The notes under the pieces: model-generated
Databases searched by the model: none
Seen by the model: only the letters and a program-made list of their open reading frames with translations
What the model was told of the DNA's origin: nothing
In this document: positions 1-64,000 of the stretch, piece by piece
Position numbering within the stretch: the first letter of the stretch is position 1
Layout of the letters: the number at the start of each line of letters is the position of its first letter
Program-made: the position numbers and the translations under genes
NCBI GenBank assembly: GCA_963662155.1
Contig: OY759263.1
Location: 28,498,023-28,562,022, forward strand
Length of the DNA: 64,000 nt
Direction: 5' to 3'
Origin: Lamellibrachia columna
Lineage: Eukaryota; Annelida; Polychaeta; Sabellida; Siboglinidae

Positions 1-187
1 TGATATATGAAACATCGAATATGATTGATATTTTCAATACAACTTTATATTTTAAAATAGTTGCATAGCACTCCTTCTGTTTTCATCGTGTGGTATCAAA
101 GATAGAGCTATATCATTTCTATATTTCAAAATGAAATCTGGAAAGGGATACACATAATTGCATTTGTAAACATTCGGTCGGTGTTAC
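1..187 (-). other. Partial A to C intron at left edge
   Basis: This is the acceptor-distal part of the intron following exon A of unit 1, P-type. The rest of it and the next C exon lie outside the window. Nothing else is seen. Confidence 0.8.
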
Positions 188-3100
188 CTGAAGCAGTCGT
201 ACTTTCTATCTCGAGAGGAGTAGTATCCAATGATGCAGTAGTAGAAGACGTCGCTGAAGTAGTGTCTTCCACGGTAGTTTTCCCTTCTACTACCGTACTT
301 GCTACAGTTGCTGAATAATCAAAATTAAAAAATAAATTACAAATATCATAGTTATATTATATTTATTTTCTATTTGTTATAATTAATATCAATCGTTCCA
401 TATGTACAACAAATTAGCAGTTTCGTAGTTTTTTCAATTAGGTAATAAAATATTAATAACGGACGAATAGATAAAACGATTATTTGAGATCAAACTTATA
501 CCTTCGCTAGTTATTTCGACGAAAGATGTTGTTCCTTCGACTGTTGTTTGTGCAGCTGTTCCAGTGGTCTCTGTCGAAATTATTGTTTCGGTTGACCCCG
601 TGGTAACATCCGCAGCTGTGGTTGTTGCTGAAAAAAAATACTTAAAATAGAGCTAAGCATTTAGTAGATGCCGGAATTAAATTATTTTCTGTAATGACAG
701 TTATATTGGTAAAGAAGTCTCATTGCCTACCCATCAAAATTACACTTATTTTTTAAACAGAAATGACAGTCATTTACCTTCGCTCGTTGTCTCAACAGAT
801 TGCGTCGTTCCTTCGATTGTACTTGTTTCAACTGACTCTGTAGTCGCTGCCGACGACAAGCTATCCGTCGATTCCGTTGTTTCCACAGGGGCTGTGGTGG
901 ATCCTGCCAGAAGAATATCATGTCAAATGCATTCATTGGTTTGAACTAAGACTTTTTTTAACAACACATTGAACATCCATATATATAAATGGAATAACAT
1001 TGAACATTATGCTGATTCATCAATGTTATGTGATTTGTTTCCAAGCTACAATTTTCGCTTATGCTTCATCAAACCTCATGTATTCATTTTGAAATATGAA
1101 ACAACGAATACGATTGATATTTTCAATACAACTTTATATTTTAAAATAGCTGCAAAGCACTCCTTCTGTTTTCTTCGTGTGGTATCAAAGATAGAGCTAT
1201 ATCATTTCTATATTTCCAAAATGACAACTGGAAAGGGATACACATAACTGCATTTGTAAACATTCGGTCGGTGTTACCTGAAGCAGTCGTACTTTCTATC
1301 TCGAGAGTAGTAGTATCCAATGATGCAGTAGTAGAAGACGTCGCTGAAGTAGTGTCTTCCTCGGTAATTTTCCCTTCTACTACCGTACTTGCTACAGTTG
1401 GTGAATAGTCAAAATTCAATAATAAATTACAAATATCAGAGTTATAATATATTTATTTTCTATTTATTATAATTAATATCAATCGTTCCATATGTTCAAC
1501 AAATTACCAGTTTCGTAGATATTTCAATTGGGTAATAAAATATTAGTAACGGGCGAATAGATAAAACGATTAGTTGAGATCATTCTTGTACCTTCGCTAG
1601 TTGTTTCGACGAAAGATGTTGTTCCTTCGATTGTTGTTTGTGCAGCTATTCCAGTGGTCTCTGTCGAAGTTATTGTTTCGGTTGACCCCGTGGTAACATC
1701 CGCAGCTGTGGTTGTTGCTGATAAAAAATTATTTGAAATAGAACTAAGCATTTAGTAGATGCAGGAATTAAATTATTTTCTGTAATGACATTTATATTGG
1801 TAAAGAAGTCTCATTGCCTACCCATCAAAATTACACTTATTTTTTAAACAGAAATGACAGTCATTTACCTTCGCTCGTTGTCTCAACAGATTGCGTCGAT
1901 CCTTCGATTGTACTTGTTTCAACTGACTCTGTAGTCGCTGCCGACGACAAGCTATCCTTCGATTCCGTTGTTTCCACAGGGACAGTGGTGGATCCTGCCA
2001 GAAGAATATGATGTCAAATTCTTTCATTGGTTTGAACGAAGACTTTTTTTAACAACACATTGAATATCCATATATATAAATGGAATAACATTGAACATTA
2101 TGCTGATTCATCAATGTTATGTGATTTGTTTCCAAGCTACAATTTTCGCTTTTGCATTATCAAACCTCATGTATTCATTTTTAAATATGAAACAACGAAT
2201 GCGATTGATATTTTCAGTACACCTTTATATTTTAAAATAGCTGCAAAGCACTCCTTCTGTTTTCTTCGTGTGATATCAAAGATAGAGCTATATCATTTCT
2301 ATATTTCCAAAATTACAACTGGAAATTGATACACATAACTGCATTTGTAAACATTCGGTCGGTGTTACCTGAAGCAGTCGTACTTTCTATCTCGAGAGTA
2401 GTAGTATCCAATGATGCAGTAGTAGAAGACGTCGCTGAAGTAGTGTCTTCCTCGGTAGTTTTCCCTTCAACTTTCGTACTTGCTACAGTTGGTGAATAAT
2501 CAAAATTCAACAATAAATTACAAATATCAGAGTTATAGTATATTTATTTTCTATTTATTATAATTAATATCAATCGTTCCATATGTTCAACAAATTAGCA
2601 GTTTCCTAGATATTTCAATTGGGTAATAAAATATTAATAACGGACGAATAGATAAAACGATTAGTTGAGATCATTCTTTTACCTTCGCTAGTTGTTTCGA
2701 CGAAAGATGTTGTTCCTTCGATTGTTGTTTGTGCAGCTGTTCCAGTGGTCTCTGTCGAAGTTATTGTTTCGGTAGACTCCGTGGTAACATCCACAGCTGT
2801 GGTTGTTGCTGAAAAAAAAATAATTGAAATAGAGCTAAGCATTTAGTAGATGCAGGAATTAAATTATTTTCTCTAATGACAGTTATATTGGAAAACAAGT
2901 CACATTGCCTACCCTTCAAAATTACACTCATTGTTTAAACAGAAATGACAGTAATTTACCTTCGCTCGTTGTCTCAACGGATGGCGTCGTTCCTTCAATT
3001 GTACTTGTTTCAACAGACTCTGTAGTCGCTGCCGACGACAAGCTATCCGTCGATTCCGTGGTTTCCACAGGGGCTGTGGTGGATCCTGCCAAAAGAATAT

Positions 3101-6100
3101 CATGTCAAATGCATTCATTGGTTTGAACAAGACATTGTTTTAACAAAACATTGAACATCCATATATATAAATGGAATAACATTGAACATTATGCTGATTC
3201 ATAAATGTTATGTGATTTGCTTCCAAGCTACAAGTTGCGCTTTTGCATTATCAAACCTCATGTATTAATTTTGATATATGAAACATCGAAAATGATTGAT
3301 ATTTTCAATACAACTTATATTTTAAAATAGTTGCATAGCACTCCTTCTGTTTTCATCGTGTGGTATCAAAGATAGAGCTATATCATTTCTATATTTCAAA
3401 ATGAAATCTGGAAAGGGATACACATAATTGCATTTGTAAACATTCGGTCGGTGTTACCTGAAGCAGTCGTACTTTCTATCTCGAGAGTAGTAGTATCCAA
3501 TGATGCAGTAGTAGAAGACGTCGCTGAAGTAGTGTCTTCCACGGTAGTTTTCCCTTCTACTACCGTACTTGCAACAGTTGCTGAATAATCAAAATTAAAA
3601 AATAAATTACAAATATCATAGTTATATTATATTTATTTTCTATTTGTTATAATTAATATCAATCGTTCCATATGTACAACAAATTAGCAGTTTCGTAGTG
3701 TTTTCAATTAGGTAATAAAATATTAATAACGGACGAATAGATAAAACGATTATTTGAGATCAAACTTATACCTTCGCTAGTTATTTCGACGAAAGATGTT
3801 GTTCCTTCGACTGTTGTTTGTGCAGCTGTTCCAGTGGTCTCTGTCGAAATTATTGTTTCGGTTGACCCCGTGGTAACATCCGCAGCTGTGGTTGTTGCTG
3901 AAAAAAAATACTTAAAATAGAGCTAAGCATTTAGTAGATGCCGGAATTAAATTATTTTCTGTAATGACAGTTATATTGGTAAAGAAGTCTCATTGCCTAC
4001 CCATCAAAATTACACTTATTTTTTAAACAGAAATGACAGTCATTTACCTTCGCTCGTTGTCTCAACAGATTGCGTCGTTCCTTCGATTGTACTTGTTTCA
4101 ACTGACTCTGTAGTCGCTGCCGACGACAAGCTATCCGTCGATTCCGTTGTTTCCACAGGGGCTGTGGAGGATCCTGCCAGAAGAATATCATGTCAAATGC
4201 ATTCATTGGTTTGAACTAAGACTTTTTTTAACAACACATTGAACATCCATATATATAAATGGAATAACATTGAACATTATGCTGATTCATCAATGTTATG
4301 TGATTTGTTTCCAAGCTACAATTTTCGCTTATGCTTCATCAAACCTCATGTATTCATTTTGAAATATGAAACAACGAATACGATTGATATTTTCAATACA
4401 ACTTTATATTTTAAAATAGCTGCAAAGCACTCCTTCTGTTTTCTTCGTGTGGTATCAAAGATAGAGCTATATCATTTCTATATTTCCAAAATGACAACTG
4501 GAAAGGGATACACATAACTGCATTTGTAAACATTCGGTCGGTGTTACCTGAAGCAGTCGTACTTTCTATCTCGAGAGTAGTAGTATCCAATGATGCAGTA
4601 GTAGAAGACGTCGCTGAAGTAGTGTCTTCCTCGGTAATTTTCCCTTCTACTACCGTACTTGCTACAGTTGGTGAATAGTCAAAATTCAATAATAAATTAC
4701 AAATATCAGAGTTATAATATATTTATTTTCTATTTATTATAATTAATATCAATCGTTCCATATGTTCAACAAATTACCAGTTTCGTAGATATTTCAATTG
4801 GGTAATAAAATATTAGTAACGGGCGAATAGATAAAACGATTAGTTGAGATCATTCTTGTACCTTCGCTAGTTGTTTCGACGAAAGATGTTGTTCCTTCGA
4901 TTGTTGTTTGTGCAGCTATTCCAGTGGTCTCTGTCGAAGTTATTGTTTCGGTTGACCCCGTGGTAACATCCGCAGCTGTGGTTGTTGCTGATAAAAAATT
5001 ATTTGAAATAGAACTAAGCATTTAGTAGATGCAGGAATTAAATTATTTTCTGTAATGACATTTATATTGGTAAAGAAGTCTCATTGCCTACCCATAAAAA
5101 TTACACTTATTTTTTAAACAGAAATGACAGTCATTTACCTTCGCTCGTTGTCTCAACAGATTGCGTCGATCCTTCGATTGTACTTGTTTCAAATGACTCT
5201 GTAGTCGCTGCCGACGACAAGCTATCCTTCGATTCCGTTGTTTCCACAGGGGCAGTGGTGGATCCTGCCAGAAGAATATCATATCAAATGCTTTCATTGG
5301 TTTGAACGAAGACTTTTTTTAACAACACATTGAACATCCATATATATAAATGGAATAACATTGAACATTATGCTGATTCATCAATGTTATGTGATTTGTT
5401 TCCAAGCTACAATTTTCGCTTTTGCATTATCAAACCTCATGTATTCATTTTTAAATATGAAACAACGAATGCGATTGATATTTTCAGTACACCTTTATAT
5501 TTTAAAATAGCTGCAAAGCACTCCTTCTGTTTTCTTGGTGTGATATCAAAGATAGAGCTATATCATTTCTATATTTCCAAAATTACAACTGGAAAGGGAT
5601 ACACATAACTGCATTTGTAAACATTCGGTCGGTGTTACCTGAAGCAGTCGTACTTTCTATCTCGAGAGTAGTAGTATCCAATGATGCAGTAGTAGAAGAC
5701 GTCGCTGAAGTAGTGTCTTCCTCGGTAGTTTTCCCTTCAACTTTCGTACTTGCTACAGTTGGTGAATAATCAAAATTCAACAATAAATTACAAATATCAG
5801 AGTTATAGTATATTTATTTTCTATTTATTATAATAATTAATATCAATCGTTCCATATGTTCAACAAATTAGCAGTTTCGTAGATATTTCAATTGGGTAAT
5901 AAAATATTAATAACGGACGAATAGATAAAACGATTAGTTGAGATCATTCTTGTACCTTCGCTAGTTGTTTCGACGAAAGATGTTGTTCCTTCGATTGTTG
6001 TTTGTGCAGCTGTTCCAGTGGTCTCTGTCGAAGTTATTGTTTCGGTAGACTCCGTGGTAACATCCACAGCTGTGGTTGTTGCTGAAAAAAAAAAAATTGA

Positions 6101-9100
6101 AATAGAGCTAAGCATTTAGTAGATGCAGGAATTAAATTATTTTCTCTAATGACAGTTATATTGGAAAACAAATCACATTGCCTACCCTTCAAAATTACAC
6201 TCATTGTTTAAACAGAAATGACAGTCATTTACCTTCGCTCGTTGTCTCAACGGATGGCGTCGTTCTTTCAATTGTACTTGTTTCAACAGACTCTGTAGTC
6301 GCTGCCGACGACAAGCTATCCGTCGATTCCGTGGTTTCCACAGGGGCTGTGGTGGATCCTGCCAAAAGAATATCATGTCAAATGCATTCATTGGTTTGAA
6401 CAAGACATTGTTTTAACAAAACATTGAACATCCATATATATAAATGGAATAACATTGAACATTATGCTGATTCATAAATGTTATGTGATTTGCTTCCAAG
6501 CTACAAGTTGCGCTTTTGCATTATCAAACCTCATGTATTAATTTTGATATATGAAACATCGAATATGATTGATATTTTCAATACAACTTTATATTTTAAA
6601 ATAGTTGCATAGCACTCCTTCTGTTTTCATCGTGTGGTATCAAAGATAGAGCTATATCATTTCTATATTTCAAAATGAAATCTGGAAAGGGATACACATA
6701 ATTGCATTTGTAAACATTCGGTCGGTGTTACCTGAAGCAGTCGTACTTTCTATCTCGAGAGTAGTAGTATCCAATGATGCAGTAGTAGAAGACGTCGCTG
6801 AAGTAGTGTCTTCCACGGTAGTTTTCCCTTCTACTACCGTACTTGCTACAGTTGGTGAATAGTCAAAATTCAATAATAAATTACAAATATCCGAGTTATA
6901 ATATATTTATTTTCTATTTATTATAATTAATATCAATCGTTCCATATGTTCAACAAATTACCAGTTTCGTAGATATTTCAATTGGGTAATAAAATATTAG
7001 TAACGGGCGAATAGATAAAACGATTAGTTGAGATCATTCTTGTACCTTCGCTAGTTGTTTCGACGAAAGATGTTGTTCCTTCGATTGTTGTTTGTGCAGC
7101 TATTCCAGTGGTCTCTGTCGAAGTTATTGTTTCGGTTGACCCCGTGGTAACATCCGCAGCTGTGGTTGTTGCTGAAAAAAAATTATTTGAAATAGAATTA
7201 AGCATTTAGTAGATGCAGGAATTAAATTATTTTCTGTAATGACATTTATATTGGTAAAGAAGTCTCATTGCCTACCCATCAAAATTACACTTATTTTTTA
7301 AACAGAAATGACAGTCATTTACCTTCGCTCGTTGTCTCAACAGATTGCGTCGATCCTTCGATTGTACTTGTTTCAACTGACTCTGTAGTCGCTGCCGACG
7401 ACAAGCTATCCGTCGATTCCGTTGTTTCCACAGGGGCAGTGGTGGATCCTGCCAGAAGAATATCATGTCAAATGCTTTCATTGGTTTGAACGAAGACTTT
7501 TTTTAACAACACATTGAACATCCATATATATAAATGGAATAACATTGAACATTATGCTGATTCATCAATGTTATGTGATTTGTTTCCAAGCTACAATTTT
7601 CGCTTTTGCATTATCAAACCTCATGTATTCATTTTTAAATATGAAACAACGAATGCGATTGATATTTTCAGTACACCTTTATATTTTAAAATAGCTGCAA
7701 AGCACTCCTTCTGTTTTCTTCGTGTGGTATCAAAGATAGAGCTATATCATTTCTATATTTCCAAAATGACAACTGGAAAGGGATACACATAACTGCATTT
7801 GTAAACATTCGGTCGGTGTTACCTGAAGCAGTCGTACTTTCTATCTCGAGAGTAGTAGTATCCAATGATGCAGTAGTAGAAGACGTCGCTGAAGTAGTGT
7901 CTTCCTCGGTAGTTTTCCCTTCTACTTTCGTACTTGCTACAGTTGGTGAATAGTCAAAATTCAACAATAAATTACAAATATCAGAGTTATAGTATATTTA
8001 TTTTCTATTTATTATAATTAATATCAATCGTTCCATATGTTCAACAAATTAGCAGTCTCGTAGATATTTCAATTGGGTAATAAAATATTAATAACGGACG
8101 AATAGATAAAACGATTAGTTGAGATCATTCTTGTACCTTCGCTAGTTGTTTCGACGAAAGATGTTCCTTCGATTGTTGTTTGTGCAGCTGTTCCAGTGGT
8201 CTCTGTCGAAGTTATTGTTTCGGTAGACTCCGTGGTAACATCCACAGCTGTGGTTGTTGCTGAAAAAAAAATAATTGAAATAGAGCTAAGCATTTAGTAG
8301 ATGCAGGAATTAAATTATTTTCTCTAATGACAGTTATATTGGAAAACAAGTCACATTGCCTACCCTTCAAAATTACACTCATTGTTTAAACAGAAATGAC
8401 AGTCATTTACCTTCGCTCGTTGTCTCAACGGATGGCGTCGTTCCTTCAATTGTACTTGTTTCAACAGACTCTGTAGTCGCTGCCGACGACAAGCTATCCG
8501 TCGATTCCGTGGTTTCCACAGGGGCTGTGGTGGATCCTGCCAAAAGAATATCATGACAAATGCATTCATTGGTTTGAACAAGACATTGTTTTAACAAAAC
8601 ATTGAACATCCATATATATAAATGGAATAACATTGAACATTATGCTGATTCATAAATGTTATGTGATTTGCTTCCAAGCTACAAGTTGCGCTTTTGCATT
8701 ATCAAACCTCATGTATTAATTTTGATATATGAAACATCGAATATGATTGATATTTTCAATACAACTTTATATTTTAAAATAGTTGCATAGCACTCCTTCT
8801 GTTTTCATCGTGTGGTATCAAAGATAGAGCTATATCATTTCTATATTTCAAAATGAAATCTGGAAAGGGATACACATAATTGCATTTGTAAACATTCGGT
8901 CGGTGTTACCTGAAGCAGTCGTACTTTCTATCTCGAGAGTAGTAGTATCCAATGATGCAGTAGTAGAAGACGTCGCTGAAGTAGTGTCTTCCACGGTAGA
9001 TTTCCCTTCTACTACCGTACTTGCTACAGTTGCTGAATAATCAAAATTAAAAAATAAATTACAAATATCATAGTTATATTATATTTTTTTTTGTATTTGT

Positions 9101-12100
9101 TATAATTAATATCAATCGTTCCATATGTACAACAAATTAGCAGTTTCGTAGTTTTTTCAATTAGGTAATAAAATATTAATAACGGACGAATAGATAAAAC
9201 GATTATTTGAGATCAAACTTATACCTTCGCTAGTTGTTTCGACGAAAGATGTTGTTCCTTCGACTGTTGTTTGTGCAGCTGTTCCAGTGGTCTCTGTCGA
9301 AATTATCGTTTCGGTTGACCCCGTGGTAACATCCGCAGCTGTGGTTGTTGCTGAAAAAAATACTTAAAATAGAGCTAAGCATTTAGTAGATGCCGGAATT
9401 AAATTATTTTCTGTAATGACAGTTATATTGGTAAAGAAGTCTCATTGCCTACCCATCAAAATTACACTTATTTTTTAAACAGAAATGACAGTCATTTACC
9501 TTCGCTCGTTGTCTCAACAGATTGCGTCGTTCCTTCGATTGTACTTGTTTCAACTGACTCTGTAGTCGCTGCCGACGACAAGCTATCCGTCGATTCCGTT
9601 GTTTCCACAGGGGCAGTGGTGGATCCTGCCAGAAGAATATCATGTCAAATGCTTTCATTGGTTTGAACGAAGACTTTTTTTAACAACACATTGAACATCC
9701 ATATATATAAATGGAATAACATTGAACATTATGCTGATTCATCAATGTTATGTGATTTGTTTCCAAGCTACAATTTTCGCTTTTGCATTATCAAACCTCA
9801 TGTATTCATTTTTAAATATGAAACAACGAATGCGATTGATATTTTCAGTACACCTTTATATTTTAAAATAGCTGAAAAGCACTCCTTCTGTTTTCTTCGT
9901 GTGGTATCAAAGATAGAGCTATATCATTTCTATATTTCCAAAATGACAACTGGAAAGGGATACACATAACTGCATTTGTAAACATTCGGTCGGTGTTACC
10001 TGAAGCAGTCGTACTTTCTATCTCGAGAGTAGTAGTATCCAATGATGCAGTAGTAGAAGACGTCGCTGAAGTAGTGTCTTCCTCGGTAATTTTCCCTTCT
10101 ACTAAAGTACTTGCTACAGTTGGTGAAAAGTCAAAATTCAATAATAAATTACAAATATCCGAGTTATAATATATTTATTTTCTATTTATTATAATTAATA
10201 TAAATCGTTCCATATGTTCAACAAATTACCAGTTTCGTAGATATTTCAATTGGGTAATAAAATATTAGTAATGGGCGAATAGATAAAACGATTAGTTGAG
10301 ATCATTCTTGTACCTTCGCTAGTTGTTTCGACGAAAGATGTTGTTCCTTCGATTGTTGTTTGTGCAGCTATTCCAGTGGTCTCTGTCGAAGTTATTGTTT
10401 CGGTTGACCCCGTGGTAACATTCGCAGCTGTGGTTGTTGCTGATAAAAAATTATTTGAAATAGAACTAAGCATTTAGTAGATGCAGGAATTAAATTATTT
10501 TCTGTAATGACATTTATATTGGTAAAGAAGTCTCATTGCCTACCCATCAAAATTACACTTATTTTTTAAACAGAAATTACAGTCATTTACCTTCGCTCGT
10601 TGTCTCAACAGATTGCGTCGATCTTTCGATTGTACTTGTTTCAACTGACTCTGTAGTCGCTGCCGACGACAAGCTATCCGTCGATTCCGTTGTTTCCACA
10701 GGGGCAGTGGTGGATCCTGCCAGAAGAATATCATGTCAAATGCTTTCATTGGTTTGAACGAAGACTTTTTTTAACAACACATTGAACATCCATATATATA
10801 AATGGAATAACATTGAACATTATGCTGATTCATCAATGTTATGTGATTTGTTTCCAAGCTACAATTTTCGCTTTTGCATTATCAAACCTCATGTATTCAT
10901 TTTGAAATATGAAACAACGAATGCGATTGATATTTTCAGTACACCTTTATATTTTAAAATAGCTGCAAAACACTCCTTCTGTTTTCTTCGTGTGGTATCA
11001 AAGATAGAGCTATATCATTTCTATATTTCCAAAATGACAACTGGAAAGGGATACACATAACTGCATTTGTAAACATTCGGTCGGTGTTACCTGAAGCAGT
11101 CGTACTTTCTATCTCGAGAGTAGTAGTATCCAATGATGCAGTAGTAGAAGACGTCGCTGAAGTAGTGTCTTCCTCGGTAGTTTTCCCTTCTACTTTCGTA
11201 CTTGCTACAGTTGGTGAATAGTCAAAATTCAACAATAAATTACAAATATCAGAGTTATAGAATATTTATTTTCTATTTATTATAATTAATATCAATCGTT
11301 CCATATGTTCAACAAATTAGCAGTTTCGTAGATATTTCAATTGGGTAATAAAATATTAATAACGGACGAATAGATAAAACGATTAGTTGTGATCATTCTT
11401 GTACCTTCGCTAGTTGTTTCGACGAAAGATGTTGTTCCTTCGATTGTTGTTTGTGCAGCTGTTCCAGTGGTCTGTTTCGAAGTTATTGTTTCGGTAGACT
11501 CCGTGGTAACATCCACAGCTGTGGTTGTTGCTGAAAAAAAAATAATTGAAATAGAGCTAAGCATTTAGTAGATGCAGGAATTAAATTATTTTCTCTAATG
11601 ACAGTTATATTGGAAAACAAGTCACATTGCCTACCCATCAAAATTACACTTATTGTTTAAACAGAAATGACAGTCATTTACCTTCGCTCGTTGTCTCAAC
11701 GGATGGCGTCGTTCCTTCAATTGTACTTGTTTCAACAGACTCTCTAGTCGCTGCCGACGACAAGCTATCCGTCGATTCCGTGGATTCCACAGGGGTTGTG
11801 GTGGATCCTGCCAAAAGAATATCATGTCAATTGCATTCATTGGTTTGAACAAGACATTGTTTTAACAAAACATTGAACATCCATATATATAAATGGAATA
11901 ACATTGAACATTATGCTGATTCATAAATGTTATGTGATTTGCTTCCAAGCTACAAGTTGCGCTTTTGCATTATCAAACCTCATGTATTAATTTTGATATA
12001 TGAAATATCGAATATGATTGATATTTTCAATACAACTTTATATTTTAAAATAGTTGCATAGCACTCCTTCTGTTTTCATCGTGTGGTATCAAAGATAGAG

Positions 12101-15100
12101 CTATATCATTTCTATATTTCAAAATGAAATCTGGAAAGGGATACACATAATTGCATTTGTAAACATTCGGTCGGTGTTACCTGAAGCAGTCGTACTTTCT
12201 ATCTCGAGAGTAGTAGTATCCAATGATGCAGTAGTAGAAGACGTCGCTGAAGTTGTGTCTTCCACGGTAGTTTTCCCTTCTACTACCGTACTTGCTACAG
12301 TTGCTGAATAATCAAAATTAAAAAATAAATTACAAATATCATAGTTATATTATATTTATTTTCTATTTGTTATAGTTAATATCAATCGTTCCATATGTAC
12401 AACAAATTAGCAGTTTCGTAGTTTTTTCAATTAGGTAATAAAATATTAATAACGGACGAATAGATAAAACGATTATTTGAGATCAAACTTATACCTTCGC
12501 TAGTTGTTTCGACGAAAGATGTTGTTCCTTCGACTGTTGTTTGTGCAGCTGTTCCAGTGGTCTCTGTCGAAATTATTGTTTCGGTTGACCCCGTGGTAAC
12601 ATCCGCAGCTGTGGTTGTTGCTGAAAAAAAATACTTAAAATAGAGCTAAGCATTTAGTAGATGCCAGAATTAAATTATTTTCTGTAATGACAGTTATTTT
12701 GGTAAACAAGCCACATTGCCTACCCATCAAAATTACACTGATTGTTTAAACAGAAATGACAGTCATTTACCTTCGCTCGTTGTCTCAACGGATTGCGTCG
12801 TTCCTTCGATTGTACTTGTTTCAACTGAATCTGTAGTCGCTGCCGACGACAAGCTATCCGTCGATTCCGTTGTTTCCACAGGGGCAGTGGTGGATCCTGC
12901 CAGAAGAATATCATGTCAAATGCTTTCATTGGTTTGAACGAAGACTTTTTTTAACAACACATTGAACATCCATATATATAAATGGAATAACATTGAACAT
13001 TATGCTGATTCATCAATGTTATGTGATTTGTTTCCAAGCTACAATTTTCGCTTATGCTTCATCAAACCTCATGTATTCATTTTGAAATATGAAACAACGA
13101 ATACGATTGATATTTTCAATACAACTATATATTTTAAAATAGCTGCAAAGCACTCCTTCTGTTTTCTTCGTGTGGTATCAAAGATAGAGCTATATCATTT
13201 ATATATTTCCAAAATGACAACTGGAAAGGGATACACATAACTGCATTTGTAAACATTCGGTCGGTGTTACCTGAAGCAGTCGTACTTTCTATCTCGAGAG
13301 TAGTAGTATCCAATGATGCAGTAGTAGAAGACGTCGCTGAAGTAGTGTCTTCCTCGGTAGTTTTCCCTTCTACTTTCGTACTTGCTACAGTTGGTGAATA
13401 TTCAAAATTCAACAATAAATTACAAATATCAGAGTTATATTATATTTATTTTCTATTTATTATAATTAATATCAATCGTTCCATATGTTCAACAAATTAG
13501 CAGTTTCGTAGATATTTCAATTGGGTAATAAAATATTAATAACGGACGAATAGATAAAACGATTAGTTGAGATCATTCTTGTACCTTCGCTAGTTGTTTC
13601 GACGAAAGATGTTGTTCCTTCGATTGTTGTTTGTGCAGCTGTTCCAGTGGTCACTTTCGAAATTATTGTTTCGGATGACCCCGTGGTAACATCCGCAGCT
13701 GTGGTTGTTGCTGAAAAAAAATTATTTGAAATAGAACTAAGCATTTAGTAGATGCAGGATTAAATTATTTTCTGTAATGACATTTATATTGGTAAAGAAG
13801 TCTCATTGCCTACCCATCAAAATTACACTTATTTTTTAAACAGAAATGAGTCATTTACCTTCGCTCGTTGTCTCAACAGATTGCGTCGTTCCTTCGATTG
13901 TACTTGTTTCAACTGACTCTGTAGTCGCTGCCGACGACAAGCTATCCGTCGATTCCGTTGTTTCCACAGGGGCTGTGGTGGATCCTGCCAGAAGAATATC
14001 ATGTCAAATGCATTCATTGGTTTGAACGAAGACTTTTTTTAACAACACATTGAACATCCATATATATAAATGGAATAACATTGAACATTATGCTGATTCA
14101 TCAATGTTATGTGATTTGTTTCCAAGCTACAATTTTCGCTTATGCATTATCAAACCTCATGTATTCATTTTGAAATATGAAACAACGAATACGATTGATA
14201 TTTTCAATACAACTTTATATTTTAAAATAGCTGCAAAGCACTCCTTCTGTTTTCTTCGTGTGGTATCAAAGATAGAGCTATATCATTTCTATATTTCCAA
14301 AATGACAACTGGAAAGGGATACACATAACTGCATTTGTAAACATTCGGTCGGTGTTACCTGAAGCAGTCGTACTTTCTATCTCGAGAGTAGTAGTATCCA
14401 ATGATGCAGTAGTAGAAGACGTCGCTGAAGTAGTGTCTTCCTCGGTAATTTTCTCTTCTACTACCGTACTTGCTACATTTGGTGAATAGTCAAAATTCAA
14501 TAATAAATTACAAATATCCAAGTTATAATATATTTATTTTCTATTTATTATAATTAATATCAATCGTTCCATATGTTCAACAAATTACCAGTTTCGTAGA
14601 TATTTCAATTGGGTAATAAAATATTAGTAACGGGCGAATAGATAAAACGATTAGTTGAGATCATTCTTGTACCTTCGCTAGTTGTTTCGACGAAAGATGT
14701 TGTTCCTTCGATTGTTGTTTGTGCAGCTATTCCAGTGGTCTCTGTCGAAGTTATTGTTTCGGTTGACCCCGTGGTAACATCCGCAGCTGTGGTTGTTGCT
14801 GATAAAAAATTATTTGAAATAGAACTAAGCATTTAGTAGATGCAGGAATTAAATTATTTTCTGTAATGACATTTATATTGGTAAAGAAGTCTCATTGCCT
14901 ACCCATCAAAATTACACTTATTTTTTAAACAGAAATGACAGTCATTTACCTTCGCTCGTTGTGTCATCAGATTGCGTCGATCCTTCGATTGTACTTGTTT
15001 CAACTGACTCTGTAGTCGCTGCCGACGACAAGCTATCCGTCGATTCTGTTGTTTCCACAGGGGCAGTGGTGGATCCTGCCAGAAGAATATCATGTCAAAT

Positions 15101-18100
15101 GCTTTCATTGGTTTGAACGAAGACTTTTTTTAACAACACATTGAACATCCATATATATAAATGGAATAACATTGAACATTATGCTGATTCATCAATGTTA
15201 TGTGATTTGTTTCCAAGCTACAATTTTCGCTTTTGCATTATCAAACCTCATGTATTCATTTTTAAATATGAAACAACGAATGCGATTGATATTTTCAGTA
15301 CACCTTTATATTTTAAAATAGCTGCAAAGCACTCCTTCTGTTTTCTTCGTGTGGTATCAAAGATAGAGCTATATCATTTCTATATTTCCAAAATGACAAC
15401 TGGAAAGGGATACACATAACTGCATTTGTAAACATTCGGTCGGTGTTACCTGAATCAGTCGTACTTTCTATCTCGAGAGTAGTAGTATCCAATGATGCAG
15501 TAGTAGAAGACGTCGCTGAAGTAGTGTCTTCCTCGGTAGTTTTCCCTTCTACTTTCGTACTTGCTACAGTTGGTGAATAGTCAAAATTCAACAATAAATT
15601 ACAAATATCAGAGTTATAGTATATTTATTTTCTATTTATTATAATTAATATCAATCGTTCCATATGTTCAACAAATTACCAGTTTCGTAGATATTTCAAT
15701 TGGGTAATAAAATATTAATAACGGACGAATAGATAAAACGATTAGTTGAGATCATTCTTGTACCTTCGCTAGTTGTTTCGACGAAAGATGTTGTTCCTTC
15801 GATTGTTGTTTGTGCAGCTGTTCCAGAGGTCTCTGTCGAAGTTATTGTTTCGGTAGACTCCGTGGTAACATCCACAGCTGTGGTTGTTGCTGAAAAAAAA
15901 ATAATTGAAATAGAGCTAAGCATTTAGTAGATGCCGGAATTAAATTATTTTCTGTAATGACAGTTATATTGGTAAAGAAGTCTCATTGCCTACCCATCAA
16001 AATTACACTTATTTTTTAAACAGAAATGACACTCATTTACTTTCGCTCGTTGTCTCAACAGATTGCGTCGTTCCTTCGATTGTACTTGTTTCAACTGACT
16101 CTGTAGTCGCTGCCGACGACAAGCTATCCGTCGATTCCGTTGTTTCCACAGGGGCTGTGGTGGATCCTGCCAGAAGAATATCATGTCAAATGCATTCATT
16201 GGTTTGAACGAAGACTTTTTTTAACAACACATTGAACATCCATATATATAAATGGAATAACATTGAACATTATGCTGATTCATCAATGTTATGTGATTTG
16301 TTTCCAAGCTACAATTTTCGCTTATGCTTCATCAAACCTCATGTATTCATTTTGAAATATGAAACAACGAATACGATTGATATTTTCAATACAACTTTAT
16401 ATTTTAAAATAGCTGCAAAGCACTCCTTCTGTTTTCTTCGTATGGTATCAAAGATAGAGCTATATCATTTCTATATTTCCAAAATGACAACTGGAAAGGG
16501 ATACACATAACTGCATTTGTAAACATTCGGTCGGTGTTACCTGAAGCAGTCGTACTTTCTATCTCGAGAGTAGTAGTATCCAATGATGCAGTAGTAGAAG
16601 ACGTCGCTGAAGTAGTGTCTTCCTCGGTAATTTTCCCTTCTACTACCGTACTTGCTACAGTTGGTGAATAGTCAAAATTCAATAATAAATTACAAATATC
16701 CGAGTTATAATATATTTATTTTCTATTTATTATAATTAATATCAATCGTTCCATATGTTCAACAAATTACCAGTTTCGAAGATATTTCAATTGGATAATA
16801 AAATATTAGTAACGGGCGAATAGATAAAACGATTAGTTGAGATCATTCTTGTACCTTCGCTAGTTGTTTCGACGAAAGATGTTGTTCCTTCGATTGTTGT
16901 TTGTGCAGCTATTCCAGTGGTCTCTGTCGAAGTTATTGTTTCGGTTGACCCCGTGGTAACATCCGCAGCTGTGATTGTTGCTGATAAAAAATTATTTGAA
17001 ATAGAACTAAGCATTTAGTAGATGCAGGAATTAAATTATTTTCTGTAATGACATTTATATTGGTAAAGAAGTCTCATTGCCTACCCATCAAAATTACACT
17101 TATTTTTTAAACATAAATGACAGTCATTTACCTTCGCTCGTTGTCTCAACAGATTGCGTCGATCCTTCGAATGTACTTGTTTCAACTGACTCTGTAGTCG
17201 CTGCCGACGACAAGCTATCCGTCGATTCCGTTGTTTCCACAGGGGCAGTGGTGGATCCTGCCAGAAGAATATCATGACAAATGCTTTCATTGGTTTGAAC
17301 GAAGACTTTTTTTAACAACACATTGAACATCCATATATATAAATGGAATAACATTGAACATTATGCTGATTCATCAATGTTATGTGATTTGTTTCCAAGC
17401 TACAATTTTCGCTTATGCTTCATCAAACCTCATGTATTCATTTTGAAATATGAAACAACGAATACGATTGATATTTTCAATACAACTTTATATTTTAAAA
17501 TAGCTGCAAAGCACTCCTTCTGTTTTCTTCGTGTGGTATCAAAGATAGAGCTATATCATTTCTATATTTCCAAAATGACAACTAGAAAGGGATACACATA
17601 ACTGCATTTGTAAACATTCGGTCGGTGTTACCTGAAGCAGTCGTACTTTCTATCTCGAGAGTAGTAGTATCCAATGATGCAGTAGTAGAAGACGTCGCTG
17701 AAGTAGTGTCTTCCTCGGTAATTTTCCCTTCTACTACCGTACTTGCTACAGTTGGTGAATTGTCAAAATTCAATAATAAATTACAAATATCCGAGTTATA
17801 ATATATTTATTTTCTATTTATTATAATTAATATCAATCGTTCCATATGTTCAACAAATTAGCAGTTTCGTAGATATTTCAATTGGGTAATAAAATATTAA
17901 TAACGGACGAATAGATAAAACGATTAGTTGAGATCAAATTGTACCTTCGCTAGTTGTTTCGACGAAAGATGTTGTTCCTTCGATTGTTGTTTGCGCAGCT
18001 GTTCCAGTGGTCTCTGTCGAAGTTATTGTTTCGGTAGACTCCGTGGTAACATCCACAGCTGTGATTGTTGCTGAAAAAAAAAATTGAAATAGAGCTAAGC

Positions 18101-21100
18101 ATTTAATAGATGCAGGAATTAAATTATTTTCTCTAATGACAGTTATATTGGAAAACAAGTAACATTGCCTACCCTTCAAAATTACACTCATTGTTTAAAC
18201 AGAAATGACAGTCATTTACCTTCGCTCGTTGTCTCAACGGATGGCGTCGTTCTTTCAATTGTACTTGTTTCAACAGACTCTCTAGTCGCTGCCGACGACA
18301 AGCTATCCGTCGATTCCGTGGTTTCCACAGGGGCTGTGGTGGATCCTGCCAAAAGAATATCATGTCAAATGCATTCATTGGTTTGAACAAGACATTGTTT
18401 TAACAAAACATTGAACATCCATATATATAAATGGAATAACATTGAACATTATGCTGATTCATAAATGTTATGTGATTTGCTTCCAAGCTACAAGTTGCGC
18501 TTTTGCATTATCAAACCTCATGTATTAATTTTGAGATATGAAACATAGAATATGATTGATATTTTCAATACAACTTTATATTTTAAAATAGTTGCATAGC
18601 ACTCCTTCTGTTTTCATCGTTTGGTATCAAAGATAGAGCTATATCATTTCTATATTTCAAAATGAAATCTGGAAAGAGATACACATAATTGCATTTGTAA
18701 ACATTCGGTCGGTGTTACCTGAAGCAGTCGTACTTTCTATCTCGAGAGTAGTAGTATCCAATGATGCAATAGTAGAAGATGTCGCTGAAGTAGTGTCTTC
18801 CACGGTAGTTTTCCCTTCTACTACCGTACTTGCTACAGTTGCTGAATAATCAAAATTAAAAAATAAATTACAAATATCATAGTTATATTATATTTATTTT
18901 CTATTTGTTATAATTAATATCAATCGTTCCATATGTACAACAAATTAGCAGTTTCGTAGTTTTTTCAATTAGGTAATAAAATATTAATAACGGACGAATA
19001 GATAAAACGATTATTTGAGATCAAACTTATACCTTCGCTAGTTGTTTCGACGAAAGATTTTGTTCCTTCGACTGTTGTTTGTGCAGCTGTTCCAGTGGTC
19101 TCTGTCGAAATTATTGTTTCGGTTGACCCCGTGGTAACATCCGCAGCTGTGGTTGTTGCTGAAAAAAAATACTTAAAATAGAGCTAAGCATTTAGTAGAT
19201 GCCAGAATTAAATTATTTTCTGTAATGACAGTTATATTGGTAAACAAGCCACATTGCCTACCCATCAAAATTACACTGATTGTTTAAACAGAAATGACAG
19301 TCATTTACCTTCGCTCGTTGTCTCAACGGATTGCGTCGTTCCTTCGATTGTACTTGTTTCAACTGAATCTGTAGTTGCTGCCGACGACAAGCTATCCGTC
19401 GATTCCGTGTTTTCCACAGGAGCTGTGGTGGATCCTGCCAGAAGAACATCATGTCAAATGCATTCATTGGTTTGAACGAAGACTTTTTTTAACATCACAT
19501 TGAACATCCATATATATAAATGGAATAACATTGAACATTATGCTGATTCATCAATGTTATGTGATTTGTTTCCAAGCTACAATTTTCGCTTTTGCATTAT
19601 CAAACCTCATGTATTTATTTTAAAATATGAAAAAACGAATGCGATTGATATTTTCAGTACACCTTTATATTTTAAAATACCTGCAAAGCACTCCTTCTGT
19701 TTTCTTCGTGTGGTATCAAAGATAGAGCTATATCATTTCTATATTTCCAAAATGACAACTGGAAAGGGATACACATAACTGCATTTGTAAACATTCGGTC
19801 GGTGTTACCTGAAGCAGTCGTACTTTCTATCTCGAGAGTAGTAGTATCCAATGATGCAGTAGTAGAAGACGTCGCTGAAGTAGTGTTTTCCCCTGTAGTT
19901 TTCCCTTCTACTTCCGTACTTGCTACAGTTGGTGAATAGTCAAAATTCAACAATAAATTACAAATATCAGAGTTATAATATATTTATTTTCTATTTATTA
20001 TAATTAATATCAATCGTTCCATATGTTCAACAAATTAGCAGTTTCTAGATATTTCAATTGGGTAATAAAATATTAATAACGATCGAATAGATAAAACGAT
20101 TAGTTGAGATCATTCTTGTACCTTCGCTAGTTGTTTCGACGAAAGATGTTGCACCTTCGATTGTTGTTTGTGCAGCTGTTCCAGTGGTCTCTGTCGAAGT
20201 TATTGTTTCGGTAGACTCCGTGGTAACATCCACAGCTGTGGTTGTTGCAGAAAAAAAAATACTTGAAATAGAGCTAAGTATTTAGTAGATGCAGGAATTA
20301 AATTATTTTCTCTAATGACAGTTATATTGGAAAAAAAGTCACATTGCCTACCCTTCAAAATTACACTTATTGTTTAAACAGAAATGACAGTCATTTACCT
20401 TCGCTCGTTGTCTCAACGGATTTCGTCGTTCCTTCGATTGTACTTGTTTCAACTGACTCTGTAGTCGCTGCCGACGACAAGCTGTCCGTCGATTCCGTTG
20501 TTTCCACAGGGGCTGTGTTGGATCCTGCCAGAAGAATATCATGTCAAATGCATTCATTGGTTTGAAAGAAGACTTTTTTTAACAACACATTGAACATCCA
20601 TATATATAAATGGAATAACATTTAACATTATGCTCATTCATCAATGTTATGTGATTTGTTTCCAAGCTACAATTTTCGCTTTTGCATTATCAAACCTCAT
20701 GTATTCATTTTAAAATTTGAAACAACGAATGCGATTGATATTTTCAGTACACCTTTATATTTTAAAATAGCTGCAAAGCACTCCTTCTGTTTTCTTCGTG
20801 TGGTATCAAAGATAGAGCTATATCATTTCTATATTTCCAAAATGACAACTGGAAAGGGATACACGTAACTGCATTTGTAAACATTCGGTCGGTGTTACCT
20901 GAAGCAGTCGTACTTTCTATCTCGAGAGTAGTAGTATCCAATGATGCAGTAGTAGAAGAAGTCGCTGAAGTAGTGTCTTCCTCGGTAGTTTTCCCTTCTA
21001 CTTCCGTACTTGCTACAGTTGGTGAATAGTCAAAATAAAAAAATAAATTACAAATATCATAGTTATAATATATTTATTGTCTATTTATTATAATTAATAT

Positions 21101-24100
21101 CAATCGTTCCATATGTTCAACAAATTAGCAGTTTCGTAGGTGTTTCAATTAGGTAATAAAATATTAATAACGGACGAATAGATAAAACGATTATTTGAGA
21201 TAAAACTTGTACCTTCGCTAGTTGTTTCGACGAAAGATGTTGTTCCTTCGACTGTTGTTTGTGCAGCTGTTCCAGTGGTCTCTGTCGAAATTATTGTTTC
21301 GGTTGACCCCGTGGTAACATCCGCAGCTGTGGTTGTTGCTGAAAACAAATACTTGAAATAGAGCTAAGCATTTAGTAGATGCCAGAATTAAATTATTTTC
21401 TGTAATGACAGTTATATTGTTAAACAAGTCACATTGCCTACCCATCAAAATTACACTTATTGTTTAAACAGAAATGACAGTCATTTACCTTCGCTCGTTG
21501 TCTCAACGGATTGCGTCGTTCCTTCGATTGTACTTGTTTCAACTGACTCTGTAGTCGCTGCCGACGACAAGCTATCCGTCGATTCCGTTGTTTCCACAGG
21601 GGCAGTGGTGGATCCTGCCAGAAGAATATCATGTCAAATGCTTTCATTGGTTTGAACGAAGACTTTTTTTAACAACACATTGAACATCCATATATATAAA
21701 TGGAATAACATTGAACATTATGCTGATTCATCAATGTTATGTGATTTGTTTCCAAGCTACAATTTTCGCTTTTGCATTATCAAACCTCATGTATTCATTT
21801 TTAAATATGAAACAACGAATGCGATTGATATTTTCAGTACACCTTTATATTTTAAAATAGCTGCAAAGCACTCCTTCTGTTTTCTTCGTGTGGTATCAAA
21901 GATAGAGCTATATCATTTCTATATTTCCAAAATGACAACTGGAAAGGGATACACATAACTGCATTTGTAAACATTCGGTCGGTGTTACCTGAAGCAGTCG
22001 TACTTTCTATCTCGAGAGTAGTAGTATCCAATGATGCAGTAGTAGAAGACGTCGCTGAAGTAGTGTCTTCCTCGGTAATTTTCCCTTCTACTACCGTACT
22101 TGCTACAGTTGGTGAAAAGTCAAAATTCAATAATAAATTACAAATATCCGAGTTATAATATATTTATTTTCTATTTATTATAATTAATATAAATCGTTCC
22201 ATATGTTCAACAAATTACCAGTTTCGTAGATATTTCAATTGGGTAATAAAATATTAGTAATGGGCGAATAGATAAAACGATTAGTTGAGATCATTCTTGT
22301 ACCTTCGCTAGTTGTTTCGACGAAAGATGTTGTTCCTTCGATTGTTGTTTGTGCAGCTATTCCAGTGGTCTCTGTCGAAGTTATTGTTTCGGTTGACCGA
22401 ATTGGTTTGAACGAAGACTTTTTTTAACATCACATTGAACATCCATATATATAAATTGAATAACATTGAACATTATGCTGATTCATCAATGTTATGTGAT
22501 TTGCTTCCAAGCTACAATTTTCGCTTTTCCATTATCAAACCTCATGTATTCATTTTAAAATATGAAAAAACGAATGCGATTGATATTTTCAGTACACCTT
22601 TATATTTTATCAAAGATAGAGCTATATCATTTCTATATTTCCAAAATGACAACTGGAAAGGGATACACATAACTGCATTTGTAAACATTCGGTCGGTGTT
22701 ACCTGAAGCAGTCGTACTTTCTATCTCGAGAGTAGTAGTATCCAATGATGCAGTAGTAGAAGACGTCGCTGAAGTAGTGTTTTCCTCTGTAGTTTTCCCT
22801 TCTACTTCCGTACTTGCTACAGTTGGTGAATAGTCAAAATTCAACAATAAATTAAAATATCAGAGTTATAATATATTTATTTTCTATTTATTATAATTAA
22901 TATCAATCGTTCCATATGTTCAACAAATTAGCAGTTTCTAGATATTTCAATTGGGTAATAAAATATTAATAACGGGCGAATAGATAAAACGATTAGTTGA
23001 GATCATTCTTGTACCTTCGCTAGTTGTTTCGACGAAAGATGTTGTTCCTTCGATTGTTGTTTGTGCAGCTATTCCAGTGGTCTCTGTCGAAGTTATTGTT
23101 TCGGTTGACCCCGTGGTAACATTCGCAGCTGTGGTTGTTGCTGATAAAAAATTATTTGAAATAGAACTAAGCATTTAGTAGATGCAGGAATTAAATTATT
23201 TTCTGTAATGACATTTATATTGGTAAAGAAGTCTCATTGCCTACCCATCAAAATTACACTTATTGTTTAAACAGAAATGACAGTCATTTACCTTCGCTCG
23301 TTGTCTCAACGGATTGCGTCGTTCCTTCGATTGTACTTGTTTCAACTGAATCTGTAGTCGCTGCCGACGACAAGCTATCCGTCGATTCCGTGGTTTCCAC
23401 AGGAGCTGTGGTGGATCCTGCCAGAAGAACATCATGTCAAATGCATTCATTGGTTTGAACGAAGACTTTTTTTAACATCACATTGAACATCCATATATAT
23501 AAATGGAATAACATTGAACATTATGCTGATTCATCAATGTTATGTGATTTGCTTCCAAGCTACAATTTTCGCTTTTCCATTATCAAACCTCATGTATTCA
23601 TTTTAAAATATGAAAAAACGAATGCGATTGATATTTTCAGTACACCTTTATATTTTATCAAATATAGAGCTATATCATTTCTATATTTCCAAAATGACAA
23701 CTGGAAAGGGATACACATAACTGCATTTGTAAACATTCGGTCGGTGTTACCTGAAGCAGTCGTACTTTCTATCTCGAGAGTAGTAGTATCCAATGATGCA
23801 GTAGTAGAAGACGTCGCTGAAGTAGTGTTTTCCTCTGTAGTTTTCCCTTCTACTTCCGTACTTGCTACAGTTGGTGAATAGTCAAAATTCAACAATAAAT
23901 TAAAATATCAGAGTTATAATATATTTATTTTCTATTTATTATAATTAATATCAATCGTTCCATATGTTCAACAAATTAGCAGTTTCTAGATATTTCAATT
24001 GGGTAATAAAATATTAATAACGGGCGAATAGATAAAACGATTAGTTGAGATCATTCTTGTACCTTCGCTAGTTGTTTCGACGAAAGATGTTATACCTTCG

Positions 24101-27100
24101 ATTGTTGTTTGTGCAGCTGTTCCAGTGGTCTCTGTCGAAGTTATTGTTTCGGTAGACTCCGTGGTAACATCCACAGCTGTGGTTGTTGCAGAAAAAAAAA
24201 TACTTGAAATAGAGCTAAGCATTTAGTAGATGCAGGAATTAAATTATTTTCTGTAATGACATTTATATTGGTAAAGAAGTCTCATTGCCTACCCATCAAA
24301 ATTACACTTATTTTTTAAACAGAAATGACAGTCATTTACCTTCGCTCGTTGTCTCAACAGATTGCGTCGATCCTTCGATTGTACTTGTTTCAACTGACTC
24401 TGTAGTCGCTGCCGACGACAAGCTATCCGTCGATTCCGTTGTTTCCACAGGGGCAGTGGTGGATCCTGCCAGAAGAATATCATGTCAAATGCTTTCATTG
24501 GTTTGAACGAAGACTTTTTTTAACAACACATTGAACATCCATATATATAAATGGAATAACATTGAACATTATGCTGATTCATCAATGTTATGTGATTTGT
24601 TTCCAAGCTACAATTTTCGCTTTTGCATTATCAAACCTCATGTATTCATTTTTAAATATGAAACAACGAATGCGATTGATATTTTCAGTACACCTTTATA
24701 TTTTAAAATAGCTGCAAAGCACTCCTTCTGTTTTCTTCGTGTGGTATCAAAGATAGAGCTATATCATTTCTATATTTCCAAAATGACAACTGGAAAGGGA
24801 TACACATAACTGCATTTGTAAACATTCGGTCGGTGTTACCTGAAGCAGTCGTACTTTCTATCTCGAGAGTAGTAGTATCCAATGATGCAGTAGTAGAAGA
24901 CGTCGCTGAAGTAGTGATTTCCTCGGTAGTTTTCCCTTCTACTTTCGTACTTGCTACAGTTGGTGAATAGTCAAAATTCAACAATAAATTACAAATATCA
25001 GAGTTATAGTATATTTATTTTCTATTTATTATAATTAATATCAATCGTTCCATATGTTCAACAAATTAGCAGTCTCGTAGATATTTCAATTGGGTAATAA
25101 AATATTAATAACGGACGAATAGATAAAACGATTAGTTGAGATCATTCTTGTACCTTCGCTAGTTGTTTCGACGAAAGATGTTCCTTCGATTGTTGTTTGT
25201 GCAGCTGTTCCAGTGGTTTCTGTCGAAGTTATTGTTTCGGTAGACTCCGTGGTAACATCCACAGCTGTGGTTGTTGCTGAAAAAAAAATAATTGAAATAG
25301 AGCTAAGCATTTAGTAGATGCAGGAATTAAATTATTTTCTCTAATGACAGTTATATTGGAAAACAAGTCACATTGCCTACCCTTCAAAATTACACTCATT
25401 GTTTAAACAGAAATGACAGTCATTTACCTTCGCTCGTTGTCTCAACGGATGGCGTCGTTCCTTCAATTGTACTTGTTTCAACAGACTCTGTAGTCGCTGC
25501 CGACGACAAGCTATCCGTCGATTCCGTGGTTTCCACAGGGGCTGTGGTGGATCCTGCCAAAAGAATATCATGTCAAATGCATTCATTGGTTTGAACAAGA
25601 CATTGTTTTAACAAAACATTGAACATCCATATATATAAATGGAATAACATTGAACATTATGCTGATTCATAAATGTTATGTGATTTTCTTCCAAGCTACA
25701 AGTTGCGCTTTTGCATTATCAAACCTCATGTATTAATTTTGATATATGAAACATCGAATATGATTGATATTTTCAATACAACTTTATATTTTAAAATAGT
25801 TGCATAGCACTCCTTCTGTTTTAATCGTGTGGTATCAAAGATAGAGCTATATCATTTCTATATTTCAAAATGAAATCTGGAAAGGGATACACATAATTGC
25901 ATTTGTAAACATTCGGTCGGTGTTACCTGAAGCAGTCGTACTTTCTATCTCGAGAGTAGTAGTATCCAATGATGCAGTAGTAGAAGACGTCGCTGAAGTA
26001 GTTTCTTCCACGGTAGATTTCCCTTCTACTACCGTACTTGCTACAGTTGCTGAATAATCAAAATTAAAAAATAAATTACAAATATCATAGTTATATTAAA
26101 TTTTTTTTTGTATTTGTTATAATTAATATCAATCGTTCCATATGTACAACAAATTAGCAGTTTCGTAGTTTTTTCAATTAGGTAATAAAATATTAATAAC
26201 GGACGAATAGATAAAACGATTATTTGAGATCAAACTTATACCTTCGCTAGTTGTTTCGACGAAAGATGTTGTTCCTTCGACTGTTGTTTGTGCAGCTGTT
26301 CCAGTGGTCTCTGTCGAAATTATTGTTTCGGTTGACCCCGTGGTAACATCCGCAGCTGTGGTTGTTGCTGAAAAAAATACTTAAAATAGAGCTAAGCATT
26401 TAGTAGATGCAGGAATTAAATTATTTTCTGTAATGACAGTTATATTGGTAAAGAAGTCTCATTGCCTACCCATCAAAATTACACTTATTTTTTAAACAGA
26501 AATGACAGTCATTTACCTTCGCTCGTTGTCTCAACAGATTGCGTCGTTCCTTCGATTGTACTTGTTTCAACTGACTCTGTAGTCGCTGCCGACGACAAGC
26601 TATCCGTCGATTCCGTTGTTTCCACAGGGGCAGTGGTGGATCCTGCCAGAAGAATATCATGTCAAATGCTTTCATTGGTTTGAACGAAGACTTTTTTTAA
26701 CAACACATTGAACATCCATATATATAAATGGAATAACATTGAACATTATGCTGATTCATCAATGTTATGTGATTTGTTTCCAAGCTACAATTTTCGCTTT
26801 TGCATTATCAAACCTCATGTATTCATTTTAAAATATGAAACAACGAATGCGATTGATATTTTCAGTACACCTTTATATTTTAAAATAGCTGAAAAGCACT
26901 CCTTCTGTTTTCTTCGTGTGGTATCAAAGATAGAGCTATATCATTTCTATATTTCCAAAATGACAACTGGAAAGGGATACACTTAACTGCATTTGTAAAC
27001 ATTCGGTCGGTGTTACCTGAAGCAGTCGTACTTTCTATCTCGAGAGTAGTAGTATCCAATGATGCAGTAGTAGAAGACGTCGCTGAAGTAGTGTCTTCCT

Positions 27101-30100
27101 CGGTAATTTTCCCTTCTACTACCGTACTTGCTACAGTTGGTGAAAAGTCAAAATTCAATAATAAATTACAAATATCCGAGTTATAATATATTTATTTTCT
27201 ATTTATTATAATTAATATAAATCGTTCCATATGTTCAACAAATTACCAGTTTCGTAGATATTTCAATTGGGTAATAAAATATTAGTAATGGGCGAATAGA
27301 TAAAACGATTAGTTGAGATCATTCTTGTACCTTCGCTAGTTGTTTCGACGAAAGATGTTGTTCCTTCGATTGTTGTTTGTGCAGCTATTCCAGTGGTCTC
27401 TGTCGAAGTTATTGTTTCGGTTGACCCCGTGGTAACATTCGCAGCTGTGGTTGTTGCTGATAAAAAATTATTTGAAATAGAACTAAGCATTTAGTAGATG
27501 CAGGAATTAAATTATTTTCTGTAATGACATTTATATTGGTAAAGAAGTCTCATTGCCTACCCATCAAAATTACACTTATTTTTTAAACAGAAATTACAGT
27601 CATTTACCTTCGCTCGTTGTCTCAACAGATTGCGTCGATCCTTCGATTGTACTTGTCTCAACTGACTCTGTAGTCGCTGCCGACGACAAGCTATCCGTCG
27701 ATTTCGTTGTTTCCACATGGGCTGTGTTGGATCCTGCCAGAAGAATATCATGTCAAATGCATTCATTGGTTTGAAAGAAGACTTTTTTTAACAACACATT
27801 GAACATCCATATATATATAAATGGAATAACATTGAACATTATGCTGATTCATCAATGTTATGTGATTTGTTTCCAAGCTACAATTTTCGCTTTTGCATTA
27901 TCAAACCTCATGTATTCATTTTAAAATTTGAAACAACGAATGCGATTGATATTTTCAGTACACCTTTATATTTTAAAATAGCTGCAAAGCACTCCTTCTG
28001 TTTTCTTCGTGTGGTATCAAAGATAGAGCTATATAATTTCTATATTTCCAAAATGACAACTGGAAAGGGATACACATAACTGCATTTGTAAACATTCGGT
28101 CGGTGTTACCTGAAGCAGTCGTACTTTCTATCTCGAGAGTAGTAGTATCCAATGATGCAGTAGTAGAAGAAGTCGCTGAAGTAGTGTCTTCCTCGGTAGT
28201 TTTCCCTTCTACTTCCGTACTTGCTACAGTTGGTGAATAATCAAAATTAAAAAATAAATTACAAATATCATAGTTATAATATATTTATTGTCTATTTATT
28301 ATAATTAATATCAATCGTTCCATATGTTCAACAAATTAGCAGTTTCGTAGATATTTCAATTGGGTAATACAATATTAATAACGGACGAATAGATAAAACG
28401 ATTAGTTGAGATCATTCTTGTACCTTCGCTAGTTGTTTCGACGAAAGATTTTGTTCCTTCGATTGTTGTTTGTGCAGCTGTTCCAGTGGTCTCTTTCGAA
28501 ATTATTGTTTCGGATGACCCCGTGGTAACATCCGCAGCTGTGGTTGTTGCTGAAAAAAAATTATTTGAAATAGAACTAAGCATTTAGTAGATGCAGGATT
28601 AAATTATTTTCTGTAATGACATTTATATTGGTAAAGAAGTCTCATTGCCTACCCATCAAAATTACACTTATTTTTTAAACAGAAATGAGTCATTTACCTT
28701 CGCTCGTTGTCTCAACAGATTGCGTCGTTCCTTCGATTGTACTTGTTTCAACTGACTCTGTAGTCGCTGCCGACGACAAGCTATCCGTCGATTCCGTTGT
28801 TTCCACAGGGGCTGTGGTGGATCCTGCCAGAAGAATATCATGTCAAATGCATTCATTGGTTTGAACGAAGACTTTTTTTAACAACACATTGAACATCCAT
28901 ATATATAAATGGAATAACATTGAACATTATGCTGATTCATCAATGTTATGTGATTTGCTTCCAAGCTACAATTTTCGCTTTTCCATTATCAAACCTCATG
29001 TATTCATTTTAAAATATGAAAAAACGAATGCGATTGATATTTTCAGTACACCTTTATATTTTATCAAAGATAGAGCTATATCATTTCTATATTTCCAAAA
29101 TGACAACTGGAAAGGGATACACATAACTGCATTTGTAAACATTCGGTCGGTGTTACCTGAAGCAGTCGTACTTTCTATCTCGAGAGTAGTAGTATCCAAT
29201 GATGCAGTAGTAGAAGACGTCGCTGAAGTAGTGTTTTCCTCTGTAGTTTTCCCTTCTACTTCCGTACTTGCTACAGTTGGTGAATAGTCAAAATTCAACA
29301 ATAAATTAAAATATCAGAGTTATAATATATTTATTTTCTATTTATTATAATTAATATCAATCGTTCCATATGTTCAACAAATTAGCAGTTTCTAGATATT
29401 TCAATTGGGTAATAAAATATTAATAACGGGCGAATAGATAAAACGATTAGTTGAGATCATTCTTGTACCTTCGCTAGTTGTTTCGACGAAAGATGTTATA
29501 CCTTCGATTGTTGTTTGTGCAGCTGTTCCAGTGGTCTCTGTCGAAGTTATTGTTTCGGTAGACTCCGTGGTAACATCCACAGCTGTGGTTGTTGCAGAAA
29601 AAAAAATACTTGAAATAGAGCTAAGCATTTAGTAGATGCAGGAATTAAATTATTTTCTCTAATGACAGTTATATTGGAAAAAAAGTCACATTGCCTACCC
29701 TTCAAAATTACACTTATTGTTTAAACAGAAATGACAGTCATTTACCTTCGCTCGTTGTCTCAACGGATTTCGTCGTTCCTTCGATTGTACTTGTTTCAAC
29801 TGACTCTGTAGTCGCTGCCGACGACAAGCTATCCGTCGATTCCGTTGTTTCCACAGGGGCTGTGTTGGATCCTGCCAGAAGAATATCATGTCAAATGCAT
29901 TCATTGGTTTGAAAGAAGACTTTTTTTAACAACACATTGAACATCCATATATATAAATGGAATAACATTGAACATTATGCTCATTCATCAATGTTATGTG
30001 ATTTGTTTCCAAGCTACAATTTTCGCTTATGCTTCATCAAACCTCATGTATTCATTTTGAAATATGAAACAACGAATACGATTGATATTTTCAATACAAC

Positions 30101-33100
30101 TTTATATTTTAAAATAGCTGCAAAGCACTCCTTCTGTTTTCTTCGTGTGGTATCAAAGATAGAGCTATATAATTTCTATATTTCCAAAATGACAACTGGA
30201 AAGGGATACACATAACTGCATTTGTAAACATTTGGTCGGTGTTACCTGAAGCAGTCGTACTTTCTATCTCGAGAGTAGTAGTATCCAATGATGCAGTAGT
30301 AGAAGAAGTCGCTGAAGTAGTGTCTTCCTCGGTAGTTTTCCCTTCTACTTCCATACTTGCTACAGTTGGTGAATAGTCAAAATTAAAAAATAAATTACAA
30401 ATATCATAGTTATAATATATTTATTGTCTATTTATTATAATTAATATCAATCGTTCCATATGTTCAACAAATTAGCAGTTTCGTAGGTGTTTCAATTAGG
30501 TAATAAAATATTAATAACGGACGAATAGATAAAACGATTATTTGAGATAAAACTTGTACCTTCGCTAGTTGTTTCGACGAAAGATGTTGTTCCTTCGACT
30601 GTTGTTTGTGCAGCTGTTCCAGTGGTCTCTGTCGAAATTATTGTTTCGGTTGACCCCGTGGTAACATCCGCAGCTGTGGTTGTTGCTGAAAACAAATACT
30701 TGAAAAAGAGCTAAGCATTTAGTAGATTCCGGAGTTAAATTATTTTCTGTAATGACAGTTATATTGGTAAACAAGTCACATTGCCTACCCATCAAACTTA
30801 CACTTATTGTTTAAACAGAAATGACAGTCATTTACCTTCGCTCGTTGTCTCAACGGATTGCGTCGTTCTTTCGATTGTACTTGTTTCAACTGACTCTGTA
30901 GTCGCTGCCGACGACAAGCTATCCGTCGATTCCGTGGTTTCCACAGGGGCTGTGGTGGATCCTGCCAGAAGAACATCATGTCCAATGCATTCATTGGTTT
31001 GAACGAAGACTTTTTTAACAACACATTGAACATCCAAATATATAAATGGAATAACATTGAACATTATGCTGATTCATCAATGTTATGTGATTTGTTTCCA
31101 AGCTACAATTTTCGCTTTTGCACTATCAAACCTCATGTATTCATTTTTAAATATAAAACAACGAATGCGATTGATATTTTCAGTACACCTTTATATTTTA
31201 AAATAGCTGCAAAGCACTCCTTCTGTTTTCTTCGTGTGGTATCAAAGATAGAGCTATATCATTTCTATATTTCCAAAATGACAACTGGAAAGGGATACAC
31301 ATAACTGCATTTGTAAACATTCGGTCGGTGTTACCTGAAGCAGTCGTACTTTCTATCTCGAGAGTAGTAGTATCCAATGATGCAGTAGTAGAAGACGTCG
31401 CTGAAGTAGTGTCTTCCTCGGTAGTTTTCCCTTCTACTTTCGTACTTGCTACAGTTGGTGAATAGTCAAAATTCAACAATAAATTACAAATATCAGAGTT
31501 ATAGTATATTTATTTTCTATTTATTATAATTAATATCAATCGTTCCATATGTTCAACAAATTAGCAGTTTCGTAGATATTTTAATTGGGTAATAAAATAT
31601 TAATAACGGACGAATAGATAAAACGATTAGTTGAGATCATTCTTGTACCTTCGCTAGTTGTTTCGACGAAAGATGTTGTTCCTTCGATTGTTGTTTGCGC
31701 AGCTGTTCCAGTGGTCTCTGTCGAAGTTATTGTTTCGGTAGACTCCGTGGTAACATCCACAGCTGTGGTTGTTGCTGAAAAAAAAAAATTTAAATAGAAC
31801 TAAGCATTTAGTAGATGCAGGAATTAAATTATTTTCTCTAATGACAGTTATATTGGAAAACAAGTCACATTGCCTACCCTTCAAAATTACACTCATTGTT
31901 TAAACAGAAATGACAGTCATTTACCTTCGCTCGTTGTCTCAACGGATCGCGTCGTTCCTTCAATTGTACTTGTTTCAACAGACTCTGTAGTCGCTGCCGA
32001 CGACAAGCTATCCGTCGATTCCGTGGTTTCCACAGGGGCTGTGGTGGATCCTGCCAAAAGAATATCATGTCAAATGCATTCATTGGTTTGAACAAGACAT
32101 TGTTTTAACAAAACATTGAACATCCATATATATAAATGGAATAACATTGAACATTATGCTGATTCATAAATGTTATGTGATTTGCTTCCAAGCTACAAGT
32201 TGCGCTTTTGCATTATCAAACCTCATGTATTAATTTTGATATATGAAACATCGAATATGATTGATATTTTCAATACAACTTTATATTTTAAAATAGTTGC
32301 ATAGCACTCCTTCTGTTTTCATCGTGTGGTATCAAAGATAGAGCTATATCATTTCTATATTTCAAAATGAAATCTGGAAAGGGATACACATAATTGCATT
32401 TGTAAACATTCGGTCGGTGTTACCTAAAGCAGTCGTACTTTCTATCTCGAGAGTAGTAGTATCCAATGATGCAGTAGTAGAAGACGTCGCTGAAGTAGTG
32501 TCTTCCACGGTAGTTTTCCCTTCTACTACCGTACTTGCTACAGTTGCTGAATAATCAAAATTAAAAAATAAATTACAAATATCATAGTTATATTATATTT
32601 ATTTTCTATTTGTTATAATTAATATCAATCGTTCCATATGTACAACAAATTAGCAGTTTCGTAGTTTTTTCAATTAGGTAATAAAATATTAATAACGGAC
32701 GAATAGATAAAACGATTATTTGAGATCAAACTTATACCTTCGCTAGTTGTTTCGACGAAAGATGTTGTTCCTTCGACTGTTGTTTGTGCAGCTGTTCCAG
32801 TGGTCTCTGTCGAAATTATTGTTTCGGTTGACCCCGTGGTAACATCCGCAGCTGTGGTTGTTGCTGAAAAAAAAAAACTTAAAATAGAGCTAAGCATTTA
32901 GTAGATGCCAGAATTAAATTATTTTCTGTAATGACAGTTATATTGGTAAACAAGCCACATTGCCTACCCATCAAAATTACACTGATTGTTTAAACAGAAA
33001 TGACAGTCATTTACCTTCGCTCGTTGTCTCAACGGATTGCGTCGTTCCTTCGATTGTACTTGTTTCAACTGAATCTGTAGTCGCTGCCGACGACAAGCTA

Positions 33101-36100
33101 TCCGTCGATTCCATGGTTTCCACAGGAGCTGTGGTGGATCCTGCCAGAAGAACATCATGTCAAATGCATTCATTGGTTTGAACGAAGACTTTTTTTAACA
33201 TCACATTGAACATCCATATATATAAATGGAATAACATTGAACATTATGCTGATTCATCAATGTTATGTGATTTGTTTCCAAGCTACAATTTTCGCTTTTG
33301 CATTATCAAACCTCATGTATTCATTTTAAAATATGAAAAAACGAATGCGATTGATATTTTCAGTACACCTTTATATTTTAAAATACCTGCAAAGCACTCC
33401 TTCTGTTTTCTTCGTGTGGTATCAAAGATAGAGCTATATCATTTCTATATTTCCAAAATGACAACTGGAAAGGGATACACATAACTGCATTTGTAAACAT
33501 TCGGTCGGTGTTACCTGAAGCAGTCGTACTTTCTATCTCGAGAGTAGTAGTATCCAATGATGCAGTAGTAGAAGACGTCGCTGAAATAGTGTTTTCCTCT
33601 GTAGTTTTCCCTTCTACTTCCGTACTTGCTACAGTTGGTGAATAGTCAAAATTCAACAATAAATTACAAATATCAGAGTTATAATATATTTATTTTCTAT
33701 TTATTATAATTAATATCAATCGTTCCATATGTTCAACAAATTAACAGTTTCTAGATATTTCAATTGGGTAATAAAATATTAATAACGGGCGAATAGATCA
33801 AACGATTAGTTGAGATCATTCTTGTACCTTCGCTAGTTGTTTCGACGAAAGATGTTATACCTTCGATTGTTGTTTGTGCAGCTGTTCCAGTGGTCTCTGT
33901 CGAAGTTATTGTTTCGGTAGACTCCGTGGTAACATCCACAGCTGTGGTTGTTGCAGAAAAAAAAATACTTGAAATAGAGCTAAGCATTTAGTAGATGCAG
34001 GAATTAAATTATTTTCTCTAATGACAGTTATATTGGAAAACAAGTCACATTGCCTACCCTTCAAAATTACACTTATTGTTTAAACAGAAATGACAGGCAT
34101 TTACCTTCGCTCGTTGTCTCAACGGATTTCGTCGTTCCTTCGATTGTACTTGTTTCAACTGACTCTGTAGTCGCTGCCGACGACAAGCTATCCGTCGATT
34201 CCGTTGTTTCCACAGGGGCTGTGTTGGATCCTACCAGAAGAATATCATGTCAAATGCATTCATTGGTTTGAAAGAAGACTTTTTTTAACAACACATTGAA
34301 CATCCATATATATATAAATGGAATAACATTGAACATTATGCTCATTCATCAATATTATGTGATTTGTTTCCAAGCTACTATTTTCGCTTTTGCATTATCA
34401 AACCTCATGTATTCATTTTAAAATTTGAAACAACGAATGCGATTGATATTTTCAGTACACCTTTATATTTTAAAATAGCTGCAAAGCACTCCTTCTGTTT
34501 TCTTCGTGTGGTATCAAAGATAGAGCTATATCATTTCTATATTTCCAAAATGACAACTGGAAAAGGATACACATAACTGCATTTGTAAACATTCGGTCGG
34601 TGTTACCTGAAGCAGTCGTACTTTCTATCTCGAGAGTAGTAGTATCCAATGATGCAGTAGTAGAAGAAGTCGCTGAAGTAGTGTCTTCCTCGGTAGTTTT
34701 CCCTTCTACTTCCGTACTTGCTACAGTTGGTGAATAATCAAAATTAAAAAATAAATTACAAATATCATAGTTATAATATATTTATTGTCTATTTATTATA
34801 ATTAATATCAATCGTTCCATATGTTCAACAAATTAGCAGTTTCGTAGGTGTTTCAATTAGGTAATAAAATATTAATAACGGACGAATAGATAAAACGATT
34901 ATTTGAGATAAAACTTGTACCTTCGCTAGTTGTTTCGACGAAAGATGTTGTTCCTTCGACTGTTGTTTGTGCAGCTGTTCCAGTGGTCTCTGTCGAAATT
35001 ATTGTTTCGGTTGACCCCGTGGTAACATCCGCAGCTGTGGTTGTTGCTGAAAACAAATACTTGAAATAGAGCTAAGCATTTAGTAGATGCAGGAATTAAA
35101 TTATTTTCTGTAATGACAGTTATATTGGTAAACAAGTCACATTGCCTACCCATCAAAATTACACTTATTGTTTAAACAGAAATGACAGTAATTTACCTTC
35201 GCTCGTTGTCTCAACGGATTGCGTCGTTCTTTCGATTGTACTTGTTTCAACTGACTCTGTAGTCGCTGCCGACGACAAGCTATCCGTCGATTCCGTGGTT
35301 TCCACAGTGGCTGTGGTGGAACCTGCCAGAAGAATATCATGTCAAATGCATTCATTGGTTTGAACGAAGACTTTTTTTAACAACACATTGAACATCCATA
35401 TATATAAATGGAATAACATTGAACATTATGCTGATTCATCAATGTTATGTGATTTGTTTCCAAGCTACAATTTTCGCTTATGCTTCATCAAACCTCATGT
35501 ATTCATTTTGAAATTTGAAACAACGAATACGATTGATATTTTCAATACAACTTTATATTTTAAAATAGCTGCAAAGCACTTCTTCTGTTTTCTTCGTGTG
35601 GTATCAAAGATAGAGCTATATCATTTCTATATTTCCAAAATGACAACTGGAAAGGAATACACATAACTGCATTTGTAAACATTCGGTCGGTGTTACCTGA
35701 AGCAGTCGTACTTTCTATCTCGAGAGTAGTAGTATCCAATGATGCAGTAGTAGAAGACGTCGCTGAAGTAGTGTCTTCCTCGGTAATTTTCCCTTCTACT
35801 ACCGTACTTGCTACAGTTGGTGAATAGTCAAAATTCAATAATAAATTACAAATATCCGAGTTATAATATATTTATTTTCTATTTATTATAATTAATATCA
35901 ATCGTTCCATATGTTCAACAAATTACCAGTTTCGTAGATATTTCAATTGGGTAATAAAATATTAGTAACGGGCGAATAGATAAAACGATTAATTGAGATC
36001 ATTCTTGTACCTTCGCTAGTTGTTTCAACGAAAGATGTTGTTCCTTCGATTGTTGTTTGTGCAGCTATTCCAGTGGTCTCTGTCGAAATTATTGTTTCGG

Positions 36101-39100
36101 TTGACCCCGTGGTAACATCCGCAGCTGTGGTTGTTGCTGAAAAAAAATTATTTGAAATAGAACTAAGCATTTAGTAGATGCAGGAATTAAATAATTTTCT
36201 GTAATGACATTTATATTGGTAAAGAAGTCTCATTGCCTACCCATCAAAATTACACTTATTTTTTAAACAGAAATTACAGTCATTTACCTTCGCTCGTTGT
36301 CTCAACAGATTGCGTCGTTCCTTCGATTGTACTTGTCTCAACTGACTCTGTAGTCGCTGCCGACGACAAGCTATCCGTCGATTTCGTTGTTTCCACATGG
36401 GCTCTGTTGGATCCTGCCAGAAGAATATCATGTCAAATGCATTCATTGGTTTGAAAGAAGACTTTTTTTAACAACACATTGAACATCCATATATATATAA
36501 ATGGAATAACATTGAACATTATGCTGATTCATCAATGTTATGTGATTTGTTTCCAAGCTACAATTTTCGCTTTTGCATTATCAAACCTCATGTATTCATT
36601 TTAAAATTTGAAACAACGAATGCGATTGATATTTTCAGTACACCTTTATATTTTAAAATAGCTGCAAAGCACTCCTTTTTTTTCTTCGTGTGGTATCAAA
36701 GATAGAGCTATATAATTTCTATATTTCCAAAATGACAACTGGAAAGGGATACACATAACTGCATTTGTAAACATTCGGTCGGTGTTACCTGAAGCAGTCG
36801 TACTTTCTATCTCGAGAGTAGTAGTATCCAATGATGCAGTAGTAGAAGAAGTCGCTGAAGTAGTGTCTTCCTCGGTAGTTTTCCCTTCTACTTCCGTACT
36901 TGCTACAGTTGGTGAATAATCAAAATTAAAAAATAAATTACAAATATCTTAGTTATAATATATTTATTGTCTATTTATTATAATTAATATCAATCGTTCC
37001 ATATGTTCAACAAATTAGCAGTTTCATAGGTGTTTCAATTAGGTAATAAAATATTAATAACGGACGAATAGATAAAACGATTATTTGAGATAAAACTTGT
37101 ACCTTCGCTAGTTGTTTCGACGAAAGATGTTGTTCCTTCGACTGTTGTTTGTGCAGCTGTTCCAGTGGTCTCTGTCGAAATTATTGTTTCGGTTGACCCC
37201 GTGGTAACATCCGCAGCTGTGGTTGTTGCTGAAAACAAATACTTGAAATAGAGCTAAGCATTTAGTAGATTCCGGAATTAAATTATTTTCTGTAATGACA
37301 GTTATATTGGAAAACAAGTCACATTGCCTACCCTTCAAAATTACACTCATTGTTTAAACAGAAATTACAGTCATTTACCTTCGCTCGTTGTCTCAACGGA
37401 TGGCGTCGTTCCTTCAATTGTACTTGTTTCAACAGACTCTGTAGTCGCTGCCGACGACAAGCTATCCGTCGATTCCGTGGTTTCCACAGGGGCTGTGGTG
37501 GATCCTGCCAAAAGAATATCATGTCAAATGCATTCATTGGTTTGAACAAGACATTGTTTTAACAAAACATTGAACATCCATATATATAAATGGAATAACA
37601 TTGAACATTATGCTGATTCATAAATGTTATGTGATTTGCTTCCAAGCTACAAGTTGCGCTTTTGCATTATCAAACCTCATGTATTAATTTTGATATATGA
37701 AACATCGAATATGATTGATATTTTCAATACAACTTTATATTTTAAAATAGTTGCATAGCACTCCTTCTGTTTTCATCGTGTGGTATCAAAGATAGAGCTA
37801 TATCATTTCTATATTTCAAAATGAAATCTGGAAAGGGATACACATAATTGCATTTGTAAACATTCAGTCGGTGTTACCTGAAGCAGTCGTACTTTCTATC
37901 TCGAGAGTAGTAGTATCCAATGATGCAGTAGTAGAAGACGTCGCTGAAGTAGTGTCTTCCACGGTAGTTTTCCCTTCTACTACCGTACTTGCTACAGTTG
38001 CTGAATAACCAAAATTAAAAAATAAATTACAAATATCATAGTTATATTATATTTATTTTCTATTTGTTATAATTAATATCAATCGTTCCATATGTACAAC
38101 AAATTAGCAGTTTCGTAGTTTTTTCAATTAGGTAATAAAATATTAATAACGGACGAATAGATAAAACGATTATTTGAGATCAAACTTATACCTTCGCTAG
38201 TTGTTTCGACGAAAGATGTTGTTCCTTCGACTGTTGTTTGTGCAGCTGTTCCAGTGGTCTCTGTCGAAATTATTGTTTCGGTTGACCCCGTGGTAACATC
38301 CGCAGCTGTGGTTGTTGCTGAAAAAAATACTTAAAATAGAGCTAAGCATTTAGTAGATGCCGGAATTAAATTATTTTCTGTAATGACAGTTATATTGGTA
38401 AAGAAGTCTCATTGCCTACCCATCAAAATTACACTTATTTTTTAAACAGAAATGACAGTCATTTACCTTCGCTCGTTGTCTCAACAGATTGCGTCGTTCC
38501 TTCGATTGTACTTGCTTCAACTGACTCTGTAGTCGCTGCCGACGACAAGCTATCCGTCGATTCCGTTGTTTCCACAGGGGCTGTGGTGGATCCTGCCAGA
38601 AGAATATCATGTCAAATGCATTCATTGGTTAGAACGAAGACTTTTTTTAACAACACATTGAACATCCATATATATAAATGGAATAACATTGAACATTATG
38701 CTGATTCATCAATGTTATGTGATTTGTTTCCAAGCTACAATTTTCGCTTATGCTTCATCAAACCTCATGTATTCATTTTGAAATATGAAACAACGAATAC
38801 GATTGATATTTTCAATACAACTTTATATTTTAAAATAGCTGCAAAGCACTCCTTCTGTTTTCTTCGTGTGGTATCAAAGATAGAGCTATATCATTTCTAT
38901 ATTTCCAAAATGACAACTGGAAAGGGATACACATAACTGCATTTGTAAACATTCGGTCGGTGTTACCTGAAGCAGTCGTACTTTCTATTTCGAGAGTAGT
39001 AGTATCCAATGATGCAGTAGTAGAAGACGTCGCTGAAGTAGTGTCTTCCTCGGTAATTTTCCCTTCTACTACCGTACTTGCTACAGTTGGTGAATAGTCA

Positions 39101-42100
39101 AAATTCAATAATAAATTACAAATATCAGAGTTATAATATATTTATTTTCTATTTATTATAATTAATATCAATCGTTCCATATGTTCAACAAATTACCAGT
39201 TTCGTAGATATTTCAATTGGGTAATAAAATATTAGTAATGGGCGAATAGATAAAACGATTAGTTGAGATCATTCTTGTACCTTCGCTAGTTGTTTCGACG
39301 AAAGATGTTGTTCCTTCGATTGTTGTTTGTGCAGCTGTTCCAGTGGTCTCTGTCGAAGTTATTGTTTCGGTAGACTCCGTGGTAACATCCACAGCTGTGG
39401 TTGTTGCTGAAAAAAAAATAATTGAAATAGAGCTAAGCATTTAGTAGATGCAGGAATTAAATTATTTTCTCTAATGAAAGTTATATTGGAAAACAAGTCA
39501 CATTGCCTACCCTTCAAAATTACACTCATTGTTTAAACAGAAATGACAGTCATTTACCTTCGCTCGTTGTCTCAACGGATGGCGTCGTTCCTTCAATTGT
39601 ATTTGTTTCAACAGACTCTGTAGTCGCTGCCGACGACAAGCTATCCGTCGATTCCGTGGTTTCCACAGGGGCTGTGGTGGATCCTGCCAAAAGAATATCA
39701 TGTCAAATGCATTCATTGGTTTGAACGAAGACTTTTTTTAACAACACATTGAACATCCATATATATAAATGGAATAACATTGAACATTATGCTGATTCAT
39801 CAATGTTATGTGATTTGTTTCCAAGCTACAATTTTCGCTTATGCTTCATCAAACCTCATGTATTCATTTTGAAATATGAAACAACGAATACGATTGATAT
39901 TTTCAATACAACTTTATATTTTAAAATAGCTGCAAAGCACTCCTTCTGTTTTCTTCGTGTGGTATCAAAGATAGAGCTATATCATTTCTATATTTCCAAA
40001 ATGACAACTCGAAAGGGATACACATAACTGCATTTGTAAACATTCGGTCGGTGTTACCTGAAGCAGTCGTACTTTCTATCTCGAGAGTAGTAGTATCCAA
40101 TGATGCAGTAGTAGAAGACGTCGCTGAAGTAGTGTCTTCCTCGGTAATTTTCCCTTCTACTACCGTACTTGCTACAGTTGGTGAATAGTCAAAATTCAAT
40201 AATAAATTAAAAATATCAGAGTTATAATATATTTATTTTCTATTTGTTATAATTAATATCAATCGTTCCATATGTACAACAAATTACCAGTTTCGTAGAT
40301 ATTTCAATTGGGTAATAAAATATTAGTAACGGGCGAATAGATAAAACGATTAGTTGAGATCATTCTTGTACCTTCGCTAGTTGTTTCGACGAAAGATGTT
40401 GTTCCTTCGATTGTTGTTTGTGCAGCTATTCCAATGGTCTCTGTCGAAGTTATTGTTTCGGTTGACCCCGTGGTAACATCCGCAGCTGTGGTTGTTGCTG
40501 AAAAAAAATTATTTGAAATAGAACTAAGCATTTAGTAGATGCAGGAATTAAATTATTTTCTGTAATGACATTTATATTGGTAAAGAAGTCTCATTGCCTA
40601 CCCATCAAAATTACACTTATTTTTTAAACAGAAATTACAGTCATTTACCTACGCTCGTTGTCTCAACAGATTGCGTCGTTCCTTCGATTGTACTTGTCTC
40701 AACTGACTCTGTAGTCGCTGCCGACGACAAGCTCTCCGTCGATTCCGTTGTTTCCACAGGGACAGTGGTGGATCCTGCCAAAAGAATATCATGTCAAATG
40801 CATTCATTGGTTTGAACGTAGACTTTTTTTAACAAAACATTGAACATCCATATATATAAATGGAATAACATTGAACATTATGCTGATTCATCAATGTTAT
40901 GTGATTTGTTTCCAAGCTACAATTTTCGCTTATGCTTCATCAAACCTCATGTATTCATTTTGAAATATGAAACAACGAATACGATTGATATTTTCAATAC
41001 AACTTTATATTTTAAAATAGCTGCAAAGCACTCCTTCTGTTTTCTTCGTGTGGTATCAAAGATAGAGCTATATCATTTCTATATTTCCAAAATGACAACT
41101 GGAAAGGGATACACATAACTGCATTTGTAAACATTCGGTCGGTGTTACCTGAAGCAGTCGTACTTTCTATCTCGAGAGTAGTAGTATCCAATGATGCAGT
41201 AGTAGAAGATATCGCTGAAGTAGTGTCTTCCTCGGTAATTTTCCCTTCTACTACCGTACTTGCTACAGTTGGTGAATAGTCAAAATTCAATAATAAATTT
41301 AAAATATCAGAGTTATAATATATTTATTTTCTATTTATTATAATTAATATCAATCGTTCCATATGTTCAACAAATTACCAGTTTCGTAGATATTTCAATT
41401 GGGTAATAAAATATTAGTAACGGGCGAATAGATAAAACGATTAGTTGAGATCATTCTTGTACCTTCGCTAGTTGTTTCGACGAAAGATGTTGTTCCTTCG
41501 ATTGTTGTTTGTGCAGCTATTCCAATGGTCTCTGTCGAAGTAATTGTTTCGGTTGACCCCGTGGTAACATCCGCAGCTGTGGTTGTTGCTGAAAAAAAAT
41601 TATTTGAAATAGAACTAAGCATTTAGTAGATGCAGGAATTAAATTATTTTCTGTAATGACATTTATATTGGTAAAGAAGTCTCATTGCCTACCCATCAAA
41701 ATTACACTTATTTTTTAAACAGAAATTACAGTCATTTACCTTCGCTCGTTGTCTCAACAGATTGCGTCGTTCCTTCGATTGTACTTGTCTCAACTGACTC
41801 TGTATTCGCTGCCGACGACAAGCTCTCCGTCGATTCCGTTGTTTCCAAAGGGGCAGTGGTGGATCCTGCCAGAAGAATATCATGTCAAATGCATTCATTG
41901 TTTTGAAGGAAGACTTTTTTTAACAACACATTGAACATCCATATATATAAATTGAATAACATTGAACATTATGCTGATTCATCAATGTTATGTGATTTGT
42001 TTCCAAGCTACAATTTTCGCTTTTGCATTATCAAACCTCATGTATTCATTTTTAAATATGAAACAACGAATGCGATTGATATTTTCAGTACACCTTTATA

Positions 42101-45100
42101 TTTTAAAATAGCTGCAAAGCACTCCTTCTGTTTTCTTCGTGTGGTATCAAAGATAGAGCTATATCATTTCTATATTTCCAAAATGACAACTCGAAAGGGA
42201 TACACATAACTGCATTTGTAAACATTCGGTCGGTGTTACCTGAAGCAGTCGTACTTTCTATCTCGAGAGTAGTAGTATCCAATGATGCAGTAGTAGAAGA
42301 CGTCGCTGAAGTAGTGTCTTCCTCGGTAATTTTCCCTTCTACTACCGTACTTGCTACAGTTGGTGAATAGTCAAAATTCAATAATAAATTAAAAATATCA
42401 GAGTTATAATATATTTATTTTCTATTTGTTATAATTAATATCAATCGTTCCATATGTACAACAAATTACCAGTTTCGTAGATATTTCAATTGGGTAATAA
42501 AATATTAGTAACGGGCGAATAGATAAAACGATTAGTTGAGATCATTCTTGTACCTTCGCTAGTTGTTTCGACGAAAGATGTTGTTCCTTCGATTGTTGTT
42601 TGTGCAGCTATTCCAATGGTCTCTGTCGAAGTTATTGTTTCGGTTGACCCCGTGGTAACATCCGCAGCTGTGGTTGTTGCTGAAAAAAAATTATTTGAAA
42701 TAGAACTAAGCATTTAGTAGATGCAGGAATTAAATTATTTTCTGTAATGACATTTATATTGGTAAAGAAGTCTCATTGCCTACCCATCAAAATTACACTT
42801 ATTTTTTAAACAGAAATTACAGTCATTTACCTACGCTCGTTGTCTCAACAGATTGCGTCGTTCCTTCGATTGTACTTGTCTCAACTGACTCTGTAGTCGC
42901 TGCCGACGACAAGCTCTCCGTCGATTCCGTTGTTTCCACAGGGACAGTGGTGGATCCTGCCAAAAGAATATCATGTCAAATGCATTCATTGGTTTGAACG
43001 AAGACTTTTTTTAACAAAACATTGAACATCCATATATATAAATGGAATAACATTGAACATTATGCTGATTCATCAATGTTATGTGATTTGTTTCCAAGCT
43101 ACAATTTTCGCTTATGCTTCATCAAACCTCATGTATTCATTTTGAAATATGAAACAACGAATACGATTGATATTTTCAATACAACTTTATATTTTAAAAT
43201 AGCTGCAAAGCACTCCTTCTGTTTTCTTCGTGTGGTATCAAAGATAGAGCTATATCATTTCTATATTTCCAAAATGACAACTGGAAAGGGATACACATAA
43301 CTGCATTTGTAAACATTCGGTCGGTGTTACCTGAAGCAGTCGTACTTTCTATCTCGAGAGTAGTAGTATCCAATGATGCAGTAGTAGAAGATATCGCTGA
43401 AGTAGTGTCTTCCTCGGTAATTTTCCCTTCTACTACCGTACTTGCTACAGTTGGTGAATAGTCAAAATTCAATAATAAATTTAAAATATCAGAGTTATAA
43501 TATATTTATTTTCTATTTATTATAATTAATATCAATCGTTCCATATGTTCAACAAATTACCAGTTTCGTAGATATTTCAATTGGGTAATAAAATATTAGT
43601 AACGGGCGAATAGATAAAACGATTAGTTGAGATCATTCTTGTACCTTCGCTAGTTGTTTCGACGAAAGATGTTGTTCCTTCGATTGTTGTTTGTGCAGCT
43701 ATTCCAATGGTCTCTGTCGAAGTAATTGTTTCGGTTGACCCCGTGGTAACATCCGCAGCTGTGGTTGTTGCTGAAAAAAAATTATTTGAAATAGAACTAA
43801 GCATTTAGTAGATGCAGGAATTAAATTATTTTCTGTAATGACATTTATATTGGTAAAGAAGTCTCATTGCCTACCCATCAAAATTACACTTATTTTTTAA
43901 ACAGAAATTACAGTCATTTACCTTCGCTCGTTGTCTCAACAGATTGCGTCGATCCTTCGATTGTACTTGTCTCAACTGACTCTGTAGTCGCTGCCGACGA
44001 CAAGCTATCCGTCGATTTCGTTGTTTCCACATGGGCTGTGTTGGATCCTGCCAGAAGAATATCATGTCAAATGCATTCATTGGTTTGAAAGAAGACTTTT
44101 TTTAACAACACATTGAACATCCATATATATAAATTGAATAACATTGAACATTATGCTGATTCATCAATGTTATGTGATTTGTTTCCAAGCTACAATTTTC
44201 GCTTTTGCATTATCAAACCTCATGTATTCATTTTTAAATATGAAACAACGAATGCGATTGATATTTTCAGTACACCTTTATATTTTAAAATAGCTGCAAA
44301 GCACTCCTTCTGTTTTCTTCGTGTGGTATCAAAGATAGAGCTATATCATTTCTATATTTCCAAAATGACAACTCGAAAGGGATACACATAACTGCATTTG
44401 TAAACATTCGGTCGGTGTTACCTGAAGCAGTCGTACTTTCTATCTCGAGAGTAGTAGTATCCAATGATGCAGTAGTAGAAGACGTCGCTGAAGTAGTGTC
44501 TTCCTCGGTAATTTTCCCTTCTACTACCGTACTTGCTACAGTTGGTGAATAGTCAAAATTCAATAATAAATTAAAAATATCAGAGTTATAATATATTTAT
44601 TTTCTATTTGTTATAATTAATATCAATCGTTCCATATGTACAACAAATTACCAGTTTCGTAGATATTTCAATTGGGTAATAAAATATTAGTAACGGGCGA
44701 ATAGATAAAACGATTAGTTGAGATCATTCTTGTACCTTCGCTAGTTGTTTCGACGAAAGATGTTGTTCCTTCGATTGTTGTTTGTGCAGCTATTCCAATG
44801 GTCTCTGTCGAAGTTATTGTTTCGGTTGACCCCGTGGTAACATCCGCAGCTGTGGTTGTTGCTGAAAAAAAATTATTTGAAATAGAACTAAGCATTTAGT
44901 AGATGCAGGAATTAAATTATTTTCTGTAATGACATTTATATTGGTAAAGAAGTCTCATTGCCTACCCATCAAAATTACACTTATTTTTTAAACAGAAATT
45001 ACAGTCATTTACCTACGCTCGTTGTCTCAACAGATTGCGTCGTTCCTTCGATTGTACTTGTCTCAACTGACTCTGTAGTCGCTGCCGACGACAAGCTCTC

Positions 45101-48100
45101 CGTCGATTCCGTTGTTTCCACAGGGACAGTGGTGGATCCTGCCAAAAGAATATCATGTCAAATGCATTCATTGGTTTGAACGAAGACTTTTTTTAACAAA
45201 ACATTGAACATCCATATATATAAATGGAATAACATTGAACATTATGCTGATTCATCAATGTTATGTGATTTGTTTCCAAGCTACAATTTTCGCTTATGCT
45301 TCATCAAACCTCATGTATTCATTTTGAAATATGAAACAACGAATACGATTGATATTTTCAATACAACTTTATATTTTAAAATAGCTGCAAAGCACTCCTT
45401 CTGTTTTCTTCGTGTGGTATCAAAGATAGAGCTATATCATTTCTATATTTCCAAAATGACAACTGGAAAGGGATACACATAACTGCATTTGTAAACATTC
45501 GGTCGGTGTTACCTGAAGCAGTCGTACTTTCTATCTCGAGAGTAGTAGTATCCAATGATGCAGTAGTAGAAGATATCGCTGAAGTAGTGTCTTCCTCGGT
45601 AATTTTCCCTTCTACTACCGTACTTGCTACAGTTGGTGAATAGTCAAAATTCAACAATAAATTACAAATATCAGAGTTATATTATATTTATTTTCTATTT
45701 ATTATAATTAATATCAATCGTTCCATATGTTCAACAAATTAGCAGTTTCGTAGATATTTCAATTGGGTAATAAAATATTAATAACGGACGAATAGATAAA
45801 ACGATTAGTTGAGATCATTCTTGTACCTTCGCTAGTTGTTTCGACGAAAGATGTTGTTCCTTCGATTGTTGTTTGTGCAGCTGTTCCAGTGGTCTCTTTC
45901 GAAATTATTGTTTCGGATGACCCCGTGGTAACATCCGCAGCTGTGGTTGTTGCTGAAAAAAAATTATTTGAAATAGAACTAAGCATTTAGTAGATGCAGG
46001 AATTAAATTATTTTCTGTAATGACATTTATATTGGTAAAGAAGTCTCATTGCCTACCCATCAAAATTACACTTATTTTTTAAACAGAAATGACAGTCATT
46101 TACTTTCGCTCGTTGTCTCAACAGATTGCGTCGTTCCTTCGATTGTACTTGTTTCAACTGACTCTGTAGTCGCTGCCGACGACAAGCTATCCGTCGATTC
46201 CGTTGTTTCCACAGGGGCTGTGGTGGATCCTGCCAGAAGAATATCATGTCAAATGCATTCATTGGTTTGAACGAAGACTTTTTTTAACAACACACTGAAC
46301 ATCCATATATATAAATGGAATAACATTGAACATTATGCTGATTCATCAATGTTATGTGATTTGTTTCCAAGCTACAATTTTCGCTTATGCTTTATCAAAC
46401 CTCATGTATTCATTTTGAAATATGAAACAACGAATACGATTGATATTTTCAATACAACTATATATTTTAAAATAGCTGCAAAGCACTCCTTCTGTTTTCT
46501 TCGTGTGGTATCAATGATAGAGCTATATCATTTCTATATTTCCAAAATGACAACTGGAAAGGGATACACATAACTGCATTTGTAAACATTCGGTCGGTGT
46601 TACCTGAAGCAGTCGTACTTTCTATCTCGAGAGTAGTAGTATCCAATGATGCAGTAGTAGAAGACGTCGCTGAAGTAGTGTCTTCCTTGGTAATTTTCCC
46701 TTCTACTACCGTACTTGCTACAGTTGGTGAATAGTCAAAATTCAATAATAAATTACAAATATCAGAGTTATAATATATTTATTTTCTATTTATTATAATT
46801 AATATCAATCGTTCCATATGTTCAACAAATTACCAGTTTCGTAGATATTTCAATTGGGTAATAAAATATTAGTAACGGGCGAATAGATAAAACGATTAGT
46901 TGAGATCATTCTTGTACCTTCGCTAGTTGTTTCGACGAAAGATGTTGTTCCTTCGATTGTTGTTTGTGCAGCTATTCCAGTGGTCTCTGTCGAAGTTGTT
47001 GTTTCGGTTGACCCCGTGGTAACATCCGCAGCTGTGGTTGTTGCTGATAAAAAATTATTTGAAATAGAACTAAGCATTTAGTAGATGCAGGAATTAAATT
47101 ATTTTCTGTAATGACATTTATATTGGTAAAGAAGTCTCATTGCCTACCCATCAAAATTACACTTATTTTTTAAACAGAAATGACAGTCATTTACCTTCGC
47201 TCGTTGTCTCAACAGATTGCGTCGATCCTTCGATTGTACTTGTTTCAACTGACTCTGTAGTCGCTGCCGACGACAAGCTATCCGTCGATTCCGTTGTTTC
47301 CACAGGGGCAGTGGTGGATCCTGCCAGAAGAATATCATGTCAAATGCTTTCATTGGTTTGAACGAAGACTTTTTTTAACAACACATTGAACATCCATATA
47401 TATAAATGGAATAACATTGAACATTATGCTGATTCATCAATGTTATGTGATTTGTTTCCAAGCTACAATTTTCGCTTTTGCATTATCAAACCTCATGTAT
47501 TCATTTTTAAATATGAAACAACGAATGCGATTGATATTTTCAGTACACCTTTATATTTTAAAATAGCTGAAAAGCACTCCTTCTGTTTTCTTCGTGTGGT
47601 ATCAAAGATAGAGCTATATCATTTCTATATTTCCAAAATGACAACTGGAAAGGGATACACATAACTGCATTTGTAAACATTCGGTCGGTGTTACCTGAAG
47701 CAGTCGTACTTTCTATCTCGAGAGTAGTAGTATCCAATGATGCAGTAGTAGAAGACGTCGCTGAAGTAGTGTCTTCCTCGGTAGTTTTCCCTTCTACTTT
47801 CGTACTTGCTACAGTTGGTGAATAGTCAAAATTCAACAATAAATTACAAATATCAGAGTTATAGTATATTTATTTTCTATTTATTATAATTAATATCAAT
47901 CGTTCCATATGTTCAACAAATTAGCAGTTTCGTAGATATTTCAATTGGGTAATAAAATATTAATAACGGACGAATAAATAAAACGATTAGTTGAGATCAT
48001 TCTTGTACCTTCGCTAGTTGTTTCGACGAAAAATGTTGTTCCTTCGATTGTTGTTTGTGCAGCTGTTCCAGTGGTCTCTGTCGAAGTTATTGTTTCGGTA

Positions 48101-51100
48101 GACTCCGTGGTAACATCCACAGCTGTGGTTGTTGCTGAAAAAAAAAATTGAAATAGAGCTAAGCATTTAGTAGATGCAGGAATTAAATTATTTTCTCTAA
48201 TGACAGTTATATTGGAAAACAAGTCACATTGCCTACCCTTCAAAATTACACTCATTGTTTAAACAGAAATGACAGTCATTTACCTTCGCTCGTTGTCTCA
48301 ACGGATGGCGTCGTTCCTTCAATTGTACTTGTTTCAACAGACTCTGTAGTCGCTGCCGACGACAAGCTATCCGTCGATTCCGTGGTTTCCACAGGGGCTG
48401 TGGTGGATCCTGCCAAAAGAATATCATGTCAAATGCATTCATTGGTTTGAACAAGACATTGTTTTAACAAAACATTTAACATCCATATATATAAATGGAA
48501 TAACATTGAACATTATGCTGATTCATAAATGTTATGTGATTTGCTTCCAAGCTACAAGTTGCGCTTTTACATTATCAAACCTCATGTATTAATTTTGATA
48601 TATGAAACATCGAATATGATTGATATTTTCAATACAACTTTATATTTTAAAATAGTTGCATAGCACTCCTTCTGTTTTCATCGTGTGGTATCAAAGATAG
48701 AGCTATATCATTTCTATATTTCAAAATGAAATCTGGAAAAGTATACACATAATTGCATTTGTAAACATTCGGTCGGTGTTACCTGAAGCAGTCGTACTTT
48801 CTATCTCGAGAGTAGTAGTATCCAATGATGCAGTAGTAGAAGACGTCGCTGAATTAGTGTCTTCCACGGTAGTTTTCCCTTCTACTACCGTACTTGCTAC
48901 AGTTGCTGAATAATCAAAATTAAAAAATTAATTACAAATATCATAGTTATATTATATTTATTTTCTATTTGTTATAATTAATATCAATCGTTCCATATGT
49001 ACAACAAATTAGCAGTTTCGTAGTTTTTTCAATTAGGTAATAAAATATTAATAACGGACGAATAGATAAAACGATTATTTGAGATCAAACTTATACCTTC
49101 GCTAGTTGTTTCGACGAAAGATGTTGTTCCTTCGACTGTTGTTTGTGCAGCTGTTCCAGTGGTCTCTGTCGAAATTATTGTTTCGGTTGACCCCGTGGTA
49201 ACATCCGCAGCTGTGGTTGTTGCTGAAAAAAAATACTTAAAATAGAGCTAAGCATTTAGTAGATGCCGGAATTAAATTATTTTCTGAAATGACAGTTATA
49301 TTGGTAAAGAAGTCTCATTGCCTACCCATCAAAATTACACTTATTTTTTAAACAGAAATGACAGTCATTTACCTTCGCTCGTTGTCTCAACAGATTGCGT
49401 CGTTCCTTCGATTGTACTTGTTTCAACTGACTCTGTAGTCGCTGCCGACGACAAGCTATCCGTCGATTCCGTTGTTTCCACAGGGGCTGTGGTGGATCCT
49501 GCCAGAAGAATATCATGTCAAATGCATTCATTGGTTTGAACGAAGACTTTTTTTAACAACACATTGAACATCCATATATATAAATGAAATAACATTGAAC
49601 ATTATGCTGATTCATCAATGTTATGTGATTTGTTTCCAAGCTACAATTTTCGCTTATGCTTCATCAAACCTCATGTATTCATTTTGAAATATGAAACAAC
49701 GAATACGATTGATATTTTCAATACAACTTTATATTTTAAAATAGCTGCAAAGCACTCCTTCTGTTTTCTTCGTGTGGTATCAAAGATAGAGCTATATCAT
49801 TTCTATATTTCCAAAATGACAACTGGAAAGGGATACACATAACTGCATTTGTAAACATTCGGTCGGTGTTACCTGAAGCAGTCGTACTTTCTATCTCGAG
49901 AGTAGTAGTATCCAATGATGCAGTAGTAGAAGACGTCGCTGAAGTAGTGTCTTCCTCGGTAATTTTCCCTTCTACTACCGTACTTGCTACAGTTGGTGAA
50001 TAGTCAAAATTCAATAATAAATTACAAATATCCGAGTTATAATATATTTATTTTCTATTTATTATAATTAATATCAATCGTTCCATATGTTCAACAAATT
50101 ACCAGTTTCGTAGATATTTCAATTGGGTAATAAAATATTAGTAACGGGCGAATAGATAAAACGATTAGTTGAGATCATTCTTGTACCTTCGCTAGTTGTT
50201 TCGACGAAAGATGTTGTTCCTTCGATTGTTGTTTGTGCAGCTATTCCAGTGGTCTCTGTCGAAGTTATTGTTTCGGTTGACCCCGTGGTAACATCCGCAG
50301 CTGTGGTTGTTGCTGAAAAAAAATTATTTGAAATAGAACTAAGCATTTAGTAGATGCAGGAATTAAATTATTTTCTGTAATGACATTTATATTGGTAAAG
50401 AAGTCTCATTGCCTACCCATCAAAATTACACTTATTTTTTAAACAGAAATTACAGTCATTTACCTTCGCTCGTTGTCTCAACAGATTGCGTCGTTCCTTC
50501 GATTGTACTTTTCTCAACTGACTCTGTAGTCGCTGCCGACGACAAGCTATCCGTCGATTCCGTTGTTTCCACAGGGGCTGTGGTGGATCCTGCCAGAAGA
50601 ATATCATGTCAAATGCATTCATTGGTTTGAAGGAAGACTTTTTTTAACAACACATTGAACATCCATATATATAAATGGAATAACATTGAACATTATGCTG
50701 ATTCATCAATGTTATGTGATTTGTTTCCAAGCTACAATTTTCGCTTTTGCATTATCAAACCTCATGTATTCATTTTAAAATATGAAACAACGAATGCGAT
50801 TGATATTTTCAGTACACCTTTATATTTTTAAATAGCTGCAAAGCACTCCTTCTGTTTTCTTCGTGTGGTATCAAAGATAGAGCTATATCATTTCTATATT
50901 TCCAAAATGACAACTGGAAAGGGATACACATAACTGCATTTGTAAACATTCGGTCGGTGTTACCTGAAGCAGTCGTACTTTCTATCTCGAGAGTAGTAGT
51001 ATCCAATGATGCAGTAGTAGAAGACGTCGCTGAAGTAGTGTCTTCCTCGGTAGTTTTCCCTTCTACTTTCGTACTTGCTACAGTTGGTGAATAGTCAAAA

Positions 51101-54100
51101 TTCAACAATAAATTACAAATATCAGAGTTATATTATATTTATTTTCTATTTATTATAATTAATATCAATCGTTCCATATGTTCAACAAATTAGCAGTTTC
51201 GTAGATATTTCAATTGGGTAATAAAATATTAATAACGGACGAATAGATAAAACGATTAGTTGAGATCATTCTTGTACCTTCGCTAGTTGTTTCGACGAAA
51301 GATGTTGTTCCTTCGATTGTTGTTTGTGCAGCTGTTCCAGTGGTCTCTTTCGAAATTATTGTTTCGGATGACCCCGTGGTAACATCCGCAGCTGTGGTTG
51401 TTGCTGATAAAAAATTATTTGAAATAGAACTAAGCATTTAGTAGATGCAGGAATTAAATTATTTTCTGTAATGACATTTATATTGGTAAAGAAGTCTCAT
51501 TGCCTACCCATCAAAATTACACTTATTTTTTAAACAGAAATGACAGTCATTTACCTTCGCTCGTTGTCTCAACAGATTGCGTCGTTCCTTCGATTGTACT
51601 TGTTTCAACTGACTCTGTAGTCGCTGCCGACGACAAGCTATCCGTCGATTCCGTTGTTTCCACAGGGGCTGTGGTGGATCCTGCCAGAAGAATATCATGT
51701 CAAATGCATTCATTGGTTTGAACGAAGACTTTTTTTAACAACACATTGAACATCCATATATATAAATGAAATAACATTGAACATTATGCTGATTCATCAA
51801 TGTTATGTGATTTGTTTCCAAGCTACAATTTTCGCTTATGCTTCATCAAACCTCATGTATTCATTTTGAAATATGAAACAACGAATACGATTGATATTTT
51901 CAATACAACTTTATATTTTAAAATAGCTGCAAAGCACTCCTTCTGTTTTCTTCGTGTGGTATCAAAGATATCATTTCTATATTTCCAAAATGACAACTGG
52001 AAAGGGATACACATAACTGCATTTGTAAACATTCGGTCGGTGTTACCTGAAGCAGTCGTACTTTCTATCTCGAGAGTAGTAGTATCCAATGATGCAGTAG
52101 TAGAAGACGTCGCTGAAGTAGTGTCTTCCTCGGTAATTTTCCCTTCTACTACCGTACTTGCTACAGTTGGTGAATAGTCAAAATTCAATAATAAATTACA
52201 AATATCAGAGTTATAATATATTTATTTTCTATTTATTATAATTAATATCAATCGTTCCATATGTTCAACAAATTACCAGTTTCGTAGATATTTCAATTGG
52301 GTAATAAAATATTAGTAACGGGCGAATAGATAAAACGATTAGTTGAGATCATTCTTGTACCTTCGCTAGTTGTTTCGACGAAAGATGTTGTTCCTTCGAT
52401 TGTTGTTTGTGCAGCTATTCCAGTGGTCTCTGTCGAAGTTATTGTTTCGGTTGACCCCGTGGTAACATCCGCAGCTGTGGTTGTTGCTGAAAAAAAATTA
52501 TTTGAAATAGAACTAAGCATTTAGTAGATGCAGGAATTAAATTATTTTCTGTAATGACATTTATATTGGTAAAGAAGTCTCATTGCCTACCCATCAAAAT
52601 TACACTTATTTTTTAAACAGAAATTACAGTCATTTACCTTCGCTCGTTGTCTCAACAGATTGCGTCGTTCCTTCGATTGTACTTGTCTCAACTGACTCTG
52701 TAGTCGCTGCCGACGACAAGCTATCCGTCGATTCCGTTGTTTCCACAGGGGCTGTGGTGGATCCTGCCAGAAGAATATCATGTCAAATGCATTCATTGGT
52801 TTGAAGGAAGACTTTTTTTAACAACACATTGAACATCCATATATATAAATGGAATAACATTGAACATTATGCTGATTCATCAATGTTATGTGATTTGTTT
52901 CCAAGCTACAATTTTCGCTTTTGCATTATCAAACCTCATGTATTCATTTTAAAATATGAAACAACGAATGCGATTGATATTTTCAGTACACCTTTATATT
53001 TTTAAATAGCTGCAAAGCACTCCTTCTGTTTTCTTCGTGTGGTATCAAAGATAGAGCTATATCATTTCTATATTTCCAAAATGACAACTGGAAAGGGATA
53101 CACATAACTGCATTTGTAAACATTCGGTCGGTGTTACCTGAAGCAGTCGTACTTTCTATCTCGAGAGTAGTAGTATCCAATGATGCAGTAGTAGAAGACG
53201 TCGCTGAAGTAGTGTCTTCCTCGGTAGTTTTCCCTTCTACTTTCGTACTTGCTACAGTTGGTGAATAGTCAAAATTCAACAATAAATTACAAATATCAGA
53301 GTTATATTATATTTATTTTCTATTTATTATAATTAATATCAATCGTTCCATATGTTCAACAAATTAGCAGTTTCGTAGATATTTCAATTGGGTAATAAAA
53401 TATTAATAACGGACGAATAGATAAAACGATTAGTTGAGATCATTCTTGTACCTTCGCTAGTTGTTTCGACGAAAGATGTTGTTCCTTCGATTGTTGTTTG
53501 TGCAGCTGTTCCAGTGGTCTCTTTCGAAATTATTGTTTCGGATGACCCCGTGGTAACATCCGCAGCTGTGGTTGTTGCTGATAAAAAATTATTTGAAATA
53601 GAACTAAGCATTTAGTAGATGCAGGAATTAAATTATTTTCTGTAATGACATTTATATTGGTAAAGAAGTCTCATTGCCTACCCATCAAAATTACACTTAT
53701 TTTTTAAACAGAAATGACAGTCATTTACCTTCGCTCGTTGTCTCAACAGATTGCGTCGTTCCTTCGATTGTACTTGTTTCAACTGACTCTGTAGTCGCTG
53801 CCGACGACAAGCTATCCGTCGATTCCGTTGTTTCCACAGGGGCTGTGGTGGATCCTGCCAGAAGAATATCATGTCAAATGCATTCATTGGTTTGAACGAA
53901 GACTTTTTTTAACAACACATTGAACATCCATATATATAAATGAAATAACATTGAACATTATGCTGATTCATCAATGTTATGTGATTTGTTTCCAAGCTAC
54001 AATTTTGGCTTATGCTTCATCAAACCTCATGTATTCATTTTGAAATATGAAACAACGAATACGATTGATATTTTCAATACAACTTTATATTTTAAAATAG

Positions 54101-57100
54101 CTGCAAAGCACTCCTTCTGTTTTCTTCGTGTGGTATCAAAGATAGAGCTATATCATTTCTATATTTCCAAAATGACAACTGGAAAGGGATACACATAACT
54201 GCATTTGTAAACATTCGGTCGGTGTTACCTGAAGCAGTCGTACTTTCTATCTCGAGAGTAGTAGTATCCAATGATGCAGTAGTAGAAGACGTCGCTGAAG
54301 TAGTGTCTTCCTCGGTAATTTTCCCTTCTACTACCGTACTTGCTACAGTTGGTGAATAGTCAAAATTCAATAATAAATTACAAATATCCGAGTTATAATA
54401 TATTTATTTTCTATTTATTATAATTAATATCAATCGTTCCATATGTTCAACAAATTAGCAGTTTCGTAGATATTTCAATTGGGTAATAAAATATTAGTAA
54501 CGGGCGAATAGATAAAACGATTAGTTGAGATCATTCTTGTACCTTCGCTAGTTGTTTCGACGAAAGATGTTGTTCCTTCGATTGTTGTTTGTGCAGCTAT
54601 TCCAGTGGTCTCTGTCGAAGTTATTGTTTCGGTTGACACCGTGGTAACATCCGCAGCTGTGGTTGTTGCTGAAAAAAAATTATTTGAAATAGAACTAAGC
54701 ATTTAGTAGATGCAGGAATTAAATTATTTTCTGTAATGACATTTATATTGGTAAAGAAGTCTCATTGCCTACCCATCAAAATTACACTTATTTTTTAAAC
54801 AGAAATGACAGTCATTTACCTTCGCTCGTTGTCTCAACAGATTGCGTCGTTCCTTCGATTGTACTTGTTTCAACTGACTCTGTAGTCGCTGCCGACGACA
54901 AGCTATCCGTCGATTCCGTTGTTTCCACAGGGGCTGTGGTGGATCCTGCCAGAAGAATATCATGTCAAATGCATTCATTGGTTTGAACGAAGACTTTTTT
55001 TAACAACACATTGAACATCCATATATATAAATGAAATAACATTGAACATTATGCTGATTCATCAATGTTATGTGATTTGTTTCCAAGCTACAATTTTCGC
55101 TTATGCTTCATCAAACCTCATGTATTCATTTTGAAATATGAAACAACGAATACGATTGATATTTTCAATACAACTTTATATTTTAAAATAGCTGCAAAGC
55201 ACTCCTTCTGTTTTCTTCGTGTGGTATCAAAGATAGAGCTATATCATTTCTATATTTCCAAAATGACAACTGGAAAGGGATACACATAACTGCATTTGTA
55301 AACATTCGGTCGGTGTTACCTGAAGCAGTCGTACTTTCTATCTCGAGAGTAGTAGTATCCAATGATGCAGTAGTAGAAGACGTCGCTGAAGTAGTGTCTT
55401 CCTCGGTAGTTTTCCCTTCTACTTTCGTACTTGCTACAGTTGGTGAATAGTCAAAATTCAACAATAAATTACAAATATCAGAGTTATATTATATTTATTT
55501 TCTATTTATTATAATTAATATCAATCGTTCCATATGTTCAACAAATTAGCAGTTTCGTAGATATTTCAATTGGGTAATAAAATATTAATAACGGACGAAT
55601 AGATAAAACGATTAGTTGAGATCATTCTTGTACCTTCGCTAGTTGTTTCGACGAAAGATGTTGTTCCTTCGATTGTTGTTTGTGCAGCTGTTCCAGTGGT
55701 CTCTTTCGAAATTATTGTTTCGGATGACCCCGTGGTAACATCCGCAGCTGTGGTTGTTGCTGATAAAAAATTATTTGAAATAGAACTAAGCATTTAGTAG
55801 ATGCAGGAATTAAATTATTTTCTCTAATGACATTTATATTGGTAAAGAAGTCTCATTGCCTACCCATCAAAATTACACTTATTTTTTAAACAGAAATGAC
55901 AGTCATTTACCTTCGCTCGTTGTCTCAACAGATTGCGTCGTTCCTTCGATTGTACTTGTTTCAACTGACTCTGTAGTCGCTGCCGACGACAAGCTATCCG
56001 TCGATTCCGTTGTTTCCACAGGGGCTGTGGTGGATCCTGCCAGAAGAATATCATGTCAAATGCATTCATTGGTTTGAACGAAGACTTTTTTTAACAACAC
56101 ATTGAACATCCATATATATAAATGGAATAACATTGAACATTATGCTGATTCATCAATGTTATGTGATTTGTTTCCAAGCTACAATTTTCGCTTATGCTTT
56201 ATCAAACCTCATGTATTCATTTTGAAATATGAAACAACGAATACGATTGATATTTTCAATACAACTATATATTTTAAAATAGCTGCAAAGCACTCCTTGT
56301 TTTCTTCGTGTGGTATCAAAGATAGAGCTATATCATTTCTATATTTCCAAAATGACAACTGGAAAGGGATACACATAACTGCATTTGTAAACATTCGGTC
56401 GGTGTTACCTGAAGCAGTCGTACTTTCTATCTCGAGAGTAGTAGTATCCAATGATGCAGTAGTAGAAGACGTCGCTGAAGTAGTGTCTTCCTCGGTAATT
56501 TTCCCTTCTACTACCGTACTTGCTACAGTTGGTGAATAGTCAAAATTCAATAATAAATTACAAATATCAGAGTTATAATATATTTATTTTCTATTTATTA
56601 TAATTAATATCAATCGTTCCATATGTTCAACAAATTACCAGTTTCGTAGATATTTCAATTGGGTAATAAAATATTAGTAACGGGCGAATAGATAAAACGA
56701 TTAGTTGAGATCATTCTTGTACCTTCGCTAGTTGTTTCGACGAAAGATGTTGTTCCTTCGATTGTTGTTTGTGCAGCTGTTCCAGTGGTCTCTGTCGAAG
56801 TTATTGTTTCGGTTGACCCCGTGGTAACATCCGCAGCTGTGGTTGTTGCTGATAAAAAATTATTTGAAATAGAACTAAGCATTTAGTAGATGCAGGAATT
56901 AAATTATTTTCTGTAATGACATTTATATTGGTAAAGAAGTCTCATTGCCTAACCATCAAAATTACACTTATTTTTTAAACAGAAATGACAGTCATTTACC
57001 TTCGCTCGTTGTCTCAACAGATTGCGTCGATCCTTCGATTGTACTTGTTTCAACTGACTCTGTAGTCGCTGCCGACGACAAGCTATCCGTCGATTCCGTT

Positions 57101-60100
57101 GTTTCCACAGGGGCAGTGGTGGATCCTGCCAGAAGAATATCATGTCAAATGCTTTCATTGGTTTGAACGAAGACTTTTTTTAACAACACATTGAACATCC
57201 ATATATATAAATGGAATAACATTGAACATTATGCTGATTCATCAATGTTATGTGATTTGTTTCCAAGCTACAATTTTCGCTTTTGCATTATCAAACCTCA
57301 TGTATTCATTTTTAAATATGAAACAACGAATGCGATTGATATTTTCAGTACACCTTTATATTTTAAAATAGCTGAAAAGCATTCCTTCTGTTTTCTTCGT
57401 GTGGTATCAAAGATAGAGCTATATAATTTCTATATTTCCAAAATGACAACTGGAAAGGTATACACATAACTGCATTTGTAAACATTCGGTCGGTGTTACC
57501 TGAAGCAGTCGTACTTTCTATCTCGAGAGTAGTAGTATCCAATGATGCAGTAGTAGAAGACGTCGCTGAAGTAGTGTCTTCCTCGGTAGTTTTCCCTATT
57601 ACTTTCGTACTTGCTACAGTTGGTGAATAGTCAAAATTCAACAATAAATTACAAATATCAGAGTTATAGTATATTTATTTTCTATTTATTATAATTAATA
57701 TCAATCGTTCCATATGTTCAACAAATTAGCAGTTTCGTAGATATTTCAATTGGGTAATAAAATATTAATAACGGACGAATAGATAAAACGATTAGTTGAG
57801 ATCATTCTTGTACCTTCGCTAGTAGTTTCGACGAAAGATGTTGTTCCTTCGATTGTTGTTTGTGCAGCTGTTCCAGTGGTCTCTGTCGAAGTTATTGTTT
57901 CGGTAGACTCCGTGGTAACATCCACAGCTGTGGTTGTTGCTGAAAAAAAAAAATTGAAATAGAGCTAAGCATTTAGTAGATGCAGGAATTAAATTATTTT
58001 CTCTAATGACAGTTATATTGGAAAACAAGTCACATTGCCTACCCTTCAAAATTACACTCATTGTTTAAACAGAAATGACAGTCATTTACCTTCGCTCGTT
58101 CTCTCAACGGATGGCGTCGTTCCTTCAATTGTACTTGTTTCAACAGACTCTGTAGTCGCTGCCGACGACAAGCTATCCGTCGATTCCGTGGTTTCCACAG
58201 GGGCTGTGGTGGATCCTGCCAAAAGAATATCATGTCAAATGCATTCATTGGTTTGAACGAAGACTTTTTTTAACAACACATTGAACATCCATATATATAA
58301 ATGAAATAACATTGAACATTATGCTGATTCATCAATGTTATGTGATTTGTTTCCAAGCTACAATTTTCGCTTATGCTTCATCAAACCTCATGTATTCATT
58401 TTGAAATATGAAACAACGAATACGATTGATATTTTCAATACAACTTTATATTTTAAAATAGCTGCAAAGCACTCCTTCTGTTTTCTTCGTGTGGTATCAA
58501 AGATAGAGCTATATCATTTCTACATTTCCAAAATGACAACTGGAAAGGGATACACATAACTGCATTTGTAAACATTCGGTCGGTGTTACCTGAAGCAGTC
58601 GTACTTTCTATCTCGAGAGTAGTAGTATCCAATGATGCAGTAGTAGAAGACGTCGCTGAAGTAGTGTCTTCCTCGGTAATTTTCCCTTCTACTACCGTAC
58701 TTGCTACAGTTGGTGAATAGTCAAAATTCAATAATAAATTACAAATATCAGAGTTATAATATATTTATTTTCTATTTATTATAATTAATATCAATCGTTC
58801 CATATGTTCAACAAATTACCAGTTTCGTAGATATTTCAATTGGGTAATAAAATATTAGTAACGGGCGAATAGATAAAACGATTAGTTGAGATCATTCTTG
58901 TACCTTCGCTAGTTGTTTCGACGAAAGATGTTGTTCCTTCGATTGTTGTTTGTGCAGCTATTCCAGTGGTCTCTGTCGAAGTTATTGTTTCGGTTGACCC
59001 CGTGGTAACATCCACAGCTGTGGTTGTTGCTGAAAAAAATTATTTGAAATAGAACTAAGCATTTATTAGATGCAGGAATTAAATTATTTTCTGTAATGAC
59101 ATTTATATTGGTAAAGAAGTCTCATTGCCTACCCATCAAAATTACACTTATTTTTTAAACAGAAATTACAGTCATTTACCTTCGCTCGTTTTCTCAACAG
59201 ATTGCGTCGTTCCTTCGATTGTACTTGTCTCAACTGACTCTGTAGTCGCTGCCGACGACAAGCTATCCGTCGATTCCGTTGTTTCCACAGGGGCTGTGGT
59301 GGATCCTGCCAGAAGAATATCATGTCAAATGCATTCATTGGTTTGAACGAAGACTTTTTTTAACAACACATTGAACATCCATATATATAAATGGAATAAC
59401 CTTGAATATTATGCTGATTCACCAATGTTATGTGATTTGTTTCCAAGCTACAATTTTCGCTTTTGCATTATCAAACCTCATGTATTCATTTTAAAATATG
59501 AAACAACGAATGCGATTGATATTTTCAGTACACCTTTATATTTTAAAATAGCTGCAAAGCACTCCTTCTGTTTTCTTCGTGTGGTATCAAAGATAGAGCT
59601 ATATCATTTCTATATTTCCAAAATGACAACTGGAAAGGGATACACATAACTGCATTTGTAAACATTCGGTCGGTGTTACCTGAAGCAGTCGTACTTTCTA
59701 TCTCGAGAGTAGTAGTATCCAATGATGCAGTAGTAGAAGACGTCGCTGAAGTAGTGTCTTCCTCGGTAGTTTTCCCTTCTACTTTCGTACTTGCTACAGT
59801 TGGTGAATAGTCAAAATTCAACAATAAATTACAAATATCAGAGTTATATTATATTTATTTTCTATTTATTATAATTAATATCAATCGTTCCATATGTTCA
59901 ACAAATTAGCAGTTTCGTAGATATTTCAATTGGGTAATAAAATATTAATAACGGACGAATAGATAAAACGATTAGTTGAGATCATTCTTGCACCTTCGCT
60001 AGTTGTTTCGACGAAAGATGTTGTTCCTTCGATTGTTGTTTGTGCAGCTGTTCCAGTGGTCTCTTTCGAAATTATTGTTTCGGATGACCCCGTGGTAACA

Positions 60101-63100
60101 TCCGCAGCTGTGGTTGTTGCTGATAAAAAATTATTTGAAATAGAACTAAGCATTTAGTAGATGCAGGAATTAAATTATTTTCTGTAATGACATTTATATT
60201 GGTAAAGAAGTCTCATTGCCTACCCATCAAAATTACACTTATTTTTTAAACAGAAATGACAGTCATTTACCTTCGCTCGTTGTCTCAACAGATTGCGTCG
60301 TTCCTTCGATTGTACTTGTTTCAACTGACTCTGTAGTCGCTGCCGACGACAAGCTATCCGTCGATTCCGTTGTTTCCACAGGGGCTGTGGTGGATCCTGC
60401 CAGAAGAATATCATGTCAAATGCATTCATTGGTTTGAACGAAGACTTTTTTTAACAACACATTGAACATCCATATATATAAATGGAATAACATTGAACAT
60501 TATGCTGATTCATCAATGTTATGTGATTTGTTTCCAAGCTACAATTTTCGCTTATGCTTTATCAAACCTCATGTATTCATTTTGAAATATGAAAAACGAA
60601 TACGATTGATATTTTCAATACAACTATATATTTTAAAATAGCTGCAAAGCACTCCTTCTGTTTTCTTCGTGTGGTATCAAAGATAGAGCTATATCATTTC
60701 TATATTTCCAAAATGACAACTGGAAAGGGATACACATAACTGCATTTGTAAACATTCGGTCGGTGTTACCTGAAGCAGTCGTACTTTCTATCTCGAGAGT
60801 AGTAGTATCCAATGATGCAGTAGTAGAAGACGTCGCTGAAGTAGTGTCTTCCTCGGTAGTTTTCCCTTCTACTTCCGTACTTGCTACACTTGGTGAATAG
60901 TCAAAATTCAATAATAAATTACAAATATCAGAGTTATAATATATTTATTTTCTATTTATTATAATTAATATCAATCGTTCCATATGTTCAACAAATTACC
61001 AGTTTCGTAGATATTTCAATTGGGTAATAAAATATTAGTAACGGGCGAATAGATAAAACGATTAGTTGAGATCATTCTTGTACCTTCGCTAGTTGTTTCG
61101 ACGAAAGATGTTGTTCCTTCGATTGTTGTTTGTGCAGCTGTTCCAGTGGTCTCTGTCGAAGTTATTGTTTCGGTTGACCCCGTGGTAACATCCGCAGCTG
61201 TGGTTGATGCTGATAAAAAATTATTTGAAATAGAACTAAGCATTTAGTAGATGCAGGAATTAAATTATTTTCTGTAATGACATTTATATTGGTAAAGAAG
61301 TCTCATTGCCTAACCATCAAAATTACACTTATTTTTTAAACAGAAATGACAGTCATTTACCTTCGCTCGTTGTCTCAACAGATTGCGTCGATCCTTCGAT
61401 TGTACTTGTTTCAACTGACTCTGTAGTCGCTGCCGACGACAAGCTATCCGTCGATTCCGTTGTTTCCACAGGGGCAGTGGTGGATCCTGCCAGAAGAATA
61501 TCATGTCAAATGCTTTCATTGGTTTGAACGAAGACTTTTTTTAACAACACATTGAACATCCATATATATAAATGGAATAACATTGAACATTATGCTGATT
61601 CATCAATGTTATGTGATTTGTTTCCAAGCTACAATTTTCGCTTTTGCATTATCAAACCTCATGTATTAATTTTGATATATGAAACATCGAATATGATTGA
61701 TATTTTCAATACAACTTTATATTTTAAAATAGTTGCATAGCACTCCTTCTGTTTTCATCGTGTGGTATCAAAGATAGAGCTATATCATTTCAATATTTCA
61801 AAATGAAATCTGGAAAGGGATACACATAATTGCATTTGTAAACATTCGTTCGGTGTTACCTGAAGCAGTCGTACTTTCTATCTCGAGAGTAGTAGTATCC
61901 AATGATGCAGTAGTAGAAGACGTCGCTGAAGTAGTGTCTTCCACTGTAGTTTTCCCTTCTACTACCGTACTTGCTACAGTTGCTGAATAATCAAAATTAA
62001 AAAATAAATTACAAATATCATAGTTATATTATATTTATTTTCTATTTGTTATAATTAATATCAATCGTTCCATATGTACAACAAATTAGCAGTTTCGTAG
62101 TTTTTTCAATTAGGTAATAAAATATTAATAACGGACGAATAGATAAAACGATTATTTGAGATCAAACTTATACCTTCGCTAGTTGTTTCGACGAAAGATG
62201 TTGTTCCTTCGACTGTTGTTTGTGCAGCTGTTCCAGTGGTCTCTGTCGAAATTATTGTTTCGGTTGACCCCGTGGTAACATCCGCAGCTGTGGTTGTTGC
62301 TGAAAAAATATACTTAAAATAGAGCTAAGCATTTAGTAGATGTCGGAATTAAATTATTTTCTGTAATGACAGTTATATTGGTAAAGAAGTCTCATTGCCT
62401 ACCCATCAAAATTACACTTATTTTTTAAACAGAAATGACAGTCATTTACCTTCGCTCGTTGTCTCAACAGATTGCGTCGTTCCTTCGATTGTACTTGTTT
62501 CAACTGACTCTGTAGTCGCTGCCGACGACAAGCTATCCGTCGATTCCGTTGTTTCCACAGGGGCTGTGGTGGATCCTGCCAGAAGAATATCATGTCAAAT
62601 GCATTCATTGGTTTGAACGAAGACTTTTTTTAACAACACATTGAACATCCATATATATAAATGGAATAACATTGAACATTATGCTGATTCATCAATGTTA
62701 TGTGATTTGTTTCCAAGCTACAATTTTCGCTTATGCTTTATCAAACCTCATGTATTCATTTTGAAATATGAAACAACGAATACGATTGATATTTTCAATA
62801 CAACTATATATTTTAAAATAGCTGCAAAGCACTCCTTCTGTTTTCTTCGTGTGGTATCAAATATAGAGCTATATCATTTCTATATTTCCAAAATGACAAC
62901 TGGAAAGGGATACACATAACTGCCTTTGTAAACATTCGGTCGGTGTTACCTGAAGCAGTCGTACTTTCTATCTCGAGAGTAGTAGTATCCAATGATGCAG
63001 TAGTAGAAGACGTCGCTGAAGTAGTGTCTTCCTCGGTAATTTTCCCTTCTACTACCGTACTTGCTACAGTTGGTGAATAGTCAAAATTCAATAATAAATT

Positions 63101-64000
63101 ACAAATATCAGAGTTATAATATATTTATTTTCTATTTATTATAATTAATATCAATCGTTCCATATGTTCAACAAATTACCAGTTTCGTAGATATTTCAAT
63201 TGGGTAATAAAATATTAGTAACGGGCGAATAGATAAAACGATTAGTTGAGATCATTCTTGTACCTTCGCTAGTTGTTTCGACGAAAGATGTTGTTCCTTC
63301 GATTGTTGTTTGTGCAGCTATTCCAGTGGTCTCTGTCGAAGTTATTGTTTCGGTTGACCCCTTGGTAACATCCGCAGCTGTGGTTGTTGCTGAAAAAAAA
63401 TTATTTGAAATAGAACTAAGCATTTAGTAGATGCAGGAATTAAATTATTTTCTGTAATGACATTTATATTGGTAAAGAAGTCTCATTGCCTACCCATCAA
63501 AATTACACTTATTTTTTAAACAGAAATTACAGTCATTTACCTTCGCTCGTTGTCTCAACAGATTGCGTCGTTCCTTCGATTGTACTTGTTTCAACTGACT
63601 CTGTAGTCGCTGCCGACGACAAGCTATCCATCGATTCCGTTGTTTCCACAGGGGCTGTGGTGGATCCTGCCAGAAGAATATCATGTCAAATGCATTCATT
63701 GGTTTGAACGAAGACTTTTTTTAACAACACATTGAACATCCATATATATAAATGGAATAACATTGAACATTATGCTGATTCATCAATGTTATGTGATTTG
63801 TTTCCAAGCTACAATTTTCGCTTATGCTTTATCAAACCTCATGTATTCATTTTGAAATATGAAACAACGAATACGATTGATATTTTCAATACAACTATAT
63901 ATTTTAAAATAGCTGCAAAGCACTCCTTCTGTTTTCTTCGTGTGGTATCAAATATAGAGCTATATCATTTCTATATTTCCAAAATGACAACTGGAAAGGG
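1..64000 (-). CDS. Internal part of a giant mucin-like Ser/Thr-rich gene (both ends missing)
   Basis: One spliced minus-strand gene model is supported by 59 A exons, 58 intact B exons, one truncated B exon and 58 C exons, nearly all bounded by AG acceptors and GT donors. All exons are phase 1 at both ends and join without a stop into about 7,100 residues. The protein is about half Thr/Ser, strongly acidic, lacks Cys, and is built of short motifs such as VETTSEG and TTIEG. By composition it resembles the O-glycosylated tandem domain of a secreted or surface mucin. No signal peptide, membrane segment or folded domain is visible because neither gene end is in the window. Phase 1-1 exons are typical of modular extracellular metazoan proteins. 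Secretion, glycosylation and role (glue, saliva, gut lining, cuticle) are inferences. An untranscribed array is less likely because exons stay open while introns accumulate indels. Confidence 0.8.
188..903 (-). CDS. Unit 1, type P/p
   Basis: Exons: C 778-903, B 502-627, A 188-301 (to 310 if the upstream CAG acceptor is used). A has a single t-to-g change near 229 relative to other copies. B ends EITSEG instead of ETTSEG, shared with unit 4. Confidence 0.8.
1278..1391 (-). CDS. Exon A, reference copy (unit 2, type Q)
   Basis: On the minus strand the acceptor reads CCAACTGTAG|CAAGTACG and the donor CTGCTTCAG|GTAACACC. The exon is 114 nt, 38 codons, phase 1 at both ends. The first codon is completed by a G from the preceding exon B (GCA, Ala). 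The peptide starts ASTVVEGKITEEDTTSATSS, runs through a TTAS and TTTLEIE stretch and ends STTAS, with Gly spanning the junction to exon C. Twelve Thr and seven Ser make 50% of it, and it holds the only Lys of the unit. The pyrimidine tract is weak. Types differ mainly at residues 4 to 12. Confidence 0.85.
1278..1994 (-). CDS. Unit 2, type Q/q
   Basis: Exons: C 1869-1994, B 1592-1717, A 1278-1391. Its A and B exons match those of unit 5, 3,270 bp away. Confidence 0.82.
1392..1591 (-). other. Intron B to A, reference copy (about 200 bp)
   Basis: This AT-rich intron runs from GTACAAG to CAACTGTAG on the minus strand, with a TTATAATAAATAG stretch midway. In P-type units a second CAG lies 9 nt upstream of the TAG acceptor. 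Copies differ by small indels, for example an extra TAA near 5,835 and 2-bp losses in S-type copies. No gene is seen inside it. Confidence 0.8.
1592..1717 (-). CDS. Exon B, reference copy (unit 2, type q)
   Basis: The acceptor follows a T-rich tract. In most copies it reads TTTTTTTCAG|CAACAACC and here TTTTTTATCAG|CAACAACC. The donor is AGCGAAG|GTACAAG. The exon is 126 nt, 42 codons, phase 1 at both ends. The peptide begins ATTTAADVTTGSTETITS and ends TTIEGTTSFVETTSE. Seventeen Thr and four Ser make half of it, and Phe is the only aromatic residue. The last 16 residues closely match the end of exon C, so B and C look like products of an old exon duplication. Confidence 0.87.
1718..1868 (-). 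other. Intron C to B, reference copy (about 151 bp)
   Basis: The intron runs from GTAAATGAC to a T-rich tract of variable length ending in CAG on the minus strand. That tract is the most length-variable site of the unit. Units 13 and 27 share a 2-bp and a 1-bp deletion here. Nothing else is seen. Confidence 0.8.
1869..1994 (-). CDS. Exon C, reference copy (unit 2)
   Basis: The acceptor is TTCTTCTGGCAG|GATCCACC and the donor AGCGAAG|GTAAATGAC. The exon is 126 nt, 42 codons, phase 1 at both ends. The common peptide starts GSTTAPVETTESTDSLSSAA and ends STIEGTTQSVETTSE. This copy has Val instead of Ala at position 5 and two further substitutions. Thirteen Thr and nine Ser in the common form, seven Glu and one Pro give an acidic O-glycosylation-type sequence. 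The boundary creates a GGATCC in nearly every unit. An opposite-strand frame is also open through this exon, but it has no splice support. Confidence 0.87.
1995..2368 (-). other. Intron A to C, reference copy (about 374 bp)
   Basis: This is the longest gene-free stretch of each unit. It runs from GTAACACC to TTCTGGCAG on the minus strand and is AT-rich. Indels include a 41-bp loss in three copies and an 8-bp loss in one. A plus-strand frame of about 92 codons is open in many Q, R and S copies but interrupted by stops in P copies. I see no promoter, RNA gene or mobile element in it. Confidence 0.75.
2369..3085 (-). CDS. Unit 3, type R/r
   Basis: Exons: C 2960-3085, B 2683-2808, A 2369-2482. 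C is the TTPSVETT form. The B donor is GTAAAAG instead of GTACAAG. Confidence 0.82.
3458..4173 (-). CDS. Unit 4, type P/p, altered exon A acceptor
   Basis: Exons: C 4048-4173, B 3772-3897, A 3458-3571 by homology. The normal TAG acceptor of A has become TTG. The upstream CAG would start A at 3580 and keep the frame. C has a Thr3-to-Ser change. Confidence 0.75.
4548..5264 (-). CDS. Unit 5, type Q/q
   Basis: Exons: C 5139-5264, B 4862-4987, A 4548-4661. C has one Val-to-Phe change in the SVETS segment. Confidence 0.82.
5639..6358 (-). CDS. Unit 6, type R/r
   Basis: Exons: C 6233-6358, B 5956-6081, A 5639-5752. The B-A intron has an extra TAA and the poly-A tract beside B is longer than usual. 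Confidence 0.82.
6732..7448 (-). CDS. Unit 7, hybrid P/Q exon A, B type q
   Basis: Exons: C 7323-7448, B 7046-7171, A 6732-6845. Sequence left of about 6,815 is P-like (KTTVED) and from about 6,857 rightwards Q-like, so a recombination breakpoint lies at or beside exon A. Confidence 0.82.
7823..8536 (-). CDS. Unit 8, type R/r, one codon deleted in B
   Basis: Exons: C 8411-8536, B 8137-8259 (123 nt), A 7823-7936. B lacks one Thr codon in EGTTSF; the same deletion occurs in unit 24. Confidence 0.82.
8910..9625 (-). CDS. Unit 9, type P/p
   Basis: Exons: C 9500-9625, B 9225-9350, A 8910-9023 (9032 with the upstream CAG). The B-A intron has an expanded T run near 9,085, shared with unit 25. Confidence 0.8.
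10000..10716 (-). CDS. Unit 10, type Q/q
   Basis: Exons: C 10591-10716, B 10314-10439, A 10000-10113. A has STLVEG, and B has Ala-Asn-Val in place of Ala-Asp-Val. Confidence 0.82.
11091..11807 (-). CDS. Unit 11, type R/r
   Basis: Exons: C 11682-11807, B 11405-11530, A 11091-11204. B has SKQTT for STETT. C carries Ala5Thr, Thr9Ser and a Thr-to-Arg change. Confidence 0.82.
12181..12896 (-). CDS. Unit 12, type P/p
   Basis: Exons: C 12771-12896, B 12495-12620, A 12181-12294 (12303 with the upstream CAG). C has a Glu-to-Asp change shared with units 18, 22 and 31. Confidence 0.8.
13271..13984 (-). CDS. Unit 13, type R/t
   Basis: Exons: C 13859-13984, B 13585-13710, A 13271-13384. The C-B intron has 2-bp and 1-bp losses found again only in unit 27. 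Confidence 0.82.
14359..15075 (-). CDS. Unit 14, type Q/q
   Basis: Exons: C 14950-15075, B 14673-14798, A 14359-14472. The sequence just before the A acceptor is changed (AATGTAG) but the AG is intact. Confidence 0.82.
15450..16166 (-). CDS. Unit 15, type R/r, weak exon C donor
   Basis: Exons: C 16041-16166, B 15764-15889, A 15450-15563. The last base of C is A instead of G (GAAA|GTAAAT), which changes the joined codon to Thr and weakens the donor. A has an Ala-to-Asp change near its end. Confidence 0.8.
16541..17257 (-). CDS. Unit 16, type Q/q
   Basis: Exons: C 17132-17257, B 16855-16980, A 16541-16654. C has Ile-to-Phe in STIEG. Confidence 0.82.
17632..18345 (-). CDS. Unit 17, type Q/r
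   Basis: Exons: C 18220-18345, B 17945-18070, A 17632-17745. The Q exon A beside an r exon B marks a subtype switch between them. Confidence 0.82.
18719..19434 (-). CDS. Unit 18, type P/p
   Basis: Exons: C 19309-19434, B 19033-19158, A 18719-18832 (18841 with the upstream CAG). B has a Thr-to-Lys change in EGTTSF. Confidence 0.8.
19809..20524 (-). CDS. Unit 19, type S/r, exon B acceptor lost
   Basis: Exons: C 20399-20524, B 20122-20247 by homology, A 19809-19922. The B acceptor reads CTG instead of CAG. An internal AG would begin the exon at 20235 in frame. C has Thr3-to-Asn. Confidence 0.72.
20899..21614 (-). CDS. Unit 20, type S/p
   Basis: Exons: C 21489-21614, B 21213-21338, A 20899-21012. 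The T tract before B is interrupted (TTTGTTTTCAG), as in units 29, 33 and 35. Confidence 0.82.
21989..22102 (-). CDS. Unit 21 exon A, type Q
   Basis: This intact A exon belongs to the unit whose B exon is truncated and whose C exon is deleted. In the transcript it would join exon A of unit 22, or a shortened B, in frame. Confidence 0.8.
22303..22398 (-). pseudogene. Unit 21 exon B remnant, acceptor side deleted
   Basis: This keeps the donor and 96 of 126 nt. At 22,398/22,401 it runs into sequence that normally lies beyond exon C, so 30 nt of B, the C-B intron and all of C are gone. No AG sits at the junction. An internal AG (TTCGACAG|AGACC) would give a 69-nt exon at 22303-22371, still phase 1. 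Otherwise the remnant would be skipped, also without a frameshift. Confidence 0.85.
22703..23417 (-). CDS. Unit 22, type S/q
   Basis: Exons: C 23292-23417, B 23015-23140, A 22703-22816. A reads TTEEN. The intron after A has the 41-bp deletion and ends in the fusion junction near 22,399. Confidence 0.82.
23751..24465 (-). CDS. Unit 23, type S/r, exon B acceptor lost
   Basis: Exons: C 24340-24465, B 24063-24188 by homology (24176 with the internal AG), A 23751-23864. The intron after A has the same 41-bp deletion as unit 22. Confidence 0.72.
24840..25553 (-). CDS. Unit 24, type R/r, one codon deleted in B
   Basis: Exons: C 25428-25553, B 25154-25276 (123 nt), A 24840-24953. It is a close copy of unit 8, 17,017 bp away, with a Thr/Ile change in A. 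Confidence 0.82.
25927..26642 (-). CDS. Unit 25, type P/p
   Basis: Exons: C 26517-26642, B 26242-26367, A 25927-26040 (26049 with the upstream CAG). It is a close copy of unit 9. Confidence 0.8.
27017..27733 (-). CDS. Unit 26, type Q/q
   Basis: Exons: C 27608-27733, B 27331-27456, A 27017-27130. A and B copy unit 10. C has the divergent start Asn3, His6, Lys11 also seen in unit 41. Confidence 0.82.
28110..28823 (-). CDS. Unit 27, type S/t
   Basis: Exons: C 28698-28823, B 28424-28549, A 28110-28223. C, B and the intron between them copy unit 13, while A is from the S family. Confidence 0.82.
29157..29871 (-). CDS. Unit 28, type S/r, exon B acceptor lost
   Basis: Exons: C 29746-29871, B 29469-29594 by homology (29582 with the internal AG), A 29157-29270. 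It is the third copy with the 41-bp intron deletion after A. C has Asn3. Confidence 0.72.
30246..30961 (-). CDS. Unit 29, type S/p
   Basis: Exons: C 30836-30961, B 30560-30685, A 30246-30359. A begins Ala-Ser-Met-Glu-Val, the only copy with Met there. Confidence 0.82.
31335..32050 (-). CDS. Unit 30, type R/r
   Basis: Exons: C 31925-32050, B 31649-31774, A 31335-31448. C has Arg at the Gln/Pro site before SVETT. Confidence 0.82.
32424..33140 (-). CDS. Unit 31, type P/p
   Basis: Exons: C 33015-33140, B 32738-32863, A 32424-32537 (32546 with the upstream CAG). The last full codon of A is Leu instead of Ser. Confidence 0.8.
33515..34230 (-). CDS. Unit 32, type S/r, exon B acceptor lost
   Basis: Exons: C 34105-34230, B 33828-33953 by homology (33941 with the internal AG), A 33515-33628. 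C has Asn3 and its acceptor is TAG. Confidence 0.72.
34607..35322 (-). CDS. Unit 33, type S/p
   Basis: Exons: C 35197-35322, B 34921-35046, A 34607-34720. This copy lacks the GGATCC at the C boundary. The codon change is silent (Gly). Confidence 0.82.
35697..36413 (-). CDS. Unit 34, type Q/q
   Basis: Exons: C 36288-36413, B 36011-36136, A 35697-35810. C starts divergently with Asn3, Arg4, His6 and Lys11. Confidence 0.82.
36789..37504 (-). CDS. Unit 35, type S/p
   Basis: Exons: C 37379-37504, B 37103-37228, A 36789-36902. C is the TTPSVETT form otherwise linked to r-type B exons, so a subtype switch lies between C and B. Confidence 0.82.
37878..38592 (-). CDS. Unit 36, type P/p
   Basis: Exons: C 38467-38592, B 38192-38317, A 37878-37991 (38000 with the upstream CAG). 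Confidence 0.8.
38967..39683 (-). CDS. Unit 37, type Q/r
   Basis: Exons: C 39558-39683, B 39281-39406, A 38967-39080. It is mixed: Q exon A, r exon B, Pro-form C, then Q-like intron from about 39,725, which indicates conversion tracts. Confidence 0.82.
40058..40774 (-). CDS. Unit 38, type Q/q
   Basis: Exons: C 40649-40774, B 40372-40497, A 40058-40171. C ends SVG instead of SEG. It is nearly identical to units 40 and 42. Confidence 0.82.
41149..41865 (-). CDS. Unit 39, type Q/q
   Basis: Exons: C 41740-41865, B 41463-41588, A 41149-41262. A has SAISS for SATSS, as in units 41 and 43. Confidence 0.82.
42240..42956 (-). CDS. Unit 40, type Q/q
   Basis: Exons: C 42831-42956, B 42554-42679, A 42240-42353. 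It is the second copy in the 2,182-bp dimer array. Confidence 0.82.
43331..44047 (-). CDS. Unit 41, type Q/q
   Basis: Exons: C 43922-44047, B 43645-43770, A 43331-43444. A and B match unit 39, but C is the divergent unit 26 form. Confidence 0.82.
44422..45138 (-). CDS. Unit 42, type Q/q
   Basis: Exons: C 45013-45138, B 44736-44861, A 44422-44535. It is the third copy of the unit 38 form. Confidence 0.82.
45513..46229 (-). CDS. Unit 43, type Q/t, weak exon C donor
   Basis: Exons: C 46104-46229, B 45827-45952, A 45513-45626. The last base of C is A (GAAA|GTAAAT), as in unit 15. The recent dimer array ends here, between A and B. Confidence 0.8.
46604..47320 (-). CDS. Unit 44, type Q/q
   Basis: Exons: C 47195-47320, B 46918-47043, A 46604-46717. 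A has Lys for Glu (KITKED), adding a second basic residue. Confidence 0.82.
47695..48409 (-). CDS. Unit 45, type R/r
   Basis: Exons: C 48284-48409, B 48009-48134, A 47695-47808. B has TTFFVETT. Confidence 0.82.
48783..49498 (-). CDS. Unit 46, type P/p
   Basis: Exons: C 49373-49498, B 49097-49222, A 48783-48896 (48905 with the upstream CAG). A has a Thr-to-Asn change. Confidence 0.8.
49873..50589 (-). CDS. Unit 47, type Q/q
   Basis: Exons: C 50464-50589, B 50187-50312, A 49873-49986. It starts the alternating Q/q and R/t region. Confidence 0.82.
50964..51680 (-). CDS. Unit 48, type R/t
   Basis: Exons: C 51555-51680, B 51278-51403, A 50964-51077. It is nearly identical to unit 50. Confidence 0.82.
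52047..52763 (-). CDS. Unit 49, type Q/q
   Basis: Exons: C 52638-52763, B 52361-52486, A 52047-52160. The intron after A has lost 8 bp near 51,970. Confidence 0.82.
53138..53854 (-). CDS. Unit 50, type R/t
   Basis: Exons: C 53729-53854, B 53452-53577, A 53138-53251. Confidence 0.82.
54229..54945 (-). CDS. Unit 51, type Q/q
   Basis: Exons: C 54820-54945, B 54543-54668, A 54229-54342. B has Val for Gly before STETI. Confidence 0.82.
55320..56036 (-). CDS. Unit 52, type R/t
   Basis: Exons: C 55911-56036, B 55634-55759, A 55320-55433. Confidence 0.82.
56409..57125 (-). CDS. Unit 53, type Q/q
   Basis: Exons: C 57000-57125, B 56723-56848, A 56409-56522. B has TTGTAAQ instead of the usual q TTGIAAQ. 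The intron after A has a 3-bp loss near 56,298. Confidence 0.82.
57500..58215 (-). CDS. Unit 54, type R/r
   Basis: Exons: C 58090-58215, B 57814-57939, A 57500-57613. A has KVIGK, a two-base change replacing Glu with Ile. Confidence 0.82.
58590..59305 (-). CDS. Unit 55, type Q/q
   Basis: Exons: C 59180-59305, B 58904-59029, A 58590-58703. C has a Thr-to-Lys change in VETTSEG. Confidence 0.82.
59680..60396 (-). CDS. Unit 56, type R/t
   Basis: Exons: C 60271-60396, B 59994-60119, A 59680-59793. The B donor is GTGCAAG, still GT but less consensus-like. Confidence 0.81.
60770..61486 (-). CDS. Unit 57, type S/q
   Basis: Exons: C 61361-61486, B 61084-61209, A 60770-60883. B begins Ala-Ser-Thr instead of Ala-Thr-Thr and has TTGTAAQ. 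Confidence 0.82.
61860..62575 (-). CDS. Unit 58, type P/p
   Basis: Exons: C 62450-62575, B 62174-62299, A 61860-61973 (61982 with the upstream CAG). The intron after A switches to the non-P form leftwards of about 61,660. Confidence 0.8.
62950..63666 (-). CDS. Unit 59, type Q/q
   Basis: Exons: C 63541-63666, B 63264-63389, A 62950-63063. It is the most 5' complete triplet in the window. Confidence 0.82.
63667..64000 (-). other. Partial A to C intron at right edge
   Basis: This is the acceptor-side part of the intron that precedes exon C of unit 59. Its donor and the next exon A lie past the window end. Nothing else is seen. Confidence 0.8.

What the first reader, a model, noticed from the sequence alone, without database searches (positions are those of the whole stretch)
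1..64000. Giant gene built of more than 170 tiny phase-1 exons in a 1.09-kb tandem array
The sequence shows 59 units, each with three exons of 114, 126 and 126 nt flanked by AG/GT on the minus strand, all phase 1-1. The spliced product is about 7,100 residues in this window alone and has no visible end. Most mucin repeats sit inside one large exon. Here each 122-residue repeat is split over three exons and amplified together with its introns, so the gene grows as genomic units.
Basis: partly seen in the sequence, partly recalled or inferred. Interest (0 to 1): 0.85.

Follow-up and report, generated by a model that had tools for sequence, protein, structure and literature searches.

The report
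Giant mucin-like gene of repeated exons
A stretch of an unnamed, probably animal, chromosome appears to be a huge gene for a secreted, sugar-coated slime-type protein, built from hundreds of near-identical blocks that each carry three small exons plus their introns; if it is read as one gene it would have about three times as many exons as titin and code for a longer protein.

Summary
The window lies wholly inside a tandem array of about 1,090-bp units. On the minus strand each unit has three symmetric phase-1 exons (126, 126, 114 nt); 171 exons splice to 6,947 residues (51% Ser/Thr) without a stop. In the host genome (879.7 Mb, unnamed) the array spans about 400 kb, about 367 units, and is followed by a second array of 21 four-exon units. 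Coding is supported without RNA: 0 stops in 657 exons against 21 expected nonsense variants; exons but not introns conserved between arrays; dN/dS 0.11-0.55 between exon types. A signal-peptide-like exon ending in phase 1 lies 5'. Together this predicts about 1,190 exons and 47,000-48,000 residues; titin has 363 and 38,138. Amplifying exons with introns has precedents (MUC16, Schistosoma SmPoMuc, spider MaSp2); I found none of this scale in a limited search. Not shown: transcription, continuity as one transcript, the 3' end, the taxon. Verdict: new variant of a known kind, very large.

The parts
1..64000 (-). Internal part of array 1: 59 tandem units of about 1,090 bp (C3:28,498,023-28,562,022 of the host genome)
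778..903 (-). Exon B of an example unit (126 nt, phase 1-1, CAG|GATCC...GAAG|GTAAAT)
502..627 (-). Exon A of the same unit (126 nt, phase 1-1, CAG|CAACAACC...GAAG|GTATAA)
188..301 (-). Exon C (114 nt with the TGTAG acceptor; 123 nt, to 310, with the upstream CAG acceptor that 10 of 58 window units carry)
21991..22704 (-). 714-bp unit (u38) in which exon B and part of exon A are deleted; because exons are phase 1-1 the frame survives if the damaged exon is skipped
33517..34608 (-). Unit with exon A acceptor CAG changed to CTG (an in-frame AG lies 12 nt downstream)
29159..30247 (-). Unit with exon A acceptor CTG
23753..24841 (-). Unit with exon A acceptor CTG
19811..20900 (-). Unit with exon A acceptor CTG

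Best explanation
The window is the middle of one giant gene on the minus strand for a secreted, mucin-like protein. Shown in the DNA: two arrays of symmetric phase 1-1 exons (array 1, three exons per 1.09-kb unit; array 2, four exons per 1.70-1.75-kb unit), with reading frames and nearly all splice sites kept. Upstream on the same strand is a TATA-like box and an exon coding MKYIHFILIMALVAA that ends in phase 1, as every later array exon requires. Inferred: the signal exon is spliced through arrays 1 and 2, giving about 1,190 exons and about 47,000-48,000 residues; the window's product is 51% Ser/Thr with no Cys, so a long O-glycosylated brush. The arrays grow and shrink by unequal exchange between units carrying both exons and introns; because every array exon begins and ends in phase 1, gain, loss or skipping of any exon or unit keeps the frame, so length can change freely while stops are removed by selection. 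Possibly the gene ends in the Ig-like and EGF-like exons found about 20-35 kb further 3' on the same strand.
For: Unit alignment and splice sites: over 225 units, B acceptor AG in 221 and donor GT in 223, the others being gaps; A donor GT 224; C donor GT 224; C acceptor AG 223, the other 2 having the upstream AG. 657 exons in 219 units with 0 in-frame stops against 21.0 expected nonsense variants, while nonsynonymous variants are 237 of 261.5 expected and synonymous 89 of 90.4. Array 2: 85 exons, AG 84 of 85, GT 85 of 85, lengths 123/123/123/90, 0 stops. Exon identity between arrays 0.58-0.77 against 0.52-0.54 shuffled in six exon pairs, flanking introns at about shuffled level. dN/dS 0.11-0.55 for the 13 of 15 pairs of the six related exon types where it could be computed, exon C left out. 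Signal-peptide-like exon, phase 1, at C3:28,699,508 and a phase 1-1 S/T exon at 28,697,421. All 207 of 207 exact 30-mers lie at this locus on one strand. Ig-like and EGF exons with Pfam support, same strand.
Against: No RNA or protein evidence. About 138 units (C3:28,307,348-28,458,022) were not read; there only exact exon-A words in the listing were seen, in the 1,090-bp register except at two places. The 5' side has decayed copies and mobile-element and microsatellite insertions between the signal exon and the array. The 3' side has a withheld stretch and about 10 kb not fetched. 15 of 225 units have no AG at the exon A acceptor, 13 by substitution and 2 in damaged units, and five exons in four units are out of frame by length. 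Some control frames also show fewer nonsense variants than expected: 21 of 32.1, 18 of 27.5, and 1 of 10.2 in one antisense frame. No homologue by protein search. No AMOP or VWD domain found at the 3' side.
Confidence: 0.68

Rival explanations
1. The exons are coding, but the array is not one transcript: several promoters or terminators split it, or most exons are skipped, so that products are a set of much shorter mucins of variable length.
For: Phase 1-1 exons make any subset legal. 15 of 225 units lack an AG at the exon A acceptor and 83 of 225 have two tandem exon C acceptors, so splice variation is likely.
Against: Met is very rare in the window product (rounds to 0.0% of 6,947 residues). 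Stops are absent across the read part, so selection acts on all of it. The only signal-peptide-like exon seen lies outside the array; I did not search the introns for others.
Confidence: 0.2
2. A satellite-like array derived from a mucin gene: the units were captured from a gene and spread as DNA, most copies now being non-functional.
For: Tandem structure, block copies at a distance, edges less homogenised than the centre; recent nonsynonymous changes nearly as frequent as expected (237 of 261.5).
Against: 0 stops in 657 exons against 21.0 expected; only five exons in four of 225 units with a length that breaks the frame; exon-only conservation and dN/dS below 1 between exon types; a second array with the same exon grammar beside it on the same strand.
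Confidence: 0.07
3. Array length is an assembly artefact: a real but much shorter gene was inflated in assembly.
For: A block of 16 units recurs 98 kb away at 0.986-1.0 identity per unit; the longest exact repeat in the 264-kb block read is 7,396 bp.
Against: Units differ by about 4.6% on average, and a longest exact repeat of 7.4 kb is shorter than typical HiFi reads (recalled; the read type of this assembly is not known); the assembly has 30 contigs.
Confidence: 0.05

Closest known systems
Human MUC16 (CA125)
   Same: Giant mucin whose repeat (156 aa) is encoded by five exons, about 1.9 kb per repeat, at least 60 repeats (PMC3431878, passages).
   Different: MUC16 repeats carry a folded SEA domain; the 122-aa unit here matched no Pfam family at E<=0.01 and has no Cys. 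About 367 units here.
Schistosoma mansoni SmPoMuc
   Same: Mucin gene in which an exon and its flanking introns form about 1-kb genomic repeats, introns over 94% identical, homogenised (PMC2576457, passages).
   Different: One 27-nt exon per repeat and at most 20 repeats per gene in the genome (transcripts are reported with up to 100); here three exons of 114-126 nt and about 367 repeats.
Spider MaSp2 (Argiope) and flagelliform spidroin genes
   Same: Repeats separated by highly homogenised introns, in some genes a two-exon, two-intron core unit, with unequal crossing over proposed (PMC9779670, passages).
   Different: Silk composition, other protein; far fewer exons (recalled).
Tetrahymena LRR genes with 90-bp exon arrays
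   Same: Tandem equal-length exons with uniform intron phase, attributed to unequal crossing over possibly with retrotransposition (PMC6564038, passages).
   Different: Phase 2, LRR domains, thousands of genes rather than one giant gene.
Titin/connectin
   Same: Giant protein from a gene grown by internal duplication; 363 exons, 38,138 residues, 283 kb (PMC12198301, passages).
   Different: Folded Ig/FN3 domains and muscle function; fewer exons and shorter protein than predicted here.
MUC4-like mucins (NIDO-AMOP-VWD, EGF, transmembrane; domain set from passages of PMC9080433 and PMC8660890)
   Same: S/T-rich region after a signal peptide; Ig-like and EGF-like exons lie 3' on the same strand.
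   Different: No AMOP or VWD match found at the locus; link to the array not proven.

Membership tests
Mucin (broad sense) | Long Ser/Thr-rich, repeated, low-complexity region | tested here: met
   51% S+T over 6,947 residues, but Pro only 0.9% and Glu 14.0%
Mucin (broad sense) | Signal peptide / secretion | tested here: inconclusive
   Hydrophobic N-terminal exon MKYIHFILIMALVAA ending in phase 1; splice to the array inferred, no predictor run
Mucin (broad sense) | O-glycosylation | not testable with these tools
   Needs protein
MUC16 | SEA domain in each repeat | tested here: not met
   122-aa unit: 0 Pfam families at E<=0.01
MUC16 | Repeat unit encoded by several exons amplified together | tested here: met
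   Three exons per 1.09-kb unit; MUC16 fact from PMC3431878
MUC4-like | AMOP domain | tested here: inconclusive
   34 matches in the genome, none on C3; a withheld stretch at the 3' side reads N and cannot be searched
MUC4-like | VWD domain | tested here: inconclusive
   85 matches, none between C3:28.2 and 28.7 Mb; only 150 of 277 candidates were scored; withheld stretch not searchable
MUC4-like | NIDO domain | not tested
   Search not answered
MUC4-like | EGF domains 3' of the mucin region | tested here: inconclusive
   Three EGF_CA matches over the 27-bit cut-off (40.9, 33.3, 32.7), same strand; other EGF-type exons stay below their cut-offs; continuity with the array not shown
MUC4-like | Transmembrane segment | not tested
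   3' end of the gene not reached
SmPoMuc | About 1-kb exon+intron genomic repeats | tested here: met
   1,090-bp units, mean identity 95.4%
SmPoMuc | 27-nt repeat exon | tested here: not met
   Exons 126, 126 and 114 nt

The most novel reading that the evidence does not exclude
A single gene of about 445 kb or more with about 1,190 exons, over three times titin's 363, encodes a secreted glycoprotein of about 47,000-48,000 residues, one of the longest polypeptides predicted in any organism, and changes length by adding or removing whole exon-intron units without ever breaking frame.
Probability: 0.5. Interest if true: 0.9.

Novelty: new variant of a known kind. Interest (0 to 1): 0.75.

Why it matters
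If it is one transcript it passes titin in exon number and in protein length, and asks how a cell transcribes over 440 kb, removes over a thousand short introns accurately and secretes a multi-megadalton mucin. It is also a natural test of exon-phase symmetry: damaged units are present (deleted exons, lost acceptors), yet no in-frame stop was seen in the 657 exons tested. Array length is likely polymorphic, so length against mucus properties could be studied directly.

Tried and rejected
Rfam scan of the window: 0 matches. Protein search with two repeat units: the 7,984 candidates sharing most words were scored, none at E<=0.001. Search with a composite of repeat product plus 3' exons, scored on the 3' part: 8 hits of 305 candidates, with 24-35% identity over 32-44% of the query; one is a sponge 'fibrillin-2-like', the others are unnamed, hypothetical, or Ig/PKD-domain proteins (one bacterial), so no family and no taxon. 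Solved-structure searches: EGF-bearing proteins for the 3' composite (81 sequences at E<=1, 60 shown), and nothing better than E=0.52 for the part before the EGFs. The MUC4-like idea is kept only as possible. A paper search for PKZILLA with titin, 'largest protein' and 'amino acids' found 0 papers; that PKZILLA-1 has about 45,000 residues is recalled. Searches for prior reports of genes of this exon number: 15 listed of 7,495; 15 listed of 3,579; 0 papers; in the titles and abstract starts listed I saw none larger than titin, which is a weak test. Other paper searches. Passages of PMC13336835 (slug mucus genome) gave nothing on this gene type.

Rows dropped: one search kept 225 of 227 intervals (600-1,250 bp; the two others are 2,179 and 4,205 bp). 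One search kept 219 of 225 units with normal exon lengths. One search used 58 units (u38 left out). One search lists five out-of-frame exons in four of 225 units. One search kept matches of at least 88% identity; its 85 exons equal the count by locus. In one search two variants count as nonsense against the consensus codon, but in their own codon context they are not stops.

Full report
What is there. The window is one uninterrupted piece of a tandem array. Scanning the minus strand with a 45-base anchor gives 59 copies; of the 58 spacings, 54 are 1,087-1,093 bp, one is 1,083 bp and three are short (1,047, 1,048 and 714 bp). Each unit carries exon B (126 nt), exon A (126 nt) and exon C (114 nt), all starting and ending after the first base of a codon. 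Two exon A copies are 123 nt, still in frame. Splice sites in 58 units are nearly complete: C donor 58 of 58 GT, A donor 58 of 58, B donor 57 of 58 and B acceptor 57 of 58 (the exon is deleted in one unit), C acceptor 57 of 58 at the 114-nt position, A acceptor 53 of 58. Ten of 58 units have a second AG 9 nt upstream of exon C, which would add three codons; the one unit without the downstream AG has it. Using only exons with intact sites, 171 exons give 6,947 residues without a stop; Thr 34.0%, Ser 16.9%, Glu 14.0%, Pro 0.9%, no Cys.

The wider locus. The host genome is held (879.7 Mb, 30 contigs, no name); the window is C3:28,498,023-28,562,022. An exact 30-base word of exon A occurs 207 times, all on the minus strand. 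119 of these are in the fetched block and 88 in the listing below it, which accounts for all 207, so this word is confined to one locus. Array 1 runs from about 28,291,665 to 28,691,547, which by arithmetic is about 367 units. I read 229 anchors (215 and 14 in two blocks; one of the 215 is an outlying degenerate copy, and one anchor was missed inside a 2,179-bp interval). In the unread 150 kb between, the exact words keep the 1,090-bp register except at two places.

A second array. Downstream of array 1, from 28,291,118 to 28,254,523, lies another array on the same strand: D1-D2-D3-D4 repeated 21 times plus one D1, 85 exons of 123, 123, 123 and 90 nt. Acceptors AG 84 of 85, donors GT 85 of 85, no stops. 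The unit is 1.70-1.75 kb. Its exons D1-D3 are relatives of A and B: nucleotide identity 0.58-0.77 against 0.52-0.54 for shuffled sequence in six pairs, whereas the flanking introns do not exceed shuffled sequence by more than 0.05. This marks the exon boundaries independently of any splice model.

Is it coding? I used variants among units as a natural mutation test. With the intron substitution spectrum as neutral rate, 219 units gave 237 nonsynonymous (261.5 expected), 89 synonymous (90.4 expected) and 2 nominal nonsense variants (21.0 expected); in their own codon context neither is a stop, so 0 of 657 exons has an in-frame stop. Within the window alone the figures were 78, 26 and 0 against 96.6, 31.3 and 8.5. 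Controls: in introns observed and expected nonsense agree (33-40 against 36.5-40.1 in six frames). In the two wrong sense frames of the exons 21 of 32.1 and 18 of 27.5 were seen. The antisense frames gave 15 of 17.2, 1 of 10.2 and 22 of 28.9. So the exons show somewhat fewer nonsense variants than expected in other frames too, and one antisense frame has a deficit I did not expect; part of it may come from overlap with sense-strand codons, but I did not test this. The sense-frame deficit is the strongest in absolute terms. Recent amino-acid changes are thus almost free while stops are removed. Between the older exon types (A, B, D1-D4; exon C left out), dN/dS is 0.11-0.55 in 13 of 15 pairs, two pairs being saturated, so the amino-acid sequence is also held over longer times. 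No gain of Cys was seen (0 of 3.6 expected), too few to be firm.

How the array changes. Mean identity between the 225 read units is 95.4%; units at both edges are less like the rest (bins 0.936 and 0.932) than those in the middle (up to 0.961), as expected if exchange homogenises the centre. A block of 16 units at 28,468-28,485 kb recurs 98 kb away at 0.986-1.0 identity per unit; the longest exact repeat in the 264-kb block is 7,396 bp. Short units (976 twice, 851, 714 bp) show that damaged units persist. All array exons being phase 1-1, deletion or skipping of any exon leaves the frame intact. The exon A acceptor is not AG in 15 of 225 units, 13 by substitution and 2 in damaged units; the sequence keeps a CACAG 12 nt inside the exon that could serve in frame (sequence only).

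Ends of the gene. On the 5' side, C3:28,699,508, the minus strand reads ATG and 15 codons MKYIHFILIMALVAA, then a G and a GTGAGT donor, phase 1; a TATAAATA, seen by eye, lies about 80 bases upstream of the ATG. The next exon, 28,697,421, is 90 nt, phase 1-1, S/T-rich, with acceptor GCAG. Between it and the array are decayed exon copies, mobile-element-like sequence and long microsatellites. On the 3' side one more S/T-rich phase 1-1 exon of 132 nt is at 28,250,726, followed by a stretch withheld from view from 28,250,022 downward. Still further 3', at 28,232,966-28,224,755 and in L036, the same strand has exons with an Ig-like domain (He_PIG, 19.8 bits alone, below the 24-bit cut-off, and 29.4 when joined with the next exon) and EGF-like domains (EGF_CA 40.9, 33.3 and 32.7 bits, cut-off 27; other EGF-type exons below their cut-offs). 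They may be the C-terminal part of the same gene, as in MUC4-like mucins, but an AMOP search gave 34 matches and none on C3, a VWD search gave 85 matches and none between 28.2 and 28.7 Mb, with 150 of 277 candidates scored, and the NIDO search did not complete. The withheld stretch could hide such domains. I therefore do not file it as MUC4.

Size. About 367 units x 3 exons plus 85 exons is about 1,190 exons; 367 x 122 plus about 3,250 residues is about 48,000, a little less if lost acceptors mean lost exons. This is a count from the DNA, with 138 units not read, and not a measured protein. [quoted passage not shown]

Comparison. Amplification of exons together with introns is not new: in MUC16 five exons encode each repeat (PMC3431878, passages); in SmPoMuc an exon with its introns forms 1-kb repeats, up to 20 per gene (PMC2576457, passages); Argiope MaSp2 silk genes have homogenised introns and two-exon core units (PMC9779670, passages); Tetrahymena LRR genes have arrays of 90-bp exons with phase-2 introns (PMC6564038, passages). 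What is unusual is the scale, two neighbouring arrays with three- and four-exon units from the same exon family, and the evidence for frame maintenance. Hence 'new variant of a known kind'.

Limits. No transcript or protein data were available; the taxon is unknown; about 138 units and the 3' end were not read; one continuous transcript is an inference.

Noticed in passing
L033 6169-8274 (+), C3 about 28.23 Mb: A 701-residue open frame matching reverse transcriptase (PF00078 in its hits) lies among the EGF-type exons, opposite strand; listed relatives are up to 94% identical, none with an organism name.
   Followed up: partly
L023 8712-9886 and L024 37-986 (-), 5' of the signal exon: Broken open frames that look like parts of a Ty3-type element (judged by eye).
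   Followed up: no
G000 C3:49.69-50.36 Mb; C14:6.9-7.2, 22.1 and 25.0 Mb: Clusters of VWD matches on C3 and of AMOP matches on C14: this genome seems rich in VWD and AMOP genes.
   Followed up: no
C3:28,468-28,485 kb and 28,566-28,583 kb (the window lies between and does not contain them): A 16-unit block is repeated about 98 kb apart at 0.986-1.0 identity per unit, with the same exon A acceptor changes in three matching units.
   Followed up: partly
exon C acceptor in the 225 read units: Two acceptor types coexist: 85 of 225 units have an AG 9 nt upstream (83 of them also the downstream one), 140 do not; a possible tandem acceptor adding three residues.
   Followed up: partly
L022 1360-2200 and L035 7540-9220: Very long (TA)n, (CA)n and tetranucleotide tracts lie on both sides of the arrays.
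   Followed up: no
exons, antisense frame 1: One antisense frame of the exons is open in the consensus and shows 1 nonsense variant where 10.2 were expected; unexplained.
   Followed up: no
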